This document shows, in pieces, positions 1 to 64,000 of a DNA stretch of 64,000 bases; position 1 is the stretch's first letter, and every line of letters begins with the position of its first letter. A program made the translations under genes and the position numbers. The stretch is taken from contig JBAWUJ010000105.1 in NCBI GenBank assembly GCA_037176705.1, positions 1 through 64,000 of the forward strand, given 5' to 3'. The stretch comes from Molossus alvarezi. Lineage: Eukaryota; Chordata; Mammalia; Chiroptera; Molossidae. Below the pieces are notes generated by a model. It made no database searches. It saw nothing but the letters and a program-made list of their open reading frames with translations, and was not told the DNA's origin.

Positions 1-238
1 GGATCCTCACGCTCTAGGCTTCATGGAAGTGACTTTGGTGCCACTGAAGTGAAGAGTTCTAACACAGTTCATTTGGAATAGGTTTGCTTTGTATACACTC
101 TCCTACAATCAAACTAGAGTGAAAAGTATATCTAAGGACCTATCAAGAGTCAGGTTGCCACATTTCCTTAAATCAATACTTTCCACAACTGTACTAAGAA
201 CACGTAATCTGAAAAACAGTACAACAGTGGTGGTTCCA

Positions 239-255
239 TTTCGTGTGAAGCGGGT
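239..255 (+). other. CENP-B box, unit 1
   Basis: TTTCGTGTGAAGCGGGT. All nine essential positions of the CENP-B box core NTTCGNNNNANNCGGGN are present. Against the human consensus YTTCGTTGGAARCGGGA the mismatches are at positions 7, 8 and 17 only. In mammals the box is bound by the DNA-binding domain of centromere protein B. With equal base frequencies, a nine-position match on either strand is expected about 0.015 times per 1,962-bp unit, so chance is unlikely but not excluded. Binding itself is inferred. Confidence 0.8.
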
Positions 256-1098
256 ATAGCCCTAGAATCTTTTTCTCAATATTTGGATATTATTTGAAGA
301 AGGTTGTCTATTGGAACACAGTTCTTTGAACAGGGAGCCACTGAACAGTCCATTGGACACTGCAACCGTACTAAGGTTTCCATTCTGCTCTTGAACTGAA
401 TGTTATTCTTTTATTCTGCACAGAAAGAACACCAGTCATGAACACTTTTGACTATGCCTGTGTATTCCCATAGGTTCTTCGGGGAAATAGTCTTGAAACA
501 AGTGAATCCATGACCATTGTTCCAAGACTGACACTCCCTCTTTTAAATTGATCCCTTTTTTGTTCTAATGGCTGGAATAAGGGGATTGATTACTTGTCAG
601 TTATCAAGAAATAGGCTGAATTTGTCACAGGGAATTAGAAAGATAGGTTCGGGAGATTCCAGTCATGAACAAGGTACAATTCCAGCATTTCACAATGATG
701 GAATGCGTTTACTTTGAATTCTCAGGAGAAAACAGGTATCTACTCTTTATGTTTTTTGAGGAAATCGGTACAAACAGTGAAATGTATGATGGTTCCTAGA
801 ATGACACTGATTCATTCGGTCACAACTTTAAAGAATGTGTGTAGAACTGAATAGGGTATAGATTTCCATGACCTGAACATTGCCCTAACCAATGTGTTTG
901 ATTTCTGCAGCCCAGCCTTTGTTGGATATCAAGATGACTCATAGACACTTCCAGGCAAACAACACGTATGCAGGGCTAAAAGGTAGTATGTGGAAAGGCT
1001 GCCTCATCAACTAGTACAGGTTGACTTTCCTGGTCACATAGGAAAGAAGGTAGACACCTGCATTTACTTACAACACTGTTTGACACTCCAATGTAAAG

Positions 1099-1120
1099 TA
1101 TGCCCTGCACACCGGGCATA
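1099..1120. other. 7-bp stem-loop (representative copy, unit 1)
   Basis: TATGCCC (1099-1105) and GGGCATA (1114-1120) are perfect inverted arms around an 8-base loop. The sequence recurs in every unit. A weaker 5-bp dyad, TGCAC-AA-GTGCA, lies 40 bp further on at 1160-1171. Whether either extrudes in vivo is unknown. Confidence 0.6.
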
Positions 1121-1605
1121 GTTAGTGTGTAAGTAATTGAAATGGATACCCAGGTCCACTGCACAAGTGCATTTTCTCTAGAACACTCCTCTTGTTCTCA
1201 TTCACAGAGATGTTCAATGTGAAAAACCCTTGGTATTGTCAGTGTCTTCCAATTCATGGATTTACTCCTTGCATGGAGACAACCAATGTTTCAACTACAT
1301 CACTTTAGATGTGTTCAGTTTCACTGCTTCAAGAATGCACATATGTGACACCAGTAGTTATCAATCTTTCCATTGATTCAGTCTTGGCCATACGCTGGTT
1401 CACTGTTCTGAGTAAGAATCATGTGAAACCAACTGCTACAGCAGAAACCAAACTTTTTCCAAGTATCGCCTTCAAAAATGGGCTTCAAGACGATCCAATC
1501 TTTGAAACCATGAACAACACAGAACACAAAAAGGGATAACTTTTGATGCTACACATAAGTGTGCTCTGTCCTAGTTGTTCTTTCCATGATATGACTGGAT
1601 CTCCC

Positions 1606-1613
1606 TATAAAAC
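1606..1613 (+). promoter_or_regulatory. TATA-like element (representative copy, unit 1)
   Basis: CCCTATAAAACGAGG holds a TATAAAAC that fits the TATA-box consensus on the + strand. The same octamer is present in every complete unit I checked. No initiator, downstream gene or other promoter element is recognisable, so use as a satellite-transcript promoter is only a possibility. Confidence 0.25.
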
Positions 1614-1728
1614 GAGGAGAATGTACGTTAAAGTGTTCATGTTCCTCAAGATCTGTGCATTCACTTAACCCAAATGGAAATATTCATTCATTCCCACAGT
1701 TGTTTGACTAGAACATGTTTGTTCACAC

Positions 1729-1762
1729 TTTCCCTGCAAAGGTACTTAACTTCCCAGGGAAA
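1729..1762. other. 8-bp stem-loop (representative copy, unit 1)
   Basis: TTTCCCTG (1729-1736) and CAGGGAAA (1755-1762) are perfect inverted arms around an 18-base loop. Many units from 18 onward have CACACCTTCCC, which removes the outermost pair and leaves a 7-bp stem. Confidence 0.55.
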
Positions 1763-1962
1763 AACATGCCACTGAGTGAATGTGGCCCCTGGCTCTCACA
1801 GAGTTTTGCCCATAGTTCAGTATATCCAAGACTGCACCAGCAAGTCTTGTGTCTCTTTGTCTGGAACAAGGGAAAGAAACTTACACTGCGAAGTTTCAGT
1901 GTGATTCCACCTTTACAAATGGACATTTCTTAAACACTTAACCAAAATAATATACGCTTTGA

Positions 1963-3924
1963 GGATCCTCACGCTCTAGGCTTCATGGAAGTGACTTTGG
2001 TGCCACTGAAGTGAAGAGTTCTAACACAGTTCATTTGGAATAGGTTTGCTTTGTATACACTCTCCTACAATCAAACTAGAGTGAAAAGTATATCTAAGGA
2101 CCTATCAAGAGTCAGGTTGCCACATTTCCTTAAATCAATACTTTCCACCACTGTACTAAGAACACGTAATCTGAAAAACAGTACAACAGTGGTGGTTCCA
2201 TTTCGTGTGAAGCGGGTATAGCCCTAGAATCTTTTTGTCAATATTTGGATATTATTTGAAGAAGGTTGTCTATTGGAACACAGTTCTTTGAACAGGGAGC
2301 CACTGAACAGTCCATTGGACACTGCAACCGTACAAAGGTTTCCATTCTGCTCTTGAACTGAATGTTATTCTATTATTCTGCACAGAAAGAACACCAGTCA
2401 TGAACACTTTTGACTATGCCTGTGTATTCCCATAGGTTCTTCGGGGAAATAGTCTTGAAACAAGTGAATCCATGACCATTGTTCCAAGACTGACACTCCC
2501 TCTTTTAAATTGATCCCTTTTTTGTTCTAATGGCTGGAATAAGGGGATTGAGTACTTGTCAGTTATCAAGAAATAGGCTGAATTTGTCACAGGGAATTAG
2601 AAAGATAGGTTCGGGAGATTCCAGTCATGAACAAGGTACAATTCCAGCCTTTCACAATGATGGAATGCGTTTACTTTGAATTCTCAGGAGAAATCAGGTA
2701 TCTACTCCTTATGTTTTTTGAGGAAATCGGTACAACCAGTGAAATGTATGATGGTTCCTAGAATGACACTGATTCATTCGGTCACAACTTTAAAGAATGT
2801 GTGTAGAACTGAATAGGGTATAGATTTCCATGACCTGAACATTGCCCTAACCAATGTGTTTGATTTCTGCAGCCCAGCCTTTGTTGGATATCAAGATGAC
2901 TCATAGACACTTCCAGGCAAACAACACGTATGCAGGGCTAAAAGGTAGTATGTGAAAAGGCTGCCTCATCAACTAGTACAGGTTGACTTTCCTGGTCACA
3001 TAGGAAAGAAGGTAGACACCTGCATTTTCTTACAACACTGATTGACACTCCAATGTAAAGTATGCCCTGCACACCGGGCATAGTTAGTGTGTAAGTAATT
3101 GAAATGGATACCCAGGTCCACTGCACAAGTGCATTTTCTCTAGAACACTCCTCTTGTTCTCATTCACAGAGATGTTCAATGTGAAAAACCCTTGGTATTG
3201 TCAGTGTCTTCCAATTCATGGATTTACTCCTTGCATGGAGACAACCAATGTTTCAACTACATCACTTTAGATGTGTTCAGTTTCACTGCTTCAAGAATGC
3301 ACATATGTGACACCAGTAGTTATCAATCTTTCCATTGATTCAGTCTTGGCCATACGCTGGTTCACTGTTCTGAGTAAGAATCATGTGAAACCAACTGCTA
3401 CAGCAGAAACCAAACTTTTTCCAAGTATCGTCTTCAAAAATAGGCTTCAAGACGATCCAATCTTTGAAACCATGAACAACACAGAACACAAAAAGGGATA
3501 ACTTTTGATGCTACACATAAGTGTGCTCTGTCCTACTTGTTCTTTCCATGATATGACTGGATCTCCCTATAAAACGAGGAGAATGTACGTTAAAGTGTTC
3601 ATGTTCCTCAAGATCTGTGCATTCACTTAACCCAAATGGAAATATTCATTCATTCCCACAGTTGTTTGACTAGAACATGTTTGTTCACACTTTCCCTGCA
3701 AAGGTACTTAACTTCCCAGGGAAAAACATGCCACTGAGTGAATGTGGCCCCTGGCTCTCACAGAGTTTTGCCCATAGTTCAGTATATCCAAGACTGCACC
3801 AGCAAGTCTTGAGTCTCTTTGTCTGGATCAAGGGAAAGAAACTTACACTGCGAAGTTTCAGTGTGATTCCACCTTTACAAATGGACATTTCTTAAACACT
3901 TAACCAAAACAACATATGCTTTGA
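1963..3924 (+). repeat. Satellite unit 2 (1,962 bp)
   Basis: The 5' half carries TTTTGTCAAT, shared only with unit 5. The 3' half carries AGCCTTTCAC, GAAATCAGG, GTGAAAAGGC, TGTCCTACTTG and TGGATCAAGGG, all shared with unit 3. Ends AACAACATATG. Private variants are ACACTGATTGAC and GTATCGTCTTC. Confidence 0.97.
2201..2217 (+). other. CENP-B box, unit 2
   Basis: Identical 17-mer, 1,962 bp after box 1. Confidence 0.8.
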
Positions 3925-5885
3925 GGATCCTCACGCTCTAGGCTTCATGGAAGTGACTTTGGTGCCACTGAAGTGAAGAGTTCTAACACAGTTCATTTGG
4001 AATAGGTTTGCTTTGTATACACTCTCCTACAATCAAACTAGAGTGAAAAGTATATCTAAGGACCTATCAAGAGTCAGGTTGCCACATTTCCTTAAATCAA
4101 TACTTTCCACAACTGTACTAAGAACACGTAATCTGAAAAACAGTACAACAGTGGTGGTTCCATTTCGTGTGAAGCGGGTATAGCCCTAGAATCTTTTTCT
4201 CAATATTTGGATATTATTTGAAGAAGGTTGTCTATTGGAACACAGTTCTTTGAACAGGGAGCCACTGAACAGTCCATTGGACTCTGCAACGTACAAAGGT
4301 TTCCATTCTGCTCTTCAACTGAATGTTATTCTATTATTCTGCACAGAAAGAACACCAGTCATGAACACTTTTGACTATGCCTGTGTATTCCCATAGGTTC
4401 TTCGGGGAAATAGTCTTGAAACAAGTGAATCCATGACCATTGTTCCAAGACTGACACTCCCTCTTTTAAATTGATCCCTTTTTTGTTCTAATGGCTGGAA
4501 TAAGGGGATTGAGTACTTGTCAGTTATCAAGAAATAGGCTGAATTTGTCACAGGGAATTAGAAAGATAGGTTCGGGAGATTCCAGTCATGAACAAGGTAC
4601 AATTCCAGCCTTTCACAATGATGGAATGCGTTTACTTTGAATTCTCAGGAGAAATCAGGTATCTACTCCTTATGTTTTTTGAGGAAATCGGTACAACCAG
4701 TGAAATGTATGATGGTTCCTAGAATGACACTGATTCATTCGGTCACAACTTTAAAGAATGTGTGTAGAACTGAATAGGGTATAGATTTCCATGACCTGAA
4801 CATTGCCCTAACCAATGTGTTTGATTTCTGCAGCCCAGCCTTTGTTGGATATCAAGATGACTCATAGACACTTCCAGGCAAACAACACGTATGCAGGGCT
4901 AAAAGGTAGTATGTGAAAAGGCTGCCTCATCAACTAGTACAGGTTGACTTTCCTGGTCACATAGGAAAGAAGGTAGACACCTGCATTTTCTTACAACACT
5001 GTTTGACACTCCAATGTAAAGTATGCCCTGCACACCGGGCATAGTTAGTGTGTAAGTAATTGAAATGGATACCCAGGTCCACTGCACAAGTGCATTTTCT
5101 CTAGAACACTCCTCTTGTTCTCATTCACAGAGATGTTCAATGTGAAAAACCCTTGGTATTGTCAGTGTCTTCCAATTCATGGATTTACTCCTTGCATGGA
5201 GACAACCAATGTTTCAACTACATCACTTTAGATGTGTTCAGTTTCACTGCTTCAAGAATGCACATATGTGACACCAGTAGTTATCAATCTTTCCATTGAT
5301 TCAGTCTTGGCCATACGCTGGTTCACTGTTCTGAGTAAGAATCATGTGAAACCAACTGCTACAGCAGAAACCAAACTTTTTCCAAGTATCGCCTTCAAAA
5401 ATAGGCTTCAAGACGATCCAATCTTTGAAACCATGAACAACACAGAACACAAAAAGGGATAACTTTTGATGCTACACATAAGTGTGCTCTGTCCTACTTG
5501 TTCTTTCCATGATATGACTGGATCTCCCTATAAAACGAGGAGAATGTACGTTAAAGTGTTCATGTTCCTCAAGATCTGTGCATTCACTTAACCCAAATGG
5601 AAATATTCATTCATTCCCACAGTTGTTTGACTAGAACATGTTTGTTCACACTTTCCCTGCAAAGGTACTTAACTTCCCAGGGAAAAACATGCCACTGAGT
5701 GAATGTGGCCCCTGGCTCTCACAGAGTTTTGCCCATAGTTCAGTATATCCAAGACTGCACCAGCAAGTCTTGAGTCTCTTTGTCTGGATCAAGGGAAAGA
5801 AACTTACACTGCGAAGTTTCAGTGTGATTCCACCTTTACAAATGGACATTTCTTAAACACTTAACCAAAACAACATATGCTTTGA
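3925..5885 (+). repeat. Satellite unit 3 (1,961 bp)
   Basis: One C is missing in the CAACCGTAC region. GGACTCTGCAAC and CTCTTCAACTG are shared only with unit 4, and the 3' half matches unit 2. Confidence 0.97.
4163..4179 (+). other. CENP-B box, unit 3
   Basis: Identical 17-mer, 1,962 bp after box 2. Confidence 0.8.
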
Positions 5886-7846
5886 GGATCCTCACGCTCT
5901 AGGCTTCATGGAAGTGACTTTGGTGCCACTGAAGTGAAGAGTTCTAACACAGTTCATTTGGAATAGGTTTGCTTTGTATACACTCTCCTACAATCAAACT
6001 AGAGTGAAAAGTATATCTAAGGACCTATCAAGAGTCAGGTTGCCACATTTCCTTAAATCAATACTTTCCACAACTGTACTAAGAACACGTAATCTGAAAA
6101 ACAGTACAACAGTGGTGGTTCCATTTCGTGTGAAGCGGGTATAGCCCTAGAATCTTTTTCTCAATATTTGGATATTATTTGAAGAAGGTTGTCTATTGGA
6201 ACACAGTTCTTTGAACAGGGAGCCACTGAACAGTCCATTGGACTCTGCAACGTACAAAGGTTTCCATTCTGCTCTTCAACTGAATGTTATTCTATTATTC
6301 TGCACAGAAAGAACACCAGTCATGAACACTTTTGACTATGCCTGTGTATTCCCATAGGTTCTTCGGGGAAATAGTCTTGAAACAAGTGAATCCATGACCA
6401 TTGTTCCAAGACTGACACTCCCTCTTTTAAATTGATCCCTTTTTTGTTCTAATGGCTGGAATAAGGGGATTGAGTACTTGTCAGTTATCAAGAAATAGGC
6501 TGAATTTGTCACAGGGAATTAGAAAGATAGGTTCGGGAGATTCCAGTCATGAACAAGGTACAATTCCAGCATTTCACAATGATGGAATGCGTTTACTTTG
6601 AATTCTCAGGAGAAAACAGGTATCTACTCCTTATGTTTTTTGAGGAAATCGGTACAAACAGTGAAATGTATGATGGTTCCTAGAATGACACTGATTCATT
6701 CGGTCACAACTTTAAAGAATGTGTGTAGAACTGAATAGGGTATAGATTTCCATGACCTGAACATTGCCCTAACCAATGTGTTTGATTTCTGCAGCCCAGC
6801 CTTTGTTGGATATCAAGATGACTCATAGACACTTCCAGGCAAACAACACGTATGCAGGGCTAAAAGGTAGTATGTGGAAAGGCTGCCTCATCAACTAGTA
6901 CAGGTTGACTTTCCTGGTCACATAGGAAAGAAGGTAGACACCTGCATTTACTTACAACACTGTTTGACACTCCAATGTAAAGTATGCCCTGCACACCGGG
7001 CATAGTTAGTGTGTAAGTAATTGAAATGGATACCCAGGTCCACTGCACAAGTGCATTTTCTCTAGAACACTCCTCTTGTTCTCATTCACAGAGATGTTCA
7101 ATGTGAAAAACCCTTGGTATTGTCAGTGTCTTCCAATTCATGGATTTACTCCTTGCATGGAGACAACCAATGTTTCAACTACATCACTTTAGATGTGTTC
7201 AGTTTCACTGCTTCAAGAATGCACATATGTGACACCAGTAGTTATCAATCTTTCCATTGATTCAGTCTTGGCCATACGCTGGTTCACTGTTCTGAGTAAG
7301 AATCATGTGAAACCAACTGCTACAGCAGAAACCAAACTTTTTCCAAGTATCGCCTTCAAAAATGGGCTTCAAGACGATCCAATCTTTGAAACCATGAACA
7401 ACACAGAACACAAAAAGGGATAACTTTTGATGCTACACATAAGTGTGCTCTGTCCTAGTTGTTCTTTCCATGATATGACTGGATCTCCCTATAAAACGAG
7501 GAGAATGTACGTTAAAGTGTTCATGTTCCTCAAGATCTGTGCATTCACTTAACCCAAATGGAAATATTCATTCATTCCCACAGTTGTTTGACTAGAACAT
7601 GTTTGTTCACACTTTCCCTGCAAAGGTACTTAACTTCCCAGGGAAAAACATGCCACTGAGTGAATGTGGCCCCTGGCTCTCACAGAGTTTTGCCCATAGT
7701 TCAGTATATCCAAGACTGCACCAGCAAGTCTTGTGTCTCTTTGTCTGGAACAAGGGAAAGAAACCTACACTGCGAAGTTTCAGTGTGATTCCACCTTTAC
7801 AAATGGACATTTCTTAAACACTTAACCAAAATAATATACGCTTTGA
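5886..7846 (+). repeat. Satellite unit 4 (1,961 bp), mosaic
   Basis: The 5' part, with its 1-bp deletion and CTCTTCAACTG (to about 6280), is unit-3 type. From AGCATTTCAC (6571) onward it is unit-1 type, including the AATAATATACG end. A recombination breakpoint therefore lies between about 6280 and 6571. Private C near 7765. Confidence 0.96.
6124..6140 (+). other. CENP-B box, unit 4
   Basis: Identical 17-mer, 1,961 bp after box 3. Confidence 0.8.
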
Positions 7847-9808
7847 GGATCCTCACGCTCTAGGCTTCATGGAAGTGACTTTGTTGCCACTGAAGTGAAG
7901 AGTTCTAACACAGTTCATTTGGAATAGGTTTGCTTTGTATACACTCTCCTACAATCAAACTAGAGTGAAAAGTATATCTAAGGACCTATCAAGAGTCAGG
8001 TTGCCACATTTCCTTAAATCAATACTTTCCACCACTGTACTAAGAACACGTAATCTGAAAAACAGTACAACAGTGGTGGTTCCATTTCGTGTGAAGCGGG
8101 TATAGCCCTAGAATCTTTTTGTCAATATTTGGATATTATTTGAAGAAGGTTGTCTATTGGAACACAGTTCTTTGAACAGGGAGCCACTGAACAGTCCATT
8201 GGACACTGCAACCGTACAAAGGTTTCCATTCTGCTCTTGAACTGAATGTTATTCTATTATTCTGCACAGAAAGAACACCAGTCATGAACACTTTTGACTA
8301 TGCCTGTGTATTCCCATAGGTTCTTCGGGGAAATAGTCTTGAAACAAGTGAATCCATGACCATTGTTCCAAGACTGACACTCCCTCTTTTAAATTGATCC
8401 CTTTTTTGTTCTAATGGCTGGAATAAGGGGATTGAGTACTTGTCAGTTATCAAGAAATAGGCTGAATTTGTCACAGGGAATTAGAAAGATAGGTTCGGGA
8501 GATTCCAGTCATGAACAAGGTACAATTCCAGCATTTCACAATGATGGAATGCGTTTACTTTGAATTCTCAGGAGAAAACAGGTATCTACTCCTTATGTTT
8601 TTTGAGGAAATCGGTACAACCAGTGAAATGTATGATGGTTCCTAGAATGACACTGATTCATTCGGTCACAACTTTAAAGAATGTGTGTAGAACTGAATAG
8701 GGTATAGATTTCCATGACCTGAACATTGCCCTAACCAATGTGTTTGATTTCTGCAGCCCAGCCTTTGTTGGATATCAAGATGACTCATAGACACTTCCAG
8801 GCAAACAACACGTATGCAGGGCTAAAAGGTAGTATGTGGAAAGGCTGCCTCATCAACTAGTACAGGTTGCCTTTCCTGGTCACATAGGAAAGAAGGTAGA
8901 CACCTGCATTTACTTACAACACTGTTTGACACTCCAATGTAAAGTATGCCCTGCACACCGGGCATAGTTAGTGTGTAAGTAATTGAAATGGATACCCAGG
9001 TCCACTGCACAAGTGCATTTTCTCTAGAACACTCCTCTTGTTCTCATTCACAGAGATGTTCAATGTGAAAAACCCTTGGTATTGTCAGTGTCTTCCAATT
9101 CATGGATTTACTCCTTGCATGGAGACAACCAATGTTTCAACTACATCACTTTAGATGTGTTCAGTTTCACTGCTTCAAGAATGCACATATGTGACACCAG
9201 TAGTTATCAATCTTTCCATTGATTCAGTCTTGGCCATACGCTGGTTCACTGTTCTGAGTAAGAATCATGTGAAACCAACTGCTACAGCAGAAACCAAACT
9301 TTTTCCAAGTATCGCCTTCAAAAATGGGCTTCAAGACGATCCAATCTTTGAAACCATGAACAACACAGAACACAAAAAGGGATAACTTTTGATGCTACAC
9401 ATAAGTGTGCTCTGTCCTAGTTGTTCTTTCCATGATATGACTGGATCTCCCTATAAAACGAGGAGAATGTACGTTAAAGTGTTCATGTTCCTCAAGATCT
9501 GTGCATTCACTTAACCCAAATGGAAATATTCATTCATTCCCACAGTTGTTTGACTAGAACATGTTTGTTCACACTTTCCCTGCAAAGGTACTTAACTTCC
9601 CAGGGAAAAACATGCCACTGAGTGAATGTGGCCCCTGGCTCTCACAGAGTTTTGCCCATAGTTCAGTATATCCAAGACTTCACCAGCAAGTCTTGTGTCT
9701 CTTTGTCTGGAACAAGGGAAAGAAACTTACACTGCGAAGTTTCAGTGTGATTCCACCTTTACAAATGGACATTTCTTAAACACTTAACCAAAACAATATA
9801 TGCTTTGA
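7847..9808 (+). repeat. Satellite unit 5 (1,962 bp)
   Basis: The 5' half shares TTTTGTCAAT with unit 2. Private T at about 7884 (TTGTTGCC). First unit with GTTGCCTTTCC. Near its end it has AAGACTTCACC, shared with units 6 and 10. Confidence 0.97.
8085..8101 (+). other. CENP-B box, unit 5
   Basis: Identical 17-mer, 1,961 bp after box 4. Confidence 0.8.
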
Positions 9809-11770
9809 GGATCCTCACGCTCTAGGCTTCATGGAAGTGACTTTGGTGCCACTGAAGTGAAGAGTTCAAACACAGTTCATTTGGAATAGGTTTGCTTTGT
9901 ATACACTCTCCTACAATCAAACTAGAGTGAAAAGTATATCTAAGGACCTATCAAGAGTCAGGTTGCCACATTTCCTTAAATCAATACTTTCCACCACTGT
10001 ACTAAGAACACGTAATCTGAAAAACAGTACAACAGTGGTGGTTCCATTTCGTGTGAAGCGGGTATAGCCCTAGAATCTTTTTCTCAATATTTGGATATTA
10101 TTTGAAGAAGGTTGTCTATTGGAACACAGTTCTTTGAACAGGGAGCCACTGAACAGTCCATTGGACACTGCAACCGTACAAAGGTTTCCATTCTGCTCTT
10201 GAACTGAATGTTATTCTATTATTCTGCACAGAAAGAACACCAGTCATGAACACTTTTGACTATGCCTGTGTATTCCCATAGGTTCTTCGGGGAAATAGTC
10301 TTGAAACAAGTGAATCCATGACCATTGTTCCAAGACTGACACTCCCTCTTTTAAATTGATCCCTTTTTTGTTCTAATGGCTGGAATAAGGGGATTGAGTA
10401 CTTGTCAGTTATCAAGAAATAGGCTGAATTTGTCACAGGGAATTAGAAAGATAGGTTCGGGAGATTCCAGTCATGAACAAGGTACAATTCCAGCATTTCA
10501 CAATGATGGAATGCGTTTACTTTGAATTCTCAGGAGAAAACAGGTATCTACTCCTTATGTTTTTTGAGGAAATCGGTACAACCAGTGAAATGTATGATGG
10601 TTCCTAGAATGACACTGATTCATTCGGTCACAACTTTAAAGAATGTGTGTAGAACTGAATAGGGTATAGATTTCCATGACCTGAACATTGCCCTAACCAA
10701 TGTGTTTGATTTCTGCAGCCCAGCCTTTGTTGGATATCAAGATGACTCATAGACACTTCCAGGCAAACAACACGTATGCAGGGCTAAAAGGTAGTATGTG
10801 GAAAGGCTGCCTCATCAACTAGTACAGGTTGCCTTTCCTGGTCACATAGGAAAGAAGGTAGACACCTGCATTTACTTACAACACTGTTTGACACTCCAAT
10901 GTAAAGTATGCCCTGCACACCGGGCATAGTTAGTGTGTAAGTAATTGAAATGGATACCCAGGTCCACTGCACAAGTGCATTTTCTCTAGAACACTCCTCT
11001 TGTTCTCATTCACAGAGATGTTCAATGTGAAAAACCCTTGGTATTGTCAGTGTCTTCCAATTCATGGATTTACTCCTTGCATGGAGACAACCAATGTTTC
11101 AACTACATCACTTTAGATGTGTTCAGTTTCACTGCTTCAAGAATGCACATATGTGACACCAGTAGTTATCAATCTTTCCATTGATTCAGTCTTGGCCATA
11201 CGCTGGTTCACTGTTCTGAGTAAGAATCATGTGAAACCAACTGCTACAGCAGAAACCAAACTTTTTCCAAGTATCGCCTTCAAAAATGGGCTTCAAGACG
11301 ATCCAATCTTTGAAACCATGAACAACACAGAACACAAAAAGGGATAACTTTTGATGCTACACATAAGTGTGCTCTGTCCTAGTTGTTCTTTCCATGATAT
11401 GACTGGATCTCCCTATAAAACGAGGAGAATGTACGTTAAAGTGTTCATGTTCCTCAAGATCTGTGCATTCACTTAACCCAAATGGAAATATTCATTCATT
11501 CCCACAGTTGTTTGACTAGAACATGTTTGTTCACACTTTCCCTGCAAAGGTACTTAACTTCCCAGGGAAAAACATGCCACTGAGTGAATGTGGCCCCTGG
11601 CTCTCACAGAGTTTTGCCCATAGTTCAGTATATCCAAGACTTCACCAGCAAGTCTTGTGTCTCTTTGTCTGGAACAAGGGAAAGAAACTTACACTGCGAA
11701 GTTTCAGTGTGATTCCACCTTTACAAATGGACATTTCTTAAACACTTAACCAAAACAATATATGCTTTGA
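9809..11770 (+). repeat. Satellite unit 6 (1,962 bp)
   Basis: Begins with GAGTTCAAAC instead of GAGTTCTAAC, shared with units 7 and 11. Keeps GGGGATTGAG and TATTATTC. Ends with the AAGACTTCACC variant. Confidence 0.97.
10047..10063 (+). other. CENP-B box, unit 6
   Basis: Identical 17-mer, 1,962 bp after box 5. Confidence 0.8.
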
Positions 11771-13732
11771 GGATCCTCACGCTCTAGGCTTCATGGAAGT
11801 GACTTTGGTGCCACTGAAGTGAAGAGTTCAAACACAGTTCATTTGGAATAGGTTTGCTTTGTATACACTCTCCTACAATCAAACTAGAGTGAAAAGTATA
11901 TCTAAGGACCTATCAAGAGTCAGGTTGCCACATTTCCTTAAATCAATACTTTCCACCACTGTACTAAGAACACGTAATCTGAAAAACAGTACAACAGTGG
12001 TGGTTCCATTTCGTGTGAAGCGGGTATAGCCCTAGAATCTTTTTCTCAATATTTGGATATTATTTGAAGAAGGTTGTCTATTGGAACACAGTTCTTTGAA
12101 CAGGGAGCCACTGAACAGTCCATTGGACACTGCAACCGTACTAAGGTTTCCATTCTGCTCTTGAACTGAATGTTATTCTTTTATTCTGCACAGAAAGAAC
12201 ACCAGTCATGAACACTTTTGACTATGCCTGTGTATTCCCATAGGTTCTTCGGGGAAATAGTCTTGAAACAAGTGAATCCATGACCATTGTTCCAAGACTG
12301 ACACTCCCTCTTTTAAATTGATCCCTTTTTTGTTCTAATGGCTGGAATAAGGGGGTTGAGTACTTGTCAGTTATCAAGAAATAGGCTGAATTTGTCACAG
12401 GGAATTAGAAAGATAGGTTCGGGAGATTCCAGTCATGAACAAGGTACAATTCCAGCATTTCACAATGATGGAATGCGTTTACTTTGAATTCTCAGGAGAA
12501 AACAGGTATCTACTCCTTATGTTTTTTGAGGAAATCGGTACAACCAGTGAAATGTATGATGGTTCCTAGAATGACACTGATTCATTCGGTCACAACTTTA
12601 AAGAATGTGTGTAGAACTGAATAGGGTATAGATTTCCATGACCTGAACATTGCCCTAACCAATGTGTTTGATTTCTGCAGCCCAGCCTTTGTTGGATATC
12701 AAGATGACTCATAGACACTTCCAGGCAAACAACACGTATGCAGGGCTAAAAGGTAGTATGTGGAAAGGCTGCCTCATCAACTAGTACAGGTTGCCTTTCC
12801 TGGTCACATAGGAAAGAAGGTAGACACCTGCATTTACTTACAACACTGTTTGACACTCCAATGTAAAGTATGCCCTGCACACCGGGCATAGTTAGTGTGT
12901 AAGGAATTGAAATGGATACCCAGGTCCACTGCACAAGTGCATTTTCTCTAGAACACTCCTCTTGTTCTCATTCACAGAGATGTTCAATGTGAAAAACCCT
13001 TGGTATTGTCAGTGTCTTCCAATTCATGGATTTACTCCTTGCATGGAGACAACCAATGTTTCAACTACATCACTTTAGATGTGTTCAGTTTCACTGCTTC
13101 AAGAATGCACATATGTGACACCAGTAGTTATCAATCTTTCCATTGATTCAGTCTTGGCCATACGCTGGTTCACTGTTCTGAGTAAGAATCATGTGAAACC
13201 AACTGCTACAGCAGAAACCAAACTTTTTCCAAGTATCGCCTTCAAAAATGGGCTTCAAGACGATCCAATCTTTGAAACCATGAACAACACAGAACACAAA
13301 AAGGGATAACTTTTGATGCTACACATAAGTGTGCTCTGTCCTAGTTGTTCTTTCCATGATATGACTGGATCTCCCTATAAAACGAGGAGAATGTACGTTA
13401 AAGTGTTCATGTTCCTCAAGATCTGTGCATTCACTTAACCCAAATGGAAATATTCATTCATTCCCACAGTTGTTTGACTAGAACATGTTTGTTCACACTT
13501 TCCCTGCAAAGGTACTTAACTTCCCAGGGAAAAACATGCCACTGAGTGAATGTGGCCCCTGGCTCTCACAGAGTTTTGCCCATAGTTCAGTATATCCAAG
13601 ACTGCACCAGCAAGTCTTGTGTCTCTTTGTCTGGAACAAGGGAAAGAAACTTACACTGCGAAGTTTCAGTGTGATTCCACCTTTACAAATGGACATTTCT
13701 TAAACACTTAACCAAAACAATATATGCTTTGA
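11771..13732 (+). repeat. Satellite unit 7 (1,962 bp)
   Basis: First unit of the second family: GTACTAAGG, TTTTATTC, GGGGGTTGAG and AAGGAATTG. Begins with GAGTTCAAAC. Closely resembles unit 11. Confidence 0.97.
12009..12025 (+). other. CENP-B box, unit 7
   Basis: Identical 17-mer, 1,962 bp after box 6. Confidence 0.8.
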
Positions 13733-15691
13733 GGATCCTCACGCTCTAGGCTTCATGGAAGTGACTTTGGTGCCACTGAAGTGAAGAGTTCTAACACAGT
13801 TCATTTGGAATAGGTTTGCTTTGTATACACTCTCCTACAATCAAACTAGAGTGAAAAGTATATCTAAGGACCTATCAAGAGTCAGGTTGCCACATTTCCT
13901 TAAATCAATACTTTCCACCACTGTACTAAGAACACGTAATCTGAAAAACAGTACAACAGTGGTGGTTCCATTTCGTGTGAAGCGGGTATAGCCCTAGAAT
14001 CTTTTTCTCAATATTTGGATATTATTTGAAGAAGGTTGTCTATTGGAACACAGTTCTTTGAACAGGGAGCCACTGAACAGTCCATTGGACACTGCAACCG
14101 TACAAAGGTTTCCATTCTGCTCTTGAACTGAATGTTATTCTTTTATTCTGCACAGAAAGAACACCAGTCATGAACACTTTTGACTATGCCTGTGTATTCC
14201 CATAGGTTCTTCGGGGAAATAGTCTTGAAACAAGTGAATCCATGACCATTGTTCCAAGACTGACACTCCCTCTTTTAAATTGATCCCTTTTTTGTTCTAA
14301 TGGCTGGAATAAGGGGGTTGAGTACTTGTCAGTTATCAAGAAATAGGCTGAATTTGTCACAGGGAATTAGAAAGATAGGTTCGGGAGATTCCAGTCATGA
14401 ACAAGGTACAATTCCAGCATTTCACAATGATGGAATGCGTTTACTTTGAATTCTCAGGAGAAAACAGGTATCTACTCCTTATGTTTTTTGAGGAAATCGG
14501 TACAACCAGTGAAATGTATGATGGTTCCTAGAATGACACTGATTCATTCGGTCACAACTTTAAAGAATGTGTGTAGAACTGAATAGGGTATAGATTTCCA
14601 TGACCTGAACATTGCCCTAACCAATGTGTTTGATTTCTGCAGCCCAGCCTTTGTTGGATATCAAGATGACTCATAGACTCTTCCAGGCAAACACGTATGC
14701 AGGGCTAAAAGGTAGTATGTGGAAAGGCTGCCTCATCAACTAGTACAGGTTGCCTTTCCTGGTCACATAGGAAAGAAGGTAGACACCTGCATTTACTTAC
14801 AACACTGTTTGACACTCCAATGTAAAGTATGCCCTGCACACCGGGCATAGTTAGTGTGTAAGGAATTGAAATGGATACCCAGGTCCACTGCACAAGTGCA
14901 TTTTCTCTAGAACACTCCTCTTGTTCTCATTCACAGAGATGTTCAATGTGAAAAACCCTTGGTATTGTCAGTGTCTTCCAATTCATGGATTTACTCCTTG
15001 CATGGAGACAACCAATGTTTCAACTACATCACTTTAGATGTGTTCAGTTTCACTGCTTCAAGAATGCACATATGTGACACCAGTAGTTATCAATCTTTCC
15101 ATTGATTCAGTCTTGGCCATACGCTGGTTCACTGTTCTGAGTAAGAATCATGTGAAACCAACTGCTACAGCAGAAACCAAACTTTTTCCAAGTATCGCCT
15201 TCAAAAATGGGCTTCAAGACGATCCAATCTTTGAAACCATGAACAACACAGAACACAAAAAGGGATAACTTTTGATGCTACACATAAGTGTGCTCTGTCC
15301 TAGTTGTTCTTTCCATGATATGACTGGATCTCCCTATAAAACGAGGAGAATGTACGTTAAAGTGTTCATGTTCCTCAAGATCTGTGCATTCACTTAACCC
15401 AAATGGAAATATTCATTCATTCCCACAGTTGTTTGACTAGAACATGTTTGTTCACACTTTCCCTGCAAAGGTACTTAACTTCCCAGGGAAAAACATGCCA
15501 CTGAGTGAATGTGGCCCCTGGCTCTCACAGAGTTTTGCCCATAGTTCAGTATATCCAAGACTGCACCAGCAAGTCTTGTGTCTCTTTGTCTGGAACAAGG
15601 GAAAGAAACTTACACTGCGAAGTTTCAGTGTGATTCCACCTTTACAAATGGACATTTCTTAAACACTTAACCAAAACAATATATGCTTTGA
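13733..15691 (+). repeat. Satellite unit 8 (1,959 bp)
   Basis: Carries a linked pair of changes, CATAGACTCTTCC and a 3-bp deletion giving GCAAACACGTATG, found otherwise only in units 12 and 14. Confidence 0.97.
13971..13987 (+). other. CENP-B box, unit 8
   Basis: Identical 17-mer, 1,962 bp after box 7. Confidence 0.8.
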
Positions 15692-17653
15692 GGATCCTCA
15701 CGCTCTAGGCTTCATGGAAGTGACTTTGGTGCCACTGAAGTGAAGAGTTCTAACACAGTTCATTTGGAATAGGTTTGCTTTGTATACACTCTCCTACAAT
15801 CAAACTAGAGTGAAAAGTATATCTAAGGACCTATCAAGAGTCAGGTTGCCACATTTCCTTAAATCAATACTTTCCACCACTGTACTAAGAACACGTAATC
15901 TGAAAAACAGTACAACAGTGGTGGTTCCATTTCGTGTGAAGCGGGTATAGCCCTAGAATCTTTTTCTCAATATTTGGATATTATTTGAAGAAGGTTGTCT
16001 ATTGGAACACAGTTCTTTGAACAGGGAGCCACTGAACAGTCCATTGGACACTGCAACCGTACAAAGGTTTCCATTCTGCTCTTGAACTGAATGTTATTCT
16101 TTTATTCTGCACAGAAAGAACACCAGTCATGAACACTTTTGACTATGCCTGTGTATTCCCATAGGTTCTTCGGGTAAATAGTCTTGAAACAAGTGAATCC
16201 ATGACCACTGTTCCAAGACTGACACTCCCTCTTTTAAATTGATCCCTTTTTTGTTCTAATGGCTGGAATACGGGGGTTGAGTACTTGTCAGTTATCAAGA
16301 AATAGGCTGAATTTGTCACAGGGAATTAGAAAGATAGGTTCGGGAGATTCCAGTCATGAACAAGGTACAATTCCAGCATTTCACAATGATGGAATGCGTT
16401 TACTTTGAATTCCCAGGAGAAAACAGGTATCTACTCCTTATGTTTTTTGAGGAAATCGGTACAACCAGTGAAATGTATGATGGTTCCTAGAATGACACTG
16501 ATTCATTCGGTCACAACTTTAAAGAATGTGTGTAGAACTGAATAGGGTATAGATTTCCATGACCTGAACATTGCCCTAACCAATGTGTTTGATTTCTGCA
16601 GCCCAGCCTTTGTTGGATATCAAGATGACTCATAGACACTTCCAGGCAAACAACACGTATGCAGGGCTAAAAGGTAGTATGTGGAAAGGCTGCCTCATCA
16701 ACTAGTACAGGTTGCCTTTCCTGGTCACATAGGAAAGAAGGTAGACACCTGCATTTACTTACAACACTGTTTGACACTCCAATGTAAAGTATGCCCTGCA
16801 CACCGGGCATAGTTAGTGTGTAAGTAATTGAAATGGATACCCAGGTCCACTGCACAAGTGCATTTTCTCTAGAACACTCCTCTTGTTCTCATTCACAGAG
16901 ATGTTCAATGTGAAAAACCCTTGGTATTGTCAGTGTCTTCCAATTCATGGATTTACTCCTTGCATGGAGACAACCAATGTTTCAACTACATCACTTTAGA
17001 TGTGTTCAGTTTCACTGCTTCAAGAATGCACATATGTGACACCAGTAGTTATCAATCTTTCCATTGATTCAGTCTTGGCCATACGCTGGTTCACTGTTCT
17101 GAGTAAGAATCATGTGAAACCAACTGCTACAGCAGAAACCAAACTTTTTCCAAGTATCGCCTTCAAAAATGGGCTTCAAGACGATCCAATCTTTGAAACC
17201 ATGAACAACACAGAACACAAAAAGGGATAACTTTTGATGCTACACATAAGTGTGCTCTGTCCTAGTTGTTCTTTCCATGATATGACTGGATCTCCCTATA
17301 AAACGAGGAGAATGTACGTTAAAGTGTTCATGTTCCTCAAGATCTGTGCATTCACTTAACCCAAATGGAAATATTCATTCATTCCCACAGTTGTTTGACT
17401 AGAACATGTTTGTTCACACTTTCCCTGCAAAGGTACTTAACTTCCCAGGGAAAAACATGCCACTGAGTGAATGTGGCCCCTGGCTCTCACAGAGTTTTGC
17501 CCATAGTTCAGTATATCCAAGACTGCACCAGCAAGTCTTGTGTCTCTTTGTCTGGAACAAGGGAAAGAAACTTACACTGCGAAGTTTCAGTGTGATTCCA
17601 CCTTTACAAATGGACATTTCTTAAACACTTAACCAAAACAATATACGCTTTGA
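15692..17653 (+). repeat. Satellite unit 9 (1,962 bp)
   Basis: Carries four linked rare variants, CGGGTAAATAG, GACCACTGTTCC, GGAATACGGG and GAATTCCCAGG, found together otherwise only in unit 15. Ends AACAATATACG. Confidence 0.97.
15930..15946 (+). other. CENP-B box, unit 9
   Basis: Identical 17-mer, 1,959 bp after box 8 (unit 8 has the 3-bp deletion). Confidence 0.8.
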
Positions 17654-19615
17654 GGATCCTCACGCTCTAGGCTTCATGGAAGTGACTTTGGTGCCACTGA
17701 AGTGAAGAGTTCTAACACAGTTCATTTGGAATAGGTTTGCTTTGTATACACTCTCCTACAATCAAACTAGAGTGAAAAGTATATCTAAGGACCTATCAAG
17801 AGTCAGGTTGCCACATTTCCTTAAATCAATACTTTCCACCACTGTACTAAGAACACGTAATCTGAAAAACAGTACAACAGTGGTGGTTCCATTTCGTGTG
17901 AAGCGGGTATAGCCCTAGAATCTTTTTCTCAATATTTGGATATTATTTGAAGAAGGTTGTCTATTGGAACACAGTTCTTTGAACAGGGAGCCACTGAACA
18001 GTCCATTGGACACTGCAACCGTACTAAGGTTTCCATTCTGCTCTTGAACTGAATGTTATTCTTTTATTCTGCACAGAAAGAACACCAGTCATGAACACTT
18101 TTGACTATGCCTGTGTATTCCCATAGGTTCTTCGGGGAAATAGTCTTGAAACAAGTGAATCCATGACCATTGTTCCAAGACTGACACTCCCTCTTTTAAA
18201 TTGATCCCTTTTTTGTTCTAATGGCTGGAATAAGGGGGTTGAGTACTTGTCAGTTATCAAGAAATAGGCTGAATTTGTCACAGGGAATTAGAAAGATAGG
18301 TTCGGGAGATTCCAGTCATGAACAAGGTACAATTCCAGCATTTCACAATGATGGAATGCGTTTACTTTGAATTCTCAGGAGAAAACAGGTATCTACTCCT
18401 TATGTTTTTTGAGGAAATCGGTACAACCAGTGAAATGTATGATGGTTCCTAGAATGACACTGATTCATTCGGTCACAACTTTAAAGAATGTGTGTAGAAC
18501 TGAATAGGGTATAGATTTCCATGACCTGAACATTGCCCTAACCAATGTGTTTGATTTCTGCAGCCCAGCCTTTGTTGGATATCAAGATGACTCATAGACA
18601 CTTCCAGGCAAACAACACGTATGCAGGGCTAAAAGGTAGTATGTGGAAAGGCTGCCTCATCAACTAGTACAGGTTGCCTTTCCTGGTCACATAGGAAAGA
18701 AGGTAGACACCTGCATTTACTTACAACACTGTTTGACACTCCAATGTAAAGTATGCCCTGCACACCGGGCATAGTTAGTGTGTAAGGAATTGAAATGGAT
18801 ACCCAGGTCCACTGCACAAGTGCATTTTCTCTAGAACACTCCTCTTGTTCTCATTCACAGAGATGTTCAATGTGAAAAACCCTTGGTATTGTCAGTGTCT
18901 TCCAATTCATGGATTTACTCCTTGCATGGAGACAACCAATGTTTCAACTACATCACTTTAGATGTGTTCAGTTTCACTGCTTCAAGAATGCACATATGTG
19001 ACACCAGTAGTTATCAATCTTTCCATTGATTCAGTCTTGGCCATACGCTGGTTCACTGTTCTGAGTAAGAATCATGTGAAACCAACTGCTACAGCAGAAA
19101 CCAAACTTTTTCCAAGTATCGCCTTCAAAAATGGGCTTCAAGACGATCCAATCTTTGAAACCATGAACAACACAGAACACAAAAAGGGATAACTTTTGAT
19201 GCTACACATAAGTGTGCTCTGTCCTAGTTGTTCTTTCCATGATATGACTGGATCTCCCTATAAAACGAGGAGAATGTACGTTAAAGTGTTCATGTTCCTC
19301 AAGATCTGTGCATTCACTTAACCCAAATGGAAATATTCATTCATTCCCACAGTTGTTTGACTAGAACATGTTTGTTCACACTTTCCCTGCAAAGGTACTT
19401 AACTTCCCAGGGAAAAACATGCCACTGAGTGAATGTGGCCCCTGGCTCTCACAGAGTTTTGCCCATAGTTCAGTATATCCAAGACTTCACCAGCAAGTCT
19501 TGTGTCTCTTTGTCTGGAACAAGGGAAAGAAACTTACACTGCGAAGTTTCAGTGTGATTCCACCTTTACAAATGGACATTTCTTAAACACTTAACCAAAA
19601 CAATATATGCTTTGA
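17654..19615 (+). repeat. Satellite unit 10 (1,962 bp)
   Basis: Second-family unit with GTACTAAGG, AAGGAATTG and AAGACTTCACC near its end. Confidence 0.97.
17892..17908 (+). other. CENP-B box, unit 10
   Basis: Identical 17-mer, 1,962 bp after box 9. Confidence 0.8.
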
Positions 19616-21577
19616 GGATCCTCACGCTCTAGGCTTCATGGAAGTGACTTTGGTGCCACTGAAGTGAAGAGTTCAAACACAGTTCATTTGGAATAGGTTT
19701 GCTTTGTATACACTCTCCTACAATCAAACTAGAGTGAAAAGTATATCTAAGGACCTATCAAGAGTCAGGTTGCCACATTTCCTTAAATCAATACTTTCCA
19801 CCACTGTACTAAGAACACGTAATCTGAAAAACAGTACAACAGTGGTGGTTCCATTTCGTGTGAAGCGGGTATAGCCCTAGAATCTTTTTCTCAATATTTG
19901 GATATTATTTGAAGAAGGTTGTCTATTGGAACACAGTTCTTTGAACAGGGAGCCACTGAACAGTCCATTGGACACTGCAACCGTACTAAGGTTTCCATTC
20001 TGCTCTTGAACTGAATGTTATTCTTTTATTCTGCACAGAAAGAACACCAGTCATGAACACTTTTGACTATGCCTGTGTATTCCCATAGGTTCTTCGGGGA
20101 AATAGTCTTGAAACAAGTGAATCCATGACCATTGTTCCAAGACTGACACTCCCTCTTTTAAATTGATCCCTTTTTTGTTCTAATGGCTGGAATAAGGGGG
20201 TTGAGTACTTGTCAGTTATCAAGAAATAGGCTGAATTTGTCACAGGGAATTAGAAAGATAGGTTCGGGAGATTCCAGTCATGAACAAGGTACAATTCCAG
20301 CATTTCACAATGATGGAATGCGTTTACTTTGAATTCTCAGGAGAAAACAGGTATCTACTCCTTATGTTTTTTGAGGAAATCGGTACAACCAGTGAAATGT
20401 ATGATGGTTCCTAGAATGACACTGATTCATTCGGTCACAACTTTAAAGAATGTGTGTAGAACTGAATAGGGTATAGATTTCCATGACCTGAACATTGCCC
20501 TAACCAATGTGTTTGATTTCTGCAGCCCAGCCTTTGTTGGATATCAAGATGACTCATAGACACTTCCAGGCAAACAACACGTATGCAGGGCTAAAAGGTA
20601 GTATGTGGAAAGGCTGCCTCATCAACTAGTACAGGTTGCCTTTCCTGGTCACATAGGAAAGAAGGTAGACACCTGCATTTACTTACAACACTGTTTGACA
20701 CTCCAATGTAAAGTATGCCCTGCACACCGGGCATAGTTAGTGTGTAAGGAATTGAAATGGATACCCAGGTCCACTGCACAAGTGCATTTTCTCTAGAACA
20801 CTCCTCTTGTTCTCATTCACAGAGATGTTCAATGTGAAAAACCCTTGGTATTGTCAGTGTCTTCCAATTCATGGATTTACTCCTTGCATGGAGACAACCA
20901 ATGTTTCAACTACATCACTTTAGATGTGTTCAGTTTCACTGCTTCAAGAATGCACATATGTGACACCAGTAGTTATCAATCTTTCCATTGATTCAGTCTT
21001 GGCCATACGCTGGTTCACTGTTCTGAGTAAGAATCATGTGAAACCAACTGCTACAGCAGAAACCAAACTTTTTCCAAGTATCGCCTTCAAAAATGGGCTT
21101 CAAGACGATCCAATCTTTGAAACCATGAACAACACAGAACACAAAAAGGGATAACTTTTGATGCTACACATAAGTGTGCTCTGTCCTAGTTGTTCTTTCC
21201 ATGATATGACTGGATCTCCCTATAAAACGAGGAGAATGTACGTTAAAGTGTTCATGTTCCTCAAGATCTGTGCATTCACTTAACCCAAATGGAAATATTC
21301 ATTCATTCCCACAGTTGTTTGACTAGAACATGTTTGTTCACACTTTCCCTGCAAAGGTACTTAACTTCCCAGGGAAAAACATGCCACTGAGTGAATGTGG
21401 CCCCTGGCTCTCACAGAGTTTTGCCCATAGTTCAGTATATCCAAGACTGCACCAGCAAGTCTTGTGTCTCTTTGTCTGGAACAAGGGAAAGAAACTTACA
21501 CTGCGAAGTTTCAGTGTGATTCCACCTTTACAAATGGACATTTCTTAAACACTTAACCAAAACAATATATGCTTTGA
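19616..21577 (+). repeat. Satellite unit 11 (1,962 bp)
   Basis: Begins with GAGTTCAAAC and carries GTACTAAGG and AAGGAATTG, as in unit 7 four units earlier. Confidence 0.97.
19854..19870 (+). other. CENP-B box, unit 11
   Basis: Identical 17-mer, 1,962 bp after box 10. Confidence 0.8.
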
Positions 21578-23536
21578 GGATCCTCACGCTCTAGGCTTCA
21601 TGGAAGTGACTTTGGTGCCACTGAAGTGAAGAGTTCTAACACAGTTCATTTGGAATAGGTTTGCTTTGTATACACTCTCCTACAATCAAACTAGAGTGAA
21701 AAGTATATCTAAGGACCTATCAAGAGTCAGGTTGCCACATTTCCTTAAATCAATACTTTCCACCACTGTACTAAGAACACGTAATCTGAAAAACAGTACA
21801 ACAGTGGTGGTTCCATTTCGTGTGAAGCGGGTATAGCCCTAGAATCTTTTTCTCAATATTTGGATATTATTTGAAGAAGGTTGTCTATTGGAACACAGTT
21901 CTTTGAACAGGGAGCCACTGAACAGTCCATTGGACACTGCAACCGTACAAAGGTTTCCATTCTGCTCTTGAACTGAATGTTATTCTTTTATTCTGCACAG
22001 AAAGAACACCAGTCATGAACACTTTTGACTATGCCTGTGTATTCCCATAGGTTCTTCGGGGAAATAGTCTTGAAACAAGTGAATCCATGACCATTGTTCC
22101 AAGACTGACACTCCCTCTTTTAAATTGATCCCTTTTTTGTTCTAATGGCTGGAATAAGGGGGTTGAGTACTTGTCAGTTATCAAGAAATAGGCTGAATTT
22201 GTCACAGGGAATTAGAAAGATAGGTTCGGGAGATTCCAGTCATGAACAAGGTACAATTCCAGCATTTCACAATGATGGAATGCGTTTACTTTGAATTCTC
22301 AGGAGAAAACAGGTATCTACTCCTTATGTTTTTTGAGGAAATCGGTACAACCAGTGAAATGTATGATGGTTCCTAGAATGACACTGATTCATTCGGTCAC
22401 AACTTTAAAGAATGTGTGTAGAACTGAATAGGGTATAGATTTCCATGACCTGAACATTGCCCTAACCAATGTGTTTGATTTCTGCAGCCCAGCCTTTGTT
22501 GGATATCAAGATGACTCATAGACTCTTCCAGGCAAACACGTATGCAGGGCTAAAAGGTAGTATGTGGAAAGGCTGCCTCATCAACTAGTACAGGTTGCCT
22601 TTCCTGGTCACATAGGAAAGAAGGTAGACACCTGCATTTACTTACAACACTGTTTGACACTCCAATGTAAAGTATGCCCTGCACACCGGGCATAGTTAGT
22701 GTGTAAGGAATTGAAATGGATACCCAGGTCCACTGCACAAGTGCATTTTCTCTAGAACACTCCTCTTGTTCTCATTCACAGAGATGTTCAATGTGAAAAA
22801 CCCTTGGTATTGTCAGTGTCTTCCAATTCATGGATTTACTCCTTGCATGGAGACAACCAATGTTTCAACTACATCACTTTAGATGTGTTCAGTTTCACTG
22901 CTTCAAGAATGCACATATGTGACACCAGTAGTTATCAATCTTTCCATTGATTCAGTCTTGGCCATACGCTGGTTCACTGTTCTGAGTAAGAATCATGTGA
23001 AACCAACTGCTACAGCAGAAACCAAACTTTTTCCAAGTATCGCCTTCAAAAATGGGCTTCAAGACGATCCAATCTTTGAAACCATGAACAACACAGAACA
23101 CAAAAAGGGATAACTTTTGATGCTACACATAAGTGTGCTCTGTCCTAGTTGTTCTTTCCATGATATGACTGGATCTCCCTATAAAACGAGGAGAATGTAC
23201 GTTAAAGTGTTCATGTTCCTCAAGATCTGTGCATTCACTTAACCCAAATGGAAATATTCATTCATTCCCACAGTTGTTTGACTAGAACATGTTTGTTCAC
23301 ACTTTCCCTGCAAAGGTACTTAACTTCCCAGGGAAAAACATGCCACTGAGTGAATGTGGCCCCTGGCTCTCACAGAGTTTTGCCCATAGTTCAGTATATC
23401 CAAGACTGCACCAGCAAGTCTTGTGTCTCTTTGTCTGGAACAAGGGAAAGAAACTTACACTGCGAAGTTTCAGTGTGATTCCACCTTTACAAATGGACAT
23501 TTCTTAAACACTTAACCAAAACAATATATGCTTTGA
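21578..23536 (+). repeat. Satellite unit 12 (1,959 bp)
   Basis: Carries the CATAGACTCTTCC change and 3-bp deletion of units 8 and 14. Confidence 0.97.
21816..21832 (+). other. CENP-B box, unit 12
   Basis: Identical 17-mer, 1,962 bp after box 11. Confidence 0.8.
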
Positions 23537-25498
23537 GGATCCTCACGCTCTAGGCTTCATGGAAGTGACTTTGGTGCCACTGAAGTGAAGAGTTCTAACA
23601 CAGTTCATTTGGAATAGGTTTGCTTTGTATACACTCTCCTACAATCAAACTAGAGTGAAAAGTATATCTAAGGACCTATCAAGAGTCAGGTTGCCACATT
23701 TCCTTAAATCAATACTTTCCACCACTGTACTAAGAACACGTAATCTGAAAAACAGTACAACAGTGGTGGTTCCATTTCGTGTGAAGCGGGTATAGCCCTA
23801 GAATCTTTTTCTCAATATTTGGATATTATTTGAAGAAGGTTGTCTATTGGAACACAGTTCTTTGAACAGGGAGCCACTGAACAGTCCATTGGACACTGCA
23901 ACCGTACAAAGGTTTCCATTCTGCTCTTGAACTGAATGTTATTCTTTTATTCTGCACAGAAAGAACACCAGTCATGAACACTTTTGACTATGCCTGTGTA
24001 TTCCCATAGGTTCTTCGGGGAAATAGTCTTGAAACAAGTGAATCCATGACCATTGTTCCAAGACTGACACTCCCTCTTTTAAATTGATCCCTTTTTTGTT
24101 CTAATGGCTGGAATAAGGGGGTTGAGTACTTGTCAGTTATCAAGAAATAGGCTGAATTTGTCACAGGGAATTAGAAAGATAGGTTCGGGAGATTCCAGTC
24201 ATGAACAAGGTACAATTCCAGCATTTCACAATGATGGAATGCGTTTACTTTGAATTCTCAGGAGAAAACAGGTATCTACTCCTTATGTTTTTTGAGGAAA
24301 TCGGTACAACCAGTGAAATGTATGATGGTTCCTAGAATGACACTGATTCATTCGGTCACAACTTTAAAGAATGTGTGTAGAACTGAATAGGGTATAGATT
24401 TCCATGACCTGAACATTGCCCTAACCAATGTGTTTGATTTCTGCAGCCCAGCCTTTGTTGGATATCAAGATGACTCATAGACACTTCCAGGCAAACAACA
24501 CGTATGCAGGGCTAAAAGGTAGTATGTGGAAAGGCTGCCTCATCAACTAGTACAGGTTGCCTTTCCTGGTCACATAGGAAAGAAGGTAGACACCTGCATT
24601 TACTTACAACACTGTTTGACACTCCAATGTAAAGTATGCCCTGCACACCGGGCATAGTTAGTGTGTAAGGAATTGAAATGGATACCCAGGTCCACTGCAC
24701 AAGTGCATTTTCTCTAGAACACTCCTCTTGTTCTCATTCACAGAGATGTTCAATGTGAAAAACCCTTGGTATTGTCAGTGTCTTCCAATTCATGGATTTA
24801 CTCCTTGCATGGAGACAACCAATGTTTCAACTACATCACTTTAGATGTGTTCAGTTTCACTGCTTCAAGAATGCACATATGTGACACCAGTAGTTATCAA
24901 TCTTTCCATTGATTCAGTCTTGGCCATACGCTGGTTCACTGTTCTGAGTAAGAATCATGTGAAACCAACTGCTACAGCAGAAACCAAACTTTTTCCAAGT
25001 ATCGCCTTCAAAAATGGGCTTCAAGACGATCCAATCTTTGAAACCATGAACAACACAGAACACAAAAAGGGATAACTTTTGATGCTACACATAAGTGTGC
25101 TCTGTCCTAGTTGTTCTTTCCATGATATGACTGGATCTCCCTATAAAACGAGGAGAATGTACGTTAAAGTGTTCATGTTCCTCAAGATCTGTGCATTCAC
25201 TTAACCCAAATGGAAATATTCATTCATTCCCACAGTTGTTTGACTAGAACATGTTTGTTCACACTTTCCCTGCAAAGGTACTTAACTTCCCAGGGAAAAA
25301 CATGCCACTGAGTGAATGTGGCCCCTGGCTCTCACAGAGTTTTGCCCATAGTTCAGTATATCCAAGACTGCACCAGCAAGTCTTGTGTCTCTTTGTCTGG
25401 AACAAGGGAAAGAAACTTACACTGCGAAGTTTCAGTGTGATTCCACCTTTACAAATGGACATTTCTTAAACACTTAACCAAAACAATATATGCTTTGA
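23537..25498 (+). repeat. Satellite unit 13 (1,962 bp)
   Basis: Second-family unit with GTACAAAGG, GGGGGTTGAG and AAGGAATTG and without the 3-bp deletion. It sits between two deletion-bearing units. No private change seen. Confidence 0.97.
23775..23791 (+). other. CENP-B box, unit 13
   Basis: Identical 17-mer, 1,959 bp after box 12. Confidence 0.8.
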
Positions 25499-27457
25499 GG
25501 ATCCTCACGCTCTAGGCTTCATGGAAGTGACTTTGGTGCCACTGAAGTGAAGAGTTCTAACACAGTTCATTTGGAATAGGTTTGCTTTGTATACACTCTC
25601 CTACAATCAAACTAGAGTGAAAAGTATATCTAAGGACCTATCAAGAGTCAGGTTGCCACATTTCCTTAAATCAATACTTTCCACCACTGTACTAAGAACA
25701 CGTAATCTGAAAAACAGTACAACAGTGGTGGTTCCATTTCGTGTGAAGCGGGTATAGCCCTAGAATCTTTTTCTCAATATTTGGATATTATTTGAAGAAG
25801 GTTGTCTATTGGAACACAGTTCTTTGAACAGGGAGCCACTGAACAGTCCATTGGACACTGCAACCGTACAAAGGTTTCCATTCTGCTCTTGAACTGAATG
25901 TTATTCTTTTATTCTGCACAGAAAGAACACCAGTCATGAACACTTTTGACTATGCCTGTGTATTCCCATAGGTTCTTCGGGGAAATAGTCTTGAAACAAG
26001 TGAATCCATGACCATTGTTCCAAGACTGACACTCCCTCTTTTAAATTGATCCCTTTTTTGTTCTAATGGCTGGAATAAGGGGGTTGAGTACTTGTCAGTT
26101 ATCAAGAAATAGGCTGAATTTGTCACAGGGAATTAGAAAGATAGGTTCGGGAGATTCCAGTCATGAACAAGGTACAATTCCAGCATTTCACAATGATGGA
26201 ATGCGTTTACTTTGAATTCTCAGGAGAAAACAGGTATCTACTCCTTATGTTTTTTGAGGAAATCGGTACAACCAGTGAAATGTATGATGGTTCCTAGAAT
26301 GACACTGATTCATTCGGTCACAACTTTAAAGAATGTGTGTAGAACTGAATAGGGTATAGATTTCCATGACCTGAACATTGCCCTAACCAATGTGTTTGAT
26401 TTCTGCAGCCCAGCCTTTGTTGGATATCAAGATGACTCATAGACTCTTCCAGGCAAACACGTATGCAGGGCTAAAAGGTAGTATGTGGAAAGGCTGCCTC
26501 ATCAACTAGTACAGGTTGCCTTTCCTGGTCACATAGGAAAGAAGGTAGACACCTGCATTTACTTACAACACTGTTTGACACTCCAATGTAAAGTATGCCC
26601 TGCACACCGGGCATAGTTAGTGTGTAAGGAATTGAAATGGATACCCAGGTCCACTGCACAAGTGCATTTTCTCTAGAACACTCCTCTTGTTCTCATTCAC
26701 AGAGATGTTCAATGTGAAAAACCCTTGGTATTGTCAGTGTCTTCCAATTCATGGATTTACTCCTTGCATGGAGACAACCAATGTTTCAACTACATCACTT
26801 TAGATGTGTTCAGTTTCACTGCTTCAAGAATGCACATATGTGACACCAGTAGTTATCAATCTTTCCATTGATTCAGTCTTGGCCATACGCTGGTTCACTG
26901 TTCTGAGTAAGAATCATGTGAAACCAACTGCTACAGCAGAAACCAAACTTTTTCCAAGTATCGCCTTCAAAAATGGGCTTCAAGACGATCCAATCTTTGA
27001 AACCATGAACAACACAGAACACAAAAAGGGATAACTTTTGATGCTACACATAAGTGTGCTCTGTCCTAGTTGTTCTTTCCATGATATGACTGGATCTCCC
27101 TATAAAACGAGGAGAATGTACGTTAAAGTGTTCATGTTCCTCAAGATCTGTGCATTCACTTAACCCAAATGGAAATATTCATTCATTCCCACAGTTGTTT
27201 GACTAGAACATGTTTGTTCACACTTTCCCTGCAAAGGTACTTAACTTCCCAGGGAAAAACATGCCACTGAGTGAATGTGGCCCCTGGCTCTCACAGAGTT
27301 TTGCCCATAGTTCAGTATATCCAAGACTGCACCAGCAAGTCTTGTGTCTCTTTGTCTGGAACAAGGGAAAGAAACTTACACTGCGAAGTTTCAGTGTGAT
27401 TCCACCTTTACAAATGGACATTTCTTAAACACTTAACCAAAACAATATATGCTTTGA
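25499..27457 (+). repeat. Satellite unit 14 (1,959 bp)
   Basis: Third copy of the CATAGACTCTTCC plus 3-bp deletion haplotype. With unit 15 it repeats the unit 8-9 pair 11,766 bp downstream. Confidence 0.97.
25737..25753 (+). other. CENP-B box, unit 14
   Basis: Identical 17-mer, 1,962 bp after box 13. Confidence 0.8.
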
Positions 27458-29419
27458 GGATCCTCACGCTCTAGGCTTCATGGAAGTGACTTTGGTGCCA
27501 CTGAAGTGAAGAGTTCTAACACAGTTCATTTGGAATAGGTTTGCTTTGTATACACTCTCCTACAATCAAACTAGAGTGAAAAGTATATCTAAGGACCTAT
27601 CAAGAGTCAGGTTGCCACATTTCCTTAAATCAATACTTTCCACCACTGTACTAAGAACACGTAATCTGAAAAACAGTACAACAGTGGTGGTTCCATTTCG
27701 TGTGAAGCGGGTATAGCCCTAGAATCTTTTTCTCAATATTTGGATATTATTTGAAGAAGGTTGTCTATTGGAACACAGTTCTTTGAACAGGGAGCCACTG
27801 AACAGTCCATTGGACACTGCAACCGTACAAAGGTTTCCATTCTGCTCTTGAACTGAATGTTATTCTTTTATTCTGCACAGAAAGAACACCAGTCATGAAC
27901 ACTTTTGACTATGCCTGTGTATTCCCATAGGTTCTTCGGGTAAATAGTCTTGAAACAAGTGAATCCATGACCACTGTTCCAAGACTGACACTCCCTCTTT
28001 TAAATTGATCCCTTTTTTGTTCTAATGGCTGGAATACGGGGGTTGAGTACTTGTCAGTTATCAAGAAATAGGCTGAATTTGTCACAGGGAATTAGAAAGA
28101 TAGGTTCGGGAGATTCCAGTCATGAACAAGGTACAATTCCAGCATTTCACAATGATGGAATGCGTTTACTTTGAATTCCCAGGAGAAAACAGGTATCTAC
28201 TCCTTATGTTTTTTGAGGAAATCGGTACAACCAGTGAAATGTATGATGGTTCCTAGAATGACACTGATTCATTCGGTCACAACTTTAAAGAATGTGTGTA
28301 GAACTGAATAGGGTATAGATTTCCATGACCTGAACATTGCCCTAACCAATGTGTTTGATTTCTGCAGCCCAGCCTTTGTTGGATATCAAGATGACTCATA
28401 GACACTTCCAGGCAAACAACACGTATGCAGGGCTAAAAGGTAGTATGTGGAAAGGCTGCCTCATCAACTAGTACAGGTTGACTTTCCTGGTCACATAGGA
28501 AAGAAGGTAGACACCTGCATTTACTTACAACACTGTTTGACACTCCAATGTAAAGTATGCCCTGCACACCGGGCATAGTTAGTGTGTAAGTAATTGAAAT
28601 GGATACCCAGGTCCACTGCACAAGTGCATTTTCTCTAGAACACTCCTCTTGTTCTCATTCACAGAGATGTTCAATGTGAAAAACCCTTGGTATTGTCAGT
28701 GTCTTCCAATTCATGGATTTACTCCTTGCATGGAGACAACCAATGTTTCAACTACATCACTTTAGATGTGTTCAGTTTCACTGCTTCAAGAATGCACATA
28801 TGTGACACCAGTAGTTATCAATCTTTCCATTGATTCAGTCTTGGCCATACGCTGGTTCACTGTTCTGAGTAAGAATCATGTGAAACCAACTGCTACAGCA
28901 GAAACCAAACTTTTTCCAAGTATCGCCTTCAAAAATGGGCTTCAAGACGATCCAATCTTTGAAACCATGAACAACACAGAACACAAAAAGGGATAACTTT
29001 TGATGCTACACATAAGTGTGCTCTGTCCTAGTTGTTCTTTCCATGATATGACTGGATCTCCCTATAAAACGAGGAGAATGTACGTTAAAGTGTTCATGTT
29101 CCTCAAGATCTGTGCATTCACTTAACCCAAATGGAAATATTCATTCATTCCCACAGTTGTTTGACTAGAACATGTTTGTTCACACTTTCCCTGCAAAGGT
29201 ACTTAACTTCCCAGGGAAAAACATGCCACTGAGTGAATGTGGCCCCTGGCTCTCACAGAGTTTTGCCCATAGTTCAGTATATCCAAGACTGCACCAGCAA
29301 GTCTTGTGTCTCTTTGTCTGGAACAAGGGAAAGAAACTTACACTGCGAAGTTTCAGTGTGATTCCACCTTTACAAATGGACATTTCTTAAACACTTAACC
29401 AAAATAATATACGCTTTGA
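27458..29419 (+). repeat. Satellite unit 15 (1,962 bp), mosaic
   Basis: The 5' half matches unit 9 through GAATTCCCAGG (to about 28180) and ACAACCAGTG (near 28230). From GTTGACTTTCC (28481) on it matches units 1 and 4, including the AATAATATACG end. The breakpoint lies in about 28231-28480. Confidence 0.96.
27696..27712 (+). other. CENP-B box, unit 15
   Basis: Identical 17-mer, 1,959 bp after box 14. Confidence 0.8.
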
Positions 29420-31381
29420 GGATCCTCACGCTCTAGGCTTCATGGAAGTGACTTTGGTGCCACTGAAGTGAAGAGTTCTAACACAGTTCATTTGGAATAG
29501 GTTTGCTTTGTATACACTCTCCTACAATCAAACTAGAGTGAAAAGTATATCTAAGGACCTATCAAGAGTCAGGTTGCCACATTTCCTTAAATCAATACTT
29601 TCCACCACTGTACTAAGAACACGTAATCTGAAAAACAGTACAACAGTGGTGGTTCCATTTCGTGTGAAGCGGGTATAGCCCTAGAATCTTTTTCTCAATA
29701 TTTGGATATTATTTGAAGAAGGTTGTCTATTGGAACACAGTTCTTTGAACAGGGAGCCACTGAACAGTCCATTGGACACTGCAACCGTACTAAGGTTTCC
29801 ATTCTGCTCTTGAACTGAATGTTATTCTTTTATTCTGCACAGAAAGAACACCAGTCATGAACACTTTTGACTATGCCTGTGTATTCCCATAGGTTCTTCG
29901 GGGAAATAGTCTTGAAACAAGTGAATCCATGACCATTGTTCCAAGACTGACACTCCCTCTTTTAAATTGATCCCTTTTTTGTTCTAATGGCTGGAATAAG
30001 GGGGTTGAGTACTTGTCAGTTATCAAGAAATAGGCTGAATTTGTCACAGGGAATTAGAAAGATAGGTTCGGGAGATTCCAGTCATGAACAAGGTACAATT
30101 CCAGCATTTCACAATGATGGAATGCGTTTACTTTGAATTCTCAGGAGAAAACAGGTATCTACTCCTTATGTTTTTTGAGGAAATCGGTACAAACAGTGAA
30201 ATGTATGATGGTTCCTAGAATGACACTGATTCATTCGGTCACAACTTTAAAGAATGTGTGTAGAACTGAATAGGGTATAGATTTCCATGACCTGAACATT
30301 GCCCTAACCAATGTGTTTGATTTCTGCAGCCCAGCCTTTGTTGGATATCAAGATGACTCATAGACACTTCCAGGCAAACAACACGTATGCAGGGCTAAAA
30401 GGTAGTATGTGGAAAGGCTGCCTCATCAACTAGTACAGGTTGCCTTTCCTGGTCACATAGGAAAGAAGGTAGACACCTGCATTTACTTACAACACTGTTT
30501 GACACTCCAATGTAAAGTATGCCCTGCACACCGGGCATAGTTAGTGTGTAAGGAATTGAAATGGATACCCAGGTCCACTGCACAAGTGCATTTTCTCTAG
30601 AACACTCCTCTTGTTCTCATTCACAGAGATGTTCAATGTGAAAAACCCTTGGTATTGTCAGTGTCTTCCAATTCATGGATTTACTCCTTGCATGGAGACA
30701 ACCAATGTTTCAACTACATCACTTTAGATGTGTTCAGTTTCACTGCTTCAAGAATGCACATATGTGACACCAGTAGTTATCAATCTTTCCATTGATTCAG
30801 TCTTGGCCATACGCTGGTTCACTGTTCTGAGTAAGAATCATGTGAAACCAACTGCTACAGCAGAAACCAAACTTTTTCCAAGTATCGCCTTCAAAAATGG
30901 GCTTCAAGACGATCCAATCTTTGAAACCATGAACAACACAGAACACAAAAAGGGATAACTTTTGATGCTACACATAAGTGTGCTCTGTCCTAGTTGTTCT
31001 TTCCATGATATGACTGGATCTCCCTATAAAACGAGGAGAATGTACGTTAAAGTGTTCATGTTCCTCAAGATCTGTGCATTCACTTAACCCAAATGGAAAT
31101 ATTCATTCATTCCCACAGTTGTTTGACTAGAACATGTTTGTTCACACTTTCCCTGCAAAGGTACTTAACTTCCCAGGGAAAAACATGCCACTGAGTGAAT
31201 GTGGCCCCTGGCTCTCACAGAGTTTTGCCCATAGTTCAGTATATCCAAGACTGCACCAGCAAGTCTTGTGTCTCTTTGTCTGGAACAAGGGAAAGAAACT
31301 TACACTGCGAAGTTTCAGTGTGATTCCACCTTTACAAATGGACATTTCTTAAACACTTAACCAAAACAATATATGCTTTGA
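29420..31381 (+). repeat. Satellite unit 16 (1,962 bp)
   Basis: Second-family unit with GTACTAAGG and AAGGAATTG, but with ACAAACAGTG where most of its family has ACAACCAGTG. Last unit with the CATTCCCACAG variant. Confidence 0.97.
29658..29674 (+). other. CENP-B box, unit 16
   Basis: Identical 17-mer, 1,962 bp after box 15. Confidence 0.8.
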
Positions 31382-33343
31382 GGATCCTCACGCTCTAGGC
31401 TTCATGGAAGTGACTTTGGTGCCACTGAAGTGAAGAGTTCTAACACAGTTCATTTGGAATAGGTTTGCTTTGTATACACTCTCCTACAATCAAACTAGAG
31501 TGAAAAGTATATCTAAGGACCTATCAAGAGTCAGGTTGCCACATTTCCTTAAATCAATACTTTCCACAACTGTACTAAGAACACGTAATCTGAAAAACAG
31601 TACAACAGTGGTGGTTCCATTTCGTGTGAAGCGGGTATAGCCCTAGAATCTTTTTCTCAATATTTGGATATTATTTGAAGAAGGTTGTCTATTGGAACAC
31701 AGTTCTTTGAACAGGGAGCCACTGAACAGTCCATTGGACACTGCAACCGTACAAAGGTTTCCATTCTGCTCTTGAACTGAATGTTATTCTTTTATTCTGC
31801 ACAGAAAGAACACCAGTCATGAACACTTTTGACTATGCCTGTGTATTCCCATAGGTTCTTCGGGGAAATAGTCTTGAAACAAGTGAATCCATGACCATTG
31901 TTCCAAGACTGACACTCCCTCTTTTAAATTGATCCCTTTTTTGTTCTAATGGCTGGAATAAGGGGGTTGAGTACTTGTCAGTTATCAAGAAATAGGCTGA
32001 ATTTGTCACAGGGAATTAGAAAGATAGGTTCGGGAGATTCCAGTCATGAACAAGGTACAATTCCAGCATTTCACAATGATGGAATGCGTTTACTTTGAAT
32101 TCTCAGGAGAAAACAGGTATCTACTCCTTATGTTTTTTGAGGAAATCGGTACAACCAGTGAAATGTATGATGGTTCCTAGAATGACACTGATTCATTCGG
32201 TCACAACTTTAAAGAATGTGTGTAGAACTGAATAGGGTATAGATTTCCATGACCTGAACATTGCCCTAACCAATGTGTTTGATTTCTGCAGCCCAGCCTT
32301 TGTTGGATATCAAGATGACTCATAGACACTTCCAGGCAAACAACACGTATGCAGGGCTAAAAGGTAGTATGTGGAAAGGCTGCCTCATCAACTAGTACAG
32401 GTTGCCTTTCCTGGTCACATAGGAAAGAAGGTAGACACCTGCATTTACTTACAACACTGTTTGACACTCCAATGTAAAGTATGCCCTGCACACCGGGCAT
32501 AGTTAGTGTGTAAGGAATTGAAATGGATACCCAGGTCCACTGCACAAGTGCATTTTCTCTAGAACACTCCTCTTGTTCTCATTCACAGAGATGTTCAATG
32601 TGAAAAACCCTTGGTATTGTCAGTGTCTTCCAATTCATGGATTTACTCCTTGCATGGAGACAACCAATGTTTCAACTACATCACTTTAGATGTGTTCAGT
32701 TTCACTGCTTCAAGAATGCACACATGTGACACCAGTAGTTATCAATCTTTCCATTGATTCAGTCTTGGCCATACGCTGGTTCACTGTTCTGAGTAAGAAT
32801 CATGTGAAACCAACTGCTACAGCAGAAACCAAACTTTTTCCAAGTATCGCCTTCAAAAATAGGCTTCAAGACGATCCAATCTTTGAAACCATGAACAACA
32901 CAGAACACAAAAAGGGATAACTTTTGATGCTACACATAAGTGTGCTCTGTCCTAGTTGTTCTTTCCATGATATGACTGGATCTCCCTATAAAACGAGGAG
33001 AATGTACGTTAAAGTGTTCATGTTCCTCAAGATCTGTGCATTCACTTAACCCAAATGGAAATATTCATTCATTCCAACAGTTGTTTGACTAGAACATGTT
33101 TGTTCACACTTTCCCTGCAAAGGTACTTAACTTCCCAGGGAAAAACATGCCACTGAGTGAATGTGGCCCCTGGCTCTCACAGAGTTTTGCCCATAGTTCA
33201 GTATATCCAAGACTGCACCAGCAAGTCTTGTGTCTCTTTGTCTGGAACAAGGGAAAGAAACTTACACTGCGAAGTTTCAGTGTGATTCCACCTTTACAAA
33301 TGGACATTTCTTAAACACTTAACCAAAACAATATATGCTTTGA
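31382..33343 (+). repeat. Satellite unit 17 (1,962 bp), transition unit
   Basis: The first half is second-family (GGGGGTTGAG, AAGGAATTG). The 3' part carries third-family variants (AATAGGCTT and CATTCCAACAG). Private CACACATGTGAC near 32720. It marks the switch between array domains. Confidence 0.96.
31620..31636 (+). other. CENP-B box, unit 17
   Basis: Identical 17-mer, 1,962 bp after box 16; unchanged in the unit where array families switch. Confidence 0.8.
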
Positions 33344-35305
33344 GGTACCTCACGCTCTAGGCTTCATGGAAGTGACTTTGGTGCCACTGAAGTGAGGAGT
33401 TCTAACACAGTTCATTTGGAATAGGTTTGCTTTGTATACACTCTCCTACAATCAAACTAGAGTGAAAAGTATATCTAAGGACCTATCAAGAGTCAGGTTG
33501 CCACATTTCCTTAAAGCAATACTTTCCACAACTGTACTAAGAACACGTAATCTGAAAAACAGTACAACAGTGGTGGTTCCATTTCGTGTGAAGCGGGTAT
33601 AGCCCTAGAATCTTTTTCTCAATATTTGGATATTATTTGAAGAAGGTTGTCTATTGGAACACAGTTCTTTGAACAGGGAGCCACTGAACAGTCCATTGGA
33701 CACTGCAACCGTACAAAGGTTTCCATTCTGCTCTTGAACTGAATGTTATTCTATTATTCTGCACAGAAAGAACACCAGTCATGAACACTTTTGACTATGC
33801 CTGTGTATTCCCATAGGTTCTTCGGGGAAATAGTCTTGAAACAAGTGAATCCATGACCATTGTTCCAAGACTGACACTCCCTCTTTTAAATTGATCCCTT
33901 TTTTGTTCTAATGGCTGGAATAAGGGGATTGAGTACTTGTCAGTTATCAAGAAATAGGCTGAATTTGTCACAGGGAATTAGAAAGATAGGTTCGGGAGAT
34001 TCCAGTCATGAACAAGGTACAATTCCAGCATTTCACAATGATGGAATGCGTTTACTTTGAATTCTCAGGAGAAAACAGGTATCTACTCCTTATGTTTTTT
34101 GAGGAAATCGGTACAAATAGTGAAATGTATGATGGTTCCTAGAATGACACTGATTCATTCGGTCACAACTTTAAAGAATGTGTGTAGAACTGAATAGGGT
34201 ATAGATTTCCATGACCTGAACATTGCCCTAACCAATGTGTTTGATTTCTGCAGCCCAGCCTTTGTTGGATATCAAGATGACTCATAGACACTTCCAGGCA
34301 AACAACACGTATGCAGGGCTAAAAGGTAGTATGTGGAAAGGCTGCCTCATCAACTAGTACAGGTTGACTTTCCTGGTCACATAGGAAAGAAGGTAGACAC
34401 CTGCATTTACTTACAACACTGTTTGACACTCCAATGTAAAGTATGCCCTGCACACCGGGCATAGTTAGTGTGTAAGTAATTGAAATGGATACCCAGGTCC
34501 ACTGCACAAGTGCATTTTCTCTAGAACACTCCTCTTGTTCTCATTCACAGAGATGTTCAATGTGGAAAACCCTTGGTATTGTCAGTGTCTTCCAATTCAT
34601 GGATTTACTCCTTGCATGGAGACAACCAATGTTTCAACTACATCACTTTAGATGTGTTCAGTTTCACTGCTTCAAGAATGCACATATGTGACACCAGTAG
34701 TTATCAATCTTTCCATTGATTCAGTCTTGGCCATACGCTGTTTCACTGTTCTGAGTAAGAATCATGTGAAACCAACTGCTACAGCAGAAACCAAACTTTT
34801 TCCAAGTATCGCCTTCAAAAATAGGCTTCAAGACGATCCAATCTTTGAAACCATGAACAACACAGAACACAAAAAGGGATAACTTTTGATGCTACACATA
34901 AGTGTGCTCTGTCCTAGTTGTTCTTTCCATGATATGACTGGATCTCCCTATAAAACGAGGAGAATGTACGTTAAAGTGTTCATGTTCCTCAAGATCTGTG
35001 CATTCACTTAACCCAAATGGAAATATTCATTCATTCCAACAGTTGTTTGACTAGAACATGTTTGTTCACACCTTCCCTGCAAAGGTACTTAACTTCCCAG
35101 GGAAAAACATGCCACTGAGTGAATGTGGCCCCTGGCTCTCACAGAGTTTTGCCCATCGTTCAGTGTATCCAAGACTGCACCAGCAAGTCTTGTGTCTCTT
35201 TGTCTGGAACAAGGGAAAGAAACTTACACTGCGAAGTTTCAGTGTGATTCCACCTTTACAAATGGACATTTCTTAAACACTTAACCAAAACAACATATGC
35301 TTTGA
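33344..35305 (+). repeat. Satellite unit 18 (1,962 bp)
   Basis: The BamHI site is replaced by GGTACC (KpnI), as in units 21 and 26, with linked TTAAAGCAAT. ACAAATAGTG, ATGTGGAAAAC and CGCTGTTTCAC are shared only with unit 22. Private GTGAGGAGTTC. Confidence 0.97.
33582..33598 (+). other. CENP-B box, unit 18
   Basis: Identical 17-mer, 1,962 bp after box 17. Confidence 0.8.
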
Positions 35306-37263
35306 GGATCCTCACGCTCTAGGCTTCATGGAAGTGACTTTGGTGCCACTGAAGTGAAGAGTTCTAACACAGTTCATTTGGAATAGGTTTGCTTTGTATA
35401 CACTCTCCTACAATCAAACTAGAGTGAAAAGTATATCTAAGGACCTATCAAGAGTCAGGTTGCCACATTTCCTTAAATCAATACTTTCCACCACTGTACT
35501 AAGAACACGTAATCTGAAAAACAGTACAACAGTGGTGGTTCCATTTCGTGTGAAGCGGGTATAGCCCTAGAATCTTTTTCTCAATATTTGGATATTATTT
35601 GAAGAAGGTTGTCTATTGGAACACAGTTCTTTGAACAGGGAGCCACTGAACAGTTGGACACTGCAACCGTACAAAGGTTTCCATTCTGCTCTTGAACTGA
35701 ATGTTATTCTATTATTCTGCACAGAAAGAACACCAGTCATGAACACTTTTGACTATGCCTGTGTATTCCCATAGGTTCTTCGGGGAAATAGTCTTGAAAC
35801 AAGTGAATCCATGACCATTGTTCCAAGACTGACACTCCCTCTTTTAAATTGATCCCTTTTTTGTTCTAATGGCTGGAATAAGGGGATTGAGTACTTGTCA
35901 GTTATCAAGAAATAGGCTGAATTTGTCACAGGGAATTAGAAAGATAGGTTCGGGAGATTCCAGTCATGAACAAGGTACAATTCCAGCATTTCACAATGAT
36001 GGAATGCGTTTACTTTGAATTCTCAGGAGAAAACAGGTATCTACTCCTTATGTTTTTTGAGGAAATCGGTACAAACAGGGAAATGTATGATGGTTCCTAG
36101 AATGACACTGATTCATTCGGTCACAACTTTAAAGAATGTGTGTAGAACTGAATAGGGTATAGATTTCCATGACCTGAACATTGCCCTAACCAATGTGTTT
36201 GATTTCTGCAGCCCAGCCTTTGTTGGATATCAAGATGACTCATAGACACTTCCAGGCAAACAACACGTATGCAGGGCTAAAAGGTAGTATGTGGAAAGGC
36301 TGCCTCATCAACTAGTACAGGTTGCCTTTCCTGGTCACATAGGAAAGAAGGTAGACACCTGCATTTACTTACAACACTGTTTGACACTCCAATGTAAAGT
36401 ATGCCCTGCACACCGGGCATAGTTAGTGTGTAAGTAATTGAAATGGATACCCAGGTCCACTGCACAAGTGCATTTTCTCTAGAACACTCCTCTTGTTCTC
36501 ATTCACAGAGATGTTCAATGTGAAAAACCCTTGGTATTGTCAGTGTCTTCCAATTCATGGATTTACTCCTTGCATGGAGACAACCAATGTTTCAACTGCA
36601 TCACTTTAGATGTGTTCAGTTTCACTGCTTCAAGAATGCACATATGTGACACCAGTAGTTATCAATCTTTCCATTGATTCAGTCTTGGCCATACGCTGGT
36701 TCACTGTTCTGAGTAAGAATCATGTGAAACCAACTGCTACAGCAGAAACCAAACTTTTTCCAAGTATCGCCTTCAAAAATAGGCTTCAAGACGATCCAAT
36801 CTTTGAAACCATGAACAACACAGAACACAAAAAGGGATAACTTTTGATGCTACACATAAGTGTGCTCTGACCTAGTTGTTCTTTCCATGATATGACTGGA
36901 TCTCCCTATAAAACGAGGAGAATGTACGTTAAACTGTTCATGTTCCTCAAGATCTGTGCATTCACTTAACCCAAATGGAAATATTCATTCATTCCAACAG
37001 TTGTTTGACTAGAACATGTTTGTTCACACCTTCCCTGCAAAGGTACTTAACTTCCCAGGGAAAAACATGCCACTGAGTGAATGTGGCCCCTGGCTCTCAC
37101 AGAGTTTTGCCCATCGTTCAGTATATCCAAGACTGCACCAGCAAGTCTTGAGTCTCTTTGTCTGGAACAAGGGAAAGAAACTTACACTGCGAAGTTTCAG
37201 TGTGATTCCACCTTTACAAATGGACATTTCTTAAACACTTAACCAAAACAACATATGCTTTGA
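35306..37263 (+). repeat. Satellite unit 19 (1,958 bp)
   Basis: A private 4-bp deletion gives GAACAGTTGGAC near 35650. ACAAACAGGGAAATG is shared with unit 23. CAACTGCATC and GTTAAACTG are shared with units 23, 27, 29 and 31. Confidence 0.97.
35544..35560 (+). other. CENP-B box, unit 19
   Basis: Identical 17-mer, 1,962 bp after box 18. Confidence 0.8.
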
Positions 37264-39224
37264 GGATCCTCACGCTCTAGGCTTCATGGAAGTGACTTTG
37301 GTGCCACTGAAGTGAAGAGTTCTAACACAGTTCATTTCGAATAGGTTTGCTTTGTATACACTCTCCTACAATCAAACTAGAGTGAAAAGTATATCTAAGG
37401 ACCTATCCAGAGTCAGGTTGCCACATTTCCTTAAATCAATACTTTCCACAACTGTACTAAGAACACGTAATCTGAAAAACAGTACAACAGTGGTGGTTCC
37501 ATTTCGTGTGAAGCGGGTATAGCCCTAGAATCTTTTTCTCAATATTTGGATATTATTTGAAGAAGGTTGTCTATTGGAACACAGTTCTTTGAACCGGGAG
37601 CCACTGAACAGTCCATTGGACACTGCAACCGTACTAAGGTTTCCATTCTGCTCTTGAACTGAATGTTATTCTATTATTCTGCACAGAAAGAACACCAGTC
37701 ATGAACACTTTTGACTATGCCTGTGTATCCCCATAGGTTCTTCGGGGAAATAGTCTTGAAACAAGTGAATCCATGACCATTGTTCCAAGACTGACACTCC
37801 CTCTTTTAAATTGATCCCTTTTTTGTTCTAATGGCTGGAATAAGGGGATTGAGTACTTGTCAGTTATCAAGAAATAGGCTGAATTTGTCACAGGGAATTA
37901 GAAAGATAGGTTCGGGAGATTCCAGTCATGAACAAGGTACAATTCCAGCATTTCACAATGATGGAATGCGTTTACTTTGAATTCTCAGGAGAAAACAGGT
38001 ATCTACTCCTTATGTTTTTTGAGGAAATCGGTACAAACAGTGAAATGTATGATGGTTCCTAGAATGACACTGATTCATTCGGTCACAACTTTAAAGAATG
38101 TGTGTAGAACTGAATAGGGTATAGATTACCATGACCTGAACATTGCCCTAACCAATGTGTTTGATTTCTGCAGCCCAGCCTTTGTTGGTATCAAGATGAC
38201 TCATAGACACTTCCAGGCAAACAACACGTATGCACGGCTAAAAGGTAGTATGTGGAAAGGCTGCCTCATCAACTAGTACAGGTTGACTTTCCTGGTCACA
38301 TAGGAAAGAAGGTAGACACCTGCATTTACTTACAACACTGTTTGACACTCCAATGTAAAGTATGCCCTGCACACCGGGCATAGTTAGTGTGTAAGTAATT
38401 GAAATGGATACCCAGGTCCACTGCACAAGTGCATTTTCTCTAGAACACTCCTCTTGTTCTCATTCACAGAGATGTTCAATGTGAAAAACCCTTGGTATTG
38501 TCAGTGTCTTCCAATTCATGGATTTACTCCTTGCATGGAGACAACCAATGTTTCAACTACATCACTTTAGATGTGTTCAGTTTCACTGCTTCAAGAATGC
38601 ACATATGTGACACCAGTAGTTATCAATCTTTCCATTGATTCAGTCTTGGCCATACGCTGGTTCACTGTTCTGAGTAAGAATCATGTGAAACCAACTGCTA
38701 CAGCAGAAACCAAACTTTTTCCAAGTATCGCCTTCAAAAATAGGCTTCAAGACGATCCAATCTTTGAAACCATGAACAACACAGAACACAAAAAGGGATA
38801 ACTTTTGATGCTACACATAAGTGTGCTCTGTCCTAGTTGTTCTTTCCATGATATGACTGGATCTCCCTATAAAACGAGGAGAATGTACGTTAAAGTGTTC
38901 ATGTTCCTCAAGATCTGTGCATTCACTTAACCCAAATGGAAATATTCATTCATTCCAACAGTTGTTTGACTAGAACATGTTTGTTCACACTTTCCCTGCA
39001 AAGGTACTTAACTTCCCAGGGAAAAACATGCCACTGAGTGAATGTGGCCCCTGGCTCTCACAGAGTTTTGCCCATAGTTCAGTATATCCAAGACTGCACC
39101 AGCAAGTCTTGTGTCTCTTTGTCTGGAACAAGGGAAAGAAACTTACACTGCGAAGTTTCAGTGTGATTCCACCTTTACAAATGGACATTTCTTAAACACT
39201 TAACCAAAACAATATATGCTTTGA
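37264..39224 (+). repeat. Satellite unit 20 (1,961 bp)
   Basis: TTTCGAATAGG, CTATCCAGAG, GAACCGGGAG and GTATCCCCAT are shared with unit 24 only. GATTACCATG and the 1-bp deletion TTGGTATC are shared with unit 25 only. Private GCACGGCTA near 38232. See the finding on split markers. Confidence 0.97.
37502..37518 (+). other. CENP-B box, unit 20
   Basis: Identical 17-mer, 1,958 bp after box 19 (4-bp deletion in unit 19). Confidence 0.8.
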
Positions 39225-41186
39225 GGTACCTCACGCTCTAGGCTTCATGGAAGTGACTTTGGTGCCACTGAAGTGAAGAGTTCTAACACAGTTCATTTGG
39301 AATAGGTTTGCTTTGTATACACTCTCCTACAATCAAACTAGAGTGAAAAGTATATCTAAGGACCTATCAAGAGTCAGGTTGCCACATTTCCTTAAAGCAA
39401 TACTTTCCACAACTGTACTAAGAACACGTAATCTGAAAAACAGTACAACAGTGGTGGTTCCATTTCGTGTGAAGCGGGTATAGCCCTAGAATCTTTTTCT
39501 CAATATTTGGATATTATTTGAAGAAGGTTGTCTATTGGAACACAGTTCTTTGAACAGGGAGCCACTGAACAGTCCATTGGACACTGCAACCGTACAAAGG
39601 TTTCCATTCTGCTCTTGAACTGAATGTTATTCTATTATTCTGCACAGAAAGAACACCAGTCATGAACACTTTTGACTATGCCTGTGTATTCCCATAGGTT
39701 CTTCGGGGAAATAGTCTTGAAACAAGTGAATCCATGACCATTGTTCCAAGACTGACACTCCCTCTTTTAAATTGATCCCTTTTTTGTTCTAATGGCTGGA
39801 ATAAGGGGATTGAGCACTTGTCAGTTATCAAGAAATAGGCTGAATTTGTCACAGGGAATTAGAAAGATAGGTTCGGGAGATTCCAGTCATGAACAAGGTA
39901 CAATTCCAGCATTTCACAATGATGGAATGCGTTTACTTTGAATTCTCAGGAGAAAACAGGTATCTACTCCTTATGTTTTTTGAGGAAATCGGTACAAACA
40001 GTGAAATGTATGATGGTTCCTAGAATGACACTGATTCATTCGGTCACAACTTTAAAGAATGTGTGTAGAACTGAATAGGGTATAGATTTCCATGACCTGA
40101 ACATTGCCCTAACCAATGTGTTTGATTTCTGCAGCCCAGCCTTTGTTGGATATCAAGATGACTCATAGACACTTCCAGGCAAACAACACGTATGCAGGGC
40201 TAAAAGGTAGTATGTGGAAAGGCTGCCTCATCAACTAGTACAGGTTGACTTTCCTGGTCACATAGGAAAGAAGGTAGACACCTGCATTTACTTACAACAC
40301 TGTTTGACACTCCAATGTAAAGTATGCCCTGCACACCGGGCATAGTTAGTGTGTAAGTAATTGAAATGGATACCCAGGTCCACTGCACAAGTGCATTTTC
40401 TCTAGAACACTCCTCTTGTTCTCATTCACAGAGATGTTCAATGTGAAAAACCCTTGGTATTGTCAGTGTCTTCCAATTCATGGATTTACTCCTTGCATGG
40501 AGACAACCAATGTTTCAACTACATCACTTTAGATGTGTTCAGTTTCACTGCTTCAAGAATGCACATATGTGACACCAGTAGTTATCAATCTTTCCATTGA
40601 TTCAGTCTTGGCCATACGCTGGTTCACTGTTCTGAGTAAGAATCATGTGAAACCAACTGCTACAGCAGAAACCAAACTTTTTCCAAGTATCGCCTTCAAA
40701 AATGGGCTTCAAGACGATCCAATCTTTGAAACCATGAACAACACAGAACACAAAAAGGGATAACTTTTGATGCTACACATAAGTGTGCTCTGTCCTAGTT
40801 GTTCTTTCCATGATATGACTGGATCTCCCTATAAAACGAGGAGAATGTACGTTAAAGTGTTCATGTTCCTCAAGATCTGTGCATTCACTTAACCCAAATG
40901 GAAATATTCATTCATTCCAACAGTTGTTTGACTAGAACATGTTTGTTCACACCTTCCCTGCAAAGGTACTTAACTTCCCAGGGAAAAACATGCCACTGAG
41001 TGAATGTGGCCCCTGGCTCTCACAGAGTTTTGCCCATCGTTCAGTGTATCCAAGACTGCACCAGCAAGTCTTGTGTCTCTTTGTCTGGAACAAGGGAAAG
41101 AAACTTACACTGCGAAGTTTCAGTGTGATTCCACCTTTACAAATGGACATTTCTTAAACACTTAACCAAAACAACATATGCTTTGA
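39225..41186 (+). repeat. Satellite unit 21 (1,962 bp)
   Basis: Starts with GGTACC and TTAAAGCAAT. Carries GAGCACTTG and AATGGGCTT. Nearly identical to unit 26, 9,809 bp downstream. Confidence 0.97.
39463..39479 (+). other. CENP-B box, unit 21
   Basis: Identical 17-mer, 1,961 bp after box 20. Confidence 0.8.
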
Positions 41187-43148
41187 GGATCCTCACGCTC
41201 TAGGCTTCATGGAAGTGACTTTGGTGCCACTGAAGTGAAGAGTTCTAACACAGTTCATTTGGAATAGGTTTGCTTTGTATACACTCTCCTACAATCAAAC
41301 CAGAGTGAAAAGTATATCTAAGGACCTATCAAGAGTCAGGTTGCCACATTTCCTTAAATCAATACTTTCCACAACTGTACTAAGAACACGTAATCTGAAA
41401 AACAGTACAACAGTGGTGGTTCCATTTCGTGTGAAGCGGGTATAGCCCTAGAATCTTTTTCTCAATATTTGGATATTATTTGAAGAAGGTTGTCTATTGG
41501 AACACAGTTCTTTGAACAGGGAGCCACTGAACAGTCCATTGGACACTGCAACCGTACAAAGGTTTCCATTCTGCTCTTGAACTGAATGTTATTCTATTAT
41601 TCTGCACAGAAAGAACACCAGTCATGAACACTTTTGACTATGCCTGTGTATTCCCATAGGTTCTTCGGGGAAATAGTCTTGAAACAAGTGAATCCATGAC
41701 CATTGTTCCAAGACTGACACTCCCTCTTTTAAATTGATCCCTTTTTTGTTCTAATGGCTGCAATAAGGGGATTGAGTACTTGTCAGTTATCAAGAAATAG
41801 GCTGAATTTGTCACAGGGAATTAGAAAGATAGGTTCGGGAGATTCCAGTCATGAACAAGGTACAATTCCAGCATTTCACAATGATGGAATGCGTTTACTT
41901 TGAATTCTCAGGAGAAAACAGGTATCTACTCCTTATGTTTTTTGAGGAAATCGGTACAAATAGTGAAATGTATGATGGTTCCTAGAATGACACTGATTCA
42001 TTCGGTCACAACTTTAAAGAATGTGTGTAGAACTGAATAGGGTATAGATTTCCATGACCTGAACATTGCCCTAACCAATGTGTTTGATTTCTGCAGCCCA
42101 GCCTTTGTTGGATATCAAGATGACTCATAGACACTTCCAGGCAAACAACACGTATGCAGGGCTAAAAGGTAGTATGTGGAAAGGCTGCCTCATCAACTAG
42201 TACAGGTTGACTTTCCTGGTCACATAGGAAAGAAGGTAGACACCTGCATTTACTTACAACACTGTTTGACACTCCAATGTAAAGTATGCCCTGCACACCG
42301 GGCATAGTTAGTGTGTAAGTAATTGAAATGGATACCCAGGTCCACTGCACAAGTGCATTTTCTCTAGAACACTCCTCTTGTTCTCATTCACAGAGATGTT
42401 CAATGTGGAAAACCCTTGGTATTGTCAGTGTCTTCCAATTCATGGATTTACTCCTTGCATGGAGACAACCAATGTTTCAACTACATCACTTTAGATGTGT
42501 TCAGTTTCACTGCTTCAAGAATGCACATATGTGACACCAGTAGTTATCAATCTTTCCATTGATTCAGTCTTGGCCATACGCTGTTTCACTGTTCTGAGTA
42601 AGAATCATGTGAAACCAACTGCTACAGCAGAAACCAAACTTTTTCCAAGTATCGCCTTCAAAAATAGGCTTCAAGACGATCCAATCTTTGAAACCATGAA
42701 CAACACAGAACACAAAAAGGGATAACTTTTGATGCTACACATAAGTGTGCTCTGTCCTAGTTGTTCTTTCCATGATATGACTGGATCTCCCTATAAAACG
42801 AGGAGAATGTACGTTAAAGTGTTCATGTTCCTCAAGATCTGTGCATTCACTTAACCCAAATGGAAATATTCATTCATTCCAACAGTTGTTTGACTAGAAC
42901 ATGTTTGTTCACACCTTCCCTGCAAAGGTACTTAACTTCCCAGGGAAAAACATGCCACTGAGTGAATGTGGCCCCTGGCTCTCACAGAGTTTTGCCCATC
43001 GTTCAGTTTATCCAAGACTGCACCAGCAAGTCTTGTGTCTCTTTGTCTGGAACAAGGGAAAGAAACTTACACTGCGAAGTTTCAGTGTGATTCCACCTTT
43101 ACAAATGGACATTTCTTAAACACTTAACCAAAACAACATATGCTTTGA
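41187..43148 (+). repeat. Satellite unit 22 (1,962 bp)
   Basis: CAAACCAGAG and GGCTGCAATAAG in the 5' half are shared with unit 27. ACAAATAGTG, ATGTGGAAAAC and CGCTGTTTCAC are shared with unit 18. Private CAGTTTATCC near 43007. Confidence 0.97.
41425..41441 (+). other. CENP-B box, unit 22
   Basis: Identical 17-mer, 1,962 bp after box 21. Confidence 0.8.
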
Positions 43149-45110
43149 GGATCCTCACGCTCTAGGCTTCATGGAAGTGACTTTGGTGCCACTGAAGTGA
43201 AGAGTTCTAACACAGTTCATTTGGAATAGGTTTGCTTTGTATACACTCTCCTACAATCAAACTAGAGTGAAAAGTATATCTAAGGACCTATCAAGAGTCA
43301 GGTTGCCACATTTCCTTAAATCAATACTTTCCACCACTGTACTAAGAACACGTAATCTGAAAAACAGTACAACAGTGGTGGTTCCATTTCGTGTGAAGCG
43401 GGTATAGCCCTAGAATCTTTTTCTCAATATTTGGATATTATTTGAAGAAGGTTGTCTATTGGAACACAGTTCTTTGAACAGGGAGCCACTGAACAGTCCA
43501 TTGGACACTGCAACCGTACAAAGGTTTCCATTCTGCTCTTGAACTGAATGTTATTCTATTATTCTGCACAGAAAGAACACCAGTCATGAACACTTTTGAC
43601 TATGCCTGTGTATTCCCATAGGTTCTTCGGGGAAATAGTCTTGAAACAAGTGAATCCATGACCATTGTTCCAAGACTGACACTCCCTCTTTTAAATTGAT
43701 CCCTTTTTTGTTCTAATGGCTGGAATAAGGGGATTGAGTACTTGTCAGTTATCAAGAAATAGGCTGAATTTGTCACAGGGAATTAGAAAGATAGGTTCGG
43801 GAGATTCCAGTCATGAACAAGGTACAATTCCAGCATTTCACAATGATGGAATGCGTTTACTTTGAATTCTCAGGAGAAAACAGGTATCTACTCCTTATGT
43901 TTTTTGAGGAAATCGGTACAAACAGGGAAATGTATGATGGTTCCTAGAATGACACTGATTCATTCGGTCACAACTTTAAAGAATGTGTGTAGAACTGAAT
44001 AGGGTATAGATTTCCATGACCTGAACATTGCCCTAACCAATGTGTTTGATTTCTGCAGCCCAGCCTTTGTTGGATATCAAGATGACTCATAGACACTTCC
44101 AGGCAAACAACACGTATGCAGGGCTAAAAGGTAGTATGTGGAAAGGCTGCCTCATCAACTAGTACAGGTTGCCTTTCCTGGTCACATAGGAAAGAAGGTA
44201 GACACCTGCATTTACTTACAACACTGTTTGACACTCCAATGTAAAGTATGCCCTGCACACCGGGCATAGTTAGTGTGTAAGTAATTGAAATGGATACCCA
44301 GGTCCACTGCACAAGTGCATTTTCTCTAGAACACTCCTCTTGTTCTCATTCACAGAGATGTTCAATGTGAAAAACCCTTGGTATTGTCAGTGTCTTCCAA
44401 TTCATGGATTTACTCCTTGCATGGAGACAACCAATGTTTCAACTGCATCACTTTAGATGTGTTCAGTTTCACTGCTTCAAGAATGCACATATGTGACACC
44501 AGTAGTTATCAATCTTTCCATTGATTCAGTCTTGGCCATACGCTGGTTCACTGTTCTGAGTAAGAATCATGTGAAACCAACTGCTACAGCAGAAACCAAA
44601 CTTTTTCCAAGTATCGCCTTCAAAAATAGGCTTCAAGACGATCCAATCTTTGAAACCATGAACAACACAGAACACAAAAAGGGATAACTTTTGATGCTAC
44701 ACATAAGTGTGCTCTGACCTAGTTGTTCTTTCCATGATATGACTGGATCTCCCTATAAAACGAGGAGAATGTACGTTAAACTGTTCATGTTCCTCAAGAT
44801 CTGTGCATTCACTTAACCCAAATGGAAATATTCATTCATTCCAACAGTTGTTTGACTAGAACATGTTTGTTCACACCTTCCCTGCAAAGGTACTTAACTT
44901 CCCAGGGAAAAACATGCCACTGAGTGAATGTGGCCCCTGGCTCTCACAGAGTTTTGCCCATCGTTCAGTATATCCAAGACTGCACCAGCAAGTCTTGAGT
45001 CTCTTTGTCTGGAACAAGGGAAAGAAACTTACACTGCGAAGTTTCAGTGTGATTCCACCTTTACAAATGGACATTTCTTAAACACTTAACCAAAACAACA
45101 TATGCTTTGA
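43149..45110 (+). repeat. Satellite unit 23 (1,962 bp)
   Basis: Same haplotype as unit 19 (ACAAACAGGGAAATG, CAACTGCATC, CTGACCTAG, GTTAAACTG) but without unit 19's 4-bp deletion, so that deletion is younger than the duplication. Confidence 0.97.
43387..43403 (+). other. CENP-B box, unit 23
   Basis: Identical 17-mer, 1,962 bp after box 22. Confidence 0.8.
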
Positions 45111-47072
45111 GGATCCTCACGCTCTAGGCTTCATGGAAGTGACTTTGGTGCCACTGAAGTGAAGAGTTCTAACACAGTTCATTTCGAATAGGTTTGCTTT
45201 GTATACACTCTCCTACAATCAAACTAGAGTGAAAAGTATATCTAAGGACCTATCCAGAGTCAGGTTGCCACATTTCCTTAAATCAATACTTTCCACAACT
45301 GTACTAAGAACACGTAATCTGAAAAACAGTACAACAGTGGTGGTTCCATTTCGTGTGAAGCGGGTATAGCCCTAGAATCTTTTTCTCAATATTTGGATAT
45401 TATTTGAAGAAGGTTGTCTATTGGAACACAGTTCTTTGAACCGGGAGCCACTGAACAGTCCATTGGACACTGCAACCGTACTAAGGTTTCCATTCTGCTC
45501 TTGAACTGAATGTTATTCTATTATTCTACACAGAAAGAACACCAGTCATGAACACTTTTGACTATGCCTGTGTATCCCCATAGGTTCTTCGGGGAAATAG
45601 TCTTGAAACAAGTGAATCCATGACCATTGTTCCAAGACTGACACTCCCTCTTTTAAATTGATCCCTTTTTTGTTCTAATGGCTGGAATAAGGGGATTGAG
45701 TACTTGTCAGTTATCAAGAAATAGGCTGAATTTGTCACAGGGAATTAGAAAGATAGGTTCGGGAGATTCCAGTCATGAACAAGGTACAATTCCAGCATTT
45801 CACAATGATGGAATGCGTTTACTTTGAATTCTCAGGAGAAAACAGGTATCTACTCCTTATGTTTTTTGAGGAAATCGGTACAAACAGTGAAATGTATGAT
45901 GGTTCCTAGAATGACACTGATTCATTCGGTCACAACTTTAAAGAATGTGTGTAGAACTGAATAGGGTATAGATTTCCATGACCTGAACATTGCCCTAACC
46001 AATGTGTTTGATTTCTGCAGCCCAGCCTTTGTTGGATATCAAGATGACTCATAGACACTTCCAGGCAAACAACACGTATGCAGGGCTAAAAGGTAGTATG
46101 TGGAAAGGCTGCCTCATCAACTAGTACAGGTTGACTTTCCTGGTCACATAGGAAAGAAGGTAGACACCTGCATTTACTTACAACACTGTTTGACACTCCA
46201 ATGTAAAGTATGCCCTGCACACCGGGCATAGTTAGTGTGTAAGTAATTGAAATGGATACCCAGGTCCACTGCACAAGTGCATTTTCTCTACAACACTCCT
46301 CTTGTTCTCATTCACAGAGATGTTCAATGTGAAAAACCCTTGGTATTGTCAGTGTCTTCCAATTCATGGATTTACTCCTTGCATGGAGACAACCAATGTT
46401 TCAACTACATCACTTTAGATGTGTTCAGTTTCACTGCTTCAAGAATGCACATATGTGACACCAGTAGTTATCAATCTTTCCATTGATTCAGTCTTGGCCA
46501 TACGCTGGTTCACTGTTCTGAGTAAGAATCATGTGAAACCAACTGCTACAGCAGAAACCAAACTTTTTCCAAGTATCGCCTTCAAAAATAGGCTTCAAGA
46601 CGATCCAATCTTTGAAACCATGAACAACACAGAACACAAAAAGGGATAACTTTTGATGCTACACATAAGTGTGCTCTGACCTAGATGTTCTTTCCATGAT
46701 ATGACTGGATCTCCCTATAAAACGAGGAGAATGTACGTTAAAGTGTTCATGTTCCTCAAGATCTGTGCATTCACTTAACCCAAATGGAAATATTCATTCA
46801 TTCCAACAGTTGTTTGACTAGAACATGTTTGTTCACACCTTCCCTGCAAAGGTACTTAACTTCCCAGGGAAAAACATGCCACTGAGTGAATGTGGCCCCT
46901 GGCTCTCACAGAGTTTTGCCCATCGTTCAGTGTATCCAAGACTGCACCAGCAAGTCTTGTGTCTCTTTGTCTGGAACAAGGGAAAGAAACTTACACTGCG
47001 AAGTTTCAGTGTGATTCCACCTTTACAAATGGACATTTCTTAAACACTTAACCAAAACAACATATGCTTTGA
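45111..47072 (+). repeat. Satellite unit 24 (1,962 bp)
   Basis: The 5' half carries the four unit-20 variants. Private TATTCTACAC, TCTCTACAAC (near 46290, removing the TCTAGA present in other units) and CCTAGATGTTC. Confidence 0.97.
45349..45365 (+). other. CENP-B box, unit 24
   Basis: Identical 17-mer, 1,962 bp after box 23. Confidence 0.8.
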
Positions 47073-49033
47073 GGATCCTCACGCTCTAGGCTTCATGGAA
47101 GTGACTTTGGTGCCACTGAAGTGAAGAGTTCTAACACAGTTCATTTGGAATAGGTTTGCTTTGTATACACTCTCCTACAATCAAACTAGAGTGAAAAGTA
47201 TATCTAAGGACCTATCAAGAGTCAGGTTGCCACATTTCCTTAAATCAATACTTTCCACAACTGTACTAAGAACACGTAATCTGAAAAACAGTACAACAGT
47301 GGTGGTTCCATTTCGTGTGAAGCGGGTATAGCCCTAGAATCTTTTTCTCAATATTTGGATATTATTTGAAGAAGGTTGTCTATTGGAACACAGTTCTTTG
47401 AACAGGGAGCCACTGAACAGTCCATTGGACACTGCAACCGTACAAAGGTTTCCATTCTGCTCTTGAACTGAATGTTATTCTATTATTCTGCACAGAAAGA
47501 ACACCAGTCATGAACACTTTTGACTATGCCTGTGTATTCCCATAGGTTCTTCGGGGAAATAGTCTTGAAACAAGTGAATCCATGACCATTGTTCCAAGAC
47601 TGACACTCCCTCTTTTAAATTGATCCCTTTTTTGTTCTAATGGCTGGAATAAGGGGATTGAGTACTTGTCAGTTATCAAGAAATAGGCTGAATTTGTCAC
47701 AGGGAATTAGAAAGATAGGTTCGGGAGATTCCAGTCATGAACAAGGTACAATTCCAGCATTTCACAATGATGGAATGCGTTTACTTTGAATTCTCAGGAG
47801 AAAACAGGTATCTCCTCCTTATGTTTTTTGAGGAAATCGGTACAAACAGTGAAATGTATGATGGTTCCTAGAATGACACTGATTCATTCGGTCACAACTT
47901 TAAAGAATGTGTGTAGAACTGAATAGGGTATAGATTACCATGACCTGAACATTGCCCTAACCAATGTGTTTGATTTCTGCAGCCCAGCCTTTGTTGGTAT
48001 CAAGATGACTCATAGACACTTCCAGGCAAACAACACGTATGCAGGGCTAAAAGGTAGTATGTGGAAAGGCTGCCTCATCAACTAGTACAGGTTGACTTTC
48101 CTGGTCACATAGGAAAGAAGGTAGACACCTGCATTTACTTACAACACTGTTTGACACTCCAATGTAAAGTATGCCCTGCACACCGGGCATAGTTAGTGTG
48201 TAAGTAATTGAAATGGATACCCAGGTCCACTGCACAAGTGCATTTTCTCTAGAACACTCCTCTTGTTCTCATTCACAGAGATGTTCAATGTGAAAAACCC
48301 TTGGTATTGTCAGTGTCTTCCAATTCATGGATTTACTCCTTGCATGGAGACAACCAATGTTTCAACTACATCACTTTAGATGTGTTCAGTTTCACTGCTT
48401 CAAGAATGCACATATGTGACACCAGTAGTTATCAATCTTTCCATTGATTCAGTCTTGGCCATACGCTGGTTCACTGTTCTGAGTAAGAATCATGTGAAAC
48501 CAACTGCTACAGCAGAAACCAAACTTTTTCCAAGTATCGCCTTCAAAAATAGGCTTCAAGACGATCCAATCTTTGAAACCATGAACAACACAGAACACAA
48601 AAAGGGATAACTTTTGATGCTACACATAAGTGTGCTCTGTCCTAGTTGTTCTTTCCATGATATGACTGGATCTCCCTATAAAACGAGGAGAATGTACGTT
48701 AAAGTGTTCATGTTCCTCAAGATCTGTGCATTCACTTAACCCAAATGGAAATATTCATTCATTCCAACAGTTGTTTGACTAGAACATGTTTGTTCACACT
48801 TTCCCTGCAAAGGTACTTAACTTCCCAGGGAAAAACATGCCACTGAGTGAATGTGGCCCCTGGCTCTCACAGAGTTTTGCCCATAGTTCAGTATATCCAA
48901 GACTGCACCAGCAAGTCTTGTGTCTCTTTGTCTGGAACAAGGGAAAGAAACTTACACTGCGAAGTTTCAGTGTGATTCCACCTTTACAAATGGACATTTC
49001 TTAAACACTTAACCAAAACAATATATGCTTTGA
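47073..49033 (+). repeat. Satellite unit 25 (1,961 bp)
   Basis: The 3' half carries GATTACCATG and the 1-bp deletion TTGGTATC of unit 20. Ends AACAATATATG, unlike the surrounding AACAACATATG units. Private TCTCCTCCTT near 47814. Confidence 0.97.
47311..47327 (+). other. CENP-B box, unit 25
   Basis: Identical 17-mer, 1,962 bp after box 24. Confidence 0.8.
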
Positions 49034-50995
49034 GGTACCTCACGCTCTAGGCTTCATGGAAGTGACTTTGGTGCCACTGAAGTGAAGAGTTCTAACACAG
49101 TTCATTTGGAATAGGTTTGCTTTGTATACACTCTCCTACAATCAAACTAGAGTGAAAAGTATATCTAAGGACCTATCAAGAGTCAGGTTGCCACATTTCC
49201 TTAAAGCAATACTTTCCACAACTGTACTAAGAACACGTAATCTGAAAAACAGTACAACAGTGGTGGTTCCATTTCGTGTGAAGCGGGTATAGCCCTAGAA
49301 TCTTTTTCTCAATATTTGGATATTATTTGAAGAAGGTTGTCTATTGGAACACAGTTCTTTGAACAGGGAGCCACTGAACAGTCCATTGGACACTGCAACC
49401 GTACAAAGGTTTCCATTCTGCTCTTGAACTGAATGTTATTCTATTATTCTGCACAGAAAGAACACCAGTCATGAACACTTTTGACTATGCCTGTGTATTC
49501 CCATAGGTTCTTCGGGGAAATAGTCTTGAAACAAGTGAATCCATGACCATTGTTCCAAGACTGACACTCCCTCTTTTAAATTGATCCCTTTTTTGTTCTA
49601 ATGGCTGGAATAAGGGGATTGAGCACTTGTCAGTTATCAAGAAATAGGCTGAATTTGTCACAGGGAATTAGAAAGATAGGTTCGGGAGATTCCAGTCATG
49701 AACAAGGTACAATTCCAGCATTTCACAATGATGGAATGCGTTTACTTTGAATTCTCAGGAGAAAACAGGTATCTACTCCTTATGTTTTTTGAGGAAATCG
49801 GTACAAACAGTGAAATGTATGATGGTTCCTAGAATGACACTGATTCATTCGGTCACAACTTTAAAGAATGTGTGTAGAACTGAATAGGGTATAGATTTCC
49901 ATGACCTGAACATTGCCCTAACCAATGTGTTTGATTTCTGCAGCCCAGCCTTTGTTGGATATCAAGATGACTCATAGACACTTCCAGGCAAACAACACGT
50001 ATGCAGGGCTAAAAGGTAGTATGTGGAAAGGCTGCCTCATCAACTAGTACAGGTTGACTTTCCTGGTCACATAGGAAAGAAGGTAGACACCTGCATTTAC
50101 TTACAACACTGTTTGACACTCCAATGTAAAGTATGCCCTGCACACCGGGCATAGTTAGTGTGTAAGTAATTGAAATGGATACCCAGGTCCACTGCACAAG
50201 TGCATTTTCTCTAGAACACTCCTCTTGTTCTCATTCACAGAGATGTTCAATGTGAAAAACCCTTGGTATTGTCAGTGTCTTCCAATTCATGGATTTACTC
50301 CTTGCATGGAGACAACCAATGTTTCAACTACATCACTTTAGATGTGTTCAGTTTCACTGCTTCAAGAATGCACATATGTGACACCAGTAGTTATCAATCT
50401 TTCCATTGATTCAGTCTTGGCCATACGCTGGTTCACTGTTCTGAGTAAGAATCATGTGAAACCAACTGCTACAGCAGAAACCAAACTTTTTCCAAGTATC
50501 GCCTTCAAAAATGGGCTTCAAGACGATCCAATCTTTGAAACCATGAACAACACAGAACACAAAAAGGGATAACTTTTGATGCTACACATAAGTGTGCTCT
50601 GTCCTAGTTGTTCTTTCCATGATATGACTGGATCTCCCTATAAAACGAGGAGAATGTACGTTAAAGTGTTCATGTTCCTCAAGATCTGTGCATTCACTTA
50701 ACCCAAATGGAAATATTCATTCATTCCAACAGTTGTTTGACTAGAACATGTTTGTTCACACCTTCCCTGCAAAGGTACTTAACTTCCCAGGGAAAAACAT
50801 GCCACTGAGTGAATGTGGCCCCTGGCTCTCACAGAGTTTTGCCCATCGTTCAGTGTATCCAAGACTGCACCAGCAAGTCTTGTGTCTCTTTGTCTGGAAC
50901 AAGGGAAAGAAACTTACACTGCGAAGTTTCAGTGTGATTCCACCTTTACAAATGGACATTTCTTAAACACTTAACCAAAACAACATATGCTTTGA
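49034..50995 (+). repeat. Satellite unit 26 (1,962 bp)
   Basis: Starts with GGTACC and carries TTAAAGCAAT, GAGCACTTG and AATGGGCTT, as in unit 21. No private change seen. Confidence 0.97.
49272..49288 (+). other. CENP-B box, unit 26
   Basis: Identical 17-mer, 1,961 bp after box 25. Confidence 0.8.
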
Positions 50996-52957
50996 GGATC
51001 CTCACGCTCTAGGCTTCATGGAAGTGACTTTGGTGCCACTGAAGTGAAGAGTTCTAACACAGTTCATTTGGAATAGGTTTGCTTTGTATACACTCTCCTA
51101 CAATCAAACCAGAGTGAAAAGTATATCTAAGGACCTATCAAGAGTCAGGTTGCCACATTTCCTTAAATCAATACTTTCCACAACTGTACTAAGAACACGT
51201 AATCTGAAAAACAGTACAACAGTGGTGGTTCCATTTCGTGTGAAGCGGGTATAGCCCTAGAATCTTTTTCTCAATATTTGGATATTATTTGAAGAAGGTT
51301 GTCTATTGGAACACAGTTCTTTGAACAGGGAGCCACTGAACAGTCCATTGGACACTGCAACCGTACAAAGGTTTCCATTCTGCTCTTGAACTGAATGTTA
51401 TTCTATTATTCTGCACAGAAAGAACACCAGTCATGAACACTTTTGACTATGCCTGTGTATTCCCATAGGTTCTTCGGGGAAATAGTCTTGAAACAAGTGA
51501 ATCCATGACCATTGTTCCAAGACTGACACTCCCTCTTTTAAATTGATCCCTTTTTTGTTCTAATGGCTGCAATAAGGGGATTGAGTACTTGTCAGTTATC
51601 AAGAAATAGGCTGAATTTGTCACAGGGAATTAGAAAGATAGGTTCGGGAGATTCCAGTCATGAACAAGGTACAATTCCAGCATTTCACAATGATGGAATG
51701 CGTTTACTTTGAATTCTCAGGAGAAAACAGGTATCTACTCCTTATGTTTTTTGAGGAAATCGGTACAACCAGTGAAATGTATGATGGTTCCTAGAATGAC
51801 ACTGATTCATTCGGTCACAACTTTAAAGAATGTGTGTAGAACTGAATAGGGTATAGATTTCCATGACCTGAACATTGCCCTAACCAATGTGTTTGATTTC
51901 TGCAGCCCAGCCTTTGTTGGATATCAAGATGACTCATAGACACTTCCAGGCAAACAACACGTATGCAGGGCTAAAAGGTAGTATGTGGAAAGGCTGCCTC
52001 ATCAACTAGTACAGGTTGACTTTCCTGGTCACATAGGAAAGAAGGTAGACACCTGCATTTACTTACAACACTGTTTGACACTCCAATGTAAAGTATGCCC
52101 TGCACACCGGGCATAGTTAGTGTGTAAGTAATTGAAATGGATACCCAGGTCCACTGCACAAGTGCATTTTCTCTAGAACACTCCTCTTGTTCTCATTCAC
52201 AGAGATGTTCAATGTGAAAAACCCTTGGTATTGTCAGTGTCTTCCAATTCATGGATTTACTCCTTGCATGGAGACAACCAATGTTTCAACTGCATCACTT
52301 TAGATGTGTTCAGTTTCACTGCTTCAAGAATGCACATATGTGACACCAGTAGTTATCAATCTTTCCATTGATTCAGTCTTGGCCATACGCTGGTTCACTG
52401 TTCTGAGTAAGAATCATGTGAAACCAACTGCTACAGCAGAAACCAAACTTTTTCCAAGTATCGCCTTCAAAAATAGGCTTCAAGACGATCCAATCTTTGA
52501 AACCATGAACAACACAGAACACAAAAAGGGATAACTTTTGATGCTACACATAAGTGTGCTCTGACCTAGTTGTTCTTTCCATGATATGACTGGATCTCCC
52601 TATAAAACGAGGAGAATGTCCGTTAAACTGTTCATGTTCCTCAAGATCTGTGCATTCACTTAACCCAAATGGAAATATTCATTCATTCCAACAGTTGTTT
52701 GACTAGAACATGTTTGTTCACACCTTCCCTGCAAAGGTACTTAACTTCCCAGGGAAAAACATGCCACTGAGTGAATGTGGCCCCTGGCTCTCACAGAGTT
52801 TTGCCCATCGTTCAGTATATCCAAGACTGCACCAGCAAGTCTTGAGTCTCTTTGTCTGGAACAAGGGAAAGAAACTTACACTGCGAAGTTTCAGTGTGAT
52901 TCCACCTTTACAAATGGACATTTCTTAAACACTTAACCAAAACAACATATGCTTTGA
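50996..52957 (+). repeat. Satellite unit 27 (1,962 bp), mosaic
   Basis: The 5' part matches unit 22 (CAAACCAGAG, GGCTGCAATAAG to 51570). From ACAACCAGTG (about 51769) on it matches units 29 and 31 (CAACTGCATC, GTTAAACTG); TGTCCGTT is shared with unit 29. Breakpoint between about 51571 and 51769. Confidence 0.96.
51234..51250 (+). other. CENP-B box, unit 27
   Basis: Identical 17-mer, 1,962 bp after box 26. Confidence 0.8.
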
Positions 52958-54919
52958 GGATCCTCACGCTCTAGGCTTCATGGAAGTGACTTTGGTGCCA
53001 CTGAAGTGAAGAGTTCTAACACAGTTCATTTGGAATAGGTTTGCTTTGTATACACTCTCCTACAATCAAACTAGAGTGAAAAGTATATCTAAGGACCTAT
53101 CAAGAGTCAGGTTGCCACATTTCCTTAAATCAATACTTTCCACAACTGTACTAAGAACACGTAATCTGAAAAACAGTACAACAGTGGTGGTTCCATTTCG
53201 TGTGAAGCGGGTATAGCCCTAGAATCTTTTTCTCAATATTTGGATATTATTTGAAGAAGGTTGTCTATTGGAACACAGTTCTTTGAACAGGGAGCCACTG
53301 AACAGTCCATTGGACACTGCAACCGTACAAAGGTTTCCATTCTGCTCTTGAACTGAATGTTATTCTATTATTCTGCACAGAAAGAACACCAGTCATGAAC
53401 ACTTTTGACTATGCCTGTGTATTCCCATAGGTTCTTCGGGGAAATAGTCTTGAAACAAGTGAATCCATGACCATTGTTCCAAGACTGACACTCCCTCTTT
53501 TAAATTGATCCCTTTTTTGTTCTAATGGCTGGAATAAGGGGATTGAGTACTTGTCAGTTATCAAGAAATAGGCTGAATTTGTCACAGGGAATTAGAAAGA
53601 TAGGTTCGGGAGATTCCAGTCATGAACAAGGTACAATTCCAGCATTTCACAATGATGGAATGCGTTTACTTTGAATTCTCAGGAGAAAACAGGTATCTAC
53701 TCCTTATGTTTTTTGAGGAAATCGGTACAAACAGTGAAATGTATGATGGTTCCTAGAATGACACTGATTCATTCGGTCACAACTTTAAAGAATGTGTGTA
53801 GAACTGAATAGGGTATAGATTTCCATGACCTGAACATTGCCCTAACCAATGTGTTTGATTTCTGCAGCCCAGCCTTTGTTGGATATCAAGATGACTCATA
53901 GACACTTCCAGGCAAACAACACGTATGCAGGGCTAAAAGGTAGTATGTGGAAAGGCTGCCTCATCAACTAGTACAGGTTGACTTTCCTGGTCACATAGGA
54001 AAGAAGGTAGACACCTGCATTTACTTACAACACTGTTTGACACTCCAATGTAAAGTATGCCCTGCACACCGGGCATAGTTAGTGTGTAAGTAATTGAAAT
54101 GGATACCCAGGTCCACTGCACAAGTGCATTTTCTCTAGAACACTCCTCTTGTTCTCATTCACAGAGATGTTCAATGTGAAAAACCCTTGGTATTGTCAGT
54201 GTCTTCCAATTCATGGATTTACTCCTTGCATGGAGACAACCAATGTTTCAACTACATCACTTTAGATGTGTTCAGTTTCACTGCTTCAAGAATGCACATA
54301 TGTGACACCAGTAGTTATCAATCTTTCCATTGATTCAGTCTTGGCCATACGCTGGTTCACTGTTCTGAGTAAGAATCATGTGAAACCAACTGCTACAGCA
54401 GAAACCAAACTTTTTCCAAGTATCGCCTTCAAAAATAGGCTTCAAGACGATCCAATCTTTGAAACCATGAACAACACAGAACACAAAAAGGGATAACTTT
54501 TGATGCTACACATAAGTGTGCTCTGACCTAGTTGTTCTTTCCATGATATGACTGGATCTCCCTATAAAACGAGGAGAATGTACGTTAAAGTGTTCATGTT
54601 CCTCAAGATCTGTGCATTCACTTAACCCAAATGGAAATATTCATTCATTCCAACAGTTGTTTGACTAGAACATGTTTGTTCACACCTTCCCTGCAAAGGT
54701 ACTTAACTTCCCAGGGAAAAACATGCCACTGAGTGAATGTGGCCCCTGGCTCTCACAGAGTTTTGCCCATCGTTCAGTGTATCCAAGACTGCACCAGCAA
54801 GTCTTGTGTCTCTTTGTCTGGAACAAGGGAAAGAAACTTACACTGCGAAGTTTCAGTGTGATTCCACCTTTACAAATGGACATTTCTTAAACACTTAACC
54901 AAAACAACATATGCTTTGA
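52958..54919 (+). repeat. Satellite unit 28 (1,962 bp)
   Basis: Second member of the first two-unit repeat: ACAAACAGTG, CAACTACATC and CAGTGTATCC, as in unit 32. Confidence 0.97.
53196..53212 (+). other. CENP-B box, unit 28
   Basis: Identical 17-mer, 1,962 bp after box 27. Confidence 0.8.
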
Positions 54920-56881
54920 AAATCCTCACGCTCTAGGCTTCATGGAAGTGACTTTGGTGCCACTGAAGTGAAGAGTTCTAACACAGTTCATTTGGAATAG
55001 GTTTGCTTTGTATACACTCTCCTACAATCAAACTAGAGTGAAAAGTATATCTAAGGACCTATCAAGAGTCAGGTTGCCACATTTCCTTAAATCAATACTT
55101 TCCACAACTGTACTAAGAACACGTAATCTGAAAAACAGTACAACAGTGGTGGTTCCATTTCGTGTGAAGCGGGTATAGCCCTAGAATCTTTTTCTCAATA
55201 TTTGGATATTATTTGAAGAAGGTTGTCTATTGGAACACAGTTCTTTGAACAGGGAGCCACTGAACAGTCCATTGGACACTGCAACCGTACAAAGGTTTCC
55301 ATTCTGCTCTTGAACTGAATGTTATTCTATTATTCTGCACAGAAAGAACACCAGTCATGAACACTTTTGACTATGCCTGTGTATTCCCATAGGTTCTTCG
55401 GGGAAATAGTCTTGAAACAAGTGAATCCATGACCATTGTTCCAAGACTGACACTCCCTCTTTTAAATTGATCCCTTTTTTGTTCTAATGGCTGGAATAAG
55501 GGGATTGAGTACTTGTCAGTTATCAAGAAATAGGCTGAATTTGTCACAGGGAATTAGAAAGATAGGTTCGGGAGATTCCAGTCATGAACAAGGTACAATT
55601 CCAGCATTTCACAATGATGGAATGTGTTTACTTTGAATTCTCAGGAGAAAACAGGTATCTACTCCTTATGTTTTTTGAGGAAATCGGTACAACCAGTGAA
55701 ATGTATGATGGTTCCTAGAATGACACTGATTCATTCGGTCACAACTTTAAAGAATGTGTGTAGAACTGAATAGGGTATAGATTTCCATGACCTGAACATT
55801 GCCCTAACCAATGTGTTTGATTTCTGCAGCCCAGCCTTTGTTGGATATCAAGATGACTCATAGACACTTCCAGGCAAACAACACGTATGCAGGGCTAAAA
55901 GGTAGTATGTGGAAAGGCTGCCTCATCAACTAGTACAGGTTGACTTTCCTGGTCACATAGGAAAGAAGGTAGACACCTGCATTTACTTACAACACTGTTT
56001 GACACTCCAATGTAAAGTATGCCCTGCACACCGGGCATAGTTAGTGTGTAAGTAATTGAAATGGATACCCAGGTCCACTGCACAAGTGCATTTTCTCTAG
56101 AACACTCCTCTTGTTCTCATTCACAGAGATGTTCAATGTGAAAAACCCTTGGTATTGTCAGTGTCTTCCAATTCATGGATTTACTCCTTGCTTGGAGACA
56201 ACCAATGTTTCAACTGCATCACTTTAGATGTGTTCAGTTTCACTGCTTCAAGAATGCACATATGTGACACCAGTAGTTATCAATCTTTCCATTGATTCAG
56301 TCTTGGCCATACGCTGGTTCACTGTTCTGAGTAAGAATCATGTGAAACCAACTGCTACAGCAGAAACCAAACTTTTTCCAAGTATCGCCTTCAAAAATAG
56401 GCTTCAAGACGATCCAATCTTTGAAACCATGAACAACACAGAACACAAAAAGGGATAACTTTTGATGCTACACATAAGTGTGCTCTGACCTAGTTGTTCT
56501 TTCCATGATATGACTGGATCTCCCTATAAAACGAGGAGAATGTCCGTTAAACTGTTCATGTTCCTCAAGATCTGTGCATTCACTTAACCCAAATGGAAAT
56601 ATTCATTCATTCCAACAGTTGTTTGACTAGAACATGTTTGTTCACACCTTCCCTGCAAAGGTACTTAACTTCCCAGGGAAAAACATGCCACTGAGTGAAT
56701 GTGGCCCCTGGCTCTCACAGAGTTTTGCCCATCGTTCAGTATATCCAAGACTGCACCAGCAAGTCTTGAGTCTCTTTGTCTGGAACAAGGGAAAGAAACT
56801 TACACTGCGAAGTTTCAGTGTGATTCCACCTTTACAAATGGACATTTCTTAAACACTTAACCAAAACAACATATGCTTTGA
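54920..56881 (+). repeat. Satellite unit 29 (1,962 bp)
   Basis: The BamHI site is destroyed (AAATCC replaces GGATCC). Carries TGTCCGTTAAACTG, as in unit 27. Private GAATGTGTTTAC (loss of a CpG near 55624) and CTTGCTTGGAG. Confidence 0.97.
55158..55174 (+). other. CENP-B box, unit 29
   Basis: Identical 17-mer, 1,962 bp after box 28; intact although this unit lost its BamHI site and a CpG elsewhere. Confidence 0.8.
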
Positions 56882-58843
56882 GGATCCTCACGCTCTAGGC
56901 TTCATGGAAGTGACTTTGGTGCCACTGAAGTGAAGAGTTCTAACACAGTTCATTTGGAATAGGTTTGCTTTGTATACACTCTCCTACAATCAAACTAGAG
57001 TGAAAAGTATATCTAAGGACCTATCAAGAGTCAGGTTGCCACATTTCCTTAAATCAATACTTTCCACAACTGTACTAAGAACACGTAATCTGAAAAACAG
57101 TACAACAGTGGTGGTTCCATTTCGTGTGAAGCGGGTATAGCCCTAGAATCTTTTTCTCAATATTTGGATATTATTTGAAGAAGGTTGTCTATTGGAACAC
57201 AGTTCTTTGAACAGGGAGCCACTGAACAGTCCATTGGACACTGCAACCGTACAAAGGTTTCCATTCTGCTCTTGAACTGAATGTTATTCTATTATTCTGC
57301 ACAGAAAGAACACCAGTCATGAACACTTTTGACTATGCCTGTGTATTCCCATAGGTTCTTCGGGGAAATAGTCTTGAAACAAGTGAATCCATGACCATTG
57401 TTCCAAGACTGACACTCCCTCTTTTAAATTGATCCCTTTTTTGTTCTAATGGCTGGAATAAGGGGATTGAGCACTTGTCAGTTATCAAGAAATAGGCTGA
57501 ATTTGTCACAGGGAATTAGAAAGATAGGTTCGGGAGATTCCAGTCATGAACAAGGTACAATTCCAGCATTTCACAATGATGGAATGCGTTTACTTTGAAT
57601 TCTCAGGAGAAAACAGGTATCTACTCCTTATGTTTTTTGAGGAAATCGGTACAAACAGTGAAATGTATGATGGTTCCTAGAATGACACTGATTCATTCGG
57701 TCACAACTTTAAAGAATGTGTGTAGAACTGAATAGGGTATAGATTTCCATGACCTGAACATTGCCCTAACCAATGTGTTTGATTTCTGCAGCCCAGCCTT
57801 TGTTGGATATCAAGATGACTCATAGACACTTCCAGGCAAACAACACGTATGCAGGGCTAAAAGGTAGTATGTGGAAAGGCTGCCTCATCAACTAGTACAG
57901 GTTGACTTTCCTGGTCACATAGGAAAGAAGGTAGACACCTGCATTTACTTACAACACTGTTTGACACTCCAATGTAAAGTATGCCCTGCACACCGGGCAT
58001 AGTTAGTGTGTAAGTAATTGAAATGGATACCCAGGTCCACTGCACAAGTGCATTTTCTCTAGAACACTCCTCTTGTTCTCATTCACAGAGATGTTCAATG
58101 TGAAAAACCCTTGGTATTGTCAGTGTCTTCCAATTCATGGATTTACTCCTTGCATGGAGACAACCAATGTTTCAACTACATCACTTTAGATGTGTTCAGT
58201 TTCACTGCTTCAAGAATGCACATATGTGACACCAGTAGTTATCAATCTTTCCATTGATTCAGTCTTGGCCATACGCTGGTTCACTGTTCTGAGTAAGAAT
58301 CATGTGAAACCAACTGCTACAGCAGAAACCAAACTTTTTCCAAGTATCGCCTTCAAAAATAGGCTTCAAGACGATCCAATCTTTGAAACCATGAACAACA
58401 CAGAACACAAAAAGGGATAACTTTTGATGCTACACGTAAGTGTGCTCTGACCTAGTTGTTCTTTCCATGATATCACTGGATCTCCCTATAAAACGAGGAG
58501 AATGTACGTTAAAGTGTTCATGTTCCTCAAGATCTCTGCATTCACTTAACCCAAATGGAAATATTCATTCATTCCAACAGTTGTTTGACTAGAACATGTT
58601 TGTTCACACTTTCCCTGCAAAGGTACTTAACTTCCCAGGGAAAAACATGCCACTGAGTGAATGTGGCCCCTGGCTCTCACAGAGTTTTGCCCATCGTTCA
58701 GTATATCCAAGACTGCACCAGCAAGTCTTGAGTCTCTTTGTCTGGAACAAGGGAAAGAAACTTACACTGCGAAGTTTCAGTGTGATTCCACCTTTACAAA
58801 TGGACATTTCTTAAACACTTAACCAAAACAACATATGCTTTGA
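56882..58843 (+). repeat. Satellite unit 30 (1,962 bp)
   Basis: Carries GAGCACTTG, as in units 21 and 26. Private CTACACGTAAG, GATATCACTGG and GATCTCTGCATT between about 58433 and 58540. Confidence 0.97.
57120..57136 (+). other. CENP-B box, unit 30
   Basis: Identical 17-mer, 1,962 bp after box 29. Confidence 0.8.
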
Positions 58844-60805
58844 GGATCCTCACGCTCTAGGCTTCATGGAAGTGACTTTGGTGCCACTGAAGTGAAGAGT
58901 TCTAACACAGTTCATTTGGAATAGGTTTCCTTTGTATACACTCTCCTACAATCAAACTAGAGTGAAAAGTATATCTAAGGACCTATCAAGAGTCAGGTTG
59001 CCACATTTCCTTAAATCAATACTTTCCACAACTGTACTAAGAACACGTAATCTGAAAAACAGTACAACAGTGGTCGTTCCATTTCGTGTGAAGCGGGTAT
59101 AGCCCTAGAATCTTTTTCTCAATATTTGGATATTATTTGAAGAAGGTTGTCTATTGGAACACAGTTCTTTGAACAGGGAGCCACTGAACAGTCCATTGGA
59201 CACTGCAACCGTACAAAGGTTTCCATTCTGCTCTTGAACTGAATGTTATTCTATTATTCTGCACAGAAAGAACACCAGTCATGAACACTTTTGACTATGC
59301 CTGTGTATTCCCATAGGTTCTTCGGGGAAATAGTCTTGAAACAAGTGAATCCATGACCATTGTTCCAAGACTGACACTCCCTCTTTTAAATTGATCCCTT
59401 TTTTGTTCTAATGGCTGGAATAAGGGGATTGAGTACTTGTCAGTTATCAAGAAATAGGCTGAATTTGTCACAGGGAATTAGAAAGATAGGTTCGGGAGAT
59501 TCCAGTCATGAACAAGGTACAATTCCAGCATTTCACAATGTTGGAATGCGTTTACTTTGAATTCTCAGGAGAAAACAGGTATCTACTCCTTATGTTTTTT
59601 GAGGAAATCGGTACAACCAGTGAAATGTATGATGGTTCCTAGAATGACACTGATTCATTCGGTCACAACTTTAAAGAATGTGTGTAGAACTGAATAGGGT
59701 ATAGATTTCCATGACCTGAACATTGCCCTAACCAATGTGTTTGATTTCTGCAGCCCAGCCTTTGTTGGATATCAAGATGACTCATAGACACTTCCAGGCA
59801 AACAACACGTATGCAGGGCTAAAAGGTAGTATGTGGAAAGGCTGCCTCATCAACTAGTACAGGTTGACTTTCCTGGTCACATAGGAAAGAAGGTAGACAC
59901 CTGCATTTACTTACAACACTGTTTGACACTCCAATGTAAAGTATGCCCTGCACACCGGGCATAGTTAGTGTGTAAGTAATTGAAATGGATACCCAGGTCC
60001 ACTGCACAAGTGCATTTTCTCTAGAACACTCCTCTTGTTCTCATTCACAGAGATGTTCAATGTGAAAAACCCTTGGTATTGTCAGTGTCTTCCAATTCAT
60101 GGATTTACTCCTTGCATGGAGACAACCAATGTTTCAACTGCATCACTTTAGATGTGTTCAGTTTCACTGCTTCAAGAATGCACATATGTGACACCAGTAG
60201 TTATCAATCTTTCCATTGATTCAGTCTTGGCCATACGCTGGTTCACTGTTCTGAGTAAGAATCATGTGAAACCAACTGCTACAGCAGAAACCAAACTTTT
60301 TCCAAGTATCGCCTTCAAAAATAGGCTTCAAGACGATCCAATCTTTGAAACCATGAACAACACAGAACACATAAAGGGATAACTTTTGATGCTACACATA
60401 AGTGTGCTCTGACCTAGTTGTTCTTTCCATGATATGACTGGATCTCCCTATAAAACGAGGAGAATGTACGTTAAACTGTTCATGTTCCTCAAGATCTGTG
60501 CATTCACTTAACCCACATGGAAATATTCATTCATTCCAACAGTTGTTTGACTAGAACATGTTTGTTCACACCTTCCCTGCAAAGGTACTTAACTTCCCAG
60601 GGAAAAACATGCCACTGAGTGAATGTGGCCCCTGGCTCTCACAGAGTTTTGCCCATCGTTCAGTATATCCAAGACTGCACCAGCAAGTCTTGAGTCTCTT
60701 TGTCTGGAACAAGGGAAAGAAACTTACACTGCGAAGTTTCAGTGTGATTCCACCTTTACAAATGGACATTTCTTAAACACTTAACCAAAACAACATATGC
60801 TTTGA
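58844..60805 (+). repeat. Satellite unit 31 (1,962 bp)
   Basis: Odd-member haplotype (ACAACCAGTG, CAACTGCATC, GTTAAACTG). Carries many private changes: GGTTTCCTTTG, GTGGTCGTTCC, AATGTTGGAATG, CACATAAAGGG and ACCCACATGG. Confidence 0.97.
59082..59098 (+). other. CENP-B box, unit 31
   Basis: Identical 17-mer, 1,962 bp after box 30; a private G-to-C change lies just upstream (TGGTCGTTCC) but the box is untouched. Confidence 0.8.
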
Positions 60806-62767
60806 GGATCCTCACGCTCTAGGCTTCATGGAAGTGACTTTGGTGCCACTGAAGTGAAGAGTTCTAACACAGTTCATTTGGAATAGGTTTGCTTTGTATA
60901 CACTCTCCTACAATCAAACTAGAGTGAAAAGTATATCTAAGGACCTATCAAGAGTCAGGTTGCCACATTTCCTTAAATCAATACTTTCCACAACTGTACT
61001 AAGAACACGTAATCTGAAAAACAGTACAACAGTGGTGGTTCCATTTCGTGTGAAGCGGGTATAGCCCTAGAATCTTTTTCTCAATATTTGGATATTATTT
61101 GAAGAAGGTTGTCTATTGGAACACAGTTCTTTGAACAGGGAGCCACTGAACAGTCCATTGGACACTGCAACCGTACAAAGGTTTCCATTCTGCTCTTGAA
61201 CTGAATGTTATTCTATTATTCTGCACAGAAAGAACACCAGTCATGAACACTTTTGACTATGCCTGTGTATTCCCATAGGTTCTTCGGGGAAATAGTCTTG
61301 AAACAAGTGAATCCATGACCATTGTTCCAAGACTGACACTCCCTCTTTTAAATTGATCCCTTTTTTGTTCTAATGGCTGGAATAAGGGGATTGAGTACTT
61401 GTCAGTTATCAAGAAATAGGCTGAATTTGTCACAGGGAATTAGAAAGATAGGTTCGGGAGATTCCAGTCATGAACAAGGTACAATTCCAGCATTTCACAA
61501 TGATGGAATGCGTTTACTTTGAATTCTCAGGAGAAAACAGGTATCTACTCCTTATGTTTTTTGAGGAAATCGGTACAAACAGTGAAATGTATGATGGTTC
61601 CTAGAATGACACTGATTCATTCGGTCACAACTTTAAAGAATGTGTGTAGAACTGAATAGGGTATAGATTTCCATGACCTGAACATTGCCCTAACCAATGT
61701 GTTTGATTTCTGCAGCCCAGCCTTTGTTGGATATCAAGATGACTCATAGACACTTCCAGGCAAACAACACGTATGCAGGGCTAAAAGGTAGTATGTGGAA
61801 AGGCTGCCTCATCAACTAGTACAGGTTGACTTTCCTGGTCACATAGGAAAGAAGGTAGACACCTGCATTTACTTACAACACTGTTTGACACTCCAATGTA
61901 AAGTATGCCCTGCACACCGGGCATAGTTAGTGTGTAAGTAATTGAAATGGATACCCAGGTCCACTGCACAAGTGCATTTTCTCTAGAACACTCCTCTTGT
62001 TCTCATTCACAGAGATGTTCAATGTGAAAAACCCTTGGTATTGTCAGTGTCTTCCAATTCATGGATTTACTCCTTGCATGGAGACAACCAATGTTTCAAC
62101 TACATCACTTTAGATGTGTTCAGTTTCACTGCTTCAAGAATGCACATATGTGACACCAGTAGTTATCAATCTTTCCATTGATTCAGTCTTGGCCATACGC
62201 TGGTTCACTGTTCTGAGTAAGAATCATGTGAAACCAACTGCTACAGCAGAAACCAAACTTTTTCCAAGTATCGCCTTCAAAAATAGGCTTCAAGACGATC
62301 CAATCTTTGAAACCATGAACAACACAGAACACAAAAAGGGATAACTTTTGATGCTACACATAAGTGTGCTCTGTCCTAGTTGTTCTTTCCATGATATGAC
62401 TGGATCTCCCTATAAAACGAGGAGAATGTACGTTAAAGTGTTCATGTTCCTCAAGATCTGTGCATTCACTTAACCCAAATGGAAATATTCATTCATTCCA
62501 ACAGTTGTTTGACTAGAACATGTTTGTTCACACCTTCCCTGCAAAGGTACTTAACTTCCCAGGGAAAAACATGCCACTGAGTGAATGTGGCCCCTGGCTC
62601 TCACAGAGTTTTGCCCATCGTTCAGTGTATCCAAGACTGCACCAGCAAGTCTTGTGTCTCTTTGTCTGGAACAAGGGAAAGAAACTTACACTGCGAAGTT
62701 TCAGTGTGATTCCACCTTTACAAATGGACATTTCTTAAACACTTAACCAAAACAACATATGCTTTGA
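60806..62767 (+). repeat. Satellite unit 32 (1,962 bp)
   Basis: Even-member haplotype, nearly identical to unit 28 but with TGTCCTAG where unit 28 has TGACCTAG. No private change seen. Confidence 0.97.
61044..61060 (+). other. CENP-B box, unit 32
   Basis: Identical 17-mer, 1,962 bp after box 31. Confidence 0.8.
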
Positions 62768-64000
62768 GGATCCTCACGCTCTAGGCTTCATGGAAGTGAC
62801 TTTGGTGCCACTGAAGTGAAGAGTTCTAACACAGTTCATTTGGAATAGGTTTGCTTTGTATACACTCTCCTACAATCAAACTAGAGTGAAAAGTATATCT
62901 AAGGACCTATCAAGAGTCAGGTTGCCACATTTCCTTAAATCAATACTTTCCACAACTGTACTAAGAACACGTAATCTGAAAAACAGTACAACAGTGGTGG
63001 TTCCATTTCGTGTGAAGCGGGTATAGCCCTAGAATCTTTTTCTCAATATTTGGATATTATTTGAAGAAGGTTGTCTATTGGAACACAGTTCTTTGAACAG
63101 GGAGCCACTGAACAGTCCATTGGACACTGCAACCGTACAAAGGTTTCCATTCTGCTCTTGAACTGAATGTTATTCTATTATTCTGCATAGAAAGAACACC
63201 AGTCATGAACACTTTTGACTATGCCTGTGTATTCCCATAGGTTCTTCGGGGAAATAGTCTTGAAACAAGTGAATCCATGACCATTGTTCCAAGACTGACA
63301 CTCCCTCTTTTAAATTGATCCCTTTTTTGTTCTAATGGCTGGAATAAGGGGATTGAGTACTTGTCAGTTATCAAGAAATAGGCTGAATTTGTCACAGGGA
63401 ATTAGAAAGATAGGTTCGGGAGATTCCAGTCATGAACAAGGTACAATTCCAGCATTTCACAATGATGGAATGCGTTTACTTTGAATTCTCAGGAGAAAAC
63501 AGGTATCTACTCCTTATGCTTTTTGAGGAAATCGGTACAAACAGTGAAATGTATGATGGTTCCTAGAATGACACTGATTCATTCGGTCATAACTTTAAAG
63601 AATGTGTGTAGAACTGAATAGGGTATAGATTTCCATGACCTGAACATTGCCCTAACCAATGTGTTTGATTTCTGCAGCCCAGCCTTTGTTGGATATCAAG
63701 ATGACTCATAGACACTTCCAGGCAAACAACACATATGCAGGGCTAAAAGGTAGTATGTGGAAAGGCTGCCTCATCAACTAGTACAGGTTGACTTTCCTGG
63801 TCACATAGGAAAGAAGGTAGACACCTGCATTTACTTACAACACTGTTTGACACTCCAATGTAAAGTATGCCCTGCACACCGGGCATAGTTAGTGTGTAAG
63901 TAATTGAAATGGATACCCAGGTCCACTGCACAAGTGCATTTTCTCTAGAACACTCCTCTTGTTCTCATTCACAGAGATGTTCAATGTGAAAAACCCTTGG
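62768..64000 (+). repeat. Satellite unit 33, partial (1,233 bp, cut by the window end)
   Basis: The first 63% of a unit in perfect phase, so the array continues beyond the window. Private CTGCATAGAA, TTATGCTTTTTG, GGTCATAAC and ACACATATGC; the last loses a CpG. Confidence 0.97.
63006..63022 (+). other. CENP-B box, unit 33
   Basis: Identical 17-mer, 1,962 bp after box 32; last box in the window. Confidence 0.8.

Follow-up and report, generated by a model that had tools for sequence, protein, structure and literature searches.

Introduction

The window, the 64,000-bp stretch of Molossus alvarezi DNA analyzed here, raises the question of how a ~2-kb tandem repeat came to carry a CENP-B box and what followed once it did. 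According to excerpts of a 2025 review, CENP-B is widely kept in mammals, only some of which have boxes in their centromeres, and a spread of boxes by centromere drive has been proposed (PMC12321929).

Results

A homogeneous 1,962-bp satellite fills the window

By unit alignment, the window (1–64000, plus strand) is a head-to-tail array of 32 full units of 1,958 to 1,962 bp and one partial unit of 1,233 bp. The partial 33rd unit (62768–64000, plus strand) is cut by the window edge, and the array runs on along the same contig (C102), where all three other stretches that were read (64,001–74,000, 200,001–210,000, and 214,901–216,963, the contig end) contain it as well. We chose the unit phase to put the box described below at unit position 239 to 255. 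The first unit (1–1962, plus strand) is representative of the consensus, which has a GC content of 40% and a CpG observed/expected ratio of 0.23. Pairwise divergence among the 32 full units averaged 0.70% (range, 0 to 1.27%), and 1,877 of the 1,962 columns in the unit alignment showed no variation. The ~1.96-kb satellite described in a sequence-only reading of this DNA was borne out, with 1,962-bp units that are 0 to 1.3% apart filling the window.

As to internal structure, only one duplication of ~160 bp stands out in the unit. It is an old one, with copies at 388–543 and 661–816 (both plus strand) whose score exceeded that of plus-strand shuffles; a profile search of the unit did not reveal a complete third one. 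An apparent 12-mer inside the unit, with a period of ~163 bp and suggested by 11 offset peaks in a lenient band alignment, was rejected because reverse and reverse-complement controls scored equal or higher. Tandem Repeats Finder returned nothing in the window because its longest period, 500, is below the unit size. No Rfam families or tRNA genes were found in the window, open reading frames in its first 4 kb encode only 62 to 76 amino acids, and the satellite had no match among plasmid records and no exact 30-mer match in IMG/VR.

Each unit in the window carries a complete CENP-B core

The 17-mer TTTCGTGTGAAGCGGGT occurs as 33 exact copies in the window, all on the plus strand, and no further site was found in the window at up to 3 mismatches. 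From unit 1, where the core pattern was also used to locate the box, to the partial unit 33, the copies lie in unit order at 239–255, 2201–2217, 4163–4179, 6124–6140, 8085–8101, 10047–10063, 12009–12025, 13971–13987, 15930–15946, 17892–17908, 19854–19870, 21816–21832, 23775–23791, 25737–25753, 27696–27712, 29658–29674, 31620–31636, 33582–33598, 35544–35560, 37502–37518, 39463–39479, 41425–41441, 43387–43403, 45349–45365, 47311–47327, 49272–49288, 51234–51250, 53196–53212, 55158–55174, 57120–57136, 59082–59098, 61044–61060, and 63006–63022. With box-to-box spacings of 1,958 to 1,962 bp and 9 of 9 core bases present at 33 of 33 sites, the earlier claims that the box sits at the same offset in all units and matches every essential base both hold.

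The 9-base core pattern identified an identical set of 33 sites, where dinucleotide shuffles of the window would give 0.03. All 33 stem from amplification of a single unit and are fairly counted as one independent core match per 1,962 bp, for which the same shuffles predict ~0.001 per unit. An invariant 17-mer is by itself not unusual at 0.7% unit divergence; longer invariant runs are present elsewhere in the window units, and several CpGs outside the box are preserved at least as well as those within it. The 17-mer also matches 10 prokaryote contigs in GTDB, which we take as chance.

The satellite forms a multimegabase array near the midpoint of a 276-Mb contig

In the genome as a whole (2.504 Gb), the exact 17-mer is present in 13,598 copies, which at one per 1.96 kb corresponds to ~26.7 Mb of satellite, or ~1.1% of the total. 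Judging from its SINEs, the genome is probably that of a bat. The 9-base core pattern has 17,257 matches genome-wide. On contig C1 (276,547,744 bp), the 143 Mb before the array contain 48 core matches, equivalent to ~840 background matches when extrapolated to the genome. We estimate from this C1 background, which GC-rich contigs may exceed, that ~95% of the genome's core matches lie in this satellite. The reversed core pattern (6,378 + 7,311 matches genome-wide) was not used as background, given its high count and the fact that it holds no CpG.

The satellite was present in 25 of 25 C1 stretches sampled over 143.12 to 149.80 Mb and absent from those at 142.90, 143.05, 143.065, 143.08, 143.105, 150.0, 155.0, and 165.0 Mb. 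This places a multimegabase array at 52 to 54% of the C1 span, near the midpoint, in the sense of the midpoint of the contig, in whose first 10 kb no telomere repeat was found. Inside the array the orientation flips and 100 consecutive bases are N, which shows that it is not one uniform assembled block. Subfamilies of the satellite are contig-specific, and HOR-like blocks were detected in which boxes are ~13.62 kb apart, as was a 6.165-kb trimer. The genome also contains a CENP-B gene, identified by one PF09026 match (192.5 bits, E 2.9e-54) in a readable part that excludes the DNA-binding domain.

We infer that the array position on C1 marks the centromere. The suggestion of a candidate centromeric satellite with a long unit is strengthened by the mid-C1 array and the CENP-B gene; binding of CENP-B or CENP-A stays at the level of a prediction. 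A pericentromeric or heterochromatic satellite adjoining the true centromere, with the active kinetochore seated in a different repeat or in unique DNA, seems to us rather unlikely. Such a location would be compatible with the flips and the run of N inside the array, and the centromere position is itself deduced from the middle of one contig; against it stand the presence of the satellite in every one of the 25 stretches sampled across 6.7 Mb and the share of the genome's box cores that, by extrapolation, it holds.

Older units lack the box

We sampled satellite layers on C1 and on the unplaced contig C102 and scored the box in 57 units that lie beyond the window and have the box site covered; hits not covering the site were dropped, and L011 to L018 were left out, as they had been selected by the box itself. 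The box was intact in all 11 units with at least 98% identity to the window consensus, in 32 of 37 at 93 to 98% identity, and in none of the 9 below 93%, and it was absent or broken in 14 of the 57 overall. The earlier statement that every unit carries a box is therefore correct within the window and incorrect for the family, whose older layers are without it. Box-bearing subfamilies differ from one another by 4.5 to 5.2%, and the box is mostly intact in each. A relic at 143.095 Mb of C1, 78% identical, is boxless and reads TGACCTGTGAACTGAG. The boxless letters of this relic recur in the older undeleted units at positions 241 and 251 and, in two of three, at position 240.

An ancestral box that was lost by decay in the older layers has in its favor the CpG-type decay seen in the sample: TTTTGTGTGAACCGGGT was found in 3 and TTTCGTGTGAAGTGGGT in 1 of the 57 units. 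That history is nevertheless very unlikely, since the boxless letters just listed are common to the relic and older undeleted units, the change between TGACG and TTTCG is not a CpG-decay difference, and units without the box branch basally to the box-bearing clade even when the box is masked, as described next.

Box-bearing units form one clade, with derived changes densest at the box

An IQ-TREE phylogeny was built from 45 sequences with the 78%-identical relic as outgroup; these were taken from 59 rows longer than 1,200 bases by thinning window-type units, and shorter rows, including L051, were left out. All 29 box-bearing monomers in the set formed one clade, nested among boxless units, with support of 97 to 100. 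The same clade was recovered, still nested among boxless units, with support of 95 to 100 when unit positions 229 to 265 were masked.

Derived changes common to three box-bearing subfamilies were densest at the box. Only 3 of 1,311 17-bp windows of the unit contained at least 3 shared derived changes, and these start at positions 235 to 237. Two of 22 shared derived sites fall inside the 17-mer (p 0.028), or 3 of 23 if position 240 is counted (p 0.003). A gap without lineage changes around the box (unit 174–334) was marginal (p 0.046). In the derived-change and position analyses, the stretches L045, L050, L052, L063, L067, and unit L023_868 were without subfamily assignment.

All four box changes raise the match to the canonical site YTTCGTTGGAARCGGGA, from 10 of 17 to 14 of 17 positions, a directional statistic subject to ascertainment bias, since a perfect box was what drew attention to the site. 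We regard it as highly improbable that the box match is a coincidence unrelated to CENP-B. What agrees perfectly is the 9-base core only, within a 14-of-17 match, and the small chance expectation per unit is not impossible over many satellites; on the other side are a full core match in a multimegabase satellite whose host genome has a CENP-B gene and, subject to the bias just mentioned, the direction of the four changes.

Within the box-bearing clade, units of the window type and those of the C1 main type both have AAGCGGGT, sharing C>G at unit position 250, whereas in the tree the C1 main type groups with the AACCGGGT edge type (support, 100); AAGCGGGT therefore arose twice or reverted. The C>G change is one of five such sites common to subfamily pairs. 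As proof of selection, the shared derived change at position 250 is weak, with other subfamily pairs sharing 1 and 3.

We also considered neutral hitchhiking, in which a chance box in one unit was amplified by unequal exchange and CENP-B may bind it without any advantage. One origin suffices for this, as the single clade of 29 box-bearing tree monomers would have it; any founder 17-mer would be near-invariant now, given the proportion of invariant columns in the window, and the preservation of the box CpGs is matched by that of several others. We nonetheless judge it unlikely, because the derived changes cluster at the box, with the p value depending on the threshold, and because amplification of subfamilies as divergent as those found here left the box mostly intact in each, whereas it was intact in none of the nine older units sampled.

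Comparison with known satellites

With consensus sequences as the reference, the unit scored within the shuffled range against both alpha satellite and mouse minor satellite, in keeping with the initial impression that it is not recognizably related to either: 4 of 60 shuffles reached the alignment score for alpha satellite, and for the minor satellite, where no similarity was found, 27 of 60 scored as high. With a unit of 1,962 bp, the ~171-bp monomer with alphoid homology that would place it in alpha satellite is lacking. In the literature searched, we found no occurrence of the letters of the box 17-mer and no match for "1962 bp" combined with satellite and centromere terms. The mouse minor satellite (~120 bp) has a box in its repeat unit, and the unit here is far longer.

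Like primate alpha satellite, whose features are in part those given in excerpts of PMC12321929, this satellite carries its box at a constant offset within homogeneous arrays and has a layered array with older divergent units and contig-specific subfamilies, here with HOR-like blocks; unlike it, the unit is 1,962 bp rather than a 171-bp monomer within HORs. The alphoid DNA of New World monkeys (340 to 350 bp) offers a parallel for the de novo formation of a box inside a centromeric repeat that already existed. In the excerpts of that study, CENP-B binding is documented by ChIP-qPCR, whereas here it is predicted from sequence, and the information was insufficient to choose between two scenarios for the origin of the box (PMC4904201). 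The present case differs in satellite, order, and unit length, and in that boxless units and an outgroup-like relic are found in the same array.

Other mammalian centromeric satellites have been searched for boxes. Excerpts describe sloth SATCHO2 (~2,292 bp), which is similar in unit length, as having a motif split in two segments ~140 bp apart (PMC7644632), and Bovidae satellite I of Drung cattle as having a motif with 5 or 6 of 9 core bases (PMC9008013), in contrast to the 9 of 9 found here. Manatee TMAsat (~684 bp) resembles the present satellite in being centromeric, making up ~0.87% of the genome, and occurring in HOR forms; its box-like motifs, unlike ours, match 5 to 6 of 9 core bases (excerpts of PMC8421680). 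A bat satellite with a CENP-B motif has been reported, to judge from a title cited in an excerpt of PMC13003292.

Discussion

Taken together, these data suggest that a centromeric satellite probably gained a CENP-B box and that variants carrying it went on to occupy much of the arrays. What can be read from the DNA itself is the array, its place midway along C1, the core of the box, the lack of a box in older layers, and the nesting of box-bearing units in the phylogeny; binding of CENP-B to the box and a transmission advantage of box-bearing variants are what the model would add. Starting from a boxless ~1.95-kb repeat, a few point changes at one site would have produced a complete CENP-B box. 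Host CENP-B would bind this box once per ~1.96 kb, dimerize, and bridge units, and the bound protein could steady CENP-A/CENP-C chromatin. Box-bearing variants would then be favored in transmission, through centromere drive or better segregation, and would spread by unequal exchange.

A more specific version holds that a nonalphoid ~2-kb bat satellite passed from boxless TGACGTGTGAACTGGGT to full-core TTTCGTGTGAACCGGGT and TTTCGTGTGAAGCGGGT under selection or drive, that box-bearing subfamilies replaced boxless ones on more than one chromosome, and that the origin was independent of those in primates and mice. We consider this version evenly balanced between right and wrong.

If the box works, a perfect box would function at a density of one per ~2 kb; the densities given in excerpts of PMC4904201 are one per ~340 to 350 bp in New World monkeys and one in every other 171-bp monomer in humans. 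Boxless units, two full-core versions of the box, and homogeneous box-bearing arrays lie side by side in one array, and the gain of the box, the order of the changes, and the takeover are therefore directly testable in a living species. A single genome may thus record how a centromere signal arose and took over.

A tandem array with a CENP-B box in every unit

The whole 64-kb window is a single tandem array of 32 full units and one partial unit of 1,233 bp. The full units measure 1,958 to 1,962 bp, which bears out the ~1.96-kb satellite periodicity proposed in the sequence-only reading, and diverge pairwise by 0.70% on average (range, 0 to 1.27%). With a GC content of 40% and a CpG observed/expected ratio of 0.23, the unit is AT-rich and CpG-poor, and Rfam and tRNA searches of the window returned zero matches. 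The same reading had placed a CENP-B box core at a constant offset in every unit, and this also holds: the 17-mer TTTCGTGTGAAGCGGGT (here, the box) is present at 33 of 33 unit sites, at unit position 239–255 in the phase that we chose, and it meets all nine bases of the core NTTCGNNNNANNCGGGN as stated in the relevant passages of PMC4904201 and PMC11230421. Shuffles gave a chance expectation of 0.03 core matches per 64 kb, but because all units share descent from one, a fair expectation is ~0.001 per unit. Invariance of the 17-mer in the window alone is no proof, since 1,877 of the 1,962 columns are invariant among the window units.

Self-alignment of the unit showed an internal duplication of ~160 bp, with copies at 388–543 and 661–816, ~275 bp apart. 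Its score was 177 (maxima in 20 shuffles, 152 for plus-strand and 172 for minus-strand alignments), or 146 with stricter gaps (six shuffles, maximum 122; reversed, 115; reverse-complement, 112). This duplication is old and may be all that is left of a shorter repeat from which the unit arose.

Origin of the box

Beyond the window, we took a census of 57 units that span the box site, and scored their identity to the window consensus over unit 141–1000 with the box excluded. The box was intact in 11/11 units at ≥98% identity, in 32/37 at 93 to 98%, and in 0/9 below 93%. Five boxless units fell in the middle class: three carry TTTTGTGTGAACCGGGT and one TTTCGTGTGAAGTGGGT, both single CpG-type changes from the box, and one has an older-type segment. 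Among the nine divergent units, two carry TGACGTGTGAACTGGGT, one carries TCACGTGTGAACTGAGG, and the other six lack a few bases of the site through a short deletion. A relic copy at 143.095 Mb of the 276.5-Mb contig C1, 78% identical to the unit, has TGACCTGTGAACTGAG there.

In trees built with FastTree, rooted on the relic, and with IQ-TREE (45 sequences, 1,000 ultrafast bootstraps), all 29 box-bearing monomers and the three with CpG-dead boxes formed one clade with support of 97 to 100. The same clade was recovered with unit 229–265 masked (support, 95 to 100), and therefore the box itself is not its cause. Eight of the nine boxless sequences, the relic included, lie outside this clade. The ninth, L023_868 (868–3099 of stretch L023), is an edge-subfamily unit with an older boxless segment at the box site; it looks like a chimera, and its box site suggests gene conversion between satellite layers. 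Taken together, these sequence comparisons indicate that the CENP-B box was probably gained in this satellite.

Changes at the box site

Polarisation by the relic at 1,309 sites, with p values that assume independent sites, yielded 22 derived changes common to the three box-bearing subfamilies (window type, C1 main type, and C1 edge type). The 17-mer contains two of the 22 (permutation p 0.028), and each of these is a core change (p 0.009). Position 240 fell below threshold, as one of the three older units without the deletion disagrees there with the other two; counting it, 3/23 changes lie in the 17-mer (p 0.003) and 4/23 within 237–255 (p 0.0002). At least three common changes occur in 3 of 1,311 17-bp windows, all starting at 235–237. 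The four box changes are each toward the 17-bp canonical box, the match rising through 10, 13, and 14 of 17. Completion of the core by four random changes has a p of 0.0001, a biased value because the site was noticed for being a perfect box. Against selection, several other CpGs in the unit are retained as well as those of the box, and the gap that surrounds the box in the distribution of lineage changes has marginal significance (p 0.046). A C>G at 250, common to two subfamilies, is one of five pair-shared sites; it arose twice or reverted, since the tree joins the C1 main type with the edge type, which lacks it (support, 100).

Abundance and position in the genome

The assembly containing the window (C102:1–64000) comprises 2,504,496,771 bases in 285 contigs. 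It holds 13,598 exact copies of the 17-mer (5,284 plus, 8,314 minus) and none of the backwards control, which at one box per 1.96 kb amounts to ~26.7 Mb of satellite, or 1.1% of the assembly. Genome-wide, the 9-base core has 17,257 matches, and 48 in the ~143 Mb of C1 before the array, from which a whole-genome background of ~840 was extrapolated. By this extrapolation, ~95% of the genome's cores would lie within the satellite, some as the variant TTTCGTGTGAACCGGGT. A CENP-B gene was found in one place (PF09026, 192.5 bits); its readable portion excludes the DNA-binding domain.

Nine 10-kb genome samples were searched with SINE motifs. They gave 16 VES-type matches, 10 for the related CHR motif, which looks much like VES, three for one Can-SINE fragment, and one or two each for short motifs of generic 7SL, MIR, and sciurid type; Alu, B1, B2, ID, ERE, PRE1, and BOV-tA motifs gave none. 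Together with a repeat recovered in the same search, these counts make the host probably a bat. Separately, the cytochrome b family had 107 genome matches, on contigs C9, C29, C36, C41–C45, C61, C62, C199, C200, and others. The best 13 each have nine TGA codons as their sole stops, resembling young nuclear mitochondrial DNA copies, and scores are near-identical across many contigs, as if spread by recent segmental duplication.

C1 (276,547,744 bp) is the longest among the eight contigs listed. Satellite was present in 25/25 stretches sampled from 143.12 to 149.80 Mb (10 kb, n = 6; 2 kb, n = 10; 2.1 kb, n = 9), or 52 to 54% along the contig, and was absent from stretches at 142.90, 143.05, 143.065, 143.08, and 143.105 Mb and at 150.0, 155.0, and 165.0 Mb. 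We infer that C1 is a whole chromosome and the satellite position its centromere. Telomere repeat was not found in the first 10 kb of C1; the first 10 kb of contig C12 (1–10000, stretch L038) is nearly entirely telomere repeat, with 832 CCCTAACCCTAA 12-mers. The C1 array runs in plus orientation to 146.3 Mb, minus in 8/8 stretches from 146.7 to 148.8 Mb (L049–L053, L063, L064, and L028, one with a 100-base N run), and plus in four from 149.2 Mb.

Subfamilies and higher-order blocks

The satellite subfamilies are contig-specific. The window type (contig C102) and the C1 main type are 4.5 to 5.0% apart, versus 0.4 to 1.4% within each. A 29-mer that marks the window type has 4,393 copies genome-wide; among the matches listed, in contig order, the first are on C8 and C11 and none on C1. 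The C1 edge has a 6,165-bp trimer in which two of the boxes are live and the third is CpG-dead. In stretches L023 and L024 (C1:143.12–143.14 Mb), a 2.23- to 2.24-kb unit form with ~270 added bases past unit position ~1047 alternates with 1,963-bp units, making the trimer. At C1:143.23–143.32 Mb, five of six box spacings are ~13,624 bp and the other 14,467, one box per ~seven units; this spacing reflects higher-order blocks.

Comparison with known box-bearing centromeres

In Pipistrellus kuhli, a satellite that bears a CENP-B motif has reportedly been described, in a work cited by title in PMC13003292. The box letters TTTCGTGTGAAGCGGGT were not found in a literature text search, and the passages retrieved on bat satellites with CENP-B contained no description of this unit. 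In the portion of PMC12467311 on satellites of two phyllostomid bats, those of Carollia have no match among putative centromeric satellites. According to sections of a 2025 review (PMC12321929), only a subset of mammals have CENP-B boxes, with independent box spread in New World monkeys and box loss in horses; in the pertinent section of PMC4904201 the origin of its boxes is left undecided. Box binding, dimer bridging, and steadying of CENP-A/CENP-C are established for human alpha satellite, as set out in parts of PMC12321929 and PMC4904201.

By analogy, the satellite most likely works like other box-bearing centromeres, with putative CENP-B binding, drive, and centromere identity. Host CENP-B would bind every box, its dimers would bridge boxes, and the bridged CENP-B would steady CENP-A/CENP-C chromatin. 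Box-bearing arrays would then gain in transmission, and unequal exchange would spread them.
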